This document shows, one piece after another, positions 1-64,000 of a stretch of 64,000 nucleotides of DNA. Every line of letters starts with the position of its first letter. The stretch's first letter is position 1. This DNA comes from a bacterium (lineage in GTDB: Bacteria; Verrucomicrobiota; Verrucomicrobiia; Limisphaerales; UBA11358). The notes below the pieces were generated by a model. It saw only the letters and a program-made list of their open reading frames with translations, was not told the origin of the DNA and did not search any database. The stretch is from the NCBI GenBank assembly GCA_021780905.1, contig JAJXXW010000018.1:1-64000 (forward strand). Reading direction: 5' to 3'. Position numbers and translations under genes: made by a program.

Positions 1-1
1 G

Positions 2-181
2 ACCAGCGACGAGCAGGAAAAAAAGAATCTCATCAATGAGCATCCCGAAATCGCCAAAAGTCTCGCTGAGAAATTGAGCGACTGGACGCGGCTACTCGCG
101 CCGCCCGGTGACCCGGACCGGCCGCTGAATGCCCAGGAGCAAAAATGGTATCAGTATTATTTCGGACTGCCGGATGATTAA
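2..181 (+). CDS. Sulfatase, C-terminal end only (gene starts before the window)
   Basis: The reading frame is open from the first bases and stops at 179-181. It gives about 59 residues, including an N-E-H-P-E-I-A-K-S-L segment and a final Q-K-W-Y-Q-Y-Y-F-G-L-P-D-D. Acidic tails with a 'hPEh...L...L..W' pattern are typical of the C-terminus of secreted arylsulfatases (family knowledge), and three more sulfatases follow within 9 kb. No catalytic part is visible, so the call rests on tail similarity and context. The stop overlaps one candidate start (174) of the next gene, which suggests the two are co-transcribed. Confidence 0.55.
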   Translation, partial: TSDEQEKKNLINEHPEIAKSLAEKLSDWTRLLAPPGDPDRPLNAQEQKWYQYYFGLPDD

Positions 182-3014
182 TTTGATGCCAATCCCTTCA
201 AAAATCAGGATGTCACTCCCCCTTGGCCTGGTGCTGTTCATCGTGATGGCGGCGGCCCATGCCGCCAGCGCCGCGCCGGCCTCCGTCATTTCCCTCGCGG
301 GCGCGTGGCGGTTCGCCTTGGATCCGAAAAATGAGGGCGTTGCGGGCGATTGGTTTGCCAAGACTTTGCCCGACCCGATTGAGCTGCCCGGTTCGTGCGA
401 ACAGCGCGGCTACGGCACCAAGCCCGACCAGCCGGAAACCCGCCGGCTGACCCACGTGCTGAAATATGTCGGTCCGGCGTGGTATCAACGCGACATCGTC
501 GTTCCCGAAAATTGGTCGGGCAAGCGGGTAGAATTGTTTCTCGAACGCTGCCATTGGGAAACGACCGTTTGGCTGGACGGACGGAAAATCGGCAGGTTAA
601 ACAGCCTCAGCGCGCCGCACATCCACGAATTGGGACGCTTGCGTCCGGGCAAACATGCGCTGACGATCTGCGTGGATAACACTTACAAAATTCCCATCGG
701 CACCTGGGCGCACGCCATCACCGAGGACACGCAGGGGAACTGGAACGGGATCATCGGCCGCATCGAATTACGCGCCACCGATCCGGTTTGGCTGCGGGCG
801 GTGCAGGTTTATCCCACAAACCTGCTCGTGAGCGTCGGCAACGAGACCGGCCAGCCGATCACGGCAGAAATTCAAGCACGGAAATTTTCGGTTCCGACCG
901 GCGGCGGCGAATTTGCCCTGCCGTTCATTCCGAAAAAGGGCGACTGGAACGAGTTCACGCCAACGCTGCACACGGTGAAGGTCACGCTCCAGGCGGGCGC
1001 CTTTGGCGACAGCAAAATCGTGACTTACGGCGTCCGCGATCTGGCGACGAAGGACAAGCAATTCACCGTGAACGGCCATCCGGTCTTGCTGCGCGGGCCG
1101 GTGGATGAATGTGTTTATCCGCTCACCGGCTATCCGCCGATGGACAAGGCGGGCTGGCTGCGCGTGCTGCGCATTTGCCAGTCGTATGGTTTTAATTTCA
1201 TGCGTTTCCATTCGTGGTGTCCGCCGGAAGCGGCGTTCGCGGCGGGCGACGAACTTGGTTTTATTTTTCAGGTCGAACTCCCGCTCTGGACGATGGGCGC
1301 GCCGCATTTTGGCACGGACTCGACGCGGGACCAGTTCATCGCTGACGAGTTGAAACGCATTCTCGACACCTACGGCAATCATCCGTCGTTCGGCCTGATG
1401 GCCATGGGCAATGAATCGAGCGGTGCGCTCGACACGCTGGTCACCGCCGGGCGGGCGCATGATTCGCGCCATCTCTATCGCTGTGAAAACGGCGATGATG
1501 CCGCGCACGGCGATTATATCGAAACCGGTCTGCGCGGCGTGCTCGGCCCGCGCACGGACTGGGATCGGTGGTCGGTGGCGGCCGGCTGGATCGCCGGGAA
1601 CGAAGCCACCAATCAATATACCGGTGGCGCGCTGCCCACCTTGACCCACGAAATCGGCCAGTGGGAAATGTATCCAAACCTGGCGGATGAAAAAAAATTC
1701 ACCGGCACGCTGCGGGAATATAATTTCGACCGCTACCGGCAATCGCTGGCTGAACATCATCTGTTGGATGAGGCCAAAGTCTTCGCGGAAGCCAGCTGCA
1801 AATTCAGCGTGCTGCTCTACAAGGAGGAGATCGAAGCCTGCGAACGCACCTGGCCTTTTGGTGGATTTGAAGTGCTGGAAGCCCGCGATTACCTCGGCCA
1901 GGGCACGACGATTGTCGGCTGGCTGGATGCCTTCTGGGATTCCAAAGGTCTGATCACGCCGGCGGCATTTCGTGAGTTTTGCGGCCCGACCGTCTGCCTG
2001 CTGCGAATGCCGGGGCGGATTTATACGACCGCCGATCATTTCAAAGCCGATGCAGAGCTGTCGTATTACGGCCTGAATCATCAGGAGGCGAAACCGGAAT
2101 GGTCCATCGCCGACCCGGACGGTCAGGTGATTGCGCAAGGAAAATTGCCGCCGGTGAAACTGGTTGCCGGTCGCGTCAACCCGCTTGGCAAAATCAATGC
2201 CGACCTGTCAAAAGTCACCGCGCCCGCCAAGCTGGTTGTCACCCTTAGCGCCGCCGGCACGGCGAACCGTTGGAACATTTGGGTTTATCCAGCCACGCAA
2301 CCGCCGCCGCCCGCCAATGTGTTGATCGCGCATGAATACGACCAAACCGCCCGCGACGCGTTGGCCAGCGGCCAGCGCGTGCTGCTGTTTTCCTCGCCGA
2401 AGGAAGGCGTGATTCATCCGAAACGTGTGATGTATGGCCCCGAATCTTGCCGCGCGCTGCCACCCGTGCAGCCGGGCACAAACGCCTTGCCCGGCAGCTT
2501 CATGCCGTGCTTCTGGAATTTACTTCTGTTTAATCAAATCGGCACGCTCGGCATTCTGTGCGACCCCAAGCATCCCGCGCTGGCGGAATTTCCGACGGAC
2601 AATCACAGCGACTGGCAATGGGCGGATTTGCTGGGCAATTTCACCGCCGCCCAATCCTTTGCCGGAGCGGGCGCGCCGGGGCCGGTGTTCGAGGCCATGG
2701 CCCGCGCGGGTGGTGAGGTCGCGAACCGTTCCAAGGCGATCATCTTGAACGAAACCCCGGCGGATTTCCGGCCCATCGTGCAGGTGATTGACAACCAGGA
2801 GCGCAACGCGAAGCTCGGCGTCCTCTTCGAGACGCGCGTCGGCCCGGGCAAACTGCTCGTCTGCGCGCTGGATCTCGACACCGATCTGGCGCAGCGTCCC
2901 GCCGCCCGGCAGTTGCGCCGCAGCCTGCTGGATTACGCCGCCGGGAATCAGTTCGCGCCCGAATATGCGCTCGCGCCCGATTTGCTGCTGAAACTTTTAA
3001 CCAATCAACCGTGA
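174..3014 (+). CDS. Glycoside hydrolase family 2 enzyme (beta-galactosidase/beta-glucuronidase-like), exported
   Basis: A protein of about 946 residues beginning with a signal peptide (hydrophobic run L-G-L-V-L-F-I-V-M-A-A-A ending A-H-A-A-S-A). An N-terminal jelly-roll sugar-binding region (W-Y-Q-R-D-I-V-V-P, then W-E-T-T-V-W-L-D-G) is followed by an immunoglobulin-like region and a TIM barrel. The barrel shows F-N-F-M-R-F-H-S-W and the G-N-E-S-S-G motif near residue 413, whose Glu is the GH2 acid/base. T-H-E-I-G-Q-W further on is the likely nucleophile region. GH2 enzymes remove terminal beta-linked galactose, glucuronic acid or mannose; the exact substrate cannot be read here. ATGs at 174, 186 and 210 are all possible starts: 174 overlaps the previous stop, 210 gives the tightest signal peptide. 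It heads a run of esterase and sulfatase genes. Confidence 0.82.
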   Translation: MINLMPIPSKIRMSLPLGLVLFIVMAAAHAASAAPASVISLAGAWRFALDPKNEGVAGDWFAKTLPDPIELPGSCEQRGYGTKPDQPETRRLTHVLKYVGPAWYQRDIVVPENWSGKRVELFLERCHWETTVWLDGRKIGRLNSLSAPHIHELGRLRPGKHALTICVDNTYKIPIGTWAHAITEDTQGNWNGIIGRIELRATDPVWLRAVQVYPTNLLVSVGNETGQPITAEIQARKFSVPTGGGEFALPFIPKKGDWNEFTPTLHTVKVTLQAGAFGDSKIVTYGVRDLATKDKQFTVNGHPVLLRGPVDECVYPLTGYPPMDKAGWLRVLRICQSYGFNFMRFHSWCPPEAAFAAGDELGFIFQVELPLWTMGAPHFGTDSTRDQFIADELKRILDTYGNHPSFGLMAMGNESSGALDTLVTAGRAHDSRHLYRCENGDDAAHGDYIETGLRGVLGPRTDWDRWSVAAGWIAGNEATNQYTGGALPTLTHEIGQWEMYPNLADEKKFTGTLREYNFDRYRQSLAEHHLLDEAKVFAEASCKFSVLLYKEEIEACERTWPFGGFEVLEARDYLGQGTTIVGWLDAFWDSKGLITPAAFREFCGPTVCLLRMPGRIYTTADHFKADAELSYYGLNHQEAKPEWSIADPDGQVIAQGKLPPVKLVAGRVNPLGKINADLSKVTAPAKLVVTLSAAGTANRWNIWVYPATQPPPPANVLIAHEYDQTARDALASGQRVLLFSSPKEGVIHPKRVMYGPESCRALPPVQPGTNALPGSFMPCFWNLLLFNQIGTLGILCDPKHPALAEFPTDNHSDWQWADLLGNFTAAQSFAGAGAPGPVFEAMARAGGEVANRSKAIILNETPADFRPIVQVIDNQERNAKLGVLFETRVGPGKLLVCALDLDTDLAQRPAARQLRRSLLDYAAGNQFAPEYALAPDLLLKLLTNQP

Positions 3015-3182
3015 GGCCGATGCTCAATAAAACAAAAAACGGCGACGGGCATCCCGCATTTGAACGACGGCGTTGGTATGACCGAAACCACGAGTTGCCA
3101 AGCCGAATCCCGGAAAGACCGCAAACACGTGATGCTAAATCCGGGCAACGCGAGTAATGTTTACGAAACTTCCGATGAGACA

Positions 3183-4673
3183 ATGAAAACAAAGCAAACG
3201 ATTCTGGGAGCACTATTGGCGGCGTTGGTGTCCACCGCCAGTGCGGAAAATACAACCGTGTCCGCCATCATAAGCAACTGCGGTGGTTCCACGAATTCGC
3301 TGCCCTGCCGGTTTACTTTTGCGTTGAACGCAGCACCCGGCGGCCAGGTGGTTAACGCCATGGTGATTCTGCCGGTGCGGTGTTCCGGCGCGGGTTTGCA
3401 GCCGTGCCTCAAGCTCATGTTGGAAAATCCCGATGGAACCAGACAGTTCCTCGCCGATGACACCCTCAACCCGAATGAAGCCACGGCGCATTTCTTTGTG
3501 ACCTCTTTTTTGCGCGGACATGCGGGCGCAACGAATTTTCCGTTTTATGTGGAACCAGTGCCAGGACCTTGCGCCACGGTCCACACCGTCGCCGGCCGCC
3601 CGGCCATTTTGGAAATCCAATCGGCGCAAACGCCGCCGTGGAAGCTGGACGATATTTTGGCCCCGGTCTGGAAATCGCATCACCTGGTCAACGAAACGGT
3701 GCTGCCAGTCTCGCGGGATGGCGGCCGGCCGGAGGGACGGCTCATGTTCACTCCGGTGGGCAAAGTGGTGGTGCGGAATTACGCGCTGGACAAGACCTAT
3801 CAGGAAGGGGCGGATTACGTCGTGGACGGCAATCGCATCCGGCTGCCGGCCGGTTCATCCATTCCGTTCATGACCTGGCAGCAGCTTTATCCCGACTCGG
3901 CGGATGCTCCGCCCAAGACAATGCGATCCTGGAATGGCGGCTATGTGGCGTTCACCGAGGGCAGCTTTTGGAATGACCGGCAAATCGCGGTGACTTACGA
4001 CCACGAGGAAGATTGGAACGGGCCGATCCCTTCAACCGCTCCCGGTCAGTTGCCGCAGACGAAAGCAAAATTGCGCGCCGGTTTACCGTTTAAGGTGGCG
4101 TTGCTGGGCGACAGCATTTCCGCCGGCGCCTCCGCGAGCAAAGACCGTCCGCCGCATGTGCCGGGCTGGGGCGAACTGGCGATGGACGGTTTGCGCCGCC
4201 ACTATCAGAGCGCCATCACCTTCGTCAATCCGTCGCTGGGCGGCACGGTTTCCGCCTGGGGCAAAAAGGTGGCGCCATTTTTTATCGCCCCGGAAAAGCC
4301 GGACCTCTGCCTCATCGCGTTTGGAATGAATGACGGTGGCGGGGTTCCGGTGAACCAGTATCTGGCCAACACGAAAGCGATCATTGACTCCGTGGGCCAG
4401 GAGAATCCGGCGGCCGAATTTATTCTGGTTGCCTCGTGGCCGCCGAATGAAAACTGGCGAAAGCTGGCACGCATGGACGGCTATTTGGCGGGGTTGAAAA
4501 GTTTGGAATCAAAGCACATTGCCGTGGCGGATGTCTGGTCGGTGGCTTCGTATATCCTGAAAGCCAAGCGGTATTGCGATGTCTCGGGGAATCACGTCAA
4601 CCACCCCAACGATTTCATGGTGCGGATTTATGCCCAGGTGACGGACGCGCTGCTGGACGCGGACAAATTCTGA
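3183..4673 (+). CDS. Secreted SGNH/GDSL-family hydrolase (probable carbohydrate esterase)
   Basis: A protein of 496 residues. I chose the ATG at 3183 because it starts a clean signal peptide (M-K-T-K-Q-T-I-L-G-A-L-L-A-A-L-V ending S-T-A-S-A); an upstream in-frame ATG at 3060 would put 41 unlikely residues before it. The first half is a beta-rich accessory region. The second half is an SGNH hydrolase: block I G-D-S-I-S-A with the nucleophile Ser, block III G-M-N-D with the oxyanion Asn, and block V N-H-P-N-D with the catalytic His. Such enzymes deacylate polysaccharides. Lying between GH2 and sulfatase genes, it probably removes acetyl groups from the same glycan (inference). Confidence 0.8.
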   Translation: MKTKQTILGALLAALVSTASAENTTVSAIISNCGGSTNSLPCRFTFALNAAPGGQVVNAMVILPVRCSGAGLQPCLKLMLENPDGTRQFLADDTLNPNEATAHFFVTSFLRGHAGATNFPFYVEPVPGPCATVHTVAGRPAILEIQSAQTPPWKLDDILAPVWKSHHLVNETVLPVSRDGGRPEGRLMFTPVGKVVVRNYALDKTYQEGADYVVDGNRIRLPAGSSIPFMTWQQLYPDSADAPPKTMRSWNGGYVAFTEGSFWNDRQIAVTYDHEEDWNGPIPSTAPGQLPQTKAKLRAGLPFKVALLGDSISAGASASKDRPPHVPGWGELAMDGLRRHYQSAITFVNPSLGGTVSAWGKKVAPFFIAPEKPDLCLIAFGMNDGGGVPVNQYLANTKAIIDSVGQENPAAEFILVASWPPNENWRKLARMDGYLAGLKSLESKHIAVADVWSVASYILKAKRYCDVSGNHVNHPNDFMVRIYAQVTDALLDADKF

Positions 4674-4810
4674 AGCGGCCGCCATGTCAAACTGGATTGC
4701 AATCTTGATCAGCGGCGATGGCAGTTTAAGCCTGAACCTTCACCCAAGCCCGATCGGCAATGGTTCGCCACGCAGCGAAATCGGCTGCCAAAATATAAAT
4801 TGAAACCAGT

Positions 4811-6322
4811 ATGAAAATCATTCCCCTCATCGCCTTCACCGTTTTGCTCACCGGTCGCGCTTCGCTTTGGGCGGCCGACGATGCATCCCCAACCAATCGT
4901 TTCGCGGCCAGCCATCCCAACGTGCTGCTGATCGTGATTGACGACCTCAACGATTGGGTCGGCTATCTCGGCGGTCATCCGCAGGCCAAAACGCCGGTGA
5001 TGGACGCATTGGCGGCAGCGGGCACCGCCTTCACCGACGCCCACGCGCAGGCACCGCTCTGCAATCCGTCCCGCACGAGTGTGTTCAGCGGCTTGCGTCC
5101 GGAAACCACCGGCATCTATGGTCTGAAGCCCGGCCCGCGGCAATCGCCCGAGCTGCGCGACTGGGTGATGCTGCCGCAATATTTTGAGCAACACGGCTAT
5201 TTCACCGCGTGTTACGGCAAGGTTTATCACGATGGCGCGATTCCGGTCGCCGACCAGACGAATGAATTCGAAGTCTATGGCCCGGCTCCCGGCATGCCGG
5301 TGCCCAAGGAAAAATTCGTCAACACACCGAACCCGATGCGCGGCGTGGATTGGGGCGTGTATCCGCCCAACGAAAACCAATCCTGCGACTGGATCACCGC
5401 CGATCACGCCGTGACTCAACTGGCTGAGATGCCGAAGGACCGGCCGTTTTTTCTGGCCGTCGGTTTCCGTTTGCCGCATCTGCCGATCTTTGCCTCGCAG
5501 AAATGGTTCGATCTGTTTCCCGAGGACAATATTATTTTGCCACCCGTGTTCTATCACGACCGCGATGATACACCGCGATTCTCCTGGTATCTGCATTGGG
5601 ATTTGCCGGAGCCGCGGTTGAGCTGGCTGGAGAAAAATCATCAATGGAAACCGTTGGTCCGCGCTTATCTGGCGGGCACGAGCTTCATGGACAGCCAAAT
5701 TGGCCGCGTGCTGGCCGCGTTGAAAGCGTCCGGGCAGGACACGAATACCATCGTGGTGTTGTGGTCCGACCAGGGCTGGCACCTCGGCGAAAAACTCATC
5801 ACGGGGAAAAATTCACTCTGGGACCGCTCCACGCATGTGCCGCTGATTTTTGCCGGACCGGGCGTGACGCCGCGCGCCGTTTGCCGCGCGCCGGCGGAGC
5901 TGCTCGACATTTACCCGACGTTGATTGATTTATGCGGCTTGCCGGATCGTAGCGGGCTGCAAGGCCACAGTTTGCTGCCGCAGTTGCGTGACGCGAATGC
6001 TCCCCGCGAATGGCCCGCCATTACTACCGCCAACGCTGGCAACACGGCGGTGCGCACGGAGCGCTGGCGCTATATCCGCTACGCCGACGGCTCCGAGGAA
6101 TTGTATGACGAACTCGCCGACCGAAACGAATGGACGAATCTTGCCGCCGATCCGCATTATGCTGCGATCAAGTCCGACCTGACGAAATGGTTGCCCACGA
6201 GTTATGCCGCACCCGCGCCCGGCAGCGCGGACCGCACGCTGACTTATACGAACGGCGTCGCCAACTGGGATGGCAAAGACATCCCGCCGAACGCACCGAT
6301 TCCCGGACTGGATCAGGATTGA
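4811..6322 (+). CDS. Secreted sulfatase, iduronate-2-sulfatase-like (family S1)
   Basis: A protein of 503 residues with a signal peptide (ends near A-S-L-W-A-A). Metal ligands D44-D45 lie in L-L-I-V-I-D-D-L-N-D. The maturation motif C84-N-P-S-R supplies the cysteine that becomes formylglycine. The G-F-R-L-P-H-L-P-I segment and the late W-S-D-Q-G-W-H-L-G-E-K motif are characteristic of iduronate-2-sulfatase-type S1 enzymes. In most relatives the residue after that Asp (about position 319) is His; here it is Gln. The C-terminal subdomain (E-L-Y-D-E-L-A-D-R-N-E-W-T-N-L) is complete. It needs a formylglycine-generating enzyme, which is not in this window. The next sulfatase follows after 18 bases, so the two are probably one transcript. 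Confidence 0.88.
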   Translation: MKIIPLIAFTVLLTGRASLWAADDASPTNRFAASHPNVLLIVIDDLNDWVGYLGGHPQAKTPVMDALAAAGTAFTDAHAQAPLCNPSRTSVFSGLRPETTGIYGLKPGPRQSPELRDWVMLPQYFEQHGYFTACYGKVYHDGAIPVADQTNEFEVYGPAPGMPVPKEKFVNTPNPMRGVDWGVYPPNENQSCDWITADHAVTQLAEMPKDRPFFLAVGFRLPHLPIFASQKWFDLFPEDNIILPPVFYHDRDDTPRFSWYLHWDLPEPRLSWLEKNHQWKPLVRAYLAGTSFMDSQIGRVLAALKASGQDTNTIVVLWSDQGWHLGEKLITGKNSLWDRSTHVPLIFAGPGVTPRAVCRAPAELLDIYPTLIDLCGLPDRSGLQGHSLLPQLRDANAPREWPAITTANAGNTAVRTERWRYIRYADGSEELYDELADRNEWTNLAADPHYAAIKSDLTKWLPTSYAAPAPGSADRTLTYTNGVANWDGKDIPPNAPIPGLDQD

Positions 6323-6340
6323 TTTACACAACCCATCAGC

Positions 6341-8083
6341 ATGAAAAAATATCTCTTGCCCGCCTGCCTAATTTTCAGTGCGACCTGGCCCGGATTGGGC
6401 GCGCCGGCGCATGGACCGCAAAAGCCGAATATCGTTTTTATCCTGGCCGACGACCTGGGCTACATGGACGTGGCGGCTTACGCCGCAAAGGTGCGCGGCG
6501 TGGAACGCTCCGCCTGTTATTACGAAACGCCGAACATTGACAAGCTAGTGGACCAGGGTGTCGCCTTTTCACAGGCATATGTGTTCCAGTTGTGTTCACC
6601 CAGCCGGGCGGCGATTCTTACCGGCAAAAATCCCAGCCGCATCGGCGTGACCACGGCGTGGTTTGAAACCATCACCAATTATTACAATCAAGGATTGACG
6701 CCGCCGCCGGGCTATCATCCGCTGGACTCGATTCACTTTGATCCAATCAAGGTTCAGCAAGCTTGGAAAAACGGCCGGGTCTTGCAGGGATTGCCCTCGG
6801 GCCAGCCGATGGATCAAGGCTGGAACGAACTTTGTCTGCCGGAGGTGCTGACGAATTACGACTCGGCCTTTTTGGGCAAATGGCATCTGGGCGGCGCAGG
6901 CGTGGTCGGCTACCAGCCCAAGGATCAAGGGTTCAAAAACGTGCTGGCGTATTTGGACAGTGGCGCTTCGGTTTATTATGACTGGCGGCCCAACTGGACG
7001 CCCGGTGCGTGGACCGGCTGGCCGGGTTGGTCCCACATCCGCAATCTGCCGCGCGCCCACGGCTACTATCCGTATGCGCAACCGACCCAACCTTATCTGA
7101 CCGATGCGCTGACCGATCTGGCCGTGAATTACATCCATCGTCGTGCCCAGACGCCGGACAAACCGTTTCTGCTTTATTTCTGCGAATACGCCGTTCACGA
7201 GCCAATCCGGGCGCGACCGGAGGACATCAAGCATTTTGAAAGCAAATCCACGCGCGGCTGGAACGGCCAGACCAACACCGTCTATGCCGGGGTCATCAAG
7301 GGCTTGGATGATTCCGTTGGCCGGGTGGTGCGAGCGCTCAAAGACACCGGCCAGCTCGACAACACGGTCATCGTGTTTCTATCCGATAATGGCGGGTTGG
7401 TGCCGCCGACGTCCAATGCGCCGTTGCGTGACGGCAAGGCGTTTCTCTACGAAGGCGGCGTGCGGGTGCCGTTTGTCGTCTGGTGGCCGAAACATTACCG
7501 CCATGTCTGGTGCGACGTGCCGGTGTGTGCCGCCACCGACCTGCTGCCCACGCTGGCCCAGTTGACGGACATGACACTGCCGCCGACGGACAAAATTGAC
7601 GGGCAATCGTTGCTGTCGCTGCTGACCGATCCCGCCAACGCGACCGGCGGTTATCAGATGAAACCGATTTACTGGAGCTATCCTTTTAACTGTGAGTTGA
7701 AAGACCCCGAAACCGGCCTGCCCCTGCCGCCCGCGTCCTCCATCCGCTCGGGCGATTACAAATTGATCTGGAACTGGGCGGGCACGTTGGAGCTGTATGA
7801 CATCACCAAAGACATTGGGGAACACCATAACCTCGCCACCGCGAATCCCGAACTCGCGATGGAGCTGTATCACCAACTCGTGAACTGGCTGGATCACAAT
7901 GTGGAGCGGCGCTATTTGCCCACGCCGAATCCGGATTACCAATCGCAGGAAGATCCACGCCGACTGTTGTATCCTTTCCGCGATCTGCGCCGGGATTTAT
8001 TGAATCTGACCAATGCGCCCGGCCTGCCCGATGCGATGGACAAGAATTCGGAGCAGCGTCCGGCTCCGGCACCGGCGGACTAA
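6341..8083 (+). CDS. Secreted arylsulfatase (family S1)
   Basis: A protein of 580 residues. A signal peptide ends near G-L-G-A-P-A. The N-terminal metal site is L-A-D-D-L-G-Y-M-D (D37-D38), the formylglycine motif is C85-S-P-S-R, and the late metal site is L-S-D-N-G-G. An insert with many Trp and Tyr (about residues 195-240) distinguishes it from its neighbours and probably shapes the substrate pocket. The tail holds the usual L-E-L-Y-D-I-T-K-D-I-G-E-H-H-N-L pattern. It lies 18 bases after the previous sulfatase. The different inserts suggest that the sulfatases act on different positions of one sulfated glycan (inference). Confidence 0.88.
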   Translation: MKKYLLPACLIFSATWPGLGAPAHGPQKPNIVFILADDLGYMDVAAYAAKVRGVERSACYYETPNIDKLVDQGVAFSQAYVFQLCSPSRAAILTGKNPSRIGVTTAWFETITNYYNQGLTPPPGYHPLDSIHFDPIKVQQAWKNGRVLQGLPSGQPMDQGWNELCLPEVLTNYDSAFLGKWHLGGAGVVGYQPKDQGFKNVLAYLDSGASVYYDWRPNWTPGAWTGWPGWSHIRNLPRAHGYYPYAQPTQPYLTDALTDLAVNYIHRRAQTPDKPFLLYFCEYAVHEPIRARPEDIKHFESKSTRGWNGQTNTVYAGVIKGLDDSVGRVVRALKDTGQLDNTVIVFLSDNGGLVPPTSNAPLRDGKAFLYEGGVRVPFVVWWPKHYRHVWCDVPVCAATDLLPTLAQLTDMTLPPTDKIDGQSLLSLLTDPANATGGYQMKPIYWSYPFNCELKDPETGLPLPPASSIRSGDYKLIWNWAGTLELYDITKDIGEHHNLATANPELAMELYHQLVNWLDHNVERRYLPTPNPDYQSQEDPRRLLYPFRDLRRDLLNLTNAPGLPDAMDKNSEQRPAPAPAD

Positions 8084-8130
8084 CCTCTGCCGGCACGAGA
8101 CAAATAACACGCATCACAAAAGCACCTTTT

Positions 8131-8766
8131 ATGCGACACCCAAAACGAATCTCCATGCAATCCTTCATCGCTCGCACCGCCTTGCTATTGACTCTCCCAA
8201 TCGTCGGCACGCTGCGGGGTGCCGGGAATGATTCATCGGAACCGATGAAAGCATCACAGCGTCCCAACATCGTGCTGATCCTGATTGACGACATGGGTTA
8301 CGGCGACATCCAGCCGTTTGGCTGCACGAATTGCGTGACGCCGAACCTGGACCAGATGGCCAGCAAAGGTTTGAAGCTTATTAGCTTCTATTATTATCTG
8401 GGTTACCAGTTGCAAGCCGTCCGTTCTGGCCCGTGGAAACTGGCTTTGAAACCGCAGGACTACAGCGCGAACTACAAGGAAAATGCGGAACACCACGGCG
8501 AACATCAACCCGGCTTGCGGCTTTACAACCTGGTCACGGACATCGGCGAACAAACCAATGTGGTCGCGCAATTTCCCGAGGTGGTGCAAAAGCTGAAAGC
8601 CCTGGCGGATCACGAGGAGGCCACACTCTGCGGAGGGCCGCGCCGCCCCGGCGTTCGTCCACCGGGTTACGTCGCAACTCATCAATTTCTCTATCCGGTA
8701 ACTCCTGCGGAACTGAAAAGGGCGGAGGAGCTGAATGCCAAAATGTATAAGGATCTCAAGCATTAA
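8131..8766 (+). pseudogene. Internally deleted sulfatase without catalytic core
   Basis: An open frame of 211 codons with an intact signal peptide and sulfatase N-terminus (I-L-I-D-D-M-G-Y-G-D, then T-P-N-L-D-Q-M-A-S-K-G). Immediately after K-L-I-S-F-Y it jumps to the sulfatase C-terminal subdomain (Y-Q-L-Q-A-V-R-S-G-P-W-K-L, L-Y-N-L-V-T-D-I-G-E-Q-T-N). The C-x-P-S/A-R formylglycine motif and the second metal site are missing, roughly 250-300 residues compared with the neighbouring genes. The join near 8380-8400 keeps frame. In typical sulfatases both flanks of the join contain Phe-Tyr, so recombination at a short match is plausible. The product could still be exported but cannot be an active sulfatase. 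The start could also be the ATG at 8155. Confidence 0.85.
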
Positions 8767-8820
8767 CATCTTGAAACCAGCCAGATCAATGATCTCCGCG
8801 AAAACCGTCACTAATATTTT

Positions 8821-10257
8821 ATGAACAAACATGACCTGTTAACCCTGACAACGGTAATGTCCGCACTGGCCCTGCCGGCCATGACCCCCGCTGCGAACCT
8901 TACCGAATCGGCGGCGAAACCCAACATCCTGTTCGTCATAGCCGACCAATGGCGGGCGCAGGCTTTCGGCTTTGCCGGCGATCCCAACGTCAAGACGCCA
9001 AACTTGGATCGCTTCGAGCGGGAGAGCCTGGATTGCACTCACGCCATTTCCAGCGTGCCGGTTTGTTGTCCGGCGCGGGCTTCATTGTGGACCGGTCAAC
9101 GCGCGTTGACGCACGGCGTGATTCTGAACGACGTGCCGCTCAATCGGGACGCGGTCACCATCGCTAAAGTTCTGGACCAGACCGGTTACGACACCGGTTA
9201 CATCGGCAAATGGCATCTGAACGGCGCGGAACGCTCCGCCTACATTCCCCCCGACCGGCGGGAGGGTTTTGACTATTGGAAGGCGCTCAACTGCACGCAT
9301 AACTATAATCACTCGTTTTATTACGCCGGCGACAACACCAACAAGCTCCTGTGGAAAGGCTATGACGCCATTGCCCAAACCGAGGATGCCGAGCAGTATT
9401 TGAAAAACCACGCCCGCGCGACGAAACCCTTTTTCCTCGTGCTGTCCTGGGGCCCGCCGCACAACCCCTACGAGACCGCACCGGCGCGCTACCGGGCGTT
9501 GTATCAGCCCGACCAGATCCAGTTGCGCCCGAACGTGCCCGCCTCCGGACGTCCGGAGGCGCAGCAAGCGGCCGCCGGCTATTACGCGCATTGCACGGCT
9601 TTGGACGATTGCCTGGGACAACTGCTGGCAACCCTCCGGCAGACCGGCCTCGCCAGCAACACCATCGTGGTCTTAACGGCGGATCACGGGGACATGCTCG
9701 GATCGCATGGCTATTACGAAAAAGAGCAGGCGTATGACGAGGCCAGCCGCGTGCCGCTGTTATTCCGCTGGCCGGACGGTTTGGGCTCGGCGGGACGCAG
9801 GCTGGACGCTTTCATTTGTTCGGAGGACATCATGCCTACGTTGTTGGGATTGTGCGGCGTGGCGATTCCCCAAACCGTCGAGGGAACGGATTTCAGCGGC
9901 TATCTGCAGGGCGGCAAAAATCCGTCCGATGGCACGGCGCTGATCAGTTGCGCGGCCCCCTTTGGCACCTGGGACCGGCGGTTGGGCGGTCGCGAATTCC
10001 GCGCCCTGCGCACGGAGCGTTACACCTACGTGCGCGGTCTCGACGGCCCGTGGATGTTGTTCGATGACCAGGCCGATCCCTACCAGACCAACAACCTGGT
10101 GAACCAGCCGGATCAGGCAAAATTGCAGGAGGACTTGGACGCGAGACTGCAGCGAAAACTTCAGCAGCATGGCGATCAGTTTTTGCCCGCGGCGGACTAC
10201 ATCAAGAAATGGGGCTACAAGGTGAACCAGAACGGCACGATTCCCTACAAACCATGA
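8821..10257 (+). CDS. Secreted sulfatase, choline-sulfatase/arylsulfatase-like (family S1)
   Basis: A protein of 478 residues with an N-terminal export signal (through P-A-M-T-P-A-A). The first metal site is I-A-D-Q-W-R (D42, Q43 instead of the second Asp). The maturation motif is C82-C83-P-A-R, with C82 in the formylglycine position. The late metal site is L-T-A-D-H-G-D-M-L-G-S-H-G. G-K-W-H-L-N-G and W-G-P-P-H-N-P-Y are also canonical. Its D-Q-W-R start and C-x-P-A-R variant place it in a different S1 subgroup from the two sulfatases upstream. It ends the sulfatase run. Confidence 0.87.
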   Translation: MNKHDLLTLTTVMSALALPAMTPAANLTESAAKPNILFVIADQWRAQAFGFAGDPNVKTPNLDRFERESLDCTHAISSVPVCCPARASLWTGQRALTHGVILNDVPLNRDAVTIAKVLDQTGYDTGYIGKWHLNGAERSAYIPPDRREGFDYWKALNCTHNYNHSFYYAGDNTNKLLWKGYDAIAQTEDAEQYLKNHARATKPFFLVLSWGPPHNPYETAPARYRALYQPDQIQLRPNVPASGRPEAQQAAAGYYAHCTALDDCLGQLLATLRQTGLASNTIVVLTADHGDMLGSHGYYEKEQAYDEASRVPLLFRWPDGLGSAGRRLDAFICSEDIMPTLLGLCGVAIPQTVEGTDFSGYLQGGKNPSDGTALISCAAPFGTWDRRLGGREFRALRTERYTYVRGLDGPWMLFDDQADPYQTNNLVNQPDQAKLQEDLDARLQRKLQQHGDQFLPAADYIKKWGYKVNQNGTIPYKP

Positions 10258-10336
10258 AAAACCGACAAGCCGAATAGCCGTCAACGGTTAGATCTGTTGG
10301 CGGCAAAGTTCATTTCGAACCCAACCAGACAAGCCC

Positions 10337-10994
10337 ATGAAAAAAAATCTGCGCTTTTCCTTTTCGCAACTGGCGCTGGCCGGCACACTCTGGATTGCAC
10401 TGCCGGTTCACGCCGCCAATCCGCTGTGGAATGGTGCCGGCAGCGCGACCAACAATTTGTTCAGCAACACGAACAACTGGGTGCCGGGCTCGGTTCCCGT
10501 GGGCAACAGCATTAACGGTTCGTCCGTCAACTTCGGTCCGCTGGCGGCCGGGGCGACGAACACGGCCAACTGTGATGCCACCGGCAACTCCGGGATCTGG
10601 ACTTTCAATTCTGGAACGCCCCTTGTTCCGTCGGCGTTCGGCGGCCTTCACGCTGATCGAGTTGCTGGTGGTCATCGCGATTATTGCCATCCTAGCGGCG
10701 AGGTTGTTGCCCGCCCTGGCCAAGGCCAAGGAAAAGGCCAAGGCCATCAGTTGCCTCAACAACATGAAGCAGATTGGTCTGGCGAACAAAATGTATATGG
10801 ATGACTACCAGGGAGGATTGCCCCGCTTTCCTTGTCGCGTGCCGTCAGCGCCCCGCCATGCTGATCGGGCGAACACGGGCTGGGTGGATGGCCATGCCGA
10901 GAGCGTCAAGAACAGTTCGCTGGGCTGGTGTGATCCCATAACTGGACGGGTATATTTGGTGGGTGACCCAATAGTGAAGTGGGATCTTAAATAA
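10337..10994 (+). pseudogene. Chimeric pseudogene: 5' end of a beta-repeat exported protein joined to a deleted prepilin-like gene
   Basis: Bases 10337 to about 10617 encode a signal peptide ([10 protein letters not shown] ending P-V-H-A-A) followed by N-P-L-W-N-G-A-G-S and about 60 residues almost identical to the start of the giant proteins at 22211 and 26931. At about 10617 the sequence switches, out of frame, to a copy of the prepilin-like gene at 14436: the F-T-L-I-E-L-L-V-V leader and the [16 protein letters not shown] segment are read in another frame. The central region of that gene is missing, but its C-terminus (W-V-D-G-H, ending K-W-D-L-K) and its 3' flank are retained. The pilin frame has no ATG at its N-terminus; a TTG at about 10620 is the only candidate. 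Confidence 0.85.
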
Positions 10995-11100
10995 TATGCC
11001 CGGCACGTCGTCCATTATCGAGCGGAATTTCCTGAAAGCAGACGGGGATATGATTGATTTCTAAACCCTGATTGACCGACCGATAAAGCATCGCCCCAAT

Positions 11101-11394
11101 ATGTTTGCCAATAACAAATTCGCCATCCGTCTTTTTGCCTTGGGAGCGTGCCTAGTTTTCATCACGGGGGTGTCATCCCGCGAAGCCCGCAGCCGACATC
11201 AGCAGCCGGCCGGAAGCGAGTTTGGAGGAAGTCAACGAAGCTTTGGTCACTTGGAACCTTTACAAAGCCGCCTACCCGAGCAACCTCGCTGAATTAGAGT
11301 CGGCCCCCTTTTTCAAAAGCGCCTACCCACGCCGCCCGCCGGAAAAAAACTGGTCTTGGACCGGACGGGGAAGGCTGTGTTTGTGAACGAGTGA
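11101..11394 (+). pseudogene. Frameshifted small exported protein of the 'L-P-P-P-P-A-G-K-K' type
   Basis: The first frame gives a signal peptide (M-F-A-N-N-K-F-A-I-R-L-F-A-L-G-A-C-L-V-F). Near 11175 the coherent sequence moves to a second frame (S-L-E-E-V-N-E-A-L-V-T-W-N-L-Y-K, then Y-P-S-N-L-A-E-L-E). Near 11313 it moves to a third (K-R-L-P-T-P-P-A-G-K-K-L-V-L-D, then V-F-V-N-E and stop at 11392-11394). Joined, these match the layout of short verrucomicrobial proteins with a Y-P-x-x-L-x-x-L helix followed by 'LPPPPAGKK.V.D' (family layout from memory; no domain name known). Two frameshifts in under 300 bases argue for decay. Confidence 0.6.
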
Positions 11395-11447
11395 GCCGGC
11401 GACTCTTGGGCATCGCCAAGGTTCAGGTGGCGAAAGCTGGACCGACA

Positions 11448-11464
11448 TCCCGCGTTTGCGTGAG
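11448..11464 (+). promoter_or_regulatory. Copy 1 of the TCCCGCRTTTGCGTGA motif
   Basis: tcccgcgtttgcgtgag, an imperfect palindrome (TCCCGC / GCGTGA). It lies about 170 bases upstream of the LamG/dockerin gene in a 240-base stretch with no other recognisable gene. The same motif occurs upstream of four other genes. Confidence 0.5.
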
Positions 11465-11634
11465 TGGACAGGACTGTGGCCCTGTGAGAAGGTCGTCACA
11501 TTATGAAGCCCCAAATGATACTGATCAGCCATTTTGTCGTCAGTTCATCGCGGGCTTCCTCAACTCCCAAAAGCAAATAACCCAACCCAAAATTCATTCA
11601 CCCGCTGAATTAAATCAAAAACAAGTAACCCAAC

Positions 11635-14232
11635 ATGAAAATGAAAACATTAACCTACGGCATCGGACTCCTGGCCATCAGCAGCCTGATGGCCCAGGCG
11701 GATTTGATCCACCAGTGGACATTTAACAATACGCTGAATGATGCCGTCAGCACTACCAACCCTTGCATCTTTAGAATAGGAGCCGCTGTGGCAACTCCTG
11801 TATTCACCAACGACACGCCTTTCGGCACCAACTACGGAACGTCGGTGAATTTGATCACCAACAACTTTGGGAACTATGTCTCTTTGTCGGTGAGCAACTC
11901 CAACGATGGTTCCGGCTCTTGTGAACCCGCCAAAATGACCTACGCCACATGGGTCAAAGCCAATGGGTGGAATGCCACCACGGCGGGGGTCTTTGCCAAG
12001 GGCGGAGCCACTGGTGCCCGGGTATTTCGGGCCTCGGGAACCGCAACCAATTCCATACTGCAATTCTTGGGCAACACCGGCGGCAATGGTAATGTTCCGG
12101 ACACTAAAATTGTTAATATTGCCGATGGCAAATGGCATAATGTGGCATTCACTTGGGACGGCACCAATCTGACCTTCTATATTGATGGAGCGCAGGTGGG
12201 GACAAAATCCACCAACACCACCGCCTTTACCTACGTCACCTCCTATACCCAACTCCTGACGATTGGAAGTTTAAGCACGGCGGGAGGGGGCATCATGAAC
12301 GGGCTGTTTTATGATTTTCGGATCTACAACACCGCGCTCGCGGCTTGGCAGATTGCCAGCCTGACCAATACGCCCAGCACGGTGCTCTTCTCGGACAACT
12401 TTAATTCCGCAGTTTCCACCAACTTGTTCGACCCGACCGGTCGGGCCACCGGCACGCTGGCCACCAATACGATTTATTACGCATGGACAGACACCACCGA
12501 TGTGGTGGTGACGAATGGCACGTTAAGCTGGGCAGCAGACCTCGCCACCAACGGCTACAACCAGTTGCTGACGGCTAATGGCAGTCAAAATCTCCGGTTC
12601 GGTTCTTCAGCAAACGCTGGTAACTTCGATTGGTATCCCTACGTCGGTGGTCACGTTTGGGATGTGGAATACGACATTCTCACCGGAAACGATTATTCAC
12701 TGGCCCTGGGATTGAGCGATACGACTCAAACTGGCACGCGTTTTCCCTGGTTCAGCGCATCGTATAATTTTGGCTTTGGCAACTTTGGGGCGACCGCCGA
12801 TTATACTACGACCTCTTCACCCAATACCAGCAGCTCGGTTGCCAATGTTTTCCCCAGCCGGTCCACCGTGTATCATGTGAAGATTCGGTTTAATGAAACC
12901 ACAGCCACCGCAAGCATTTATGTCAACGGTGTGTATAAGACGAATATGACGGGCCTCGTATTTAACAACAATCATCGCTACCTTTCCTGGGGGGAAGGGG
13001 GCACCTACGGCGGATATATTGACAACGTGCAGATTTCCGTTGAGCCAAGCCCGACTGTGGCGCCGTTCGCGGTCATTCCGGCCCCGTCGAATCTCATTCC
13101 CAATGGTAATTTCTCCCAGGTGGCCAATGCGGTATTGGGTTCTGGATCCGTGGGCAATAATTACAATCTCAACGGGTCGCATGGCGATTACAGTTCTTTT
13201 TGGGGCAGCACGGCCGACGTCGTGGGTTGGTCTCCCTATTACAATGATCCCTACGGCCTGACGACCAATTGTGTGCCGTTCACGAATGACCCGAGTTATG
13301 TGCTCAACGGAACCTTTTATCTGGACACCGTGATCAGCACGGCGAACAATTCCATCACGCTCAATTCCGCCGATTATTACCTGAACGGGTTGCTGCAAAC
13401 CAACATCCTGAATGCGGTGACGGTCACCCCCGGGGCGCAATACCAGTTTACCGTGAACGCCGGAGCCACGGCCACCACGGAACAGTATTACGCCGCGTTT
13501 GCGGCGGCCTTGACCGTGGGTTCGGGAGCGAACGCCACCAATCCCGCCACGGCGGTGCCCAACTCGTCGTTCTCCCTGTGGGCCCATAACCTTCCCACCT
13601 CCGGAACGACCAACATTACCAGCGTGATCAACGGGACCGACTTGCTGGCCGCTCAGGGCAGCGGACCGGTCAATGTGATTTTTAACCAGATCAACACCAA
13701 CGGTATTGCCGGCTATCCGACATCGCCTAATCCCACGGACTTGAGTCAGGTATCCCAAGTCAAAGTTTACGGCGTGAGTCTGACGGTGGTCAGCCCGACC
13801 AACGATCTCAACCACGACGGCGTGGTGGATCAAGCCGATGTCGCGCTGGCCCAGTATTATCTGAATGGTGCCGGCGGCGACTCGGCCACCAACCGGGAAA
13901 ACACCTTAATCAACACTTACGGCTATACTCCGGCGCAAGCGCTGGCCTATCTAAACCTGACCGCATTTGACATCAATGGCGACGGCTATTTCGATGCCGC
14001 CGATGTGGCCGCCCTGCAGGCGCTCGTGGGACCAGTCACACCGCCGACGCTCAATTACAGCGTGGTGGCGCCGGGCCAAATCCAGTTCAACTGGAGCGGG
14101 GCTTTCAAGCTGCAATGGGCGACCAACGGATTGAGCGGGGGAGGCTGGGTGGCTTACCCGGACACCAACAATCCGGTGACGGTGACCAACGACCAGACCA
14201 TTCCGAGCGCCTTCTTCCGGCTGTCGCAATAA
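11635..14232 (+). CDS. Exported LamG (concanavalin A-like) protein with dockerin-type repeats
   Basis: A protein of 865 residues with a signal peptide (through L-M-A-Q-A). Residues about 22-240 form a LamG/concanavalin A-like domain (L-I-H-Q-W-T-F-N-N-T-L-N-D, W-H-N-V-A-F-T-W-D-G, F-Y-I-D-G). A second beta-sandwich region follows at about 245-470 (Y-I-D-N-V-Q-I-S-V), then a region of about 220 residues resembling a third. Near residues 725-800 are two calcium-binding dockerin-like loops, D-L-N-H-D-G-V-V-D-Q-A-D-V and D-I-N-G-D-G-Y-F-D-A-A-D-V. The last 60 residues (ending A-F-F-R-L-S-Q) resemble the C-terminal module of the large proteins downstream. Probably glycan binding or adhesion. A strong terminator follows. 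Confidence 0.8.
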   Translation: MKMKTLTYGIGLLAISSLMAQADLIHQWTFNNTLNDAVSTTNPCIFRIGAAVATPVFTNDTPFGTNYGTSVNLITNNFGNYVSLSVSNSNDGSGSCEPAKMTYATWVKANGWNATTAGVFAKGGATGARVFRASGTATNSILQFLGNTGGNGNVPDTKIVNIADGKWHNVAFTWDGTNLTFYIDGAQVGTKSTNTTAFTYVTSYTQLLTIGSLSTAGGGIMNGLFYDFRIYNTALAAWQIASLTNTPSTVLFSDNFNSAVSTNLFDPTGRATGTLATNTIYYAWTDTTDVVVTNGTLSWAADLATNGYNQLLTANGSQNLRFGSSANAGNFDWYPYVGGHVWDVEYDILTGNDYSLALGLSDTTQTGTRFPWFSASYNFGFGNFGATADYTTTSSPNTSSSVANVFPSRSTVYHVKIRFNETTATASIYVNGVYKTNMTGLVFNNNHRYLSWGEGGTYGGYIDNVQISVEPSPTVAPFAVIPAPSNLIPNGNFSQVANAVLGSGSVGNNYNLNGSHGDYSSFWGSTADVVGWSPYYNDPYGLTTNCVPFTNDPSYVLNGTFYLDTVISTANNSITLNSADYYLNGLLQTNILNAVTVTPGAQYQFTVNAGATATTEQYYAAFAAALTVGSGANATNPATAVPNSSFSLWAHNLPTSGTTNITSVINGTDLLAAQGSGPVNVIFNQINTNGIAGYPTSPNPTDLSQVSQVKVYGVSLTVVSPTNDLNHDGVVDQADVALAQYYLNGAGGDSATNRENTLINTYGYTPAQALAYLNLTAFDINGDGYFDAADVAALQALVGPVTPPTLNYSVVAPGQIQFNWSGAFKLQWATNGLSGGGWVAYPDTNNPVTVTNDQTIPSAFFRLSQ

Positions 14233-14265
14233 GCGGCGGATTTCCTGGTTGGTGAATGGTGGGTG

Positions 14266-14302
14266 ACCCGCCCGGTGCCGACGCGCCGGGCGGGTTTGTT
14301 TT
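14266..14302 (+). terminator. Rho-independent terminator of the LamG/dockerin gene
   Basis: A perfect 10-bp stem acccgcccgg / ccgggcgggt separated by 10 bases, followed by ttgtttt. It begins 34 bases after the stop at 14232. Confidence 0.85.
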
Positions 14303-14320
14303 GTGTTCTCGGCGCTTTGC

Positions 14321-14337
14321 TCCCGCGTTTGCGTGAT
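14321..14337 (+). promoter_or_regulatory. Copy 2 of the TCCCGCRTTTGCGTGA motif
   Basis: tcccgcgtttgcgtgat lies just after the LamG-gene terminator and about 100 bases upstream of the prepilin-like gene start. Identical to copy 1 over the first 16 bases. Confidence 0.5.
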
Positions 14338-14435
14338 GGTGAGGCTTGGGCGGGGATGATAAATTGCCACCACACAAGACTCAAACAACGAAAGCCAGAC
14401 GCACCCTGCTGCTGGGCAGTCCAGCGACACAATGT

Positions 14436-15278
14436 ATGAAATCCAAACCTGAATTGACGCCGAATCGGCCGCAAGTCCGCCGGTTTTCGGCGGCCTTTAC
14501 CCTAATCGAGTTGCTCGTGGTCATTGCCATCATTGCCATTTTGGCCGCCATGCTGTTGCCCGCCTTGAGCAAGGCCAAGGAAAAGGCCAAGGCCATCAGT
14601 TGCCTCAACAACATGAAGCAGATCGGTCTGGCGAATAAAATGTATATGGATGACTACCAGGGAGGGTTTCCCCCGCTCTCCTTGTCGCGCGCCGTCAGCG
14701 CCCCGTTTCCCTACGATGCGAATAGTTATGTGGTGCAGAACCCGAATGCTATCTTCTGGGAGGATATGCTGCGGCTGACCGGGTATGCCAAGGGTGGGCA
14801 GATCTATAATTGCCCGTCTATTACTTGGATTTCGAGCGGCGGCGCTGCCGGTGGATCGAAGAGCACGAACGTATTGGGCATCGGCATCAACTGGCCCAAT
14901 CTTGGCCATCCAGTCAGTGCCAATCCTTGGGTGGTGGTCAAGGAAACCGAGGTGCTCCACCCGAGTGAAACCGTGGCGTTTGCCGATGCGGCCGGCATCC
15001 TTAATCCCAGCGAGCCGAATGCGGACAACTGGATCGAGGACAGGGGGATCTCGCAGGTCATGGGCACGGGGGTATCTTTTTTCCGCTGCCCGAATGGCAC
15101 CGGCAACTGGGCCAGTGGCGATTCTCGCGTGGTGCCCCGCCATGCTGACCGGGCGAACACGGCCTGGGTGGATGGCCATGCCGAGAGCGTCAAGAACAGT
15201 TCGCTGGGCTGGTGTGATCCCATAACTGGACGGATATATATGGTGGGCGACCCGTTGGTAAAATGGGATCTTAAATAA
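14436..15278 (+). CDS. Prepilin-like (type II pseudopilin) protein with C-terminal W-V-D-G-H motif
   Basis: A protein of 280 residues. The ATG at 14436 is chosen because it gives a short basic leader ([10 protein letters not shown]) before the type IV prepilin signature [17 protein letters not shown]. Cleavage is expected just before the Phe and the Glu is at position +5. The helix continues with [17 protein letters not shown]. The C-terminal [13 protein letters not shown] is the 'H-X9-DG' motif of expanded Planctomycetota/Verrucomicrobiota pseudopilin families (family knowledge). No pilus or secretion genes are nearby. It is the parent-like copy of the fragment at 10617-10994, and its 3' flank is also duplicated there. 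Confidence 0.85.
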
Positions 15279-15412
15279 TATGCCCGGCACGTCATCCGTC
15301 TCGGAGAAGATTTTGCCAGTAGCGGACTACAAGTGATTGATTTCTAATCCGTAATTGACTCACTGTTAAAAATATGACTTCAACTTGCAGCCTCTCTGCC
15401 CGGAGAATGAGA

Positions 15413-15429
15413 TCCCGCGTTTACGCGAC
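15413..15429 (+). promoter_or_regulatory. Copy 3 of the TCCCGCRTTTGCGTGA motif (variant)
   Basis: tcccgcgtttacgcgac differs from copy 1 at four of 17 positions and lies about 65 bases upstream of the chosen start of the giant beta-repeat gene. Confidence 0.4.
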
Positions 15430-15492
15430 ACCGCCGGGCCGCGCCGTGTGAATAGTCAATCCGTTACCCCTGAACTCCTAACCCAAAATCAA

Positions 15493-18400
15493 ATGAATCG
15501 TATGAAGACCAACTCAATGTTTCGTGCCATCAGACCCCTCCGCCGGCTCGCCGGCTTCACCTCACTTGCCGTGGTCGCTTTCGTGCTGGCCCTCGGGTTG
15601 CTGCTCCCGGCCGGGGCGCAGGCCTCCACCATCGTGGCCGTAGCCAACACGACCATTACCACCGGCAGCACTTGGACGGGGGGAAGCGCTCCAGTCTCGG
15701 GCGATGCGAACTTGTGGCAAACTGCAGGTTCGGGAAACGGAGCAACTGTCTATTGGCCGATTTCGTCAGACGGCTCCTTTGTGTATTATTTCTACGGTCA
15801 AACACTTGAGATTGTAAATAACGGAACCTTGAATCACAACAAGGCACTCACGACCCAATACCACATTAACAACGTGACTTTGGATGCCGGCGGCAAACTG
15901 ATCCATTCGGGCAATTCGGCGTGGAATCTTGCCTTTGATGCCGATGGCAGTGTCCACACCCTTCAGTTAAACGGCGGCACGATCAGTCTCGCTAACTCCA
16001 GCCCCTCGGATTATTTCAGCAATGTGAAATTAGCCGGCAGTGGCACCGTCACCATCACAAGGTATGCCGCCTCGACAGGCGTCATTGATTTTTCGGCGAC
16101 GACGGTGGACACGCATTTGTTCACCGGCATTTTCAGCGTCACCGGCGGCGGCCAGACGGGCGTCACCAAGTTTCATCTGCCGGCCATCACGGACGCCAAT
16201 GAATCCTTTGAGCTGGATATTGCTGATGCCAGCAGCCAACTGCAAAACGATCAAAACATTGCCGTTAAGGCGCTGAAACTGTGGAACACCACCAGTTCGA
16301 GTCTGGCGACCATCGCCCCCGGTTCTTACACCGCTTCCGGCCTTGGCGGCAGTTATGCCGGTTGCTTCACTTTATCCAGCGACAGCACGCATACCATCCA
16401 AGTGGGTCATTCGCTGACCTATAACGCCAATGGCGGCACGGGCGCGCCGGCAGGGGGGTGGTATAACACTGCGGTGACGCTGGACAGCGGGGCGGGCATG
16501 ACTTATGCGAGTCACGCCTTTGCCGGCTGGAACACGGCGGCGAATGGCAGCGGCACGGCTTATGCCGGTGGCGCGTCGCTGACCCTGGCCGCGAACACCA
16601 CGCTGTATGCGCAATGGACTTTGTTGTCCGGCACCATCACCGCCACGGCCAACTTTCCCGCCGCCATTAGCACCATTGCCGGAACGGCTTCCAGCCCGAC
16701 GAGCGTGACCGTCACCGGTTCCGGGCTGTCCGCAAGCATCACCGCCACGGCACCGACCGGCTTGGAGGTTTCCAGCGACAACATCACCTATGGCTCCACC
16801 GCCACCCTTTCCAGCACCGGCGGCACTTTGTATGCGCGCTTGTCCGCTTCGGCGTCGGCGGGCACCTACAATTCGCTCAATGTGGTTCTGTCGAGCACGG
16901 GCGCCAATCCCGTCAGCGTGGCGACGACCAGCAGCGGTAACGTCGTGGCTGCCAGTCCGTATTGGACGGCGACGAGCAGCGGCAATTGGGGCACGGCGGG
17001 CAACTGGTTTGCCGGCACCATTGCGAGCGGCAGCGGCGTCCCGGCGGATTTCAGCCAGGTGGACCTCACCAGCGACACGACCGTGCATCTGGATTCCAGC
17101 TACACCGTCGGCAGCCTGATCTTTGGCAACACGGATGTGACTCCGGCGGCCAACTGGGTTGTGGACAACAATGGGAATTCCGCGAACACGCTGACGCTGG
17201 CGGGCGGCACACCCACGGTCACCGTCAATAATCTCGGCACGGGCAAGAGCGCGACCATTGCGGCGGAGATTGACGGAACGGCCGGATTGACCAAGGCCGG
17301 CAGCGGCACGCTGACCCTGTCCAGCGCCAACAATGCTTACAGCGGCGGCACGACCATCAGCGCCGGCACGCTGGCCTTGAGCGGCAGCGGCACGCTCGGC
17401 AGCCCTGCCGGCGCGCTCACCCTGTCCGGCGGCACGCTGGATTTGGGTGCGGGAACCCCCACCGTGGGCGCGGTCAGCCTCACGGGCGCGGGGACGATTC
17501 AAAACGGCACGCTGACGGGCAGTTCCTACGCGGCCAGCCTGACCAGCGGCACCGCAACGATCAGCGCCGCGCTGGTCAGTTCCGGGGGCGTGATCATGTC
17601 GGGTGCGGGGGGCACGCTGGCACTCTCCGGCACGGGCAATAGCATTAGTGGTCAAGTGGGCAGCACGGGTTTGGGGATTGAGGCCACCGCGGGCACGCTG
17701 ACCATCTCCGGGGGCAGCACCACCGTGAACACCTACGGGCTGGGTTCCTACAGTGGCAACAACGGCATCTTCAATCAAACGGGGGGCACCGTGACCCTCG
17801 GGGGCGACCTCATCGTCGGCTGGAACAGTGGCCCGACCTTCACCCTCTCGGGCGGGTCGCTCACCGCCACCGGCAACATCCGCCACCAGGACGGAGGCAC
17901 CGGCACGTTGACGATCGGCGGCACGGCCACCGCGACTGCCGCCACTGTTTATGACAATACCGGCGGCGCCGTCACAGATAGCCTGACGGTGAACTTGAAC
18001 ACGGGCGGGACGATGGTGGCCAACCGCCTGTATGTGAACGCGACCGGCAGCGGTGGCAGCCATGCTTTGAACGTCAATTTCAGCGGCGGCACGCTGAAAC
18101 TGAACAACGCCTCTGGCAACCTGATTGACCTTCCCACGGGTGCGAACGCAGCCAACGCGTCCGTCAACGTCACCGTGAAGTCCGGCGGTGCCACCATTGA
18201 CACCGGTGTCCTGAACGGAACCGTCCGGGTTCCCTTGCTGCACGACTCCACTCTCGGAGCCACGGCTGACGGCGGCCTGACCAAACTCGGCAGCGGCACG
18301 CTGACCCTCACCAGCGTGAACAACACCTATACCGGCAATACCACGATCAATGCCGGTGAGTTGCTGGGCGTGGTGGGCGGCAGTTCTGCGAGCAGTGCCG

Positions 18401-21276
18401 TCACCGTGTCGCCGGCCTCCGGCACAAGCGCGCTGGGCGTTTCCGTCACCGACAATACCAAGCAATGGACGTGCGCCAGCCTGACCACCAGCGGCGCGGG
18501 CGCGCCGGTCTTGGATTTCAATTTTGGCGCGACGACGCCCAGCGGCAGCTTGGCTCCGCTCGCCGTCACCGGGGCGGCCACGTTCACGACCCAACCCACG
18601 GTCACGGTGGACTTTTCCGGCGGCCCCGCCTTGGGCACTTATCCGTTGATGACGATGGCCAGCTATGCCGGCACGGTGCCGACGGCCGTCACCATCCCCG
18701 GCATCGCGGGCAATTACCATCTGACCCTGACCGGCACCGGTCCCTACACGCTGAATCTCGTGATTACCGGCATTGCCACGTCCCCGTTCAAGTGGGCGGC
18801 GAGCGGGGCGGGCACTTGGGACTTCACCTCGCTCAACTGGAAGGACAGCAGCACGCCCACGCCCGGCACTTATGCCTACGTGGATGGGATGGCAGCGGTG
18901 TTGGATGACACCTATTTGAGCGCCAACACGACGGTGACGCTGAACACCACCGTCAATCCGGGCAGTGTGACGGCCAATAATTCAACCTACAATTACACGA
19001 TCACCGGCACCGGGGCCATTGCTGGCAGCACCGGTTTGACCAAGAACGGCACTGGCACCATGACGCTGGGCACCGCGAACAGCTACACCGGAGGCACCAC
19101 GGTGAGTGCCGGCACGCTGGCCGTGAGCGGCAGCGGCACGCTGGGCGCGGCCACGGGCGCGCTCAACTTGAGCGGCGGCACGTTGGATTTGGGTGCGCTG
19201 GCCACGCCGCAGGTCGGGGCGGTCAGCCTCACGGCCGCCGCCGCCAGCGGTAATACGATTCAAAATGGCAGTCTGACGGGCAGTTCCTATGTCGCCAGCG
19301 TCGCCAGCGGCAACGCGATTGTCAGCGCGGCGCTGCTGGATAATGGGGGCACCGCTTTCACCATGAACGGCAGCGGCACGGTCACCCTCTCCGGTGCCAA
19401 CACCTATACCGGAGCCACGCTCGTCAACAGCGGCACATTGGATTTGACGGGCAATCGCACGGCGGCGGCGGGGGCCATCACCATCAAAAACAATGCCACA
19501 CTGGGCATTGGCGGCGGCTCCTTTTCCCTGGGGGCCAATTCACTTGTCATCAATACCATCACGGGCACCACCGGCACGGTCAATCAAACCGGCGGCAGCA
19601 TTTCGTTCACCGGTGGCAATGAACTGCTCGTGGGGGCCGGCTCCAGTTCGGGCATCTATAATTTGAGCGGAGGAACATTGACGACGGTGGGCTTTAACAG
19701 CATCACCAATCGCGGGGTCATCCTCGGGGTGGGCAACAATGCCAGCGGCACGTTCAATTTGAGCGGCACCGGCACACTGGACATGTCGGCTACGGATTCA
19801 ACCCTGGAAATCGGGCGCTCGGATCTGGACCCACTTAGCGCCAGCGTCATCAACTCCACGGGGGTTTTCAACCAAACCGGCGGCAGCGCCACCGTTTACC
19901 GGCTGGGCATGGGTGGCGCGGTCGGCACCCAGTCTGGCACGACCTCGGAATTAAACCTGTCCGGCGGCACGTTTTCGGCGAGCGTGTTTTCCTATCTTTC
20001 GTTTGGCAATTCCAGCACGTCTAGCATCAGCATTAGCGGCACGGCCGATGTCACACTGCCCGCTTTCCCCAATGCGTTGGGCACCAGTTCGACGGCGACG
20101 ATTACTTTCAACGGCGGCACCTTGCGTCCCGGCGCGGCCAGTGCGAACTATCTCGGCAGCGTGACGGGTGTGGATATCATGGCGGGCGGCGCGACCTTGG
20201 CCGTGGGCAGCGGTAACGACATCACGATCACGCAGAACCTGCTGACTGATGGCGTTTCCACCGGCGGCGGTTTGACCAAGACCGGCCCGGGCGCGCTGAC
20301 GTTGTCCGGGATCAACACCTACAGCGGTGCGACGGCGATCAACGCGGGAGAATTGATCGGCAACACGGCGGGTTCCTGCGCGAACAGCGCGGTGACGGTG
20401 GCGTCTGGGGCAACCAACGGAGTGCAACTGGCCACCGCCAACGGCCAGTGGACCTGCGGCGGTCTGACCTACAGCGCGGGCACCACCTACGCCGATTTTG
20501 ATTTCACCGCGACCGCCCCCAGCACCACCGTTGCGCCGCTGAAGATGAGCGGCAATCTGACGGTTAATTCCACCGTAAATGTGATTGTTCGGAGCGGCAG
20601 TTCATTGACGGCCGGCACTTCGTATCCGTTGATTAATTGGACGGGCATCGGACCGGCTAACCTGAACGGCTTTGGCACGGTGACGCTGCCAGCGGCGATG
20701 CCCGGCACGCTGCAATTGTCCAGTTCAACCATCAGCGTGATGGCCGGCATCAAGGTTCCCAATCTGGCCTACACCAACGCGCCAGGTATCAGCCGGAAGA
20801 TTGCGATAGCGGATCTCACCAGCGCCGGGCTGGCCAGTTCACAGGGCAGTCCGACTTATACGATCACCCTGCCCAGCGGCACGAGTGCTGGCGGCGGCAG
20901 CGTGACCACGGACGGCAGCCGGATGTTCTACACACCGTCCGGATCGCCGAGCAGCGACAGTTTTAGCTACACGGTTTCCGACGGCGTGGCGTCGGCGACC
21001 GCCACGGTGACGATCATCTTTGTTTCCGTGGCCGGAGCCCAAATTGATCCGGCGCTGATCGGGAATGATGGCGCGGACCATGCGCGGTTCACGTTCTACG
21101 GCATTCCCAACACCACTTATCATGTCCAGCGGGCCACAGCGCTGTCGCCGACGCCGAATTGGGCCAATGCTGACAGCGGCGTAATTGCTGGGGCAAATGG
21201 TTCCTATCTCTGGACTGACACCCAAACAATCACAAGTCTGGGGGGCAGCGTTTATTACCGGATTAGTTACCCCTAA
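15493..21276 (+). CDS. Giant exported protein with autotransporter-associated beta-strand repeats and an InlB-type repeat
   Basis: A protein of 1,927 residues. The ATG at 15493 precedes a long signal peptide (L-A-G-F-T-S-L-A-V-V-A-F-V-L-A-L-G-L-L-L ending A-G-A-Q-A). At about residues 308-375 is a Listeria-Bacteroides repeat (Y-N-A-N-G-G-T-G-A-P, F-A-G-W-N-T, L-Y-A-Q-W). Many autotransporter-associated beta-strand modules follow, each with G-L-T-K-x-G-S-G-T-L-T-L and Y-S-G-G-T-T-I-S-A-G-T-L, predicted to form a long beta-helix. The end has a cadherin-like module (D-S-F-S-Y-T-V-S-D-G-V-A-S) and a final module with Y-H-V-Q-R-A-T-A-L-S ending V-Y-Y-R-I-S-Y-P. There is no C-terminal autotransporter barrel, so the route to the outside is unknown. 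Likely an adhesin or surface scaffold. Confidence 0.82.
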   Translation: MNRMKTNSMFRAIRPLRRLAGFTSLAVVAFVLALGLLLPAGAQASTIVAVANTTITTGSTWTGGSAPVSGDANLWQTAGSGNGATVYWPISSDGSFVYYFYGQTLEIVNNGTLNHNKALTTQYHINNVTLDAGGKLIHSGNSAWNLAFDADGSVHTLQLNGGTISLANSSPSDYFSNVKLAGSGTVTITRYAASTGVIDFSATTVDTHLFTGIFSVTGGGQTGVTKFHLPAITDANESFELDIADASSQLQNDQNIAVKALKLWNTTSSSLATIAPGSYTASGLGGSYAGCFTLSSDSTHTIQVGHSLTYNANGGTGAPAGGWYNTAVTLDSGAGMTYASHAFAGWNTAANGSGTAYAGGASLTLAANTTLYAQWTLLSGTITATANFPAAISTIAGTASSPTSVTVTGSGLSASITATAPTGLEVSSDNITYGSTATLSSTGGTLYARLSASASAGTYNSLNVVLSSTGANPVSVATTSSGNVVAASPYWTATSSGNWGTAGNWFAGTIASGSGVPADFSQVDLTSDTTVHLDSSYTVGSLIFGNTDVTPAANWVVDNNGNSANTLTLAGGTPTVTVNNLGTGKSATIAAEIDGTAGLTKAGSGTLTLSSANNAYSGGTTISAGTLALSGSGTLGSPAGALTLSGGTLDLGAGTPTVGAVSLTGAGTIQNGTLTGSSYAASLTSGTATISAALVSSGGVIMSGAGGTLALSGTGNSISGQVGSTGLGIEATAGTLTISGGSTTVNTYGLGSYSGNNGIFNQTGGTVTLGGDLIVGWNSGPTFTLSGGSLTATGNIRHQDGGTGTLTIGGTATATAATVYDNTGGAVTDSLTVNLNTGGTMVANRLYVNATGSGGSHALNVNFSGGTLKLNNASGNLIDLPTGANAANASVNVTVKSGGATIDTGVLNGTVRVPLLHDSTLGATADGGLTKLGSGTLTLTSVNNTYTGNTTINAGELLGVVGGSSASSAVTVSPASGTSALGVSVTDNTKQWTCASLTTSGAGAPVLDFNFGATTPSGSLAPLAVTGAATFTTQPTVTVDFSGGPALGTYPLMTMASYAGTVPTAVTIPGIAGNYHLTLTGTGPYTLNLVITGIATSPFKWAASGAGTWDFTSLNWKDSSTPTPGTYAYVDGMAAVLDDTYLSANTTVTLNTTVNPGSVTANNSTYNYTITGTGAIAGSTGLTKNGTGTMTLGTANSYTGGTTVSAGTLAVSGSGTLGAATGALNLSGGTLDLGALATPQVGAVSLTAAAASGNTIQNGSLTGSSYVASVASGNAIVSAALLDNGGTAFTMNGSGTVTLSGANTYTGATLVNSGTLDLTGNRTAAAGAITIKNNATLGIGGGSFSLGANSLVINTITGTTGTVNQTGGSISFTGGNELLVGAGSSSGIYNLSGGTLTTVGFNSITNRGVILGVGNNASGTFNLSGTGTLDMSATDSTLEIGRSDLDPLSASVINSTGVFNQTGGSATVYRLGMGGAVGTQSGTTSELNLSGGTFSASVFSYLSFGNSSTSSISISGTADVTLPAFPNALGTSSTATITFNGGTLRPGAASANYLGSVTGVDIMAGGATLAVGSGNDITITQNLLTDGVSTGGGLTKTGPGALTLSGINTYSGATAINAGELIGNTAGSCANSAVTVASGATNGVQLATANGQWTCGGLTYSAGTTYADFDFTATAPSTTVAPLKMSGNLTVNSTVNVIVRSGSSLTAGTSYPLINWTGIGPANLNGFGTVTLPAAMPGTLQLSSSTISVMAGIKVPNLAYTNAPGISRKIAIADLTSAGLASSQGSPTYTITLPSGTSAGGGSVTTDGSRMFYTPSGSPSSDSFSYTVSDGVASATATVTIIFVSVAGAQIDPALIGNDGADHARFTFYGIPNTTYHVQRATALSPTPNWANADSGVIAGANGSYLWTDTQTITSLGGSVYYRISYP
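17275..19410 (+). repeat. Internal duplication inside the giant beta-repeat gene
   Basis: The block at about 17275-17640 (G-L-T-K-A-G-S-G-T-L-T-L, then L-S-G-G-T-L-D-L-G, then I-Q-N-G-T-L-T-G-S-S-Y) recurs at about 19030-19410 (G-L-T-K-N-G-T-G-T-M-T-L, L-S-G-G-T-L-D-L-G, I-Q-N-G-S-L-T-G-S-S-Y). Both modules have the same order over about 120 residues. A shorter module (Y-x-G-x-T-x-I-N-A-G-E-L) occurs near 18320-18400 and 20320-20400. This is duplication at protein-module level, not recent identity. Confidence 0.7.
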
Positions 21277-21309
21277 GCACGCACATCAAAACCATATAAA
21301 ATAGGAATC

Positions 21310-22005
21310 ATGAAAAAGCCATTGCTAAGCGATTTGATCCGGATTGAAGCGCTGGCAATGGTCCAAGCCGACCTGTTTATCCAGACCGATGGGTCTCTCA
21401 GCGGCAGCGGCTTTACTGCCGGCACGCAATCGGGCGTGGGCACCTTTAATCAAACCATTGCGGATGGTAATGCGTCCGTCATGTGGAATTCGATTTCCGT
21501 GAGCGGACTGGGGCGCTCATTGTCGGCTATCTCCGTGACGCTGTCCGTCACCGGCGGCAATAACAGCGGGCTGTATGCGTATCTAAGCTACAACGGCACG
21601 CTGGGGGTGTTGTTGAACCGGCCAGGGGTTAATTCGACCACGCCGTTCGGAGATACGAGCGCGGGCCTGACCCAGACGCTCACGGGAACGCCGTTGTATG
21701 GCGGAGTCAGTCCGCTGTCGTCCACTGCATCCTTCACGACGCCGGGGAGTTCGACCCCGTTGAACGACAACAGCCTGTATGGCGGGATGGATCCCAATGG
21801 CAATTGGACGCTTTTCTTTGCGGATGTTTCTGGCGGCGGCGGAGACGCGACGTTGAACGGCTGGAGCCTCAACATCACGGCGGTGCCGGAAACGGTGAAC
21901 GTGGCACTGGCGGCCTTCGGACTAATTTTTATCGTCGTCGTCGGGGGCGGCCGCGGCTATCGCCAGCGCACCAGGGTATCACCCATGGTTAACGGAACAG
22001 CTTAG
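21310..22005 (+). CDS. Exported protein with P-domain-like fold and PEP-CTERM-type sorting tail
   Basis: A protein of 231 residues. The N-terminus (M-K-K-P-L-L-S-D-L-I-R-I-E-A-L-A-M-V-Q-A-D) is a poor, possibly damaged signal peptide. The middle holds G-G-M-D-P-N-G-N-W-T-L-F-F-A-D-V and L-N-G-W-S-L-N-I, as in proprotein-convertase P-domain-like beta sandwiches. The last 40 residues have the tripartite PEP-CTERM layout: A-V-P-E-T, a hydrophobic helix (V-A-L-A-A-F-G-L-I-F-I-V-V-V) and a basic end (R-G-Y-R-Q-R-T-R). The canonical P-E-P is P-E-T here. Such tails are processed by an exosortase, absent from this window. The gene follows the giant beta-repeat gene by 33 bases and may be co-transcribed. 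Confidence 0.65.
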   Translation: MKKPLLSDLIRIEALAMVQADLFIQTDGSLSGSGFTAGTQSGVGTFNQTIADGNASVMWNSISVSGLGRSLSAISVTLSVTGGNNSGLYAYLSYNGTLGVLLNRPGVNSTTPFGDTSAGLTQTLTGTPLYGGVSPLSSTASFTTPGSSTPLNDNSLYGGMDPNGNWTLFFADVSGGGGDATLNGWSLNITAVPETVNVALAAFGLIFIVVVGGGRGYRQRTRVSPMVNGTA

Positions 22006-22006
22006 C

Positions 22007-22051
22007 GACAGGATTTGAGTTCCTGTCATAAAAACGGAACCATGGGTTCCG
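22007..22051 (+). terminator. Two adjacent hairpins after the PEP-CTERM gene
   Basis: gacagga / tcctgtc (22007-22013 with 22021-22027), followed by ataaaaa, and cggaacc / ggttccg (22035-22041 with 22045-22051, loop atg). An alternative pairing links acccatggtt at 21981-21990, inside the gene, with aaccatgggt at 22038-22047. Neither has a full T-tract, so termination is likely but not certain. Confidence 0.45.
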
Positions 22052-22210
22052 ATTTGGGGAGGGTGGTGGCGCTTTTGGACAGGCATCGCCACCCGAAATG
22101 AAAACGGGTGCAGCATTTGGTTCGCATAACCGACTGATTAAGTCCGAATTGCGGTTTTAATTATTATGAGAGTGATGGACGTGCGGTCGTTTTTGCCAAA
22201 CATCAAACCA

Positions 22211-25200
22211 ATGGAAGTTTTTTCCCAGAAGTTTTTATCCCGTCTGGCGCTGTCGGCTGGTGTGCTATTGACGTTGAAAGCTTACGCCGCCAATCCGCTG
22301 TGGAATGGTGCCGGCAGCGCGACCAACAATTTGTTCAGCAACACGAACAACTGGGTGGCGGGCAGTGTCCCCGTGGGCAACAGCATTAACGGTTCGTCCG
22401 TCAACTTCGGCCCGCTGGCGGCCGGGGCTACCAATACCGCCAACTGCGATGCCACCGGCAACTCCGGCGTTTGGACGTTCAATTCGGGGACGCCCCCGAT
22501 GGTGATCACCCTGAATGAGACCAATCAACTAGGCGCTCCCGCCGGGCCGGACGTGTTCGTCAACAACAGCACGAATCTCCAGACCATCATCGGCGCGTTC
22601 CGGTTGTTTGACATCAACGGCACGACGACCAGCCGGCGGTTCAACGCCGCGGTCGGGCCGCTGCTGATTGCGCCCGGGGTCCTGACCTTGCGGGGCGATA
22701 GCAGCCCGATGAACTGGGCCATTGAATTGGGCGGCAGCGCCGCCGGCAGCCAACTCAACTGCGGTTTTGCCAACGGCGGCAATCTCGGCGGCAAGACGGT
22801 TAATCTGCTCAAAACCGGTGCTGGCACTTGGGAAATCCTATCGCCCTTGCCCGACCTGACGACCAACGCCACGGCGGTGACGGTCGCCGCCGGCACGCTG
22901 ACACTAGATGCGGCCAATTCCTATACCGGCCCGACCATCGTCTCGAACGGGGCGATGTTGAACACCGTGACGGTTTCCATGGGCGGTGGCACGTATGCCG
23001 TGAGCAATGCGGCGACGCTGGGCGTCACGGTCGGCGCCGTCGGCAGTTCGTTGACTAATGCCGCCCTGACTCTGGGAACCACCGGCTCCGATGCCTCGAC
23101 GCTGAATTTCAACCTGGGTGGCTCGGGCAATCCCACGCAGCCCGCCATCACCGTGAACGGCGTGTTGACGGTCAACGGCACCGCCACCCTCAACCTGACG
23201 AACGGCCTGCTGAGCGTCGGCCAGTTTCCGCTGATCCAGTATGGCAGCCAGACGGGGGCGGCGAATTTGGTTTTGGGCAGTCTGCCGGCCTACACCACGG
23301 CCTCGCTGTCCAACAATCTCGCCAACCACTCCATTGATCTGGTGGTGACCGCAGTGACCGCCGCTCCGGTGACGTGGGACGGCAATCTCAGCGCCGTGTG
23401 GGACATCAACATGACCGCCAACTGGCAGATCGGCGGAGTCGCCGGGCAGTTTTATCATGAAGGCGACCCGGTGGTTTTCGACGACACGGCGGCAGGCAAT
23501 TTTGCGGTTGCCTTGACCGGCTCGCTGCATCCGCAGAGCGTGACGGTGAGCAACAACGTGAACAGTTATACCTTCAGCGGTCTGGGCGGCCTCAGTTGGA
23601 CCGGCGGGCTGCTCAAAGCGGGAACCAACGGGTTGACGTTGGGCGAGGCGAATTTTTTTGGCGGCCCGGTGGTGGTGAGCGCCGGGGCGCTGGTGTTGAA
23701 CAATTTGAATTCAGTCACCGGCCCGGGCGGGTTGAACATCGCCGATGGGGCGGTGGTGCAGCCGAAACTGGCCGGCACTTATGCCAGTGTGCCCACGACG
23801 TTGAACGGTTCGAGCACGGCCAACTATTCGTCTGGCGGCTCGCTGGATTTTCATGTGACCGGCACCGAGATATGGCCGGGCCAAATTAACCTGAACGATC
23901 CCAGCGCGACCATTGGTTGTTATGGCAGCTCGTGCAATGTGACGCTCGCCGGCCCGTTGACGGGCAGTGGCAGTTTGACGATAAGACCCGAAGGCGGCAG
24001 CGCCGCGAGCCACACCGCGACCTTCACGCTCTCGAATCCGGGTAACAATTACGCCGGGAGCACGACCATCAAGGTCGGCATCTCTGAGTTGAAATCGACA
24101 CTGAAACTGGGGGTGGATAACGGGTTGCCGGTGACGACCGCCCTCTTCTTGGATCACGTCGGCAGTTCGGGCACGGTCTATTTTGACCTGACGGGCCACA
24201 GCCAGACCCTGTCCGGGCTGACCTCGGATTTTGGTTCCAACGCGGTGATCAACAGCAGCGGGACGGCCGGGACCTTGGTGGTGAGCAACCCCGCGGCAAA
24301 CACTCTCAGCGGCGACCTGGGCGCGGCGGGCGCGGCGAATTTTTCCTTCGTCAAAACCGGCGCCGGCACGCTGACCCTCGGCGGGCCGAACAATTATACC
24401 GGCACGACGACCATCACTGCGGGGACATTGGCAGTCCCGGGATTAGTGCCGGCGACGAGCGGATTGATTTTAAGTTCCAATGCCACGTTGCGGTTGGCTG
24501 TGGGGGCGCCGGGCAGTCCGACCAACATCGTGGTGAACGGCAACGTCACGCTGGCCGGCCAGTTGGATTTGACCGACGCGGGCATTGTGAGCAACACGCC
24601 GTATCCGGTGATTTATTATTCGGGCACGCTGAACACCAATGGCCTGACGGCGGCGGCACCGAAGTTGTGGGCGTTCACGATCGACACCAGCGTGCCGCAT
24701 CTGGTCCGGCTCATCCCGACACAGTCGTTTCCGCTGATCGAGTTCACCAACGGTGATTTTGCGGTGACGACCCTGACGACGAATCTGGGCGGCACGTTGC
24801 GGGACACGACAGCCGGGCCGATCTGGTATGAAGTGCGCGACCAGACGAACAAGCTGTGGGATTTTGGCGCGACGGCGGCGGTGTCGCCCTGGAGCATCAC
24901 GGTGCGGAACTTGCGGGAGGGAATAAACACGGTCACGATTTTTGCCCAGAGCAGCGGCGGGGTGACTTACAGCAACAGTATGCAACTGACTTTGACCCTC
25001 GGGCCAAATCCAGCGGTGCGCCCGCGGCCCATCCCGTCGGAAATCTGGTGGGGCGGCATACCGGACAACACGCAACTGACGAACTATTCGCAGTGGCCGT
25101 TCGTTCAAAAATACCAGGACGGCTATCTGCTGCATGACGCCTACTGGAACGGCAGCCTGGCGTGGCTGCTCCAGTCGCTGGCGCGAAATTTGCAGCCGTT

Positions 25201-26926
25201 CAACGTAAAATTCATGCCGGAACTGGCGGGGAACATTCCCAGTCCCAGCACCAATTCGGGGGCAGCGCAACTGAACAACGCCGGTGGCAAGGCGGCATTT
25301 TACGAAAGCAACGGCATCATCCTGTCTGAATTCACGCACGATTATCACATGGAAAACCTGCAGCCGCTCTGCCAGGTGAACCCCGCGTGGCCGACGAATG
25401 ACGACATTGCCTGGTGGACGGGTGATTTATCCATCGCCTCGACCAATTACCCTTACACCAGCGGCATTTGGAAGGATGTGTTTACCGGTTATTACCAATT
25501 GTTCCCGCATGTGAAAGTGGGACTCACCAGCCAGCCCGAATGGTGGCCGTGGGGCAGTTATCCGGCCGGGGTGGCGAATCAACTCGCCTTCACCATCACC
25601 AACAGTTCCGGGCAGAACATCAAGATGTCGCTGAACGCCTCGAATGTTTTCGCTTCCTTCATGAACATGGCGGCGGCGATCGGGCAGCCTTACTTCTCGA
25701 TGCAAAGTGATGCGCCGTGGGATTATTTCGGCGGCGGCGGGGTGGGCACGCCGGCCTCCGAGGCGACGATGCGTCAGATGATCCGCGCCTACGAAAACTC
25801 TTTTCAGACCCGCAGTGGCCGCCACACGCTGATCTGCAACGTCAGCAACGCCGGCACCAATTACTCGGGAGCGGTGTATTATGAATCGAGCAGTTTGAGC
25901 AGCATGTATCTCCACCAGAAAGAGGGCGGCCGGGCGAACCGCTACCTGTTTGAAAGTTGGTATTGGGGAGTGCCCTCGGTGGTCGTGCCGGAAACGCTGT
26001 CGGGCAGTTACACGCATCTGGCAATGTCGGCCATAAAATATTTGAAGGGCATCGCGGATACGAACGGCACGCTGGAACCATTGAACCTCACGCTGTTGAG
26101 CAATGGAGCCACGAACGTCATTCAGCTTCAAAACAACGGCGACATCACTTGTTTCCCAGCGGTTACCGCGACCGACAGCGGCGGCCCCGGCACGGTGGCT
26201 TATTACAACGCCGCCGGCAGCAACATCACCAGCACCATCTTGAGCGTGGAAGGCTATGTCCACACGAACCTGCTCGCGCCGGGCCAGACAACGACCATCA
26301 GCATCGTGTCGTCCGTGCAGCCGCTGAACCGGGCCATCACCCTGGAAGCGTTTTGGAATCCGCAAGATCCCACCGGCGTTGTGCGGAGCCGCCTGATCGT
26401 CACACAACCCAATACCCCACCGTCGCTCGCGACCAACGCCGATGTGACCATCGTCGCCGGCACGACCCTGATCGTGACAAACACAGCCACTGACACGAAC
26501 CTGCCGCCGCAAACCCTCACCTTCAGCCTGCTGGCCGCGCCGGCCAACGCGGCGATCAATGCCACGAACGGGATTTTTTCATGGCGTCCGGCGATCGCGC
26601 AATCGCCTTCGACGAACCTAATAACAGTCGTGGTGACGGACAATGGCACGCCCGCCCTCAGTGCGACAAACAGTTTTTATGTGACGGTGAACACGCCGGT
26701 GGCTCCGGCCATGGCGAACCTGTCCCTGAGCAATGGCCTGTTCTCCATGCAGGTGAGCGGCGATTCCGGCCCGGATTATGTGCTGCAAACCTCCACCAAC
26801 CTGACGCCGCCGGTGAACTGGCTGCCCATTCAGACCAATGTCTCGGCCGTGCCGCCGTTATCGTTCAGCGACGCCGGGGCCACCAATTTCAACCGGCGAT
26901 TTTATCGCGTGCGGCTAGGGCCATAA
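22211..26926 (+). CDS. Giant exported protein with beta-strand repeats and an unassigned enzyme-like domain (paralogue A)
   Basis: A protein of 1,571 residues. The ATG at 22211 starts a signal peptide (F-L-S-R-L-A-L-S-A-G-V-L-L-T-L ending K-A-Y-A-A). Residues about 20-800 carry autotransporter-associated beta-strand modules (N-Y-T-G-T-T-T-I-T-A-G-T-L). From about residue 935 to 1340 comes a compact domain with conserved acids and aromatics: P-R-P-I-P-S-E-I-W-W-G-G, H-D-Y-H-M-E-N-L-Q, N-D-D-I-A-W-W-T-G-D, S-Q-P-E-W-W-P-W-G and M-Q-S-D-A-P-W-D-Y-F-G-G. I cannot name its family; the pattern suggests a TIM-barrel glycosidase (inference). A putative Ig (He_PIG-like) module follows, then the shared C-terminal module ending R-F-Y-R-V-R-L-G-P. 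The next gene begins 4 bases after its stop. Confidence 0.78.
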   Translation: MEVFSQKFLSRLALSAGVLLTLKAYAANPLWNGAGSATNNLFSNTNNWVAGSVPVGNSINGSSVNFGPLAAGATNTANCDATGNSGVWTFNSGTPPMVITLNETNQLGAPAGPDVFVNNSTNLQTIIGAFRLFDINGTTTSRRFNAAVGPLLIAPGVLTLRGDSSPMNWAIELGGSAAGSQLNCGFANGGNLGGKTVNLLKTGAGTWEILSPLPDLTTNATAVTVAAGTLTLDAANSYTGPTIVSNGAMLNTVTVSMGGGTYAVSNAATLGVTVGAVGSSLTNAALTLGTTGSDASTLNFNLGGSGNPTQPAITVNGVLTVNGTATLNLTNGLLSVGQFPLIQYGSQTGAANLVLGSLPAYTTASLSNNLANHSIDLVVTAVTAAPVTWDGNLSAVWDINMTANWQIGGVAGQFYHEGDPVVFDDTAAGNFAVALTGSLHPQSVTVSNNVNSYTFSGLGGLSWTGGLLKAGTNGLTLGEANFFGGPVVVSAGALVLNNLNSVTGPGGLNIADGAVVQPKLAGTYASVPTTLNGSSTANYSSGGSLDFHVTGTEIWPGQINLNDPSATIGCYGSSCNVTLAGPLTGSGSLTIRPEGGSAASHTATFTLSNPGNNYAGSTTIKVGISELKSTLKLGVDNGLPVTTALFLDHVGSSGTVYFDLTGHSQTLSGLTSDFGSNAVINSSGTAGTLVVSNPAANTLSGDLGAAGAANFSFVKTGAGTLTLGGPNNYTGTTTITAGTLAVPGLVPATSGLILSSNATLRLAVGAPGSPTNIVVNGNVTLAGQLDLTDAGIVSNTPYPVIYYSGTLNTNGLTAAAPKLWAFTIDTSVPHLVRLIPTQSFPLIEFTNGDFAVTTLTTNLGGTLRDTTAGPIWYEVRDQTNKLWDFGATAAVSPWSITVRNLREGINTVTIFAQSSGGVTYSNSMQLTLTLGPNPAVRPRPIPSEIWWGGIPDNTQLTNYSQWPFVQKYQDGYLLHDAYWNGSLAWLLQSLARNLQPFNVKFMPELAGNIPSPSTNSGAAQLNNAGGKAAFYESNGIILSEFTHDYHMENLQPLCQVNPAWPTNDDIAWWTGDLSIASTNYPYTSGIWKDVFTGYYQLFPHVKVGLTSQPEWWPWGSYPAGVANQLAFTITNSSGQNIKMSLNASNVFASFMNMAAAIGQPYFSMQSDAPWDYFGGGGVGTPASEATMRQMIRAYENSFQTRSGRHTLICNVSNAGTNYSGAVYYESSSLSSMYLHQKEGGRANRYLFESWYWGVPSVVVPETLSGSYTHLAMSAIKYLKGIADTNGTLEPLNLTLLSNGATNVIQLQNNGDITCFPAVTATDSGGPGTVAYYNAAGSNITSTILSVEGYVHTNLLAPGQTTTISIVSSVQPLNRAITLEAFWNPQDPTGVVRSRLIVTQPNTPPSLATNADVTIVAGTTLIVTNTATDTNLPPQTLTFSLLAAPANAAINATNGIFSWRPAIAQSPSTNLITVVVTDNGTPALSATNSFYVTVNTPVAPAMANLSLSNGLFSMQVSGDSGPDYVLQTSTNLTPPVNWLPIQTNVSAVPPLSFSDAGATNFNRRFYRVRLGP
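22290..24290 (+). repeat. Direct repeat, copy A (matches 27010-28970)
   Basis: The 5' 2 kb of paralogues A and B align throughout, but similarity is patchy. Bases 22641-22880 match 27361-27600 with a single difference (22653 t versus 27373 c), and about 23680-24280 match 28390-28980 with few differences. The 22881-23300 stretch between them differs at many positions. Confidence 0.85.
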
Positions 26927-26930
26927 GCCA

Positions 26931-29900
26931 ATGAACCCTCAAGGCAACATCCATCAAATCCGCTTCGCAGTGGCGGCAGTCCTGTTTTTGACGCTGAAAG
27001 TTCACGCCGCCAGTCCGCTGTGGAACGGCGCCGGTAGTCTGACCAACAACTTGTTCAGCAACACGAACAACTGGGTGCCGGGCAGTGTCCCCGTGGGTAA
27101 CAGCATCAACGGAGCGTCCGTCAACTTCGGCCCGCTCGACAGCGGGGCGACGAACACGGCCAACTGCGATGCCACCGGCAACTCCGGCATCTGGACGTTT
27201 AATGCGGGGACGCCGCCGATGGTAATTACGCTGAATGCGACCAATCAACTGGGCGCGCCCGCCGGGCCGGATGTGTTCGTGAACAACAGCACCAATCTCC
27301 AGACCATCATCGGCGCGTTCCGGTTGTTTGACATCAACGGAGTCAACACCACCCGGCGGTTCAACGCCGCGGCCGGGCCGCTGCTGATTGCGCCCGGGGT
27401 CCTGACCTTGCGGGGCGATAGCAGCCCGATGAACTGGGCCATTGAATTGGGCGGCAGCGCCGCCGGCAGCCAACTCAACTGCGGTTTTGCCAACGGCGGC
27501 AATCTCGGCGGCAAGACGGTTAATCTGCTCAAAACCGGTGCTGGCACTTGGGAAATCCTATCGCCCTTGCCCGACCTGACGACCAACGCCACGGCGGTGA
27601 CCGTCAGCGCCGGCACGCTGGCCTTCGATGGGGCCAATACCTACACCGGGCCGACCATCGTCTCGAACGGGGCGACCCTGAACACCGTCACGCTCGCCAC
27701 CGGCGGCGGCGCGTATGCGGTCAGCAACGCGGCGACGCTGGGCGTGACGGTTTCCACGGCGGGCACGTCGTTGACCAACGCCAGTCTGACGCTGGGCACC
27801 TCGGGCGCGGACACCACGGCGCTGAACCTGAACCTCGGTGGCGTTGCCAGTCTCGCGCAACCCTTCATCACCGTGACCGGCACGTTGACGGTTAATGGCA
27901 CCGGCACGATCAACCTCAGCGGCGGCGGTCTGCCGGCGGGGCAATTTCCATTGATTCGTTACGGCAGCCAGACCGGCGCGGCGGGTCTGACGTTGGGCAG
28001 CGTTCCCAGCGGCATGAATGCGACGTTGTCGAACAACGTCGCGAACAGCACGGTGGATCTCGTGGTTGCCACCGTGTCGGCGACTTGGAATGGCAACGTC
28101 AGTGCCACATGGGACATCAACACGACGGCGAACTGGCAGATCGGCGGATTGGCCGGGCAGGTTTATCAGGAGGGCGAGCCGGTGATTTTTGATGACACGG
28201 CGGCGGGCAATTTTGCGGTTACCTTGACCGGCTCGCTGCATCCGCAAAGCGTGACGGTGAGCAACAATGTGAATGCTTATAGCTTCAGCGGTCCGGGCGG
28301 CATCGGCTGGACCGGCGGACTGCTCAAGGCGGGCACCAACGGGCTGACGTTGAGCGAGGCGAATTATTTTGGCGGGCCGGTGGTGGTGAGCGCCGGGGCG
28401 CTGGTGTTGAACAATCTGAATTCCGTCACCGGCCCGGGCGGGTTGAACATCGCCGATGGGGCGGTGGTGCAGCCGAAACTGGCCGGCACTTATGCCAGCG
28501 TGGTGACGACCATCAACGGTTCGAGCACGGCCAACTATTCGTCGGGCGGCTCGCTGGATTTTCATGTGACCGGCACCGAGAGGTGGCCGGGCCAAATTAA
28601 CCTGAACGATCCCGGCGCGACGATTGGTTGTTATGGCAGCTCGTGCAATGTGACGCTCGCCGGCCCGTTGACGGGCAGTGGCAGTTTGACGATAAGACCC
28701 GAAGGCGGCAGCGCCACGAGCCACACCGCGACCTTCACGCTCTCGAATCCGGGTAACAATTACGCCGGGAGCACAACCATCAAGGTCGGCATCTCTGAGT
28801 TGAAATCGACACTGAAACTGGGGGTGGATAACGGGTTGCCGGTGACGACCGCCCTCTTCTTGGATCACGCCGGCAGTTCGGGCACGGTCTATTTTGATCT
28901 GGCGGGCCACAGCCAGACCCTGGCCGGGCTGACCTCGGATTTTGGTTCCAACGCGGTGATCAACAGCAGCGGGACGGGCACGCTGACGGTCAGTAACACC
29001 ACCGATGCGGTTTTCAGCGGTCTGATTGGCGTGAGCGGCCAGGCGAACCTCAACCTGGTCAAACTAGGCGGGGCCGCCCTGACGCTCTCCGGCAACAACG
29101 CTTATGCCGGCGACACGACCATTGGCGGCGGCACGCTGACGTTGAATGGCACCAATGTCTATACGGGCAAAACCACCATCAGTGCCGGCACGCTGGTGTT
29201 GAACGGGCTGATCCCGGCGACGAGCGGCTGGCAGATGAACAGCAACGCGACGCTGCAACTGGCTTTGGGTCTGGCAGGCACCCCGACCAACATCGTGGTG
29301 AACGGCAACGTCACGCTGGTCGGGCAAATCGGCGTGAATGACTTTGGCATCGCCAGCAACACCCGTTATCCGGTGCTGTATTACAGCGGCAACCTGACCA
29401 ACAACGGCCTCACGGTCGCATCAGAAGGGCCCTGCGTATTCGCGATTGATACCAACACTCCGCACATGATCTATCTGGACGTCACGGAGAAGTATCCACT
29501 GGCGGAATTCAGCACCCCAGGTTCCGCCGTCAGCGCATTGACCACGAATCTGAGCGGCGTGCTGCACGGCACGCCGGCAGGACCGATCTGGTATGAGGTG
29601 CGCGATCAGACGAACAAGCTGTGGGACTTTGGGGCCACGATGGCGGTGTCGCCGTGGAACATCACCGTGCGCAACCTGCGCGCGGGCACGAACACGGTGA
29701 CCATTTTTGCGCAGGATCACGGCGGGAACATCCAGAGCAACCGCCTCCAGCTCACCTTGACTCTGGGCGCGTATCCCGGCGTGCGGCCCCGGCCGATCCC
29801 CACGGAAATCTGGTGGGGCGGCTTTGTGGACAACACGCAACTGACGAACTATTCGCAATGGCCGTTTGTGCAGAAATACGAAGACGGTTTTTTCCTGCGG

Positions 29901-32282
29901 GGCGCGAACTGGCTGCTGCCCGCCACGGCGGCATTGCAGCAATCGTTGGCGACCAACCTGTCGGCGTTCAACACCAGATACATAATGGTTGTGGCTGGGA
30001 AATGTTACTCTCCAAGTCCGACCTGGTATCAGACGGAAACGAATAATACTGGCATCATCGTGGCTGGGGTCGAGTCGAGTGGAATCATTATTTCAGAGTT
30101 AACACATGATTATCACATGGAAGACCTGCAGCAGGTCTGCCAGGTCAATCCCACGTGGCCGACCAACGACGATATTGCCTGGTGGACGGGGGATTTGTCC
30201 ATCGCTTCGACCAATTATCCCTATACCAGCGGCATTTGGCGGGATGTCTTCAACGGCTATTACCAGATGTTTCCGCACTTGAAAGTCGGCCACATCAGTC
30301 AGCCGGAGTGGTGGCCGTGGGGCACTTATCCGGCCGGGGTGGCGAACAATAGTCTGGCTTTCACCATCACCAACAGTGCGGGACAAAACATCAATTTCTC
30401 GCTCAACGCGTCGAATATTTTCAGTTCTTTCATAAACATGGCCGTGGCGATTGGGCAACCCTATTTCGCCATGCAAAGCGACGCGCCTTGGGATTATTTT
30501 GGGGGTGGCCGGGTGGGCACGCCGGCCTCCGAGGCGACCATGCGCCAGATGATCCGCACCTATGAGCAAAACTTCCAGTCGCGGGGTTGTCGTCATGTGC
30601 TGACCTGCAATGTCAGCGACGCCAGCACCAACAATCAAGGGAGCGTGGCCGCCGCCGACGCCTATTATGAATCGAGCAGTTTGAGCAGCATGAGGCTGCA
30701 CCAGCAGGAGGGCGGACGGGCGAATCGCTACCAGTTTCAAAGCTGGTATCCGGGCGTGCCCTATGTCGTGGTGCCGGAGACGCAGCCGGGCAGTTACACG
30801 CATCTGGCAATGTCGGCGATCAAGTATCTCAAGGGCATCGAGAATACGAATGGCGACCTGGAGCCATTGAATCTGACGCCGACGGCGACGAATGGCACGG
30901 TGGTGCAATTGCAATTGCAAAACAATGGCGACGTCCAATGTCTGCCCGCCCTGGCGGGCCAACCCGGAACCGTGCCCGGCGTGACCACGCGTTACTTCAC
31001 CACCAACGGTCAGGAACTCACCGCCACCGTGCTGACGGCGGAAGGATTGTGCTTCACCAACATGCTGCAACCGGCCGCCAAAACGAATCTCATCGCCGTC
31101 ACGCTCGCCGGCGGTCTCACGGTGGCGGCCAACGGCAATAACAGTATTGAAGCATTCTGGAATCCGCAGGACCCGTTGGGCATCGTGCGCGACCGGGAAA
31201 TTTTTTCGCCGGTGGTCAGTCCGCTGGGATTGTGGCAGGACACCGACATCGGCAGCGTCGGCGTAACGGGCGGGTCGGCTTTGAGCGGCACAAACTTCAC
31301 CCTGCTAGGTTCCGGTGCGGACATCGGCGGCACGAACGACGCATTTCATTTTGTGTATCAGGCCAACAGCGGCGACGGCAGTTTCACCGCCCGCGTTTCG
31401 AGCCAGTTGGCCGCTGATACTTGGTCCAAGGCGGGCTTGATGATTCGGGAAAATACCACAGCCGGCGCCCGCAATGTCTTCCTCGGTCTTACTCCTGGTA
31501 ACGGCGTCAGTTTTCAAAACCGGGCCGCCACGAACAGCGCGGCCTTCAGCATGGCGGTCGCGGGATTCGTTGCGCCGTGCTGGGTGCAGTTGGTTCGCAG
31601 CGGAACGACGTTTACCGCTAGTTATTCAACCAACGGCGTGAATTGGGTAACGATGGGCAGCTCGAATGTGACGGGCTTTGCCAGCACGGCGTTGTGGGGC
31701 TTGGCGGTGACGGCGCACACCAATGCGCTGGCCAGTGCCGCCACTTTTGACAATGTGATCCCGCCAAACGCCGGTCCGGTCTTGAACTCAATTGCCGACC
31801 AGTCCCTAATCGCCGGACAGACGCTGACGCTGACCAATACGGCCACCGACCCGAATGCCCCGCCGCAAACCCTGACCTTTGGCCTGCTTGCCGGGCCGGC
31901 GGGCATGACGCTGAACGCAACCAATGGCATTCTTACCTGGCGGCCCGGCCTGCTTCAAGCGCCCTCGACCAACCTCGTGACCGTGCAGGTGGCCGACAAC
32001 GGCACACCAGCGATGGATGCGACGCAGAGTTTTCAGGTGACGGTCACCGTGCCGGCCATTCCGACTTTTGGCGCGCCCCAGTTGACGGGCGGAGGTTTTA
32101 CAATGCTGGTGAATGGTTCGACCGGGCCGGACTATTATTTGCAGTCGGCGACGAATTTAAGCCCGCCCGTCGCCTGGTTGTCGTTGCAGACCAATTTTCT
32201 GGCGACCCCGCCGTTTCGGTTCACCGATCCGTCCGCGACGAATTTCAACCAGAGATTTTATCGCGTTGGGCTGGGACCCTGA
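26931..32282 (+). CDS. Giant exported protein with beta-strand repeats and an unassigned enzyme-like domain (paralogue B)
   Basis: A protein of 1,783 residues with a signal peptide (I-R-F-A-V-A-A-V-L-F-L-T-L ending K-V-H-A-A). Layout is as in paralogue [12 protein letters not shown] start, beta-strand modules, then the enzyme-like domain at about 950-1400 with H-D-Y-H-M-E-D-L-Q, N-D-D-I-A-W-W-T-G-D, S-Q-P-E-W-W-P-W-G and M-Q-S-D-A-P-W-D-Y-F-G-G all preserved. It has one extra module of about 190 residues (G-S-G-A-D-I-G-G-T-N-D, W-S-K-A-G-L-M-I-R-E-N), a concanavalin A-like fold of the DUF1349 kind, before the He_PIG-like module and the shared tail ending R-F-Y-R-V-G-L-G-P. The 4-base gap from paralogue A suggests coupled expression. 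Confidence 0.78.
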   Translation: MNPQGNIHQIRFAVAAVLFLTLKVHAASPLWNGAGSLTNNLFSNTNNWVPGSVPVGNSINGASVNFGPLDSGATNTANCDATGNSGIWTFNAGTPPMVITLNATNQLGAPAGPDVFVNNSTNLQTIIGAFRLFDINGVNTTRRFNAAAGPLLIAPGVLTLRGDSSPMNWAIELGGSAAGSQLNCGFANGGNLGGKTVNLLKTGAGTWEILSPLPDLTTNATAVTVSAGTLAFDGANTYTGPTIVSNGATLNTVTLATGGGAYAVSNAATLGVTVSTAGTSLTNASLTLGTSGADTTALNLNLGGVASLAQPFITVTGTLTVNGTGTINLSGGGLPAGQFPLIRYGSQTGAAGLTLGSVPSGMNATLSNNVANSTVDLVVATVSATWNGNVSATWDINTTANWQIGGLAGQVYQEGEPVIFDDTAAGNFAVTLTGSLHPQSVTVSNNVNAYSFSGPGGIGWTGGLLKAGTNGLTLSEANYFGGPVVVSAGALVLNNLNSVTGPGGLNIADGAVVQPKLAGTYASVVTTINGSSTANYSSGGSLDFHVTGTERWPGQINLNDPGATIGCYGSSCNVTLAGPLTGSGSLTIRPEGGSATSHTATFTLSNPGNNYAGSTTIKVGISELKSTLKLGVDNGLPVTTALFLDHAGSSGTVYFDLAGHSQTLAGLTSDFGSNAVINSSGTGTLTVSNTTDAVFSGLIGVSGQANLNLVKLGGAALTLSGNNAYAGDTTIGGGTLTLNGTNVYTGKTTISAGTLVLNGLIPATSGWQMNSNATLQLALGLAGTPTNIVVNGNVTLVGQIGVNDFGIASNTRYPVLYYSGNLTNNGLTVASEGPCVFAIDTNTPHMIYLDVTEKYPLAEFSTPGSAVSALTTNLSGVLHGTPAGPIWYEVRDQTNKLWDFGATMAVSPWNITVRNLRAGTNTVTIFAQDHGGNIQSNRLQLTLTLGAYPGVRPRPIPTEIWWGGFVDNTQLTNYSQWPFVQKYEDGFFLRGANWLLPATAALQQSLATNLSAFNTRYIMVVAGKCYSPSPTWYQTETNNTGIIVAGVESSGIIISELTHDYHMEDLQQVCQVNPTWPTNDDIAWWTGDLSIASTNYPYTSGIWRDVFNGYYQMFPHLKVGHISQPEWWPWGTYPAGVANNSLAFTITNSAGQNINFSLNASNIFSSFINMAVAIGQPYFAMQSDAPWDYFGGGRVGTPASEATMRQMIRTYEQNFQSRGCRHVLTCNVSDASTNNQGSVAAADAYYESSSLSSMRLHQQEGGRANRYQFQSWYPGVPYVVVPETQPGSYTHLAMSAIKYLKGIENTNGDLEPLNLTPTATNGTVVQLQLQNNGDVQCLPALAGQPGTVPGVTTRYFTTNGQELTATVLTAEGLCFTNMLQPAAKTNLIAVTLAGGLTVAANGNNSIEAFWNPQDPLGIVRDREIFSPVVSPLGLWQDTDIGSVGVTGGSALSGTNFTLLGSGADIGGTNDAFHFVYQANSGDGSFTARVSSQLAADTWSKAGLMIRENTTAGARNVFLGLTPGNGVSFQNRAATNSAAFSMAVAGFVAPCWVQLVRSGTTFTASYSTNGVNWVTMGSSNVTGFASTALWGLAVTAHTNALASAATFDNVIPPNAGPVLNSIADQSLIAGQTLTLTNTATDPNAPPQTLTFGLLAGPAGMTLNATNGILTWRPGLLQAPSTNLVTVQVADNGTPAMDATQSFQVTVTVPAIPTFGAPQLTGGGFTMLVNGSTGPDYYLQSATNLSPPVAWLSLQTNFLATPPFRFTDPSATNFNQRFYRVGLGP
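27010..28970 (+). repeat. Direct repeat, copy B (matches 22290-24290)
   Basis: Partner of the repeat in paralogue A. The near-identical tracts are 27361-27600 and about 28390-28980. The flanking repeat-module DNA has diverged. Confidence 0.85.
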
Positions 32283-32365
32283 ACTGCAACCCGGCGGCAT
32301 GATCGGACGGGATGATTTTCGATGATGGGAGCGGGCGCGGAAGTTTTAACGGCAAGGGGAGCAGG

Positions 32366-33058
32366 TCAAAACAGCCGTTCGTTGAGCGCCTTGGCGACGG
32401 CCCCGGTGCGGGTGTGGACATGCAGTTTGGTATAGATGTTCCGCAAATGGGTGTCCACCGTGTGATAGCTTAGGTCCAGTTGGTCCGCGATTTCCTTCTT
32501 GATGAGTCCCCTGGCCATTAACTCGAGAATCTTTTGCTCCCGTCCGGTCAGCCCGTAGTCAAACCTGGGCGGCTCCAGCTTGGAAAACATTTTCAACACC
32601 TTTTGCGCCACCTGGGGCGTGAACGGCGCCCCGCCGCGGACCGCCTCTTGGATGCCTTCCACAATGCGTTCGACGGGCGAGGTTTTGAGCAGGTAACCGG
32701 AAGCCCCCGCGCACAACGCCCGGAAAATCTTGTCGTGGTCGTCGAACGCCGTGAGCATGACGACCCGCGTGGAGGGCGCGACCGATTTGATCGCGCTGAC
32801 GGCGGTGATGCCGTTCTGGCCGGGCAGTTCAACGTCCAGAAGAATGACCTCCGGCACCGCGCCGCCCACGAGCGCGTCCAGCGCATCTTCGGCATTGGCA
32901 AACCGCTGCGAACACTCCAGGTTCTCGCTGGCGTTCAGCACCCGGGCCACGGTATTGCGAAACGTGTGGTTGTCCTCAATGAGCCAGATGCTGATGGCGG
33001 ATTGGGCTGAAACGCTGGCGGGCGGCGTGGTCGGCTCGGTATTCGTGGCGGTCCGCAT
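32366..33058 (-). CDS. NarL/FixJ-family response regulator
   Basis: A protein of 230 residues. The ATG at 33058 is chosen because it leaves a short linker before the receiver domain; the frame is open further upstream but that part is not protein-like. Receiver domain: I-W-L-I-E-D-N near residue 25, phosphorylated Asp in I-L-L-D-V-E-L-P-G near residue 72, and the conserved Lys in G-Y-L-L-K-T. C-terminal LuxR-type helix-turn-helix: L-T-G-R-E-Q-K-I-L-E-L-M-A-R-G, K-E-I-A-D-Q-L, Y-H-T-V-D-T-H-L-R-N-I-Y. It lies downstream of the sensor kinase on the same strand and is its obvious partner. A copy of the 16-bp near-palindrome lies about 110 bases upstream, so it may regulate itself. Confidence 0.92.
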   Translation of the reverse strand: MRTATNTEPTTPPASVSAQSAISIWLIEDNHTFRNTVARVLNASENLECSQRFANAEDALDALVGGAVPEVILLDVELPGQNGITAVSAIKSVAPSTRVVMLTAFDDHDKIFRALCAGASGYLLKTSPVERIVEGIQEAVRGGAPFTPQVAQKVLKMFSKLEPPRFDYGLTGREQKILELMARGLIKKEIADQLDLSYHTVDTHLRNIYTKLHVHTRTGAVAKALNERLF

Positions 33059-33168
33059 ATGACAAATGAATTTGGTTCCGTGCCGGCCCGCCCGCAACCG
33101 GCGGGTGCGGCCAAACACCGAGTGTTTGTTGAGGGGCAGAATACCAGCATAAACCCGCAGCTGGCGAG

Positions 33169-33185
33169 TCCCGCATTCGCGGGAC
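33169..33185 (-). promoter_or_regulatory. Copy 4 of the near-palindromic motif, upstream of the response regulator
   Basis: tcccgcattcgcgggac. With the preceding g this is a perfect 7-bp inverted repeat gtcccgc-attc-gcgggac in the 194-base gap between kinase and regulator genes. It is the most symmetrical copy. Confidence 0.5.
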
Positions 33186-33252
33186 GTGGCCCCGGTGAAA
33201 GGCTCACGAGCTCTGGACATTCACGCCCGGTCCGCTCCGGGGCCGGCCGGGA

Positions 33253-36200
33253 TCACGGAGTGTTCGCGGTGAGTTTGATCCGGGTGCCGTGCGCCGCGTC
33301 GCTGCTGATTTCTAGGTGCGCTTTCATCTCGGCGGCTCGGCGGCGCATGTTTTTCAGTCCGTTGCCCGACTGGTGATCGGAGGGGAAAAACCCGCGGCCA
33401 TTGTCCTGCACGATGAACTCGAAAATCCCGTTGCTGCGGGACACGCCGATCTCAACCTCGGTGGCGCCGGCGTGTTTGATGATGTTGTGCAGCGCCTCTT
33501 TGAAAATGGGCATGACGTTGCGGCGGAAATCCAGCGGCAGGCCGGTGGAGGAAAAATTGCCGGTTTGTTTGAAAGTATAAGGAATATCCGCGAGCATGGC
33601 TTTCGCCGTTTCCGTCATGCGGGCCACAAGATCGCTGAGACGTTCGTGCTGGGGGTCAACGAACCAGACAATGTCGCGCAACGTGTCCACGGTCTGGCTG
33701 ACAATGCCTCGGATCTGGCGGGCGTCCTCGCTGGAGGGATGTTTTTCCATGATTTGGGCCAGCAGCGAGATGCTGCCCAGATTGGAGCCAATATCGTCGT
33801 GCAGATCACGCGCGAGGCGCAAGCGCAGGCGTTCCAACCCACGCAGACGGGCGATGCGGATGGAATAGAGGACGAACAAAAGGAGGCCGGTGCCAAAAGC
33901 CAGCAGGGTGGAGAACCACCAGGTTTGCCAGAAATAAGAGGCCAAATGGAATTTCAGACTGGCGCCTTGCTCGTTCCAGATGCCGTCATTATTGCAGGCT
34001 TGGACAAAAAATTCATAGTTGCCGGGCGGCAGATAGCTGTAGCTCACGCTGCGGTCGGTGCCGCCGTCCACCCATTCCCGGTCGGCGCCGCGCAACCGCC
34101 ATTTGAACTGCACCTTGTCCGGGGACACAAAACTCAACGCGGTGAATTTGAATTCGAAATAATGCCGGCCAGCCGAGATGAGCAACGGGGTGGCAGCGAG
34201 CCGGCGGGGCGGGCGGGCAGGCTCCGAAATTTCCCGTCGCGGCTGCGGGCCGGGATCCGATTCGTAAACCAGCTGTTTGTCCACCCAGAATTCCTCGATC
34301 CGCACCGGCGGCGGGAGGGGATTGAACGGCGGTTTTTTCGGATTGATCCAGGTGGCGCCCTTGATGGTGGTGAACCAGAGCCGGCCATCGGCCCCTGCCC
34401 AGCAATCAGGCTGGTAACCGCCGGAACATTCGATGCTGGGCAGGCCGTCGAATTTGCCGTAGGTGATGCACGGCACCGTTGTGGCTTCGCCCTGGGCAAA
34501 TTTTTCGAGATCCGCCCGCTCCACGCACGCAATGCCCCCGCGGGTGCCGAGCCAGAAACGCGCCCGCGTATCTTCGAGAATCTGGCTGACATTGTCATTG
34601 GGCAACCCGTCCTGCGTGGTGTAGCGCGTGAACTTGCCATCCTGGAACCGCAGCAGGCCGCCGCTCAGCGTGCCGATCCACAAGACCCCTTGGTGATCGG
34701 GATAGATGGCCCAGAAACGTTCCGGCCCCACCAGACTACCGCTGGCCAGCGCCCCGGCCTTTCCGGGGGCGGCCACCACCCGGTTGGAACTGATCACAAA
34801 GCCATCGGTGGGACGGTAGGAGGTGAATTTCCCATCCTTGTAGGAACGGAGTTCCCCGGCGGCGGTGCCCAGCCAAAGTGTTCCCGCCTCATCCTCCGCG
34901 AGCGCGAGGACATGGGCGCTGGCGAAACCATCCCGGGCGGTGAAGGTTTTCAGTTGTCCCTTTTCCCAGCAGTAGAGACCGAACTCATTGCCGATCCACA
35001 TCCGGCCGGAGCGATCCTGATAAAAAGCCCGGACCACGGTGCCCACCGACTCGGAGGGAAACGGCCGGCGCAGCGTGTTGGTTTCAAAAATCCAGACGCC
35101 ATTTTGCACCGTGCCCACCCAGAGGCGATTCTGCTGGTCCGCGTAAACCGTCGTGTCCACGCCCGAAATCTCATCCGGCGGCGGCGACCATTTGTCAAAA
35201 CGACCGTCAGCCCAGCGCAAAAAGTTGTCACCGGAGGTGCCAAACCATTGTTGGCCGCTGGCATCTTCACACACCGAAACGGCACTCCGGGCGACCGCCG
35301 GATCGTCCGGCCAGACGACATGAAAGGTGCGCCTGCGGACACAGGCGAGACCGCTGCCGTTCAAGCCCAACCAGACATTGCCTTCCCGATCTTGAAACCA
35401 GCATTCGATCAGGTTGGAGGGCAGCCCTTGCCGGGTGCCAATTTCAGCGATCGTGCCATCGGCATCAATGTGCCACAGGCCGGAACCATATTTAAACAGC
35501 CAGACCCCGCCGTGAATATCCGGATGCATTTCCACCGGGCGCTGCGTGCCGAAGAGGTTAAGCCCGGAGATATCCACGCTGGTTTGCCGTTGCGGATCAC
35601 GCCATTTGATCATCTTATTGCCAGCCCAGACCCACAGGCCGCCATCCGGCGCGGCGGCAATTTGCCTGACGTTTTGCCAGGTTTGGCTGTTGGTCAACGG
35701 CTCGTCCACAAAGTTGGTGCCCTCCCAGCGGGCCAGTTCCTTGGGCGTGCCCACCCAAATCTGACCCGCAATGTCCTTGGCGAGCGCGAGGATTCGTTGA
35801 TCCTGCAAGCCGGGAACAGAGTTGAGCACTTCCACCGCCTGACCGCGGATTCGACCCAGGCGCAAATTTTTCTGGCGATACCAGATCACCCCGTCGCGAT
35901 CCGCGACCGGAACTGAGCCCAGGTGGGCCTCCGGCGGCTTCAACGTTGTCCAATGATTGGTGCCATTCTCGACCTGACCGTAAAAAAGCCACCCGAAAAT
36001 GGAAGATAGAATCACCTCGTTGGTCCGTCTGGCGACCACTTCCCCCATCAAGCTACAGGGGGTTTTCGGATCCTGGCGCTCGAAGTGGAAGCGGCCGTTG
36101 CTCCGCGTAATGAAAGCACCTTCCACCACCCCGATCCAAAGCGTGCCCTGGGCATCCACTTGCAACCTTTGAATCTCAATAGAGGAGAGATTCGGGCTGT

Positions 36201-36516
36201 TGGCCGGATCAAAGGTGACAAACCGGACCCCGTCGAAACGGGCCAGGCCGCCGAGCAGCGTGCCGATCCACAAGTAACCATCCGGCGTCTGGGCAATGCT
36301 TTTGACCGTGCTGTGTGGCAGTCCTCGATCGGTGTCCCAGACATCCACGAGGTAATCATCGTCGGGGTTATTGCTGACCAAGTTCGTGCTGGGCGCGCCC
36401 AATGCCGGATTGACCCACATCAATCCCGCCAGGACGAGACTAATCTGCCACCATGTAAAGAGAACTTTCAAAGGCGATGCTGATTGATCTTTGGGCTGCG
36501 GACAAAACCCTATCAT
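33253..36516 (-). CDS. Sensor histidine kinase with two-component-regulator propeller sensor
   Basis: A protein of 1,087 residues from the ATG at 36516, which gives a signal anchor (V-L-F-T-W-W-Q-I-S-L-V-L-A-G-L-M-W-V); an ATG at 36564 is also possible. Repeated W-I-G-T, W-F-G-T and W-L-G-T blades (T-P-D-G-Y-L-W-I-G-T, D-R-S-G-R-M-W-I-G) form the periplasmic propeller over about 700 residues. A Y_Y_Y domain (P-P-G-N-Y-E-F-F-V-Q-A-C-N-N-D-G) and one membrane helix follow. The cytoplasmic part is HisKA_3 (D-L-H-D-D-I-G-S-N-L, His near residue 900) and an ATPase (N-I-I-K-H-A, D-N-G-R-G-F). The layout is that of Bacteroides-type glycan sensors, with the regulator as a separate protein. It is divergent from the rhamnosidase gene. 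Confidence 0.93.
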   Translation of the reverse strand: MIGFCPQPKDQSASPLKVLFTWWQISLVLAGLMWVNPALGAPSTNLVSNNPDDDYLVDVWDTDRGLPHSTVKSIAQTPDGYLWIGTLLGGLARFDGVRFVTFDPANSPNLSSIEIQRLQVDAQGTLWIGVVEGAFITRSNGRFHFERQDPKTPCSLMGEVVARRTNEVILSSIFGWLFYGQVENGTNHWTTLKPPEAHLGSVPVADRDGVIWYRQKNLRLGRIRGQAVEVLNSVPGLQDQRILALAKDIAGQIWVGTPKELARWEGTNFVDEPLTNSQTWQNVRQIAAAPDGGLWVWAGNKMIKWRDPQRQTSVDISGLNLFGTQRPVEMHPDIHGGVWLFKYGSGLWHIDADGTIAEIGTRQGLPSNLIECWFQDREGNVWLGLNGSGLACVRRRTFHVVWPDDPAVARSAVSVCEDASGQQWFGTSGDNFLRWADGRFDKWSPPPDEISGVDTTVYADQQNRLWVGTVQNGVWIFETNTLRRPFPSESVGTVVRAFYQDRSGRMWIGNEFGLYCWEKGQLKTFTARDGFASAHVLALAEDEAGTLWLGTAAGELRSYKDGKFTSYRPTDGFVISSNRVVAAPGKAGALASGSLVGPERFWAIYPDHQGVLWIGTLSGGLLRFQDGKFTRYTTQDGLPNDNVSQILEDTRARFWLGTRGGIACVERADLEKFAQGEATTVPCITYGKFDGLPSIECSGGYQPDCWAGADGRLWFTTIKGATWINPKKPPFNPLPPPVRIEEFWVDKQLVYESDPGPQPRREISEPARPPRRLAATPLLISAGRHYFEFKFTALSFVSPDKVQFKWRLRGADREWVDGGTDRSVSYSYLPPGNYEFFVQACNNDGIWNEQGASLKFHLASYFWQTWWFSTLLAFGTGLLLFVLYSIRIARLRGLERLRLRLARDLHDDIGSNLGSISLLAQIMEKHPSSEDARQIRGIVSQTVDTLRDIVWFVDPQHERLSDLVARMTETAKAMLADIPYTFKQTGNFSSTGLPLDFRRNVMPIFKEALHNIIKHAGATEVEIGVSRSNGIFEFIVQDNGRGFFPSDHQSGNGLKNMRRRAAEMKAHLEISSDAAHGTRIKLTANTP

Positions 36517-36611
36517 GCCCTGCTCCAAAATGACAACCCATGCCTCCCGGCGGGCAAGGCTCAAATAGGATGACCGGCGTTAACTTACGCAAAATTGCCA
36601 GTCCCGGCCAG

Positions 36612-36628
36612 CCCCGCATTTGCGTGAT
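36612..36628 (+). promoter_or_regulatory. Copy 5 of the near-palindromic motif, upstream of the rhamnosidase
   Basis: ccccgcatttgcgtgat lies 37 bases before the rhamnosidase ATG, in the 148-base divergent gap to the sensor kinase gene, where it could serve both promoters. Confidence 0.5.
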
Positions 36629-36664
36629 GGATCATTCTATTGAAACGATTGTAAACTTCGGGTC

Positions 36665-39634
36665 ATGGATTTTTTTTCGCGCTTTGTCCTCGTCGTGGCC
36701 GCATTTGCCAGTGCGCTGCTGGGCCATGCGGCCGGGCTGGAACCCGAGGCGCTGCGTTGTGAATATCGGGTAAACCCCCAGGGCTTGGATGAACTGCACC
36801 CGCGATTGACGTGGCAGGTTCGCTCCGACCAGCGGGGATCCAAACAGACGGCGTATCAAATTCTTGTGGCCTCCAGCGCCGAACGGCTCGCCCAAGGGGA
36901 GGGCGATCTCTGGGACAGCGGCCGGGTAACCAGCGACCGGACGGCGAACATCACCTATGCGGGCAAACCGCTGGTCTCGCGCCAGCAATGTTTCTGGAAA
37001 GTCCGCGTCTGGAACGGTTCCAGACAAGCTCGCTGGAGCGAAGCCGCTGGCTGGACGATGGGTTTGCTGCAGCCGACGGACTGGCAGGCGGATTACATTT
37101 CGTTTCACGACACCGCGCCGGTTTGGACGAACAAGGAAAAACTTTTTCTGCCGCCCGCGCATCAATATCGCAAGGAATTTTCGGCCGATAAAAAAATCAA
37201 GCGCGCGACGATTTACGCGACGGCGCTCGGCATCTACGAACTTTACCTGAACGGCCAGCGCGTCGGCGATGCGTGGTTCGCGCCTGGCTGGACGGATTAT
37301 CATCAACGCGCCTATTACAATTCCTACGACGTGACGCCGCTGGTCAAACACGGCGAAAACGCCATCGGCGCGTGGGTGGCGGATGGCTGGTATTCGGGCT
37401 ACCTCGGCTTTGGCCTGCTCATTGGCTTGGGCACGGAACAAGTCGGGCGCGACACCTACGGCAAGACGCCCGCGCTGATGGCGCAACTGGAAATCGAATA
37501 CACCGACGGCTCGCGGGAAATCATTCCCACGGACAAAACCTGGAAGGAAACCGGCAACGGCCCGATCCGCGAGGCGGATTTTCTGATGGGCGAATACTAT
37601 GACGCGCGCCACGAAACGCCGGGATGGACGCAGCCCGGCTTTGACGATGCGCCGTGGCAGCCGGCCATTCTCGCCGCAGAAAACGGTAGTGTGCCCGCGA
37701 CGTTTTACGAATTCACCAATCCCGCCAAACGGGGCGACAAGCTGGAAATCAAAGGCCACCCCGTTGATCTGGGCTTCCACCGGCCGGCGAAGCTTGAAGC
37801 CTTTCCCGGCGTGCCGGTGCGTCCGGTGGAGGAACTGAAACCGATGGCGGTCACCTCGCCGGCCAAGGGCGTTTACATTTTCAATTTCGGCCAGAATTTT
37901 TCCGGCATCGTGCGGCTGAAGGTCCACGGCCCGGCCGGCACAATCGTCCGGCTGCGCTACGGTGAAATGTTGCAGACGGACGGCAGCCTGATGACCGAAA
38001 ACCTGCGCAAGGCCCGAGCGACGGATGATTATGTGCTGCGCGGCGACCCGGACGGCGAGACCTACGAGCCGCGCTTCACCTTTCACGGCTTTCAATACGT
38101 GGAACTCACCGGCTATCCCGGCCAGCCGGTCCTGGATACGGTCGTCGGCATCCATTTGCAGAGCGATACGCCGTTGACCAGCGGGTTCGAGTGCAGCGAT
38201 CCGATGGCCAACCGGCTGTTCCAAAACATCGTGTGGACCCAGCGCAACAACTTCCTGGACCTGCCGACGGATTGTCCGCAGCGCGACGAGCGCTTTGGCT
38301 GGACGGGCGACGCGCAAATTTATGTTCACGCGGCCACTTTGAACGCCGACGTGGCGGCCTTCTACACGAAATGGCTGCGGGAGCTGATGGAAAGCCAGTG
38401 GCCGGACGGCATGTTTCCCGGCTACGCGCCGTATCCGTTCCAGCATGGCTGGGGCTTTGGCGCGGCCTGGTGCGATGCGGGCGTGATTTGCCCGTGGACC
38501 CTCTGGCAGGCCTATGACGACACCAACCTTATCCGACAATGCTGGCCCCACCTGGTGAAGTTTATGGACTGGCGCCAGGCCCGGGACCGGAATTATCTCG
38601 GCACCGTCTATGGCAACGACTGGGGCGACTGGCTTTCGTTTGGCAAAAAGACGCCGCTCGATTACGTGGACACCGTCTATTACGCCTACTCGGCGCGGTT
38701 GATGTCGCAAATGGCCGCCGCCATCGGCCGGCCGGCCGAAGCCGCTCAATATGCGACGCTGGCCGCCAAGGTCATGGCCGCTTTCGATAAAAAATACCTC
38801 AAGCCCGACGGCTCCCTGACCGTGGACACGCAAACGGCCTATGCGCTGGCGCTTTACATGGATTTGATTCCGGCCGATCTGCGCCTGAAGTCCGGGAAAA
38901 TTTTGGCGGATAAACTCCGCGCCGGCGAGACCGCTGACAATTCGGGCATGACCACGGGCTTTCTCGGCACCCGGCCGTTGCTGCCCGTGCTGACCAGCGT
39001 GGGGCAAAATGATCTGGCGGTGAAACATTTTCAGAGCCGCAAATTCCCGTCCTGGGGTTATGAAGTGGAGCAGGGAGCCACGACGATTTGGGAGCATTGG
39101 GACAGCTACACGAAAGCCCACGGCTTCGGCGGCATGGACGGCAAGCAAAACGCCTCGATGAATTCCTTTGACCATTATTCCTTCGGCGCCGTGGGCGAAT
39201 GGATGCTCGGCGATCTGGCCGGCATCCGGTCGGGCGCACCGGGCTATGACAAAATCATCATTCATCCGCACCCGCCATCGCCGGGCAGCGACCCGGAACA
39301 CCCGTCCATCTGCTGGGTCAAGGCGCATTATGATTCAATCCATGGCCGCATCGCCAGTGACTGGAGCTTGCAGGCGGGCCGCTTTGAACTGGCGACCACG
39401 ATCCCGGCCAACACCACCGCCACCGTCTATCTGCCGACGATCACGCCCGACAGTATCACCGAGTCCGGCCAGCCGCTCGCCCGGACCGAAGGTGTCCGGC
39501 TGCTGCGCGTCGAAGGGGACGGCACGGTGCTGGCCGTCGGCTCCGGCACGTATCGTTTTGCCACGTCCGCGTTCAAAGCCGCCACCGTCCGCGCCGGGGC
39601 GGCCGCGATTCCGGACGGCAATCTGCCGAAATGA
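36665..39634 (+). CDS. Exported alpha-L-rhamnosidase (GH78)
   Basis: A protein of 989 residues with a signal peptide (through A-L-L-G-H-A-A-G). Domain order as in GH78: N-terminal fibronectin-like region (H-P-R-L-T-W-Q-V, Q-T-A-Y-Q-I-L-V-A), carbohydrate-binding region (Y-L-N-G-Q-R-V-G-D, W-F-A-P-G-W-T-D-Y), then an alpha/alpha barrel and C-terminal beta domain. The catalytic-region signature P-T-D-C-P-Q-R-D-E-R-F-G-W-T-G-D lies near residues 533-550 and provides the acidic residues. It releases terminal alpha-L-rhamnose from polysaccharides such as ulvan, pectin or rhamnan. Divergence from a glycan-type sensor kinase suggests induction by the substrate (inference). Confidence 0.92.
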   Translation: MDFFSRFVLVVAAFASALLGHAAGLEPEALRCEYRVNPQGLDELHPRLTWQVRSDQRGSKQTAYQILVASSAERLAQGEGDLWDSGRVTSDRTANITYAGKPLVSRQQCFWKVRVWNGSRQARWSEAAGWTMGLLQPTDWQADYISFHDTAPVWTNKEKLFLPPAHQYRKEFSADKKIKRATIYATALGIYELYLNGQRVGDAWFAPGWTDYHQRAYYNSYDVTPLVKHGENAIGAWVADGWYSGYLGFGLLIGLGTEQVGRDTYGKTPALMAQLEIEYTDGSREIIPTDKTWKETGNGPIREADFLMGEYYDARHETPGWTQPGFDDAPWQPAILAAENGSVPATFYEFTNPAKRGDKLEIKGHPVDLGFHRPAKLEAFPGVPVRPVEELKPMAVTSPAKGVYIFNFGQNFSGIVRLKVHGPAGTIVRLRYGEMLQTDGSLMTENLRKARATDDYVLRGDPDGETYEPRFTFHGFQYVELTGYPGQPVLDTVVGIHLQSDTPLTSGFECSDPMANRLFQNIVWTQRNNFLDLPTDCPQRDERFGWTGDAQIYVHAATLNADVAAFYTKWLRELMESQWPDGMFPGYAPYPFQHGWGFGAAWCDAGVICPWTLWQAYDDTNLIRQCWPHLVKFMDWRQARDRNYLGTVYGNDWGDWLSFGKKTPLDYVDTVYYAYSARLMSQMAAAIGRPAEAAQYATLAAKVMAAFDKKYLKPDGSLTVDTQTAYALALYMDLIPADLRLKSGKILADKLRAGETADNSGMTTGFLGTRPLLPVLTSVGQNDLAVKHFQSRKFPSWGYEVEQGATTIWEHWDSYTKAHGFGGMDGKQNASMNSFDHYSFGAVGEWMLGDLAGIRSGAPGYDKIIIHPHPPSPGSDPEHPSICWVKAHYDSIHGRIASDWSLQAGRFELATTIPANTTATVYLPTITPDSITESGQPLARTEGVRLLRVEGDGTVLAVGSGTYRFATSAFKAATVRAGAAAIPDGNLPK

Positions 39635-39810
39635 CATTGTGCGCCGAGGTCCGCTGGTTTCTCAAATTTGACTGGCAGGAGACAACCAACTTGGGCGCGC
39701 CCGCCGTTACGACTTTTTTATTATGAAATTTTAGGGCTAAATCGGGAATGGGTGAGGGCCAGGGAAGCGATCCGCCGTGCGCGGGCGGGAATGCCGCCGC
39801 CGCTTCGCGG

Positions 39811-40941
39811 CTAAACCAGGTGCTTCAGCCGTTTGTCCGCGGATAGCCGTTTGACCAATTCCTTGATTTTTTGCGCCTGCGATTTGTGCGCGAGCAGAAC
39901 GGCGTCGTCTGTCTGCACCAGGATCGAATCGCGCAGGCCGACCACCGCGATGGGCGTCCGGTTTTTCGTGCGTGCGTCGTAGATGAGGTTGCGCGCGGCG
40001 TCCACGTGGATGAAATCCGCCACGGCGGCGTTGCCCTCGGCGTCCTGCGGGACGTGCCGCGCCAGCGCCGGCCACGCGCCGAGATCGTCCCACTCGAACG
40101 CGCCGTCGGCCACGATGACGTTTTGCGCCTTTTCCATGAGCGCATAATCAATTGAGATTTTTTTGATCTCCGGGTATTCCTTCGCCAGCAGTTTGGCCAG
40201 CTTGGCGGAGTGGTTCGCCACCTTGAACCACCGCTGGCACGCGGCAAACATCTCCGGCTGGTGTTTTTCCAATCCGTTGGTGACGGTGATGAAACTCCAG
40301 ACGAACATGCCGGCATTCCAGCGATACTGCCCGCTGTTGACGTATTCCAACGCCGTCTCGAAGTTGGGTTTTTCGACAAACCGTTCCGCCTTGTAAAAAA
40401 TCGTCCGGGTCTTCTGCGCTCCGGCCGGGGTGGGCAGTTCCGTCCCGGTTTGAATGTAGCCGTAGCCGGTCGCCGGTTCGGCCGGCTTGATGCCGATGGT
40501 CACAATCGCCTGGCCCTGCGCGGCGACATCAAAGGCGTCGGACAGGACCCGTTGAAACTTCCGGGCGTCGGGAATGACGTGATCCGCCGGCAGCACGGCC
40601 ATGACGCCGGTCGTGGAACGCGCGCCGACGAGCGCCGCGCCGAGTGTGACGGCGGCGCAGGTGTCGCGGCCCACCGGCTCGGCGACGATGTTTTCCCCGG
40701 GGAGCCTGGGCAATTGCCGGCGCACTTCCGGCGCCTGCATTTCATTGGTGATGATGAAAATATTTTTCGCCGGCACGAGCGGGAGCACGCGCTCGACGGC
40801 CGCCTGCAAAAACGACTTCTTGCCGAGGATGGCCAGCAGTTGCTTGGGAGTCTTCTCGCGGCTCAACGGCCAGAACCGCTCGCCGCGCCCGCCGGCCATG
40901 ATGATGACGAACCGGTCTTTGATTTCGGATTTCGTTTTCAT
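39811..40941 (-). CDS. manC: Mannose-1-phosphate guanylyltransferase
   Basis: A protein of 376 residues making GDP-mannose from mannose 1-phosphate and GTP in the cytoplasm. The ATG at 40941 has a ggaag ribosome-binding site about 10 bases upstream and begins M-K-T-K-S-E-I-K-D-R-F. The pyrophosphorylase signature is V-I-I-M-A-G-G-R-G-E-R-F-W-P-L-S-R, with P-K-Q-L-L following. V-L-P-A-D-H-V-I, the F-V-E-K-P-N-F region and A-F-E-W-D-D-L-G-A-W-P-A-L are also canonical. There is no C-terminal isomerase domain, so this is the monofunctional form. It may supply the polysaccharide cluster to the right, although it stands apart from it. Confidence 0.9.
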   Translation of the reverse strand: MKTKSEIKDRFVIIMAGGRGERFWPLSREKTPKQLLAILGKKSFLQAAVERVLPLVPAKNIFIITNEMQAPEVRRQLPRLPGENIVAEPVGRDTCAAVTLGAALVGARSTTGVMAVLPADHVIPDARKFQRVLSDAFDVAAQGQAIVTIGIKPAEPATGYGYIQTGTELPTPAGAQKTRTIFYKAERFVEKPNFETALEYVNSGQYRWNAGMFVWSFITVTNGLEKHQPEMFAACQRWFKVANHSAKLAKLLAKEYPEIKKISIDYALMEKAQNVIVADGAFEWDDLGAWPALARHVPQDAEGNAAVADFIHVDAARNLIYDARTKNRTPIAVVGLRDSILVQTDDAVLLAHKSQAQKIKELVKRLSADKRLKHLV

Positions 40942-41070
40942 TGGGATATCTTCCGTAAAAATGTTCGGTGAGGCAACTGCACGTTGCCAAGTGCTTTTGA
41001 GGATTGGCGAATCTTCAGCGCGAGTCACGCCAAAAGCGGCGACCGCCGTCCGCGGACCGCCGGTGCAGCA

Positions 41071-41113
41071 TTGCCGCTTGCTCCCGGCTGGTTTTCGGCT
41101 ATAACCCCAAGCT
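41071..41113 (+). promoter_or_regulatory. Possible promoter giving a leaderless DedA transcript
   Basis: TTGCTC (41078-41083), 16 bases, then TATAAC (41100-41105). The DedA ATG begins 8 bases after the -10 element, so the message could start at or within a base or two of the ATG. No ribosome-binding site is visible. Confidence 0.35.
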
Positions 41114-41767
41114 ATGCATCAAATCATCCAGAGCTTGAGCGATTGGTATAATCACGCGCTGCAAACCGGCGGTTATCCGGCCGTCGCGCTCATGATGGTG
41201 GTGGAAAGCTCCCTCTTCCCGCTGCCAAGCGAAATCGTCATTCCGCCGGCGGCGCATTGGGCGCACACGGGCAAAATCGGCCTGTCGCTGTGGGGCATCG
41301 TGTTGGCGGGCACCATTGGCTCGTGGCTGGGCGCGACGCTGATGTATTGGGCGTCGCGGCTGGCGGGCCGGCCGCTGGTGCTGCATTTCGGCAAATATTT
41401 TTTCATCTCCGCCGAAAAAGTGGCGGGCGCGGAACGCTGGTCAGCACATTACGGGGCCATGGGCATTTTCACCTCGCGGCTGCTGCCGGTGGTGCGGCAT
41501 CTGATCGGCATCCCGGCGGGCATCGTGCGGATGAATTATCTGATGTTTTCCCTCTTCACGCTGCTCGGCTCGGCGATCTGGTGCTCGGTGCTGTGCTATG
41601 TCGGCATCCGGGCCGGGCAGGACGACCAGTTGATGAAGGGCGAGTATCATCGCGTGACCCTGTGGCTTGCGGGCGCGATGATCACACTGGGCGGGCTTTA
41701 TTATTTCTTCGTCCACCGGCACATGGTGGCGGGAAAAGAGTGGGGCGGAAAGCCGAAGGCGGAATAA
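41114..41767 (+). CDS. DedA/SNARE-associated (VTT-domain) membrane protein
   Basis: A protein of 217 residues with several membrane helices. It contains V-V-E-S-S-L-F-P-L-P-S-E at about residue 30, the conserved acidic re-entrant segment of DedA proteins, and F-T-S-R-L-L-P-V-V-R-H-L-I-G-I-P-A-G near 120, the conserved R-x(4-5)-R-x-x-x-x-x-x-A-G motif. DedA proteins act in the inner membrane and are linked to flipping of lipid carriers or phospholipids and to membrane-potential homeostasis. It is divergent from manC and convergent with the DUF4870 gene (37 bases apart). Confidence 0.88.
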   Translation: MHQIIQSLSDWYNHALQTGGYPAVALMMVVESSLFPLPSEIVIPPAAHWAHTGKIGLSLWGIVLAGTIGSWLGATLMYWASRLAGRPLVLHFGKYFFISAEKVAGAERWSAHYGAMGIFTSRLLPVVRHLIGIPAGIVRMNYLMFSLFTLLGSAIWCSVLCYVGIRAGQDDQLMKGEYHRVTLWLAGAMITLGGLYYFFVHRHMVAGKEWGGKPKAE

Positions 41768-41804
41768 TTTTTACGCCTTGGCGTGAGGCCGTTCGTCGGC
41801 GTGC

Positions 41805-42224
41805 CTATTTCACAAATTCAATGAGGTAAGGATATTTGTAATCTTCGCCGTTATTGGCCTTGATGCCGGCGATGAGGGCGAAGATCAAACCGACCAGCCC
41901 GATCGCCGCCGCCACAAAGAACAGTAGAAATCCGACGCAGAAGAAGGCCAGGACAAAACCGGCGGCAACCGTGACGATGATTGCGATCAGCACGGTCAGT
42001 TGAAAGTTCAGCGCCGCCTTGCCGTGGACATCCACGGACGGAAACTCGTTCTGCTTGACCTGCCAGACCAGCAGCGGGCCGAGGACGTTGCCCAGCGGAA
42101 TGCCGATGAAACCCGCCAACGCGCTCAAATGGCAGAGCATATTCCAGGTGCGTGTCTGGCTAGCGTACGGCGGCGGGCCGGCCGGAGCGACGGGCGGCGG
42201 CGCTGGGGGTTGATTTTCGGCCAT
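41805..42224 (-). CDS. DUF4870 family small membrane protein
   Basis: A protein of 139 residues. A proline-rich N-terminus (M-A-E-N-Q-P-P-A-P-P-P-V-A-P-A-G) precedes W-N-M-L-C-H-L-S-A-L-A-G-F-I-G-I-P-L-G-N and K-A-A-L-N-F-Q-L-T, the hallmarks of DUF4870 (Tic20-like) proteins, with three to four membrane helices. The far C-terminus Y-K-Y-P-Y-L-I-E-F-V is also typical. Function unknown. The ATG is at 42224; the frame is open upstream but only as antisense of uvrC. The gap of 84 bases to the divergent uvrC start is the shared promoter region. Confidence 0.85.
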   Translation of the reverse strand: MAENQPPAPPPVAPAGPPPYASQTRTWNMLCHLSALAGFIGIPLGNVLGPLLVWQVKQNEFPSVDVHGKAALNFQLTVLIAIIVTVAAGFVLAFFCVGFLLFFVAAAIGLVGLIFALIAGIKANNGEDYKYPYLIEFVK

Positions 42225-42308
42225 GGATTGCCGTCTGAATACGCCGGTTTCATTTTCAGGGCAAGCAATTTTCCCGGCAAAAATTTCTTTGCGCCCGGAC
42301 GACTTTGC

Positions 42309-43847
42309 GTGGAAATTCTCCGCGTGCCTGTCGCCGAAGCCATCCGCAAAAAACTGGGAACCGTCCCGCACAAGCCCGGCGTGTATTTGCACAAGGACCG
42401 TTTCGGCACGGTCATCTACGTGGGCAAGGCGCGCGATCTCCGCAAGCGCGTCAGCCAGTATTTCCATCCGGGCCGGCGCCGGGGCTGGGATTTGAAATTC
42501 AACGCGCTCGTCGAGGCCATCCACGATTTCGATGTCCACGTCGTCCGCAGCGAGCCGGAGGCGTTGCTGCTCGAAAGCAAACTCATCAAGGATTTCAAAC
42601 CGCGTTTCAACGTCAGCCTGCGCGACGACAAGCGGTTCCTGATGCTCAAGGTCAACCTGCACGATCCGATTCCCAACTTCACTTTCACGCGGCTGAAGAA
42701 GGACGACGGCGCCCGCTACTTCGGCCCGTTCGTGAATTCCCTCGCGTTGCGGAACACCGTCGCGCTGGCGCGGAAGCAGTTCAACTTGCGCGGCTGCCGC
42801 GTGTTCACGCCGGGCGCGGCGGATTACAAGCACTGTCTTTACGCCCATTTGAAACACTGCACCGCGCCGTGCGTCGGCAACGTCACGCGCGAGCAGTATC
42901 TGGAACAGGTGAAGGCCGCGTGCCAGTTCCTCGAAGGCCAGTGCCGCGAAATGCAGCCGCAGCTTGAGGCGGAGATGAAAAAGGCCGCCGCCGCGCACGA
43001 TTTTGAGAAGGCCGCCGGCTTGCGCGATCTGCTCCGCGATTTGCAGGACACCTGGAAACGGACGGAAAAATTCGAGCGCGTGCCCTACACGTTGCCGCTG
43101 GCGATCAATCCCCGGAATGATTTGGTCGAACTGGCGAAAGTTCTTGGCTTGCCCGCGCCGCCGGAGCGGATCGAAGGCTTCGATATTTCCAACATCAGCG
43201 GCACATTCGCCGTCGCATCGCTGGTCAGCTTCAAAAATGGCCGGCCCGACCGCGCGAACTATCGCCGCTTCAAAATCAAGACGGTCGCGGGGCAGGACGA
43301 TTTTGCCAGCATGGCGGAAGTGGTGCGGCGGCGGTATTCACGGCTGAAACGCGAGTCCGAAGTCGAAGCCACCGCGCAACTTTCCACCTTCAAGCTTCAA
43401 GCTCCAACCTTTCCCGATTTAATCCTGATTGACGGCGGCAAAGGTCAGCTCGGCATGGCCGGCGCGGAGCTTGCGAAGCTGGGCCTGGAGAAAATCCCGG
43501 TCATCGGCCTGGCCAAGGAATTTGAGGAAATCTATTTGCCGGGAAAATCCGATCCACTGCGGCTGGGCTTGGACCATCCGGCGGTCAAATTGCTGCAGCG
43601 CATCCGCGACGAATGCCATCGCGTGGCCAACAGCTACAACGCGCAGTTGCGGCTCAAGAAAATTTCCGAGAGCGTGCTGGACGAGTTCCCCGGCATCGGC
43701 GGGCGGCGCAAAGCGGCGCTGCTGAAGAAATTCGGCTCGGTCGCGCGCCTGAAAACCGCGACGCTGGAACAAATCGCCGCCGTGCCCGGCTTCGGCGGCA
43801 AGGCGGCGGCGGAGTTGAAGGATTTTCTGGCGGCGCGCACGGCGTGA
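42309..43847 (+). CDS. uvrC: UvrABC excinuclease subunit C
   Basis: About 512 residues. No ATG fits; the GTG at 42309 is the best start because the conserved I-R-K-K-L-G-T-V-P-H-K-P-G-V-Y begins shortly after. GIY-YIG nuclease: G-V-Y-L-H-K...V-I-Y-V-G-K-A-R-D-L-R at about 24-50. UVR domain (binds UvrB): H-D-F-E-K-A-A-G-L-R-D at about 232. UvrC RNase H-like nuclease: E-G-F-D-I-S-N-I-S-G at about 292 and L-I-L-I-D-G-G-K-G-Q-L at about 372. Helix-hairpin-helix pair at the end (F-P-G-I-G-G-R-R-K-A-A-L, V-P-G-F-G-G-K-A-A). It makes both incisions in nucleotide excision repair. A stretch of about 14 residues (A-Q-L-S-T-F-K-L-Q-A-P-T-F-P) just before L-I-L-I-D-G-G is encoded by 7-bp repeats and looks inserted. 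Confidence 0.92.
   Translation: MEILRVPVAEAIRKKLGTVPHKPGVYLHKDRFGTVIYVGKARDLRKRVSQYFHPGRRRGWDLKFNALVEAIHDFDVHVVRSEPEALLLESKLIKDFKPRFNVSLRDDKRFLMLKVNLHDPIPNFTFTRLKKDDGARYFGPFVNSLALRNTVALARKQFNLRGCRVFTPGAADYKHCLYAHLKHCTAPCVGNVTREQYLEQVKAACQFLEGQCREMQPQLEAEMKKAAAAHDFEKAAGLRDLLRDLQDTWKRTEKFERVPYTLPLAINPRNDLVELAKVLGLPAPPERIEGFDISNISGTFAVASLVSFKNGRPDRANYRRFKIKTVAGQDDFASMAEVVRRRYSRLKRESEVEATAQLSTFKLQAPTFPDLILIDGGKGQLGMAGAELAKLGLEKIPVIGLAKEFEEIYLPGKSDPLRLGLDHPAVKLLQRIRDECHRVANSYNAQLRLKKISESVLDEFPGIGGRRKAALLKKFGSVARLKTATLEQIAAVPGFGGKAAAELKDFLAARTA
43374..43415 (+). repeat. Heptamer-phased block inside uvrC
   Basis: Six 7-base units: gcgcaac, tttccac, cttcaag, cttcaag, ctccaac, ctttccc. Two adjacent units are identical and the rest share a YTYCAAS-like pattern. 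The total of 42 bases equals 14 codons, so the reading frame is preserved. Confidence 0.7.
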
Positions 43848-43850
43848 TTT

Positions 43851-43938
43851 TTAACGCAAAGCTGCGGAGCCGCCGGCCGGTGGTTGGTAAAGCCGCTTTG
43901 CGCCTTTGTTTCCGGGCGCCTTTGCGTTAATCTTTTTG
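43851..43938 (+). terminator. Inverted repeat after uvrC, possible terminator
   Basis: ttaacgcaaag (43851-43861) pairs perfectly with ctttgcgttaa (43920-43930), followed by tcttttt. A third partial copy, gctttgcgc, lies between (43895-43903). The segment 43895-43936 also reads as 7-base units rich in CTTTG. The long spacer makes simple termination uncertain. Confidence 0.5.
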
Positions 43939-43941
43939 CGC

Positions 43942-44346
43942 ATGAACATTCAAGTGGCCGTGCTTTGCGACGCGGCGACGGACGACAACGGCAAGTTGAA
44001 TCTCCTCGGCTCGTTCGACACCATTTTCGCGCCGCAGTTGCCGGCGGTGCACCCGCAATGCGCCGTGGCGCTGCGCGTCACGTTCCAGCCCGGCGACGAG
44101 GGCACGCGCAAGCTCGCGCTCAACTTTATCAACGCCGACGGCCAGCCCATCATGCAGGCCATCGAGCTGCCCGTGCCGGTGGCGCTGCCGGACGACGCGC
44201 ATTTTCTCACGCGCAATTTCATCGTGAACATCCAGCAGCTGAAGTTTGCCGAACCGGGGTTGTATTCCGTGGACGTGCGGCTGGACGATGAATCCCAGGC
44301 GAGCATTCCGCTGCTCGTGAAACTGGTCGAACGTCCGGTCGCGTGA
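43942..44346 (+). CDS. DUF6941 family protein
   Basis: A protein of 134 residues. N-I-Q-V-A-V-L-C-D-A-A-T-D-D-N-G-K-L-N-L near the start and G-S-F-D-T-I-F-A-P follow the conserved opening of DUF6941 proteins; later P-G-L-Y-S-V-D-V-R-L-D-D is also typical. No signal peptide or membrane helix, so cytoplasmic; function unknown. The ATG at 43942 is chosen over 43906 because the conserved region begins there. The T-rich hairpin region just upstream suggests that it is transcribed separately from uvrC. Confidence 0.8.
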   Translation: MNIQVAVLCDAATDDNGKLNLLGSFDTIFAPQLPAVHPQCAVALRVTFQPGDEGTRKLALNFINADGQPIMQAIELPVPVALPDDAHFLTRNFIVNIQQLKFAEPGLYSVDVRLDDESQASIPLLVKLVERPVA

Positions 44347-44444
44347 GAAACCAACGCCAAAGTCGGCAGCCGGAACGCAGTAACATCCCGCTGTCCGCCC
44401 GGTTTGAAAATAACCAGTGCCTGCCGGCTTCCTTCTAAAATTCG

Positions 44445-44486
44445 CCTTTGATGGGCGACTTTGGGCTTTGAACTTTGCGTTCCGAC
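44445..44486 (+). repeat. Heptamer-phased block upstream of purC
   Basis: Six 7-base units: cctttga, tgggcga, ctttggg, ctttgaa, ctttgcg, ttccgac. Three consecutive units begin CTTTG. It ends 16 bases before the purC ATG, so it occupies the promoter or leader region. Confidence 0.7.
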
Positions 44487-44502
44487 CATTATTTTTTCCG
44501 CC

Positions 44503-45393
44503 ATGAACGAACCGATTCTCCAACTCGATCTGCCCGGCATCAAAAAAGTCCGCTCCGGCAAAGTCCGCGAAGTCTTCGACCTCGGCGACCGCTATCTGCT
44601 CGTCGCCAGCGACCGCATTTCCGCTTTCGACGTCATCATGCCCAACGGCATCCCGCACAAGGGCGCGGTGCTCACGCAGATCTCGCACTTTTGGTTCGAG
44701 AAATTTGCGGCGCTCGTCCCGAACCACCTGCTTGCCAAGGCCAACGACCCATTGCCCGCGAACCTCCAGCCTTACGCCGACAAACTGACGAAGCGCTCGA
44801 TGATCGTGAAGAAAGCCAAGCCGCTCGCCATCGAGTGCATCGTGCGCGGCTATCTTTCCGGCAGCGGTTTGAAGGAATACAAGAAATCCCAGACCGTTTG
44901 CGGCATCAAGCTGCCCGCCGGCCTCGTGGATTCCTCCGAATTGCCCGAACCGATTTTCACGCCGTCCACCAAGGCCGAGGAAGGCCACGACGAAAACATC
45001 AACTTCGAGCAAGCCTGCAAGATCGTCGGCACCGAGCTCGCCACGCAGGCGCGCGACTTGAGCCTGATGATCTACAAGGCCGGACGCGACTTCGCCCGCC
45101 AGCGCGGCATCATCATCGCCGACACGAAATTCGAGTTTGGTTTGTTCGAGGGCAAGCTCATCCTGATTGACGAAGTGCTCACGCCGGATTCCTCGCGCTT
45201 CTGGCCGGCCGACCAATACGCGCCCGGCAAAGGCCAGCCGAGCTTCGACAAGCAATTTGTCCGCGACTACCTCGAAACGCTGACGTGGGACAAAACCCCG
45301 CCCGGCCCGAAACTCCCCGACGACGTTGTTACCAAAACTTCCGCAAAATATCTGGAGGCTTACGAACGACTGACCGGTAGAAAACTCCATTAG
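44503..45393 (+). CDS. purC: Phosphoribosylaminoimidazole-succinocarboxamide synthase (SAICAR synthetase)
   Basis: A protein of 296 residues catalysing the ATP-dependent joining of aspartate to CAIR in purine synthesis. Signatures: G-K-V-R-E-V-F-D-L-G-D at about 19-29, L-V-A-S-D-R-I-S-A-F-D-V near 33, G-A-V-L-T-Q-I-S-H-F-W-F, E-C-I-V-R-G-Y-L-S-G-S-G, and late D-T-K-F-E-F-G and L-I-D-E-V-L-T-P-D-S-S-R-F-W. The ATG at 44503 begins the conserved N-terminus; an upstream ATG at 44461 lies inside the heptamer block. Stand-alone, as is common. Confidence 0.96.
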   Translation: MNEPILQLDLPGIKKVRSGKVREVFDLGDRYLLVASDRISAFDVIMPNGIPHKGAVLTQISHFWFEKFAALVPNHLLAKANDPLPANLQPYADKLTKRSMIVKKAKPLAIECIVRGYLSGSGLKEYKKSQTVCGIKLPAGLVDSSELPEPIFTPSTKAEEGHDENINFEQACKIVGTELATQARDLSLMIYKAGRDFARQRGIIIADTKFEFGLFEGKLILIDEVLTPDSSRFWPADQYAPGKGQPSFDKQFVRDYLETLTWDKTPPGPKLPDDVVTKTSAKYLEAYERLTGRKLH

Positions 45394-45564
45394 CCACCAA
45401 AAAAGTGAGTTGACGGGCATCCGGCTCCGCTTTGGCGAAAGCCGTGGCTCATTGGTTGCGCTGGCCGCTGACGCAACTGCCCAGGCGGGCGATGGGGCTT
45501 CGGTCAGTCGCCGGGACGTTTCCGCGCGTGGCGGGACGACCGCGAAATCCCGCCCAAGCCTTTC

Positions 45565-45592
45565 TTGACACAAAGCCGGTCGCTGCTATGCT
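45565..45592 (+). promoter_or_regulatory. Promoter of rpmH-rnpA-yidD-yidC-jag
   Basis: TTGACA (45565-45570), 16-base spacer, TATGCT (45587-45592). This is a near-consensus sigma-70-type promoter 43 bases before the rpmH ATG. Confidence 0.8.
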
Positions 45593-45635
45593 CGCACGCT
45601 CCGGTTTTTGCGCCGGAAATTTATTTTGGAATTTT

Positions 45636-45773
45636 ATGAAACGCCAGTATCAACCGTCGAAGATCCGTCGGAAACGCCAGCATGGCTTCCTCGCCCGCAA
45701 CAAGACCAAGCGCGGCGCGGCCACGATCGCGCGCCGTCGCCGCGCGGGCCGCAAACGTCTCACGCCGGTTTGA
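45636..45773 (+). CDS. rpmH: 50S ribosomal protein L34
   Basis: A protein of 45 residues, [20 protein letters not shown] then [10 protein letters not shown], the full canonical L34. It starts the conserved ribosome/RNase P/membrane-insertase gene cluster, with a strong promoter just upstream; rnpA begins four bases after its stop. Confidence 0.97.
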
Positions 45774-45777
45774 TGCC

Positions 45778-46146
45778 GTGAACGCCGCGCCGCAACGCCT
45801 GCGCCTGGGCCGCGCCTCGCGGCTGGCGCAGAACCGCGATTTCACCCGCGTCCGGCAGCGCGGCGAACGGCTCGTGCTCGGCTGCCTCATCGCGAACTGG
45901 AGCCGGCTGCCCGCTGGCGACGGGCCGAAACTCGGCGTGGTCACCAGCAAGAAAATCGGCGGCGCGGTTGTCCGCAGCCGCGCCCGGCGGCTGCTTCGGG
46001 AAAGTTTCCGGCGGCATCAGCATGAATTCGCGCAGCCGGTGGAACTGATTTTGGTCGCGCGCCATTCCATCGCCCAAAAGGATTTCGCCGGCGTGGAAAG
46101 GGATTTTCTCACCGCGCTGCACCGCGCCAAGCTGCTGAAAAACTGA
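45778..46146 (+). CDS. rnpA: Ribonuclease P protein component
   Basis: A protein of 122 residues. The GTG at 45778 gives V-N-A-A-P-Q-R-L-R-L-G-R-A-S-R-L then F-T-R-V-R-Q-R-G-E-R-L; no ATG is available, as is common for rnpA. The RNA-binding signature is V-V-R-S-R-A-R-R-L-L-R-E-S-F-R, preceded by L-G-V-V-T-S-K-K-I-G-G-A. It works with the RNase P RNA (not in this window) to mature tRNA 5' ends. Four bases separate it from rpmH and one from yidD. Confidence 0.94.
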   Translation: MNAAPQRLRLGRASRLAQNRDFTRVRQRGERLVLGCLIANWSRLPAGDGPKLGVVTSKKIGGAVVRSRARRLLRESFRRHQHEFAQPVELILVARHSIAQKDFAGVERDFLTALHRAKLLKN

Positions 46147-46147
46147 C

Positions 46148-46426
46148 ATGAACCCGCTCCAGCACATCCTCATTTTCGCGGTGCGCGCCTATCGCCTGGC
46201 GCTTTCGCCGGCGCAGGTTTTTCTGTTTGGCGCCGGTTCCGGCTGCCGGTTCACGCCGACGTGCTCGGCTTACGCCCTGGGCGCGGTGCGCGAGCACGGC
46301 GCGGCAAAAGGAAGCGTTTTGGCGGCGCAGCGGATTTGCCGCTGTCACCCGTGGGGCGGTTGCGGCCACGACCCGGTGCCGGAAAAAAATCCGCCCTCCG
46401 CCCTCCGCCCTCCGCAATTCATTTAA
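46148..46426 (+). CDS. yidD: Membrane protein insertion efficiency factor YidD
   Basis: A protein of 92 residues. A-Y-R-L-A-L-S-P-A-Q-V-F-L-F-G, C-R-F-T-P-T-C-S-A-Y-A-L and C-H-P-W-G-G-C-G-H-D-P-V-P are the conserved YidD segments with their cysteines. An amphipathic N-terminal helix tethers it to the inner membrane, where it assists YidC. Its last 14 or so residues (K-N-P-P-S-A-L-R-P-P-Q-F-I) are encoded largely by a CCGCCCT heptamer array and look like an added tail. yidC starts 5 bases later. Confidence 0.93.
   Translation: MNPLQHILIFAVRAYRLALSPAQVFLFGAGSGCRFTPTCSAYALGAVREHGAAKGSVLAAQRICRCHPWGGCGHDPVPEKNPPSALRPPQFI
46391..46418 (+). repeat. CCGCCCT tandem heptamers at the yidD 3' end
   Basis: Three exact copies of ccgccct (46391-46411) followed by a fourth degenerate unit, ccgcaat. 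Three units equal 21 bases, or 7 codons, so the array stays in frame. Confidence 0.85.
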
Positions 46427-46431
46427 TTTTC

Positions 46432-48291
46432 ATGGACAAGACTGGAATCATCGTTGTTTCGCTGTGCGGCGTGCTGCTCGTTTGGTGGTTTGTGGAGCAG
46501 AAAAAAATCGCCGACCGGCAGGCGCAGTATCTGGCGGCGCATCCTGTCGCCGCCGCGCCGGTCGCCGACTCCAATCCGCCGCCGGCGGCGACGGTGCCGG
46601 GCAACCCGCCCGCGCCCGTGGCGGTGTTCGACACCAACGCGCCGGAGCAGACGCTCGTGCTGACGAACGGCCGGCCGCACCATGACTGGGCGCGTTACAC
46701 CTTCACCTCGCGCGGCGGCGGGTTGAAGCTGATCGAACTGCTGGATTATCCCGAAACGGTTTCCGCGCGCTGGAAAGCGGCGGTGACAAACTCGGCCGCC
46801 GTCGCGGCGTTGAACGCGCGGGCCACGGTGCCGGCGCTGGCGCTGCTCGGCGAAGGCGACAACACCAGTTTGTTGGGCGACGGCAATTTCACTTTGACGC
46901 CGACGGCCACCGGCGTGCGCGCGGAAAAAAACCTGCCCGGCGGCCTGCGCCTGGTGAAAAACTTCCAGCTCAGTTCCAATTTCCTCATCAACGCCAGCTT
47001 CCGCATTGAAAACCCTTCCGCCCGGCCGGTCAATGTGCCGGCGCAGGAATGGGTCGTCGGCACGGCCACGCCGATGGATGTGGACGACAACGGCCAGGTG
47101 GAGGGCGCGCTGTGGTTTGATGGCACGAAGGCCGTGGATCAGCCGCTGGCGTGGTTTGCCGGCGGCGGTGGCTGTTCCCGCGGGGCACCCCGGTCCGAAT
47201 TTCGCGCCGGCAACGGCAACGTCGTCTGGGCGGCCGCGCACAACCAGTTTTTCGCGATGGTGGCCATGCCGCCGACCAACGCGCCGGCGCAGCAGGTGGT
47301 TGCGCGTCCGGTCGTTTTGCCCCGTTTCCAAAATGTCGGGGTCGTGACGAACGTGGTCGCGCCGCAGGGCATCCAGACGGCGCTGGTGTATCCGGCGCTG
47401 ACGTTGTCGGCCAACTCGGGTTTCGACCGGCAGATCGTTTTCTTTGCCGGGCCGAAGGAGTTTCGCACGCTATCCGATGTCGGCGAGGAACTCAACAACC
47501 ACGCCGACCAGGTGATGAATTTTGGCAGCGGCTACATCGCGTTTTGGGGCATCGGCACCTTCTTCGCGAAACTGTTGCTGTCCGGCATGAACGCGGTGCA
47601 TGATTGGTTCGGTGTGGGCTATGGCTGGGCGATTGTGCTGATCACCTTTCTGATCAAGGGGCTGTTCTGGCCGCTGACGGCGGCGAGCACGCGCTCGATG
47701 AAGCGGATGCAGGCGCTCCAGCCGGAGCTGGCCGCGCTCAAGGAAAAATACAAGGACGACGTGCAGAAGCTGACGGCGAAGCAGTGGGAACTTTACAAGC
47801 AGCACAAGGTGAACCCGATGAGCGGCTGCCTGCCGATGGTCATCCAGATGCCGGTCTTTCTCGGCTTTTTCACGATGATCCGCAGCGCCATCGAACTGCG
47901 CGGCGCGCATTTTCTGTGGGTGGCGGATTTGTCCAAGCCGGACACGCTGTTCATGATTCCGGGCCTGACGTTCGTGCCCTTCATCAGCACGCCGGAAGGG
48001 CTGCCGTTCAACCTGCTGCCGCTGCTGATGGGCGGCTCCATGCTCTGGCAATCGCACCTGACGCCGCCCTCGCCCGGCATGGACCCGGCCCAGCAAAAAA
48101 TGATGCGCTGGCTGCCCGCGATGTTCATCGTGTTCCTTTACAATTATTCCTCCGGCCTGGCGCTCTACTGGACGGTCAACAACCTGCTCACCGTCGCCCA
48201 GACCAAGTTGACCAAGGCGAAAACGCCCGCGGCACCGGCCGGCCCGGTCACGAATCCGGCGTTGACACCGGCGGCGAAAAAGAAAAAATAA
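46432..48291 (+). CDS. yidC: Membrane protein insertase YidC
   Basis: A protein of 619 residues. An N-terminal membrane helix (I-I-V-V-S-L-C-G-V-L-L-V-W-W-F-V) and proline/alanine linker lead to the large periplasmic domain (about 65-335). The conserved insertase core runs from about 362 to 600: G-Y-G-W-A-I-V-L-I-T-F-L-I-K-G-L-F-W-P-L-T, then P-E-L-A-A-L-K-E-K-Y, M-S-G-C-L-P-M-V-I-Q-M-P-V-F, and L-Y-W-T-V-N-N-L-L-T. A lysine-rich end (K-K-K-K) binds ribosomes. Gram-negative layout. The ATG at 46432 is chosen as the first one before the signal anchor. Confidence 0.95.
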   Translation: MDKTGIIVVSLCGVLLVWWFVEQKKIADRQAQYLAAHPVAAAPVADSNPPPAATVPGNPPAPVAVFDTNAPEQTLVLTNGRPHHDWARYTFTSRGGGLKLIELLDYPETVSARWKAAVTNSAAVAALNARATVPALALLGEGDNTSLLGDGNFTLTPTATGVRAEKNLPGGLRLVKNFQLSSNFLINASFRIENPSARPVNVPAQEWVVGTATPMDVDDNGQVEGALWFDGTKAVDQPLAWFAGGGGCSRGAPRSEFRAGNGNVVWAAAHNQFFAMVAMPPTNAPAQQVVARPVVLPRFQNVGVVTNVVAPQGIQTALVYPALTLSANSGFDRQIVFFAGPKEFRTLSDVGEELNNHADQVMNFGSGYIAFWGIGTFFAKLLLSGMNAVHDWFGVGYGWAIVLITFLIKGLFWPLTAASTRSMKRMQALQPELAALKEKYKDDVQKLTAKQWELYKQHKVNPMSGCLPMVIQMPVFLGFFTMIRSAIELRGAHFLWVADLSKPDTLFMIPGLTFVPFISTPEGLPFNLLPLLMGGSMLWQSHLTPPSPGMDPAQQKMMRWLPAMFIVFLYNYSSGLALYWTVNNLLTVAQTKLTKAKTPAAPAGPVTNPALTPAAKKKK

Positions 48292-48295
48292 ATCC

Positions 48296-48748
48296 ATGCC
48301 TGCGCAACCCAAAGCCATCCTCGAGAAAATGCTCGGCACGCTCGGCCTCCCGGCGACCGTGGTGGAACAGAAATTCGGTGACGACCTGCTGCTCGACGTG
48401 CAGACGGACGAGTCGGGCCGTCTGATCGGCCGGCAGGGGCAGACGCTCGCCGACCTGCAATATCTCGTCAACCGCCTCCTGTTCCAGCAGGACCAGACCG
48501 CGCCCAAGGTGATGGTGGACGTGGGCGGCTATCGTTCACAGGCGCGCGAGGCGCTCGTGAAAAAAGCGAAGGAAGCCGCCGAAAAAGTCCGCCGCTGGGG
48601 CGACGCCGTGGAATTGGAGCCGCTCAACGCCTTTGACCGGCGCATTGTGCATCAGGCGCTCAGGGACGACCCGGACATCGAGGCGCACAGCGTCGAGGTG
48701 GACGGCACGGAGAAAAAGGTTTTGATCCTGCGTCCCAAGCCGCGCTGA
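48296..48748 (+). CDS. jag: KH/R3H-domain RNA-binding protein (Jag/KhpB-like)
   Basis: A protein of 150 residues. A KH domain (L-I-G-R-Q-G-Q-T-L-A-D-L-Q-Y-L-V-N-R at about 43-60) is followed by an R3H domain (E-L-E-P-L-N-A-F-D-R-R-I-V-H-Q-A-L, about 103-119). The Jag_N domain seen in longer homologues is absent, giving the short form. It is a cytoplasmic RNA-binding protein habitually found after yidC. The start is 4 bases after the yidC stop. Confidence 0.93.
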   Translation: MPAQPKAILEKMLGTLGLPATVVEQKFGDDLLLDVQTDESGRLIGRQGQTLADLQYLVNRLLFQQDQTAPKVMVDVGGYRSQAREALVKKAKEAAEKVRRWGDAVELEPLNAFDRRIVHQALRDDPDIEAHSVEVDGTEKKVLILRPKPR

Positions 48749-48808
48749 AAGGTGCCGCGTGGACAGTGCGAAGGAGCAAAGAACCGGGTCAAGATGCGCG
48801 GCTCCGGA

Positions 48809-48920
48809 ATGAACCCGCTCTATTACGGCCACAACCTCCACGGGCTTCGCGCGCAAATCCAAAACGAATTCGCTGACCTCAGCTCCTTCACCCCGTCGTT
48901 CAATTCCAGGCGCGACCACA
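48809..48920 (+). pseudogene. Remnant of an adenine-specific DNA methyltransferase N-terminus
   Basis: The frame from the ATG at 48809 reads M-N-P-L-Y-Y-G-H-N-L-H-G-L-R-A-Q-I, then F-A-D-L-S-S-F-T-P-S-F-N-S-R-R-D-H. Type III/DpnA-like adenine methyltransferases begin with a similar L-Y-Y-G-D-N-L-x-V-L-R...D-L-I-Y-L-D-P-P-F-N-S-x-R-D-Y (family knowledge). The catalytic D-P-P-F has become T-P-S-F, and no further methyltransferase sequence follows. It lies in the 422-base gap between jag and the polysaccharide genes; the rest of that gap has no recognisable gene apart from the heptamer block at 49055. Confidence 0.55.
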
Positions 48921-49054
48921 TCTGCTGTGCAAGACACCGAAGGCAGGATCATCGCGCTGCGACGATCCAGACCCCGCTGCGCGCCGTTCCTGCCCGGTGG
49001 AGACGGCCCTGCCTTTGGGAGCCTGATCCTTCGGATTTTGGAGGCCGCTTATTG

Positions 49055-49103
49055 GGTTTCCAGTCTCAAGTTTTCAGTTTTGGTTTTGGTGCTTGAAACT
49101 TGC
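49055..49103 (+). repeat. Heptamer-phased block upstream of the first polysaccharide gene
   Basis: Seven 7-base units: ggtttcc, agtctca, agttttc, agttttg, gttttgg, tgcttga, aacttgc. Several share AGTTTT. It ends about 67 bases before the next start. Confidence 0.65.
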
Positions 49104-49170
49104 CAGCCGGCGGCGGGCCAACTAAAGTCAAAACTTGCGCCCAACCGCGCAATCCGACCGAACGACGCCG

Positions 49171-50109
49171 ATGACCGACCCCGCCAATCTGGACATGCTC
49201 AAAGCCGGCCGCGCGGTGGCGTATCAGTTCACGCTGCGCGACAAGCTGGCCGGCGCGCTGGGCGCGCTGCGGCTCCGGTGGTTTCCCCGCCGCGTGCTGG
49301 TGGCCGGACCGTATGTCGGCGAGTTCGGCCACGAGCTGATGGACTGGCAGCCCTGGGTGCGGGCGCAGGTTGCGCGGCATGACGAGGTCCACGTCATCAC
49401 CTATCCCGGCCGCGATTATCTTTATCCCGGCTGCCGGGTGCATGCCCACGACGTGGCCCTGGAAACCGCCGGCTACAAGCACGGGCGGTTCACCCCGGCG
49501 CAACTGGAGACGATGGCGCGAAAAAAAGCGGCGGAGCTGGGCCTGAAAAATTACGACCTCATGACCGTGCGGCACATTTGCACACGGTATCACCAGAAGT
49601 ATCTGCTGCCGGCGAAATTCGAGCGGCTCGGCGCGCCGCCGGCCGCCGGCGAAATGCGCGACGTGGCGTTTCATTTCCGGCAGGTCAACAAGGCGGGGCC
49701 GGACCGGACGCGGAATTATCCGCCCGCCGCCTGCGACCAATTGGCGGCATTCTGCCGGGAGCACGGTCTGAGTTTTTTCTGCATCGGCCACCCGCGCTAT
49801 GCCTATTGCCCGGCGGGCGCGGAGGACCGGCGCTCGGAAGACCTGGCCGCCAGCGTGGCGGCCATCCGCGCGGCGCGGCTGCTGGCCGGCGAATTGAGCG
49901 GGCCGATGCACCTGGCGCAACTGGCCGGCACGCCGATCCTGATCTGGGCGCCGGGCCAGTGGCGACTGGACAATTGCGAGCGCTGGAATGTCTTCCAGGT
50001 GCCAACCTATGTCGTCAGCAACCAAACCCGCCCGCCGGAGCCGGAAATCGTCGGGCAAAAAATCCTCGCCGCGCTGGCCGATTTGCGGCAGCGCCCGCCA
50101 CTGCAATAA
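49171..50109 (+). CDS. Probable GT-B-fold glycosyltransferase-like protein
   Basis: A protein of 312 residues, soluble. The ATG at 49171 begins M-T-D-P-A-N-L-D-M-L-K. G-P-Y-V-G-E-F-G-H-E-L-M-D-W-Q-P-W near residue 46 and a late G-P-M-H-L-A-Q-L-A-G-T-P-I-L-I-W, which resembles the GT9/heptosyltransferase G-x-x-H-L-A-x-x-x-G-x-P motif, suggest a GT-B fold with a nucleotide-sugar pocket. I do not recognise the exact family. It stands at the head of the polysaccharide gene run and is followed directly by a GT4 gene (6 bases). Confidence 0.6.
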   Translation: MTDPANLDMLKAGRAVAYQFTLRDKLAGALGALRLRWFPRRVLVAGPYVGEFGHELMDWQPWVRAQVARHDEVHVITYPGRDYLYPGCRVHAHDVALETAGYKHGRFTPAQLETMARKKAAELGLKNYDLMTVRHICTRYHQKYLLPAKFERLGAPPAAGEMRDVAFHFRQVNKAGPDRTRNYPPAACDQLAAFCREHGLSFFCIGHPRYAYCPAGAEDRRSEDLAASVAAIRAARLLAGELSGPMHLAQLAGTPILIWAPGQWRLDNCERWNVFQVPTYVVSNQTRPPEPEIVGQKILAALADLRQRPPLQ

Positions 50110-50115
50110 TTGCCC

Positions 50116-51282
50116 ATGCGCGTCGTCATCCTGACCACCGACAACCGCGAGCCGCACAAGGATTACGCGAACCCGCAGCCGCATTTTGGCACCGCGCCTG
50201 CCGCGCTGCTGCAAGGACTGGCGCTGCTTCCGGAAATTGAGGTCCACGTCGTCGCCTGCATCCGCCGGCCGGTGGCGGCGCCGGCGAAGATCGCGCCGAA
50301 CATGTTTTTCCACAGCCTGGTCGTCCCGAAAATCGGCTGGATGAAAACCCTGTTCCAAGGCTGCGTCCGCGCCGCGCGGAAAAAAATCCGGGAAATCCGG
50401 CCGGATCTCGTCCACGGCCAGGGCACCGAGGCGGATTGCAGCGTGAGCGCGGTGTTCTCCGGTTTTCCAAATGTGCTGACGCTGCACGGCAACATGCGGG
50501 CGGTGGCGCGGATTAACGGCGACCGGCCGTTCTCCTACAACTGGCTGGCGGCGCGGCTGGAAGGCTTTGTCCTGCCGCGCACGGATGGCGTGGTGTGCAT
50601 CACGAACTACACCCGGGCGGCGGTTCAAGACCTGGCGCGAAAGACGTGGGTGCTGCCCAACGCGGTGGATGCCGGTTTTTTTGAAGTAGCGGCAGTGCCA
50701 GATTTGGCCGCGCCGCCGGTGATCCTGTGCGTGGGCAACGTCTGCGGCTACAAAAACCAGACCGGGTTGATTCACGCGCTAGAGCCGCTGGTCCGGGAGA
50801 AAAATTTCCGGCTGGTCTTTCTGGGCCAATTGGCCAAGGACGATTACAGCCGGGAATTTGTGCGGCTCGTCCGGGAACGGCCCTGGTGCGAGCACGCCGG
50901 GTTTGCCAGCCGGGAGCAGTTGCAGGCCTGGCTCCGGTCGGCGGCACTGCTCGCCCTGCCCACGCGGGAGGACAACTGCCCGATGGTGGTGCTGGAGGCG
51001 ATGGCGGCGGGCGTGCCGGTGTTCGCCTCTGCCGTCGGCGGCGTGCCGGACTTGATCCAGCACGAGGTCAACGGCCTGCTGTGCGATCCGGAGCGGCCGG
51101 AAACCTTTGCGGCGGCGGTGGCGCGGCTGCTGGCCGACCGCGATTTTGCCGCCCGCTTGGCGGCCACGGCCCAAGCGCAGGCCCGGCAACGGTTTCATCC
51201 GCTCGTCATCGCGCGGAAGCATCTGGAGATTTACCGGGAGGTCCTTGAAAATAAAAAGCGGAAAGCAAAATTTGAGACCTGA
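50116..51282 (+). CDS. Glycosyltransferase family 4 (group 1)
   Basis: A protein of 388 residues with two Rossmann-like halves. N-terminal acceptor half: R-V-V-I-L-T-T-D-N-R-E-P-H, H-G-Q-G-T-E-A-D-C, L-T-L-H-G-N-M. C-terminal donor half: L-P-N-A-V-D, then C-V-G-N-V-C-G-Y-K-N-Q and the E-x7-E nucleotide-sugar motif E-D-N-C-P-M-V-V-L-E-A-M-A-A-G. The ATG at 50116 is preferred over a TTG six bases earlier. A retaining transferase for surface glycan assembly; donor unknown. Its last residues (E-N-K-K-R-K-A-K-F-E-T) are encoded by the start of a heptamer-phased block. Confidence 0.85.
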   Translation: MRVVILTTDNREPHKDYANPQPHFGTAPAALLQGLALLPEIEVHVVACIRRPVAAPAKIAPNMFFHSLVVPKIGWMKTLFQGCVRAARKKIREIRPDLVHGQGTEADCSVSAVFSGFPNVLTLHGNMRAVARINGDRPFSYNWLAARLEGFVLPRTDGVVCITNYTRAAVQDLARKTWVLPNAVDAGFFEVAAVPDLAAPPVILCVGNVCGYKNQTGLIHALEPLVREKNFRLVFLGQLAKDDYSREFVRLVRERPWCEHAGFASREQLQAWLRSAALLALPTREDNCPMVVLEAMAAGVPVFASAVGGVPDLIQHEVNGLLCDPERPETFAAAVARLLADRDFAARLAATAQAQARQRFHPLVIARKHLEIYREVLENKKRKAKFET

Positions 51283-51299
51283 AACTGGAATGAGCTTTT
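51244..51299 (+). repeat. Heptamer-phased block across the GT4 stop codon
   Basis: Eight 7-base units: cttgaaa, ataaaaa, gcggaaa, gcaaaat, ttgagac, ctgaaac, tggaatg, agctttt. Purine-rich; the gene stop (51280-51282) lies inside it. Confidence 0.6.
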
Positions 51300-51328
51300 G
51301 GCGGGCATTCCCATTTTTCAGATGGTCT

Positions 51329-51463
51329 TCAGCCCAGGCCGAGGCGGGCCAACTGGCGGCGGAGGCGGCGGGTGGCCGGCATTTCCAACCGGGTGTGAAA
51401 AACCGAGGCGATGAGGAGGCAGAATGAAAAACAGGCCGCTGCCAGTAGCACCGCCGTGGTGGT
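51329..51463 (-). pseudogene. C-terminal remnant of a membrane acyltransferase (acyltransferase 3-like)
   Basis: An open stretch of 44 codons without an ATG reads a membrane helix (A-V-L-L-A-A-A-C-F-S-F-C-L-L-I-A-S-V-F) followed by R-L-E-M-P-A-T-R-R-L-R-R-Q-L. Acyltransferase-3 proteins end with a last helix followed by a similar E-x-P-x-R-R-W-L-R-R motif. It begins just after the GT9 stop on the same strand. The rest of the 194-base gap holds part of a heptamer block. Confidence 0.4.
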
Positions 51464-51476
51464 TCATGGCGGGCAA

Positions 51477-52454
51477 TTAGCTGACCAGATGCTTTTGCAC
51501 AAACTTTTCCACGCGCGGACCGACGTCGTCCACCGCGATCCCGCGCAGGCAGAATGGCTCGGCGAACCGGCAGTAATCCGAGCACGGCTTGTAGGGGCAG
51601 GCCCGGCCCTCCACCACCTCGGCCGCCGGGTGCAGCGGCGCGAACCACTCATGCAGTTGCGGGCCGAACAGCGTGAAGGTGGGCAGCCCGCAGGCCGCCG
51701 CCAGGTGGCCGGGGCCGGAATCGTTGCCAATGAAGACGCCCGCCCGGTCCAGGCAGCCCAGCAGTTCCGTGACATCGCGGGGGGCGACGGCCGCTTCGCC
51801 CCGGCTTTGCCACCAGGCTAACTGGCCGGCATCGCAGGCCACCTGCACGGCCACCTTTTGTTGCCGCAGGCGCGCGGCCAGTGCCGCAAAATTTTCCAGC
51901 GGCCAAACGCGCAGCGGCAGGCGCGCGCCGGTGTGGAGCAGTGCCACCGGCGGGATCGGCCCGCGCGGCCCGGCAAACATTTCCGCGCGCGGCGGCAGGG
52001 TCAGGCCCAGCGCCGCGCCCGCCACCCGCCAGGCTTCCAGCCGGTGCGCCAGCGGGGCCGGCCGCACGAGTTCCTGCGTGAGATAACGACCGCTTTTCAG
52101 CCGGGAGAAGCCCAGCCGCACCCGCGCGCCGGACAGTTTGAGGGCCAGATGATCGCGCGGGTCCCAGCGGGCCGAGACGCCAAAATCGAACGCCTGGGCC
52201 GCCAGCCGGCGGCGCAGGCGGGACAGCTCCGGCCACTGCCAGCGCCAGAACTGATACTTGGCGCGGAAGGCCGTCCACGGCGCGGTGAAGGGCAGCACGT
52301 TCACCGCCGGCCACAGCCGGGGGCGCAGTTCCGAGGCGTAGGGTTTGGCCAGCAGGGTGACATCATATTTCTCCGCCGCCGCGCGGAGAAACGGCGTGGC
52401 GATGACGAGGTCGCCCAGCCCCCAGAGTTCCAAAACCAGAAGTTTAGGTTTCAT
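51477..52454 (-). CDS. Glycosyltransferase family 9 (heptosyltransferase-like)
   Basis: A protein of 325 residues. The ATG at 52454 begins M-K-P-K-L-L-V-L-E-L-W-G-L-G-D-L-V-I-A-T-P-F-L, the GT9 opening. The nucleotide-sugar site is F-I-G-N-D-S-G-P-G-H-L-A-A-A-C-G-L-P-T-F-T-L-F-G. A cysteine-rich C-terminal segment (C-P-Y-K-P-C-S-D-Y-C, then C-L) is seen in a subset of GT9 proteins. GT9 enzymes add heptose or related sugars to lipopolysaccharide core. The chosen start excludes an upstream extension that reads through heptamer repeats. Confidence 0.85.
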   Translation of the reverse strand: MKPKLLVLELWGLGDLVIATPFLRAAAEKYDVTLLAKPYASELRPRLWPAVNVLPFTAPWTAFRAKYQFWRWQWPELSRLRRRLAAQAFDFGVSARWDPRDHLALKLSGARVRLGFSRLKSGRYLTQELVRPAPLAHRLEAWRVAGAALGLTLPPRAEMFAGPRGPIPPVALLHTGARLPLRVWPLENFAALAARLRQQKVAVQVACDAGQLAWWQSRGEAAVAPRDVTELLGCLDRAGVFIGNDSGPGHLAAACGLPTFTLFGPQLHEWFAPLHPAAEVVEGRACPYKPCSDYCRFAEPFCLRGIAVDDVGPRVEKFVQKHLVS

Positions 52455-52922
52455 GGGGCGGGTGAAAAGTTGAAAGATTGAAGCGTTGAAAAATGGAGTT
52501 GCCTCCCCCGACGACGGAGATTTTGCGTTTATAGGAGACCGGCCCTGCATCCGCCCGGTGAATCAAAATGGATGGCTCAAACGCGAACGCGCTCCCTTGA
52601 TCTGCGCGCACCTGTGCCATTGGCGGACAAACCGACGGCGGAACTGATATTGCAAGCGGGTTCCGGCAAAGGGAAGGCTGACAGGCGGGTTTCATCCGGG
52701 TTAATTCGGCATTTCACGTCTCGACCCGTTTCGGTTCTCAATTTTTGGATGGGGCCGGCAATTCTCTGGTCGCCGGGATTTGCCGGCGGCCCGGCGGTCC
52801 GTCCCTGCCACGTCGCCTGGGCGGCGCATACGGAGTGAAGCACACGGCCAGCCCAAGGTCTCGATGTGGTTGGGTTCAGCCATCGCTTGCATTTTGCAGC
52901 TTCCAATTGCCGCTTTCCGGTT
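52455..52922. other. 468-base intergenic region with two heptamer blocks
   Basis: Between the GT9 start and the 3' end of the ligase gene, both on the minus strand. No recognisable gene in any frame. It contains heptamer blocks at 52462-52496 and 52892-52947. The middle (about 52560-52860) shows no structure that I can interpret. Confidence 0.6.
52462..52496 (-). repeat. Heptamer-phased block upstream of the GT9 gene
   Basis: Plus-strand units: gtgaaaa, gttgaaa, gattgaa, gcgttga, aaaatgg. It begins 8 bases upstream of the GT9 ATG (minus strand). Confidence 0.65.
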
Positions 52923-52947
52923 TCAGGTTTTCAGTCCCAACTCTCCG
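52892..52947 (-). repeat. Heptamer-phased block at the 3' end of the ligase gene
   Basis: Plus-strand units: ttttgca, gcttcca, attgccg, ctttccg, gtttcag, gttttca, gtcccaa, ctctccg. The last units lie inside the ligase-like coding sequence, encoding its extreme C-terminus (G-E-L-G-L-K-T). Confidence 0.65.
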
Positions 52948-54470
52948 CCGGCGGGCGCGGCCACGGGCAGGGGCTTGATGCGGGGGGTGAAGGCAGGTTT
53001 GGGTGCGGGCCGGCAGATGCCCCAGTTCAGGGCGATACTGAAGCCCAGCCCCTTGGCCGCGTCGGCCACCAAATCGTGAAAACCGCCAAAGACGAAATAG
53101 AAGCCAAAGGTGCCGGCAATTCCCCACGCCAAACCATAAGCGTTAAAAGTCTTCAGTTCCGGATCGCCATACCGGTAGTTGCGGTAGAACACAAACAGGC
53201 CGGCGGCTTGCAGCCAGACCAGACCGATGGCACCCCAGAGACCAAAGGGGATGAGCGTGGTCAGCGGCCCGCTGTGATAATCTCCGGAAATCGCCAGCGT
53301 CTCCTGGGAGGCATCAAAACTCGCCCCCAAGCCGGAAAAGGCGCCTGAACCGATATGTTGAAAATCCTCGGCGCTCAGGCTGTAGCCTTTGCCCAATAGG
53401 AGGTAATCGGGCACCTGCGGCCAGAGCACGGCCCACATATCTTCCCGCCATTTCGTGCTACCCTGCGCATCGGCCAACACTTGCGGATCCCATTTCAGGG
53501 GCAGAAAGCTCATGGAGCGCTGGAAGGTATAAGGCAGGGAGTCGGAGAAAAAGCCCACGACCGGGGCCACCAGCAGCGCCGCCAGCAGCGCCACGGGCAG
53601 CAGCGGCGTGCGGTGCAGGCCCTCCATGAAAAACATGAGGATGATCACCACCGCAAACGAGAATAAATTGCTCCGGAAACCGCCCAGCAGACTCAGGGGA
53701 AACAGCAGCAAAAACACAACCGCCCGCCACCGCTGGGGCGACAGGAAAATTCCCCGCAAACCGTATCGGGCCATCAGATAACCACAGATGCCACCGAAAA
53801 CCCCCGCAACGGATCCCAGCCGGGTCTTGCCCAAAGACACATCCTGCATCTGGCCCAGCGAGGAGGGAAACAACTGGTTGAGGGCGTGAAACGGCCCGCC
53901 GAGCAGTGAGGCCACATCCCCGATGATGCTCGTCGTGCCGGTAAGCAACCACAAGGCGATGTAAAAATTCCGCTTCTCCTTGGGGACGGCCTGGCTGGTC
54001 AGCGCAAAGTAGGAGGCGATGCCGATGAAAATGGTCAGGTATTTCTTGCCGCCACCGCCTGCCCCGCCCAACTGGTGCAGGCCGATGCCGCCGGTCAGTC
54101 TCGACGTCAGGTAGGCCATGGCGGCGATGTAGAGCAGCGGCCAGGTGACCATCGGCGCGCTGATGAACCGGCGGTTGCCCATGGCCCGGTCCACCACGGC
54201 GATGCCCAGGGCCAGCAGTGTCACCACCTGCCAGAGCGGCGGATTGCCGACCAGGAAAAAACAATAGGCCGGGCAGCACAAGCCGAAGACGAGGAAGGGA
54301 TAATACCACTTGATGAACGCCGGCGAGAGCAGCAGGGCGATGATGATGGCGAAAAATCCGAGTGAGCCGTAGTCCATCGGATTGGTGAGCAGGTAGCCCA
54401 CCAGAATGGCGAGCGGGATGATGACCGCATAGGTGATCAACATCCGCAGGGCGCTGGAAGGATTGGTCAT
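52923..54470 (-). CDS. O-antigen ligase/polymerase-like membrane protein
   Basis: A protein of 515 residues with about ten to twelve membrane helices (I-P-L-A-I-L-V-G-Y-L-L, F-F-A-I-I-I-A-L-L-L, V-F-L-L-L-F-P-L-S-L-L-G-G). A large periplasmic loop of about 90 residues follows R-S-M-S-F-L-P-L (W-R-E-D-M-W-A-V-L-W, L-L-L-G-K-G-Y-S-L), and the segment G-D-Y-H-S-G-P-L-T-T-L-I-P-F-G is the 'x-H-S/N' motif at the end of the WaaL/Wzy loop. It joins or polymerises lipid-linked glycan units in the inner membrane; ligase versus polymerase cannot be decided. The C-terminal cytoplasmic tail is proline-rich and partly encoded by heptamers. Confidence 0.75.
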   Translation of the reverse strand: MTNPSSALRMLITYAVIIPLAILVGYLLTNPMDYGSLGFFAIIIALLLSPAFIKWYYPFLVFGLCCPAYCFFLVGNPPLWQVVTLLALGIAVVDRAMGNRRFISAPMVTWPLLYIAAMAYLTSRLTGGIGLHQLGGAGGGGKKYLTIFIGIASYFALTSQAVPKEKRNFYIALWLLTGTTSIIGDVASLLGGPFHALNQLFPSSLGQMQDVSLGKTRLGSVAGVFGGICGYLMARYGLRGIFLSPQRWRAVVFLLLFPLSLLGGFRSNLFSFAVVIILMFFMEGLHRTPLLPVALLAALLVAPVVGFFSDSLPYTFQRSMSFLPLKWDPQVLADAQGSTKWREDMWAVLWPQVPDYLLLGKGYSLSAEDFQHIGSGAFSGLGASFDASQETLAISGDYHSGPLTTLIPFGLWGAIGLVWLQAAGLFVFYRNYRYGDPELKTFNAYGLAWGIAGTFGFYFVFGGFHDLVADAAKGLGFSIALNWGICRPAPKPAFTPRIKPLPVAAPAGGELGLKT

Positions 54471-54544
54471 GGCTCAAATTCGATTGCAACTCACCGGCTC
54501 AATCTAACTGTTCCCGCCGCACCGCGGCAATGGAAAAGGCGGTG

Positions 54545-54565
54545 TCCCCAGAAAGAACCTGGGGA
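54545..54565. repeat. Short hairpin tccccag/ctgggga
   Basis: A perfect 7-bp inverted repeat with a 7-base loop in the 218-base gap between the ligase-like and GT2 genes, next to the larger inverted repeat at 54591. Confidence 0.6.
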
Positions 54566-54590
54566 TTTGGATGCGGGTTTCAATTATCAG

Positions 54591-54643
54591 GGGTCTTTCC
54601 TAGTTGAGCGGGTGTGAACCTGCTGAAACACTAGGAAAGACCC
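54591..54643. repeat. Large structured inverted repeat
   Basis: gggtctttcctagt (54591-54604) pairs perfectly over 14 bases with actaggaaagaccc (54630-54643). The 25-base centre contains a second stem, agcgggt/acctgct, with one G-T-type mismatch. No T-tract follows on either strand, so it is not a standard terminator. It lies 45 bases beyond the end of the minus-strand GT2 gene and upstream of the ligase-like gene. Confidence 0.7.
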
Positions 54644-54688
54644 TTGCGTTATCTACCCACTCCCGAAAAAATCGTTCACGCGGGGAAA

Positions 54689-55657
54689 TCAGTTTTTTCC
54701 CGGCGGCAAGAGGCCGGCGCTGTCGCGGATGACCCAGATCGGCCGCCCCTTGACCTCCTCGTAGATGCGCCCGATGTATTCGCCGAGAATACCGAGGCAG
54801 ATGAGCTGCACGCCGCCCAGAAACAAAATGGAAATTACCAGCGTCGGGATGCCGTGCGGGCCAGGCGTGAAGCCGAACTTCGCAAAAGTGTCCGCAAAAA
54901 CTTTTTCACAAAAGGTGAACACGGCGCCGAGAAACGCGCACGCGGAAACCGCCAGCCCCAGATAAGTTGCCAGCCGCAGCGGCACGGTGGAGAACGAGAA
55001 CATTCCGTCCATCGCCAGCCGGAAGGATTTTTTGAAGGTGTATTGCGCCACGCCGGCGGCGCGCTCGGCGCGTTCAAATTCCACCGAGGTCTGCCGGAAG
55101 CCGCACCACGTCCGCAGGCCGCGCAGGTAGCGGTTGCGTTCGGGCATCGCGTTCATCACGGCCACGACCTTTTTATCGAGCAGGCAGAAATCGCCGGCAT
55201 CGCGCGCCATTGGCAGCGGCGTCAGTTTTTGCAGCAGCCGGTAGAAGCCCCACGCGAGAAATTTCTTCAGCGGCGGATCCTTGCGCTGCGTGCGGGTGGC
55301 GAAAACGACTTCATAACCTTCGCGCCATTTTTGCAGCAGCCGGGAAATTTCTTCCGGCGGATCTTGCAAATCGGCGTCAAGGATCACGACCGCGTCGCCG
55401 CCGGCGAAATGCAGGCCGGCGCTGACCGCCGTCTGGTGGCCGAAGTTGCGGGCAAAGCTCAGGCCGCGCCAGCGCGCGTCCCGGGCGTTTTGCGCCTTGA
55501 GGATTTCCCAGGTCCGGTCGCGCGAGCCGTCGTCCACGCAGATGAACTCGCAGTCGGCCTGCCAGGTCGCGGCGGCCCGGCCCAGCCGGTCAAACAACGC
55601 CGGCAGCACCGCCTCCTCGTTGAAGCAGGGCACGACGACGGAAATTTTCTTCTGCAT
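54689..55657 (-). CDS. Polyprenyl-phosphate glycosyltransferase (GT2, GtrB/ArnC-like)
   Basis: A protein of 322 residues. The ATG at 55657 begins M-Q-K-K-I-S-V-V-V-P-C-F-N-E-E-A-V-L. GT2 domain: C-V-D-D-G-S-R-D-R-T, R-N-F-G-H-Q-T-A-V-S-A-G, and the metal-binding I-L-D-A-D-L-Q-D-P-P-E. Two C-terminal membrane helices (L-R-L-A-T-Y-L-G-L-A-V-S-A-C and L-V-I-S-I-L-F-L-G-G-V-Q-L-I-C-L-G-I-L-G-E-Y-I-G-R) are typical of enzymes that transfer sugar to undecaprenyl or dolichyl phosphate. It supplies lipid-linked sugar to GT39-like transferases such as the one at 57086 (inference). Confidence 0.9.
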   Translation of the reverse strand: MQKKISVVVPCFNEEAVLPALFDRLGRAAATWQADCEFICVDDGSRDRTWEILKAQNARDARWRGLSFARNFGHQTAVSAGLHFAGGDAVVILDADLQDPPEEISRLLQKWREGYEVVFATRTQRKDPPLKKFLAWGFYRLLQKLTPLPMARDAGDFCLLDKKVVAVMNAMPERNRYLRGLRTWCGFRQTSVEFERAERAAGVAQYTFKKSFRLAMDGMFSFSTVPLRLATYLGLAVSACAFLGAVFTFCEKVFADTFAKFGFTPGPHGIPTLVISILFLGGVQLICLGILGEYIGRIYEEVKGRPIWVIRDSAGLLPPGKN

Positions 55658-55689
55658 GGTCGGAATGAAACGGCCAAACTGCGGCAAAT

Positions 55690-56175
55690 TCAATCCCGGA
55701 AATTCACAAACTGCACGGCCACGGGGAATTCATGCGCGCGCACGGCGGCGATGACCGCCTGCAAATCATCGCGGCTCTTGCCCTGCACGCGCACCTCGTC
55801 GCCCTGGATTTGCGTCGTCACCTTGAGCTTGCTCTCGCGGATGAAGCCGGCGATTTCCTTGGCGACGGCGCTCTCGATGCCGTTCTTGATCTTGATGCTC
55901 TGGCGCGCGTGGCCGAGCGGCGAGATGTCCGGGTCGCATTGCTCGATGCTTTTCATGCTGATGCCGCGCTTGGCGAGCTTGCCGATGACAATCTCATTCA
56001 GCGTGGCGACCTTGAACTCGTTGTCGGCGGTGAGCTTGATCTCGGTTTTGTCCAAAATGATCTCCCATTTGCTGCCCTTGAAATCAAAGCGGTTGGCCAG
56101 TTCCTTTTTGGCCTGGTTGACGGCGTTCTCGATTTCCATCGAGTTGACCTGCGAAACGATGTCGAATGAAGGCAT
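55690..56175 (-). CDS. yajQ: YajQ family nucleotide-binding protein
   Basis: A protein of 161 residues, the full family length. M-P-S-F-D-I-V-S and the following E-N-A-V-N-Q-A-K-K-E-L, R-F-D-F-K-G-S, I-S-M-K-S-I-E-Q, K-E-I-A-G-F-I-R-E-S-K-L-K-V and Q-G-D-E-V-R-V-Q-G-K-S-R-D-D-L-Q are family hallmarks. YajQ proteins are cytoplasmic; some bind cyclic di-GMP, others tRNA. It ends 32 bases before the GT2 gene start on the same strand. Confidence 0.95.
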   Translation of the reverse strand: MPSFDIVSQVNSMEIENAVNQAKKELANRFDFKGSKWEIILDKTEIKLTADNEFKVATLNEIVIGKLAKRGISMKSIEQCDPDISPLGHARQSIKIKNGIESAVAKEIAGFIRESKLKVTTQIQGDEVRVQGKSRDDLQAVIAAVRAHEFPVAVQFVNFRD

Positions 56176-56241
56176 GACTTAAATTGCGATTGGCCGGTAA
56201 CGATTCACGATTTTGCGCGCGGGCGCAAACCTTAAATTGCA

Positions 56242-56292
56242 GTAGCCGCCGATTTGAATCGGCAGATTTCCGCGTTTTGCAAACGCGGCTAC
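56242..56292. repeat. 51-base palindromic intergenic element with two inner hairpins
   Basis: Outer arms gtagccgc / gcggctac (56242-56249 with 56285-56292) enclose gccgatt-tga-atcggc and ccgcgtttt-gcaaacgcgg. Together they would fold as a three-way or cruciform structure. It lies in the divergent gap between yajQ and the GT2 gene at 56351. It looks like a REP-type structured repeat; no second copy was seen in this window. Confidence 0.7.
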
Positions 56293-56307
56293 ATTTGCGG
56301 ATTGAAT

Positions 56308-56335
56308 AGTTTAAAGTTTTTTGCCAATTTTCGCC
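56308..56335 (+). repeat. Short heptamer-phased block upstream of GT2 gene
   Basis: Units agtttaa, agttttt, tgccaat, tttcgcc. Weaker than the other blocks and may be chance. Confidence 0.35.
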
Positions 56336-56350
56336 CAACCGAACCGCCCC

Positions 56351-57082
56351 ATGGCCGAAATCAAATCCAACGCCGACATCGAACCGTGCCTGACGGTCGT
56401 CATGCCGGTTTACAACGAGGCCGCCACCGTCGCCGAGGTCGTCCGCGTCGTGCTGGCGCAACGGCCGGTGCAGCAGCTTGTCATTGTGGACGACTGCTCG
56501 CGCGACGGCACTTGGGACAAGCTCCAATCCCTTGCGCAAAACGAGCCGCGCATCAAACTCGTCCGGCACGAAGTGAACCAAGGAAAAGGCGCGGCGCTCC
56601 GCACGGGCATCGCGCACGCGACGGCGGACATCGTCATCATCCAGGACGCGGATTTGGAATACGACCCGGCGGAATACCACCGGCTGCTCGCGCCGATCCT
56701 GACGGGCAAGGCGGACGTGGTGTTCGGCTCGCGCTTTTTCGGCGGCGGTGGCGCGCATCGCGTCTTGTATTACTGGCACTCGGTCGGCAACAACCTGCTC
56801 ACGACGTTTTCCAACATGGCTACCGACTTGAATTTGACGGACATGGAAACGTGCTACAAAACTTTCCGCCGCGAAATCATCCAAAAAATTTCAATTGAGG
56901 AAAACCGTTTCGGTTTCGAGCCGGAAATCACGGCGAAGGTGGCGCGGTTGAAAGTCCGCATCTACGAGGTGGCGATTTCTTATTACGGACGCACCTACGC
57001 CGAGGGCAAAAAAATCGGCTGGCGTGACGGCTTCCGCGCGCTGTGGTGCATCTGCAAATACAATTTCTTCGGCGGAAAATAA
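56351..57082 (+). CDS. GT2 glycosyltransferase (dolichol-phosphate mannosyltransferase-like)
   Basis: A protein of 243 residues without membrane helices. The ATG at 56351 begins M-A-E-I-K-S-N-A-D. Motifs: [36 protein letters not shown], the metal site [10 protein letters not shown], and [11 protein letters not shown]. The late [17 protein letters not shown] is the standard DPM1-like ending. It probably charges a polyprenyl carrier for the GT39-like protein that starts 3 bases after its stop. Confidence 0.9.
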
Positions 57083-57085
57083 AAA

Positions 57086-58951
57086 ATGATGCCCGCCGCC
57101 TTTGCCATCTGGATCTGCGGTTGCGCGTATCTCATCTGCGCCGGGTGGCTGCTCGCGGCGCTGCACCAGCTTAATCTAATTGGTTATGCGCTGGCGCTGC
57201 TGCCGGGAATTTTCCTCGCGCTGGCGTGGCTGAAAAAAAATCCGCCGGCGTGCCGCCCGCAAAAAATCTTCCGCCGCGTCCGCCGCCCGCTGCCGGCCAT
57301 TTTCTTTCTGCTCGCCGCGCTGGTTTTTCTCGGTGGCATTTTGTATGCGCCGAACAATTTTGACGCACTGACTTACCGGCTGACTCGGATGCTCAACTGG
57401 CTCGCGGCCGGAAAGTGGTTCTGGATTTCCACCATCAACGAGCGGCAAAATTATTCCGGCGCGAACTGGGAATGGATCGCGCTGCCGTTCCTGGCGGTGC
57501 TGCGTTCGGATCGTGGAATGTTTCTGATCAACGCGCTGGGCTTCCTGCTGATGCCCGGATTGCTCTTTTCGGTTTTCCGGCGGCTGGGCGTCGCACGCAA
57601 GGTGGCGTGGACGTGGATGTGGCTGCTGCCGCTGGCGTATGGCTACCTCACGCAGGCCGGCAGCATCGGCAACGATTTTCTCGGCGCGCTGTTTTGTCTG
57701 CTGTCAATTTACTTTGGTTTGCGCGCGCGGCGTTCCGACCATGTGACAGATGTCTGGCTGGCGCTGCTGGCCGCCGCCTTGTTGACTGGTGTAAAATTAT
57801 CCAACTTGCCGCTGGCGTTGCCGTGCCTCGTCGCCGTCTGGCCGGCGTTGTCGCAACTGCGAAAAAATGTCGCCGGCAGCGTCGCCGTGGTTGGCATTGC
57901 CGCCGTCATTTCCGCGCTGCCCGTCATGGCGTTGAACCAGATTTATACCGGCAGTTGGACCGGCGACCCGCAGAACGAATACCGGATGCAGATCAAAAAT
58001 CCCGTGGCCGGATTGTTGGGCAACAGTTTTCTTCAGGCGGAACAATCGCTTGTGCCGCCGGTTTTGCCGGGTTCAAATAAAATCCACAAGCGGCTGTTTA
58101 AGGCGTTGCCGGCATCATTGAAAAAAGATTTTCCCCGGCTGGCTTCGGTCAAGATCAACGAATTGCCCGGCGAGGAAGGTGCGGCGCTCAATCTCGCCAT
58201 CACGCTGCCGCTGCTCCTGGTGTCGCTTGTCGCTATCTGCGGATTTTGCCGGGCGGGTTTCCTGAAAAATATATTTTCCCTGTGGCCACCGGTGGTGCTG
58301 GCGGCGTGGGTTGCCGTGCTGGTCTGCATGGCGAAACTTGGCTCAGAAGCCGGGCCGCGGCTGATGCTGCCGTATTATCCGCTGGTGCTGGTTCCGTGGC
58401 TGCTGCTGCCCGCGCAAAACAGTTTGTTGCGCCGGCGGATGTGGCGGATTTTTCTGGCGCTGACGGCCGTGGCCGCCTTGCCGGTGCTGGTGCTGTCCGT
58501 GGCGCGGCCGCTGTGGCCGGCCCAAACCGTGACCGCCCGGCTGGCGCAAACGCATCCCAACAACCAAAATTTGCAACGGCTGGCGACGACGTATGCCGCC
58601 TACGCGCATCGCAACGACATTCTCGCGCCGCTCCGCGCCGGCCTGCCGGCGGACGCGCGCGAAATCGGTTTCATCGCCGGCTCGAACGACACGGATTATT
58701 CGCTCTGGCGTCCGTTTGACGGCCGTTCGGTAAAAGATTTGCGCCCGGACATCGGACAATTTCTGGAACAGCCAAATGTGGAATGGGTCGTGGTCAAGGA
58801 AGACATCTGGCCGGAAATCAGCCCGGTCCCGTTTGAGAAATGGGCGCAGGAACATTCCGCCAAAATTGTGCTGACGCAGTCCATCGTCGAGTTGGTGTCG
58901 GCGGGGCCGCAAAACTGGAGCCTGCTGCACATTGAAAAGCCCGCCCGCTAA
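57086..58951 (+). CDS. Multi-pass membrane glycosyltransferase (GT39/RgtA-like)
   Basis: A protein of 621 residues with roughly ten to twelve membrane helices. The first periplasmic loop contains N-N-F-D-A-L-T-Y-R-L-T-R-M-L-N-W, with the acidic Asp/Arg pattern that GT-C enzymes (ArnT, PMT, RgtA) use for metal and sugar-lipid binding. Later I-S-T-I-N-E-R-Q-N-Y and Y-L-T-Q-A-G-S-I-G-N-D are shared with the frameshifted paralogue at 60278. A soluble C-terminal domain follows (S-N-D-T-D-Y-S-L-W-R-P-F). It probably moves sugar from a polyprenyl phosphate to a surface glycan or lipid A; the acceptor is unknown. Confidence 0.8.
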   Translation: MMPAAFAIWICGCAYLICAGWLLAALHQLNLIGYALALLPGIFLALAWLKKNPPACRPQKIFRRVRRPLPAIFFLLAALVFLGGILYAPNNFDALTYRLTRMLNWLAAGKWFWISTINERQNYSGANWEWIALPFLAVLRSDRGMFLINALGFLLMPGLLFSVFRRLGVARKVAWTWMWLLPLAYGYLTQAGSIGNDFLGALFCLLSIYFGLRARRSDHVTDVWLALLAAALLTGVKLSNLPLALPCLVAVWPALSQLRKNVAGSVAVVGIAAVISALPVMALNQIYTGSWTGDPQNEYRMQIKNPVAGLLGNSFLQAEQSLVPPVLPGSNKIHKRLFKALPASLKKDFPRLASVKINELPGEEGAALNLAITLPLLLVSLVAICGFCRAGFLKNIFSLWPPVVLAAWVAVLVCMAKLGSEAGPRLMLPYYPLVLVPWLLLPAQNSLLRRRMWRIFLALTAVAALPVLVLSVARPLWPAQTVTARLAQTHPNNQNLQRLATTYAAYAHRNDILAPLRAGLPADAREIGFIAGSNDTDYSLWRPFDGRSVKDLRPDIGQFLEQPNVEWVVVKEDIWPEISPVPFEKWAQEHSAKIVLTQSIVELVSAGPQNWSLLHIEKPAR

Positions 58952-59047
58952 ATTCATGCCCGCGCCGCGCCCGCAACACGCTTGTCAACGGCGTTTTTTT
59001 GGCGCAGCATCACGGTTTAGTCCGGTGCCAAAACCCATTTGCCAGGC

Positions 59048-60235
59048 ATGGAACTAACCATCCTGATGCCGTGCCTCAACGAGGCGGAGACCATCGCCCG
59101 TTGCGTTGCCTCCGCGCGCACCGGCTTGGAACGATCCGGCGTGCCGGGCGAAATCCTCGTCGCCGACAACGGCAGCACCGACGGTTCGCAGGCCATCGCG
59201 GAAAAACTCGGCGCCCGCGTCGTCACCATCGAGAAAAAAGGCTACGGCAACGCCCTGCGCGGCGGCATCGCGGCCGCGCGCGGCGAATGGATCATCATGG
59301 GCGACGCCGATGACAGCTACGATTTCGGGGAGTCCGACCGGTTCGTGAAGAAATTTCAGGAAGGCTACGAACTCGTCATGGGCTGCCGGCTGCCGGCGGG
59401 CGGCGGCACAATTTTGCCCGGCGCGATGCCGTGGAAAAACCGGTGGATCGGCAACCCGGTTTTATCTTTCATTGGCCGTTTATTCTTCAAATGTCCGGCC
59501 CACGATTTTCATTCCGGCCTCCGCGGCTTCACCAAGACCGGCTTTGAAAAAATGGACTTGAAGACCACCGGCATGGAGCTGGCCTCCGAGATGGTCATCA
59601 AGGCCACGCTGAAAAATCTGCGGATGGCCGAGGTGCCCGTCACGCTGCGGCCTGACGGGCGCTCGCGGCCGCCGCATCTAAAACCGTGGCGCGACGGTTG
59701 GCGGCACCTGCGGTTCATGCTGCTCTACTCGCCGCGCTGGCTGTTCCTGATGCCGGGGCTGCTGCTGCTGGCGCTGGGCGTCATTTTTTCCGCCGCGCTG
59801 GCGGTGCAAGACATCAAAATCGGGGCTGTCCACCTGGATGTCGGCACACTGACGATGGCGTGCATGGCGGCGGTCATCGGGTTTCAACTCGTGGCGTTCG
59901 CGTTTTTCACGAAAGTTTTTGCCATTGCCGAGGGCTTGCTGCCGGAAGACGCAAAGCTGGCGAACGCCTTCAAAATTTTCACACTGGAAAAAGGCATCGT
60001 CGCCGGCGGGCTGGTGGCGCTGGCCGGTTTGGGCTGGCTACTCCACGCGGTCTGGCTGTGGCGCGCGGCGGGCTATGGCGAACTTTCCTACGCGGAAAAT
60101 TTGCGCCGGCTGATTCCGGCGGCCACGCTGCTCATCCTCGGCATCCAGACGATTTTCTCCAGCTTCTTCATGAGCGTGCTCGGTTTGAAAACCGTTACGC
60201 GCCGGCCGCCGGGCGGTTCCGAAAATCAACCCTGA
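59048..60235 (+). CDS. GT2 glycosyltransferase with C-terminal membrane helices
   Basis: A protein of 395 residues. The ATG at 59048 is preferred over a TTG nine bases earlier. N-terminal GT2 domain: I-L-M-P-C-L-N-E-A-E-T-I, V-A-D-N-G-S-T-D-G-S, G-Y-G-N-A-L-R-G-G-I, metal site M-G-D-A-D-D-S-Y-D-F, and H-D-F-H-S-G-L-R-G-F. Four membrane helices follow (L-F-L-M-P-G-L-L-L-L-A-L-G-V, A-A-V-I-G-F-Q-L-V-A-F-A-F-F). This layout matches polyprenyl-phosphate glucosyltransferases of the DPG-synthase type. The frameshifted GT39-like gene lies 42 bases downstream, so the two were probably a donor/transferase pair. Confidence 0.88.
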   Translation: MELTILMPCLNEAETIARCVASARTGLERSGVPGEILVADNGSTDGSQAIAEKLGARVVTIEKKGYGNALRGGIAAARGEWIIMGDADDSYDFGESDRFVKKFQEGYELVMGCRLPAGGGTILPGAMPWKNRWIGNPVLSFIGRLFFKCPAHDFHSGLRGFTKTGFEKMDLKTTGMELASEMVIKATLKNLRMAEVPVTLRPDGRSRPPHLKPWRDGWRHLRFMLLYSPRWLFLMPGLLLLALGVIFSAALAVQDIKIGAVHLDVGTLTMACMAAVIGFQLVAFAFFTKVFAIAEGLLPEDAKLANAFKIFTLEKGIVAGGLVALAGLGWLLHAVWLWRAAGYGELSYAENLRRLIPAATLLILGIQTIFSSFFMSVLGLKTVTRRPPGGSENQP

Positions 60236-60277
60236 TTTTTGATCGCGGCCATCCGTCATTAACCACCTTGGATTGTA

Positions 60278-62011
60278 ATGCAAACGAACCAGATGCCGAT
60301 GGCGCTGCGACTGGCCGGATGTTGGCTGCTCTGGTCGGCGTGGTGTTCCGCGTCCGGCTGGGGTTTGTCGGCAGTCAATCAGCTTTCCGGCTGGGGCCAC
60401 CTGGCGTTGCTGCCCTTGCTCGCCGCCGCCGTCTGGTTCTGGCTCCGGGCCACGGCGTCGGCGCGCCATGATTTTTCCAATTCCGCCAAATGGCGGCGGC
60501 GGCTGGCGCAGCCGTTGCCCTTGATTTATCTCGCCCTTGCCGGATTGTCGCTGCTCTCCGGCCTGCTCAACGACAAACCCTGGAGCTACGATGCGGTGAC
60601 ATATCGTCTGCCGCGCGTGCTGGACTGGTGGTCGGCGCACCAGTGGTATTGGATCGGCACCTTGGATCACCGGCTGGATTTTAGCAGCACCGGCTACGAA
60701 TGGCAGATGCTGCCCTTGATTGAACTGACTACACTGACCGGTTGGTTTTTTATTAAGCTGGATCCCGTTTCTGCTCATGCCGTGGCTGATGTTTCTCGCC
60801 TGCCGTGCCTTCGGCGTGAATGGCCGCAGTGCCCGCCGCTGGATGTGGCTGCTGCCCTCCGGCTATTGCTTCGCGCTCCAGTCGAGCGGCCCACAGAACG
60901 ACGGCTACGCGGTCAACTATGTGCTGGCGGCGCTGGCGCTGGCCGCGTTTGCGTTTCACTCGCGTCACCGTGCGAGCTTCTGGCTGGCGCTGCTGGCCGT
61001 TGCCCTGTTGACGGGCGCCAAGCTTTCCAATCTCCCGCTGCTGCTGCCGCTCGGACTGGCCCTGTGGCCGGTTTTGTTTCGCGTGCGCTGGCTCAATTGG
61101 CGGCTGGCCCCGGTTTTGGCTCTGGCCGGTATTTGTTCTTTTTTGCCGCTCGCCGGTCTGTGCTGGCTGCATACCGGCGACTGGACCGGCGACCCAGCCG
61201 ACCAGTGGCAAATGCGTCCGGTCAATTCCACTGGCGCGGTCGCGGCCAACCTGATGGAGTTTGCCAACGACGCAGTCCATCCGCCGGTTCTGCCCGGCTG
61301 CGAGCGCGGCAATGTGCTGTTGGAACCGCTCAACCGTTCCGCCTTCATCCATTGGCTCGAACGCGTCCAGCCCAATTTCACCGGCGTGAAGTTCGGCGAA
61401 ATTGCCTACGAAGGTGGCGTGGGGCTGGGCTGCGGCGTCGGCCTTTACGCCTTGTTCCTGCTGCTCGGCAGCGGCTTTGTCAAACCAATCGCCAAAGTTT
61501 TTCGGGCAACGGACTTGCCGCTGGCCTGGCGGCCTTCGCCGTGCTGCTGGCCAAACTCGGCTCCGGCCACACCGCGCGCCCGGTCATCCCGGTCGCCCGG
61601 CTCGCGGCCATGGCTCACCGTCCGGCGTGGCTGAGCATCGCCGCCAAATATAATTACTGGGACTCCATGCGCGACGACCTCGCGCCGCTGCGCCACCAGT
61701 TGCCGCCGGATGTCACCCGCCTCGGCTACGCCGGCAAATTCCTGGATACCTCCTACGGGCTGTGGAAACCTTTGGGCCGGCGCGTGGTCGTCGAACTCGG
61801 CCTGTCGCTCGGCGCCAAGCCGCCGCCGCCGGCCGGCTTGGAATATGCAGTCGTCACGGTGCGCGGATTGCAGGAGCGTTACGGGATGAGCCTGCCAGCC
61901 TGGCTGGAATTTGCGCGGGCGGAGATTGTTTTTGAAATGGAGCGCAATACTTCCCTCACCGGCACCCACCCGGCTTACGAAATCTGGTATCTCGTCCGGT
62001 TCAGACGGTGA
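60278..62011 (+). pseudogene. GT39/RgtA-like membrane glycosyltransferase with two frameshifts and an internal deletion
   Basis: Paralogue of the protein at 57086. The first frame is good to about 60752 (K-P-W-S-Y-D-A-V-T-Y-R-L-P-R-V-L-D-W). At the T6 run at 60745-60750 the conserved sequence moves +1 to a second frame (I-P-F-L-L-M-P-W-L-M-F-L, N-D-G-Y-A-V-N-Y-V). Near the T5 run at about 61498 it returns to the first frame (A-A-F-A-V-L-L-A-K-L-G-S-G-H, then S-Y-G-L-W-K-P-L) up to the stop at 62011. About 50-60 residues, including one or two membrane helices, are missing after V-I-P compared with the paralogue. Either a decaying gene or sequencing errors at homopolymers plus a real deletion. 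Its 3' end overlaps the acyltransferase remnant by 11 bases. Confidence 0.75.
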
Positions 62012-62210
62012 GCGCACCGGCTGTTTTTGAATCCGCTTCCAGCGGCCGGCTGCGGGACGGAAACCAGCGGTCACGCAGACGCAGCACGGGAAATTCAACC
62101 AGCAGCGCCATCCCGATTCCCACGCCAATCGAACTGACCAGGTAGATTGCGGCCCCGGCAAACCAGTTCTCCGTCCGCAGCACCATCCGCGTGAAGAACA
62201 AGGTCGGCAT
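62001..62210 (-). pseudogene. C-terminal fragment of an acyltransferase 3 (O-acetyltransferase-like)
   Basis: A frame of 69 residues: N-W-F-A-G-A-A-I-Y-L-V-S-S-I-G-V-G-I-G-M (last membrane helices), then L-L-V-E-F-P-V-L-R-L-R-D-R-W-F-P, the conserved end of acyltransferase-3 proteins, which normally have 350-400 residues and ten helices. A stop codon lies directly before the first ATG, and the upstream DNA does not continue the family. It is therefore the remnant of an O-acyltransferase for the surface glycan. Confidence 0.65.
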
Positions 62211-62681
62211 TCAAATAAAATTGCGTTCGCTCGCTTGGCCAATAAACTCCAATCACCCGCATGGACACTGGTGCGCTAAAAAACTGCTCCTGGGTGGCGA
62301 CCCCGCCCTTTGGCCGCAATTCAGGGACCTCACGCAATCCGCCCGCGATTTCGCGGAATCGTTCCTGCTTTCTCCGGCGGAGTCGAAGCGCAAGACGAGT
62401 GCCGCTGGTCTGGCGTGACCGGTGCCGCCGCCCGGCAGGCTGCCGCCATCCAAACGCCACTGCCTACACCACGTTTGTGCTGGAAAAATTCATTGGAAAT
62501 TTGGGCAGTCGCTTGCGGGGCAGCGTGATGCCCGGTGCCATGCTGGGCAATCCGGTCGGCGACGAAACGGCTTGCCCGGACGGTGTGGACCAGACTTGAT
62601 GGTCCACGGTTGCGGCATGTTGGGGGACGATTCAGGTCGAAGTTGCCATCCGGAGCTAACTCTGCAATCGTTTCCCACTTC
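62211..62681. other. 471-base region without a recognisable gene
   Basis: Both strands have medium-length open frames, but none resembles a known protein and all are of the arginine/proline-rich kind produced by GC-rich non-coding DNA. It may hold the decayed upstream part of the acyltransferase remnant at 62001-62210, but I cannot align it. Confidence 0.4.
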
Positions 62682-64000
62682 TCATGGGGTTTTCTTTGTG
62701 CTGTCCGAAGCATTGCTCGTGGACGCACGGGCGATAAAATCCTTCAGGCTGGTCAGGGTTGGCGCATTCGTGCTCGCTTCGATGTCGGTGATGTATTTGT
62801 CGAATATCTTTGCCTCGTTGGCTGAATTCGGGCGTTTTTTCCGCAACTCTGGCAGGACCGCTTTCGCGTGGGTGCCATAGCGCAGGAGGTATTCCATCCG
62901 CTTCTGCCACTGAAGCCCCCAGCGCCATTGGAACGTCGATACGCATAAATCCATGCCCTCGCGAATATGCCGCTGTGACAATAGATCCAAACCAGCCGTG
63001 CGAATGTCGTCGCCCCACATCTCGTCGGTGGGGGCCATGATTTCGATCGCCTTGACAATGGCCGGCAACAGGACCGCAAGATCACGGTCGGTTAATTTCT
63101 GCAGATATGGTCCCAATGCCCCGCGGGGGACACTGTCTTCGTTCTGCAAAATGGAGCACATGGCGGGGTAAAGCAATGGCCGGTCAACGCCATCAAGCGA
63201 TTGGTTCAGAACCGTCGGTGTGCGGGTGCCGGGGAACGGCTCGAACAGCGCGATGGTGACGGCGCGCTGTGCCATCTCGCGCGGGTCGGCCGGATTCTTG
63301 CGCGCCGCCAGCATCAGCAAATCGTTTGCCGCCGTCTGGCGGGCCTCTGGGCTGAAATGCGCAATGGCATAACAAGCCAGGCTTTCCATCCACGGATCCG
63401 GATCCTTGAGCAGCGCACGCAACCGGGGTGCGGCCGCGTCCGCCCGCGGTCCCAGGCAGCCCAACGCCTCGCAGGCGCCGTAGCGCGAATCGCGGTCGGA
63501 ACCGGCGAGCAATTTCAACAGTGGCGGCATAAAATCGCCCTCCCGTGATCCCAGCGTCTGGGCGGAGCGCTTCCGCACAATCGGCGACCAACTCGACAGG
63601 CCGGCCAGCAACTGTTCAGTCGTGCGCCCATGATAGACAACGCCATTTTTGCCGTCCGCGGAAAAGAAATCTCGGCCTGCGGCAATAACATTTCCCACTT
63701 CCCCGGGATTGAGAGGTTTCACCGAACACGGCTTTTTACCGGTCAGATACAGGCTCTTGAGCGGCAGGGCATAAGCCAACAGATAGGCTCCCGTGCAGTC
63801 CCACCCAGTGTAAACTTTATGTTCCTCTTCCCCAACCGGCGATCCTTGATAAACAAAACCACCGCGCCAGTTGCGGGCCAGATCGTAATACCAGCTCTGT
63901 TCTTTCAGGTAGGCACCCGTGGCCAGCGGACCGCACCGGGACACGCCGGGCAGCGCCCATAGGACATTGAAAAAGTTTCCCGTGTGCCCGCGTTCCCGCT
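62682..64000 (-). CDS. DUF6288-like protein with HEAT repeats, C-terminal part (start beyond the window)
   Basis: The frame is open from the right edge: R-E-R-G-H-T-G-N-F-F-N-V-L-W-A-L-P-G-V, then W-Y-Y-D-L-A-R-N-W-R-G-G-F-V-Y-Q-G and W-D-C-T-G-A-Y-L-L-A-Y-A-L-P. These are features of DUF6288 proteins of Planctomycetota/Verrucomicrobiota (from memory). HEAT-like helical repeats follow (V-R-K-R-S-A-Q-T-L-G-S, R-Y-G-A-C-E-A-L-G-C-L-G, W-M-E-S-L-A-C-Y-A-I-A-H-F). About 439 residues are visible. A GTG at 63944 is not the real start because the conserved sequence extends past it to the window end. Function unknown. Confidence 0.75.
   Translation of the reverse strand, partial: RERGHTGNFFNVLWALPGVSRCGPLATGAYLKEQSWYYDLARNWRGGFVYQGSPVGEEEHKVYTGWDCTGAYLLAYALPLKSLYLTGKKPCSVKPLNPGEVGNVIAAGRDFFSADGKNGVVYHGRTTEQLLAGLSSWSPIVRKRSAQTLGSREGDFMPPLLKLLAGSDRDSRYGACEALGCLGPRADAAAPRLRALLKDPDPWMESLACYAIAHFSPEARQTAANDLLMLAARKNPADPREMAQRAVTIALFEPFPGTRTPTVLNQSLDGVDRPLLYPAMCSILQNEDSVPRGALGPYLQKLTDRDLAVLLPAIVKAIEIMAPTDEMWGDDIRTAGLDLLSQRHIREGMDLCVSTFQWRWGLQWQKRMEYLLRYGTHAKAVLPELRKKRPNSANEAKIFDKYITDIEASTNAPTLTSLKDFIARASTSNASDSTKKTP

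Follow-up and report, generated by a model that had tools for sequence, protein, structure and literature searches.

The genome from which this window was taken carries short arrays of 7-bp units. These are probably (we estimate the chance at roughly 0.57) whole or residual arms of short palindromic insertion elements of a MITE/REP-like kind, in which the arms evolve in concert. The window is the whole stretch of DNA analysed, 64,000 nucleotides representing positions 1-64,000 of the forward strand of contig JAJXXW010000018.1 (assembly GCA_021780905.1) from a bacterium of the lineage UBA11358 (Limisphaerales).

A scan of 1,983,911 bases of this genome identifies 61 period-7 segments with a score of at least 12, compared with 1, 3, 7, 6 and 2 segments for periods 5, 8, 10, 11 and 13. 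Periods divisible by three give 9-27, which reflects codon structure, and the harmonic period 14 gives 28. With a score of at least 16, 34 segments are found at period 7 and 5 at period 6. A single order-2 Markov shuffle of the first 1.19 Mb yields 0 period-7 segments against 33 in the real sequence. This comparison with shuffled sequence and with periods 6 and 8 had been proposed in an earlier note on the window, and the local excess that it reveals is strong. Two stretches of Escherichia coli K-12 (100 kb in total) contain 0 period-7 arrays, where about 3 would be expected at the density observed here. A period-7 pattern is present in 46 of 59 genomes, counting this one, and an equal period-8 pattern in 16 of the 59. 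The 61 arrays are mostly 24-34 bp long, corresponding to about four heptads each, and carry many different units, equal units being limited to small groups (4, 3, 2, 2 and 2 of 43). Most units in the unit lists are without GGG and are not of the G-rich, quadruplex type; the sense composition of the genic arrays is A 0.34, C 0.32, G 0.19 and T 0.15. The global autocorrelation of the window was tried as a detector and rejected. It shows hardly any lag-7 excess (a mean of 0.252 at lag 7 and 0.250 at lag 8 or, from 39 kb onward, 0.258 and 0.251) because the arrays are rare.

Individual blocks were tested by comparing their lag-7 score with that of 1500 random stretches of the same genome. Nine blocks had originally been claimed in the window. 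Four of these (43374-43415, 46391-46418, 49055-49103 and 52892-52947) stand out at lag 7 (P 0.001-0.002), one (44445-44486) is marginal (P 0.010) and those at 51244, 52462, 43895 and 56308 are indistinguishable from background (P 0.06-0.23). The array at 46390..46415 on the forward strand (TCCGCCC, 3.7 copies by TRF; lag-7 score 19) codes for the C-terminal tail of YidD in the gene yidD (46148..46426, forward; PF01809, E 7e-26) just upstream of yidC (46432..48291, forward; PF02096). The latter served as an anchor for finding the orthologous junction, using a query that started two codons upstream of the ATG. A degenerate, CTTCAAG-like array of about 4.5 units (43379..43410, forward; lag-7 score 12.5) codes for QLSTFKLQAPTF in a loop of UvrC (uvrC, 42309..43847, forward; PF08459 and others, identified on the longer ORF 42000-43847). 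Three runs are recorded without strand. A degenerate AGTTTTS-like array (49056..49102) lies between a KhpB/Jag-like gene and the ORF called after it, and a degenerate GTTTCAG/CTTTCCG-like array (52887..52930) is located at the 3' end of a minus-strand O-antigen-ligase-like gene (PF04932); scored with mismatch -1, these two reach 10 and 15, respectively, at lag 7 (P 0.002 for each). The third is the marginal run CTTTGGG CTTTGAA CTTTG at 44459..44477 near the start of a SAICAR synthetase gene (PF01259; lag-7 score 8, P 0.010). An extra array, GGCTGCC/GGCGGGC (59381..59406, forward; lag-7 score 14), which had escaped the earlier note, lies within a family-2 glycosyltransferase gene (PF00535).

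As first described, units are similar within a block and dissimilar between blocks with a constant 7-bp phase, and arrays occur between genes, at gene ends and within genes. The first 39 kb had been reported to contain none. This stands at the thresholds used, but only about 1.2 arrays would be expected there from the genome density and the probability of zero is 0.30. There is no support for treating the right half of the window as special: the clustering is weak, with 3 arrays scoring at least 12 in 25 kb compared with 0.77 expected (P 0.04, for boundaries chosen post hoc). The original observation is partly confirmed and its interpretation partly supported, yet it understates the phenomenon. 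It missed the length of about four units and the fact that some arrays represent a single arm of a palindromic element, or hairpin. It also missed the complete elements at different loci in congeners and the presence elsewhere of other heptads in the same gene loop.

Called genes are overlapped by 49 of the 61 arrays, and 43 of the 61 lie well inside genes, with ORFs that continue through them. The hosts include PriA, RecG, LipA, PanC, RibD, HypF, QueE, ThiE, RuvC, TlyA, RsmB and RlmN, and several arrays lie in variable loops of conserved enzymes (UvrC, PriA, RecG, RlmN, LipA and PanC). In PriA, the array precedes the Walker A motif. Compared with a solved homolog, the residues added at the array number 7 in LipA, 12 in PanC, about 24 in RlmN, and 6 and 9 in RibD; the addition is small in RecG and ThiE, and no insertion is seen at the array in RsmB and QueE. 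All 33 sense units of the strong genic arrays are stop-free, which carries no weight as evidence because the arrays lie in ORFs.

Comparison of the same loci in relatives, another of the checks proposed at the outset, shows heptads with other units in the RecG and PriA loops and in the yidD tail (for example GCAGATG, GTGACAT, AGTCCAA and TTCAACC-like units in RecG). The lag-7 z, calculated without any loop chosen for its array, is 17.0 for 10 RecG loops, 15.8 for 16 PriA loops and 12.2 for 25 yidD tails, values that overstate independence as some related loops are alike by descent. Since the units differ at the same sites, the sequences suggest that something keeps remaking the 7-bp periodicity there.

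The UvrC array loop sits just before PDLILIDGG. Its length is very variable in the 108 parsed of 120 homologs listed; these were taken from a protein search, since no UvrC homolog was found in loci L006-L026. The loops of homolog P0053, the window and homolog P0002 are each exactly 7 aa apart. With a 93% flank cut, 88 pairs differ in loop length by 7 aa compared with 22 by 6 and 23 by 8. The 7-aa peak is absent with a 95% cut (9 pairs compared with 8 at 6 aa, 4 at 8 aa and 13 at 11 aa) and in the heptad class when equal loops are collapsed (40 pairs compared with 42 and 14). In the structure model, which is poor (pLDDT 59) and is given little weight, pLDDT is below 50 at residues 357-365.

The evidence for hairpins comes both from this genome and from its relatives. 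Here, 10 of the 61 arrays (9 separate pairs) have an inverted partner within 120 bp compared with 1.7 expected, about sixfold above chance, and 51 have none at the threshold used. The two halves of the PriA loop are complementary to a degree reached in 0 of 300 permutations. Complete elements in relatives are palindromes of 65-79 bp with about four heptads per arm. A first search with a dispersed palindrome gave matches in 13 of the 36 genomes of the genus, and 12 of 12 places among the 32 matches listed, picked nearly all for a near full-length match, have two heptad arms. A model of this family, R1 (unit GGAAGAT-like), matches 28 of the 36 genomes at many different loci, with up to at least 37 strand-wise matches per congener (about half as many sites), counts that are lower bounds as 134 candidates were scored per genome. 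There is no R1 match in the present genome, of which 1.59 Mb was scanned a second time. R1-type elements have terminal inverted repeats, with CGAAGATGG-like and CCATCTTCG-like ends, and the dispersed copies, which occupy different loci, agree in both arms and in their ends. No target-site duplication was seen by eye in the flanks of 12 copies. R1 pairing shows no compensatory change (1 pair compared with 5.1 in shuffles), giving no sign that the stem is maintained once inserted; in the absence of covariation, selection on RNA structure was rejected for this family. A sequence-free hairpin scan of this genome detects 10, 6 and 6 palindromes of periods 8, 9 and 10 compared with 11 of period 7, so that seven is not exclusive. 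Hairpins and peptides such as GQASRLS..GDRRDACP may be 'REP-like'.

The palindromic insertion element that we favour would be about 65-90 bp long, each arm comprising about four 7-bp direct repeats and the arms being inverted copies around a short loop. It would spread as a non-autonomous, MITE/REP-like palindrome and would be retained in genes only where it preserves the reading frame overall and adds a peptide that is tolerated. After insertion, each arm may be homogenised by 7-nt slippage or by out-of-register copying of the hairpin, so that units would be replaced over time with phase and length unchanged. For the drift in unit sequence, the earlier note had suggested slippage or copying, or else a DNA-structure signal with 7-bp spacing; we judge slippage or copying its likeliest cause. 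The host would gain a tolerated, mostly neutral loop; a regulatory role is not necessary. A more ambitious version, to which we give only tentative credence, is that heptad hairpins are mobile or self-renewing, common to several phyla and recognised not by sequence but by architecture, namely inverted arms of four repeats with a period of 7 bp. A dedicated process would rewrite the arm units in concert, leaving one locus (for example, the RecG loop) with a near-constant length and a species-specific sequence.

Plain replication slippage appears rather doubtful. In this account any 7-bp duplication that arises by chance would grow to about four copies, favoured in genes by the frame-preserving gain of three copies (21 nt) and by a polymerase preference for 7-nt slips, and hairpins would be secondary. 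It fits the diversity of the units, the arrays without inverted partner and the 7-aa differences among some close UvrC homologs, and over-representation of heptamers in many bacteria has been discussed together with a polymerase-footprint idea (cited in PMC4692102, as far as the text available to us goes). However, inverted partners exceed chance, one palindrome family recurs at different loci, and arrays outside genes, which are exempt from the frame rule, are about as long (median 28 bp for 15 arrays) as those inside (30 bp for 46). A model of four copies based on frame only was set aside because of these similar lengths and because whole two-arm elements are found. Many arrays may nevertheless be slippage products that never were hairpins, given the 51 without inverted partner and the lack of R1 matches in this genome.

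It is unlikely that the heptad hairpins are a further type of REP mobilised by Y1 (RAYT) transposases. Such transposases are present (6 PF01797 matches above cut-off), and in relatives the very PriA loop is occupied by an in-frame Y1_Tnp domain (L241-L243); Opitutus terrae is known to have intragenic REPs (PMC3733652, in the sections available). Against this, visual inspection of the ends of 13 aligned copies revealed no GTAG or CGTC tag, and the shared occupancy of the PriA loop may only reflect its tolerance of inserts. Finally, regulatory or nucleoid-protein binding sites with a 7-bp spacing, selected for function, are very improbable: the authors of the Geobacter study read multicopy sets of four or five heptads and of four octads as regulatory RNA or global regulator sites (PMC2700814, as far as available to us), but here the units are many, no conserved flank surrounds 33 genic arrays, R1 lacks compensatory changes, most arrays are well inside genes and the loops differ between species.

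Repeats that are not multiples of three would be expected to be removed from core enzymes by selection. Heptads nonetheless precede the PriA Walker A motif and occur within RecG, UvrC and RlmN. These loci keep their period, length and place as the unit changes, which makes them a natural record of copying in steps of 7 bp. The recurring loops also show where essential proteins tolerate inserts of some 7-40 residues and, in the PriA of four relatives, of about 190-260 residues. Arrays of four A- or C-rich units also weaken the case for quadruplex formation as the factor setting the four-unit count in Xanthomonas.

The earlier note knew of no description for this lineage. None was found in the literature searched, but elements of this kind are known from Geobacter metallireducens, Xanthomonas and Nostoc. 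The available sections of PMC2700814 describe Geobacter elements of four heptanucleotides (49 copies, consensus GGACCGG) within and between genes, class 3 sites with mostly five heptads, class 1 sites with four octads, and global-regulator classes that are mostly paired and drawn as opposite-strand sites. The elements here resemble these in their approximately four tandem heptads (in the 61 arrays and, per arm, in the 12 fetched copies) and may do so in being multicopy, genic and intergenic. The Geobacter sets, as presented there, have one consensus each, whereas here units vary from locus to locus and between species, the heptads in loops of conserved enzymes differ from one species to another and our reading is insertion, not regulation.

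The GGGAATC heptads of Xanthomonas and GGGGAYT heptads of Nostoc clearly prefer four units, occur also as inverted repeats and are found mostly at the same gene pairs in two species with changing length and sequence (PMC4692102, in the part available). They are described as biased to non-coding DNA, with one G-rich consensus related to G-quadruplexes; the arrays here are mostly genic and most units are without G runs. REPs (GTAG/CGTC) with their RAYTs are small palindromes, some in DNA repair genes, and include examples from Verrucomicrobia; heptad arms are not described in the portion available and 'heptamer' is absent from its main text (PMC3733652). Rickettsia palindromic elements (RPE), mentioned in the same paper, are palindromic inserts in protein genes, a feature shared with the elements here. 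The REP tags are not seen here. To our knowledge, RPE lack tandem heptads, unlike these elements. Cyanobacterial STRR are short arrays of tandem heptamers. So are the TAACTGA repeats of Beggiatoaceae, mostly just upstream of start codons (PMC4679880, in the excerpt available). Both have a fixed unit sequence, unlike the arrays here. The present arrays are a variant of the known four-heptad elements, new in having units that differ by locus and species, also within one and the same enzyme loop.

An excess of period 7 over period 8, as expected from the earlier note, holds across this genome: in 1.98 Mb of the 3.89 Mb draft (64 of 96 contigs, many of them partial), 61 lag-7 segments reached a score of at least 12, compared with three at period 8. 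The same threshold yielded 1, 7, 6 and 2 segments at periods 5, 10, 11 and 13, respectively, so that a handful of the 61 should be regarded as chance. Anatomy and placement can be read directly. Arrays contain approximately four units both within and outside genes (median 30 bp and 28 bp, respectively). Using a simple gene caller of our own, 49 of the 61 overlap a gene and 46 are wholly intragenic, genes covering 83% of the sequence. Among the 43 arrays scoring at least 14, there are 12 pairs with identical units (1.1 predicted from composition), one of which, C5 818 and C19 107139 (contig and position), sits in similar genes.

In the window, which is contig 21 of the draft, lag-7 scoring retained four of the nine blocks listed in the earlier note as clear arrays and one as marginal; the other four are ordinary sequence. 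It also revealed an overlooked array in the glycosyltransferase gene (59381-59406). The reported lack of arrays in 0-39 kb holds at the thresholds used, but a gap of this kind is expected.

NCBIfam matches (E 0.001) were obtained for 18 of 20 array-bearing proteins submitted, not all of them passing the curated cut-off. The matched hosts are mostly housekeeping enzymes; one is a phage portal protein. Alignment of eight array-bearing proteins to solved homologs placed 7 extra residues at the array in LipA, 12 in PanC, about 24 in RlmN, 6 and 9 in RibD and a few in RecG and ThiE, with none in RsmB and QueE.

Different units are observed at the same place. The yidD tail just before yidC is heptad DNA in many relatives, with units including TCCGCCC, GCAGATG, GAATTCA, TTTCAAG and TCAGGTT. 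In 25 distinct tails of at least 40 nt (window excluded), z is 12.2 at lag 7, 4.1 at lag 6 and no higher than 0 at lags 5 and 8-11; the 21 tails lacking a perfect run still give 8.9 at lag 7. One tail (L009) carries a repeated heptad dimer, CAGAATTCAGAAGC x2, a higher-order repeat such as slippage would be expected to produce in a heptad array that has mutated. The PriA loop preceding the Walker A motif was extracted from 25 of 30 loci (L240-L244, with longer inserts or an unclear start, were excluded). Some of these loops are short and lack heptads. The 16 loops of at least 40 nt from relatives give z 15.8 at lag 7, with weaker signals of 7.2, 5.4, 3.3 and 4.3 at lags 3, 4, 6 and 10.

The RecG loop (66-93 nt) was readable in 14 of 19 pieces, five not being caught by the pattern. 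In ten loops that had not been selected by a heptad match, z is 17.0 at lag 7 and 8.2 at lag 14, with no signal at lags 3-6 and 8-11. The unit is GCAGAGG in this genome and elsewhere GCAGATG, GGAGGAT-like, GTGACAT, AGTCCAA or TTCAACC-like. Some loops are alike between species (L261, L263 and L265; L268 and L274; L256, L257 and L271) and are therefore not all independent. No sequence likeness was seen between these groups, although the units within each loop agree, from which we infer that a periodicity of 7 may be renewed while lineages diverge.

The UvrC segment that runs from RRY to PDLILIDGG varies between 13 and 96 residues in the 108 of 120 homologs readable by pattern. Counted after RRY, the loop has 17 residues in homolog P0053, 24 in the window and 31 in P0002, steps of exactly 7 (flanks 87% and 94% like those of the window in P0053 and P0002, respectively). 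Among pairs with 93% alike flanks, the length difference is 7 in 88, 0 in 89, 6 in 22 and 8 in 23. Since this peak is absent at 95% (9 pairs at 7, 8 at 6, 4 at 8 and 13 at 11) and in the heptad class once equal loops are collapsed, variation in 7-residue steps is only indicated.

Several PriA loops contain two inverted heptad arms. In 16 loops, the inverted match between halves averages 8.6 within a loop compared with 6.1 between loops; none of 300 permutations reached the within-loop value. Folded as DNA, five two-arm loops scored z of -0.6, -2.3, -2.8, -3.4 and -4.0, and one pair from this genome scored -5.0. In this genome, an inverted partner lies no more than 120 bp away for 10 of the 61 arrays, where 1.7 would be expected; two of these arrays pair with each other. 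Across the genus, a 72-bp PriA-loop hairpin has matches in 13 of 36 genomes. We inspected 12 of the 32 places listed, nearly all chosen for a near full-length match. In all 12, a loop separates a purine-rich arm resembling RR-CGAAGAT-GGAGGAT-TGAAGAT-GGAAGAT-GGC from a pyrimidine-rich arm resembling CCATCCT-CCATCCT-CCATCCT-CCATCTT-CG; some copies show small losses. In nine, including three RecG genes, the reading frame is open across the entire piece; two of the nine share one context, which we take to be CinA-like. One family is dispersed: R1, a covariance model of palindromes with GGAAGAT-like units built on 13 copies, has matches in 28 of the 36 genomes and none in this genome, itself among the 36 (every palindrome is scored on both strands, and match counts are lower bounds). 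The covariation test found no compensatory changes in the R1 stem, as expected if the palindrome decays after insertion.

Two further observations concern these sites. A composite in which HLTPALSPLL..DSQ..EG is nested within the loop of a heptad hairpin is present in two distinct genes belonging to different genomes: in a PriA loop (L218) and, as similar composite peptides, in the UvrC loops of P0047, P0067, P0090 and P0092. The 126-bp composite from the PriA loop of G002 has a 76% DNA match over 3-123 at another place, in G020 (C33:18164-18284). In four congeners, the PriA loop that elsewhere bears heptads is occupied by an insert of some 190-260 residues that keeps the reading frame (L241:1498-4620 (-), L242:241-3162 (+), L243:1501-4728 (-) and L244:64-3270 (+)); in three of the four, Pfam places a Y1 transposase domain (IS200-like) within the PriA protein.

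A sequence-free search for inverted periodic arms shows that heptads lead without being the sole period. Genus loci (441 kb, some regions twice) contain 16 palindromes of period 7 and 0, 0, 1, 3, 2 and 1 of periods 5, 6, 8, 9, 10 and 11; the corresponding numbers for this genome are 11 and 0, 2, 10, 6, 6 and 0. None of period 7 was found in 120 kb of other Verrucomicrobiota or in 100 kb of E. coli. Two of the 11 heptad hairpins of this genome are intragenic, compared with none of nine placed octad (of 10), four nonad (of six) and five decad palindromes (of six). The strong tandem signal and most intragenic occurrence belong to heptads. The octad palindromes include a dispersed family of about 60 bp with CAGGAAnn-like arms, intergenic or at gene edges (C18 139250, C29 8533, C36 16775, C7 10404, C24 52452, C54 2885 and C18 126429). 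Others have arm periods of 9 bp (CGCGAAATA-like; C64 16216, C18 1317 and C21 99360) or 10 bp (GGCGRCAAAA-like; C56 6504, C11 4687 and C57 7732).

The period-7 pattern AATYSRV x3 is present in 46 of 59 genomes, among them 32 of the 35 other congeners and 13 of the 23 from other families; the period-8 control is present in 16 of 59. Over the phylum, the period-7 pattern is patchy (65 of 194). The control pattern also caught octad tandem runs, AATCCANN, in congeners G015, G019, G009, G030 and G031.

These arrays seem to be four-heptad insertions, often palindromic, with units evolving in concert. Such elements would be mobile, their units would change by slippage and their insertion would be neutral to the host. 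Among the papers listed by literature searches, none on heptads in Verrucomicrobia stood out. The phenomenon is real and striking, but its kind is already known elsewhere, though not understood. Geobacter has 49 four-heptad elements within and between genes, and its octad and heptad sites, mostly paired, are interpreted as regulatory (PMC2700814). Xanthomonas has four-unit heptads linked to G-quadruplexes; the same paper cites work from 2007 that found an excess of heptamers and put forward the idea of a polymerase footprint (PMC4692102).
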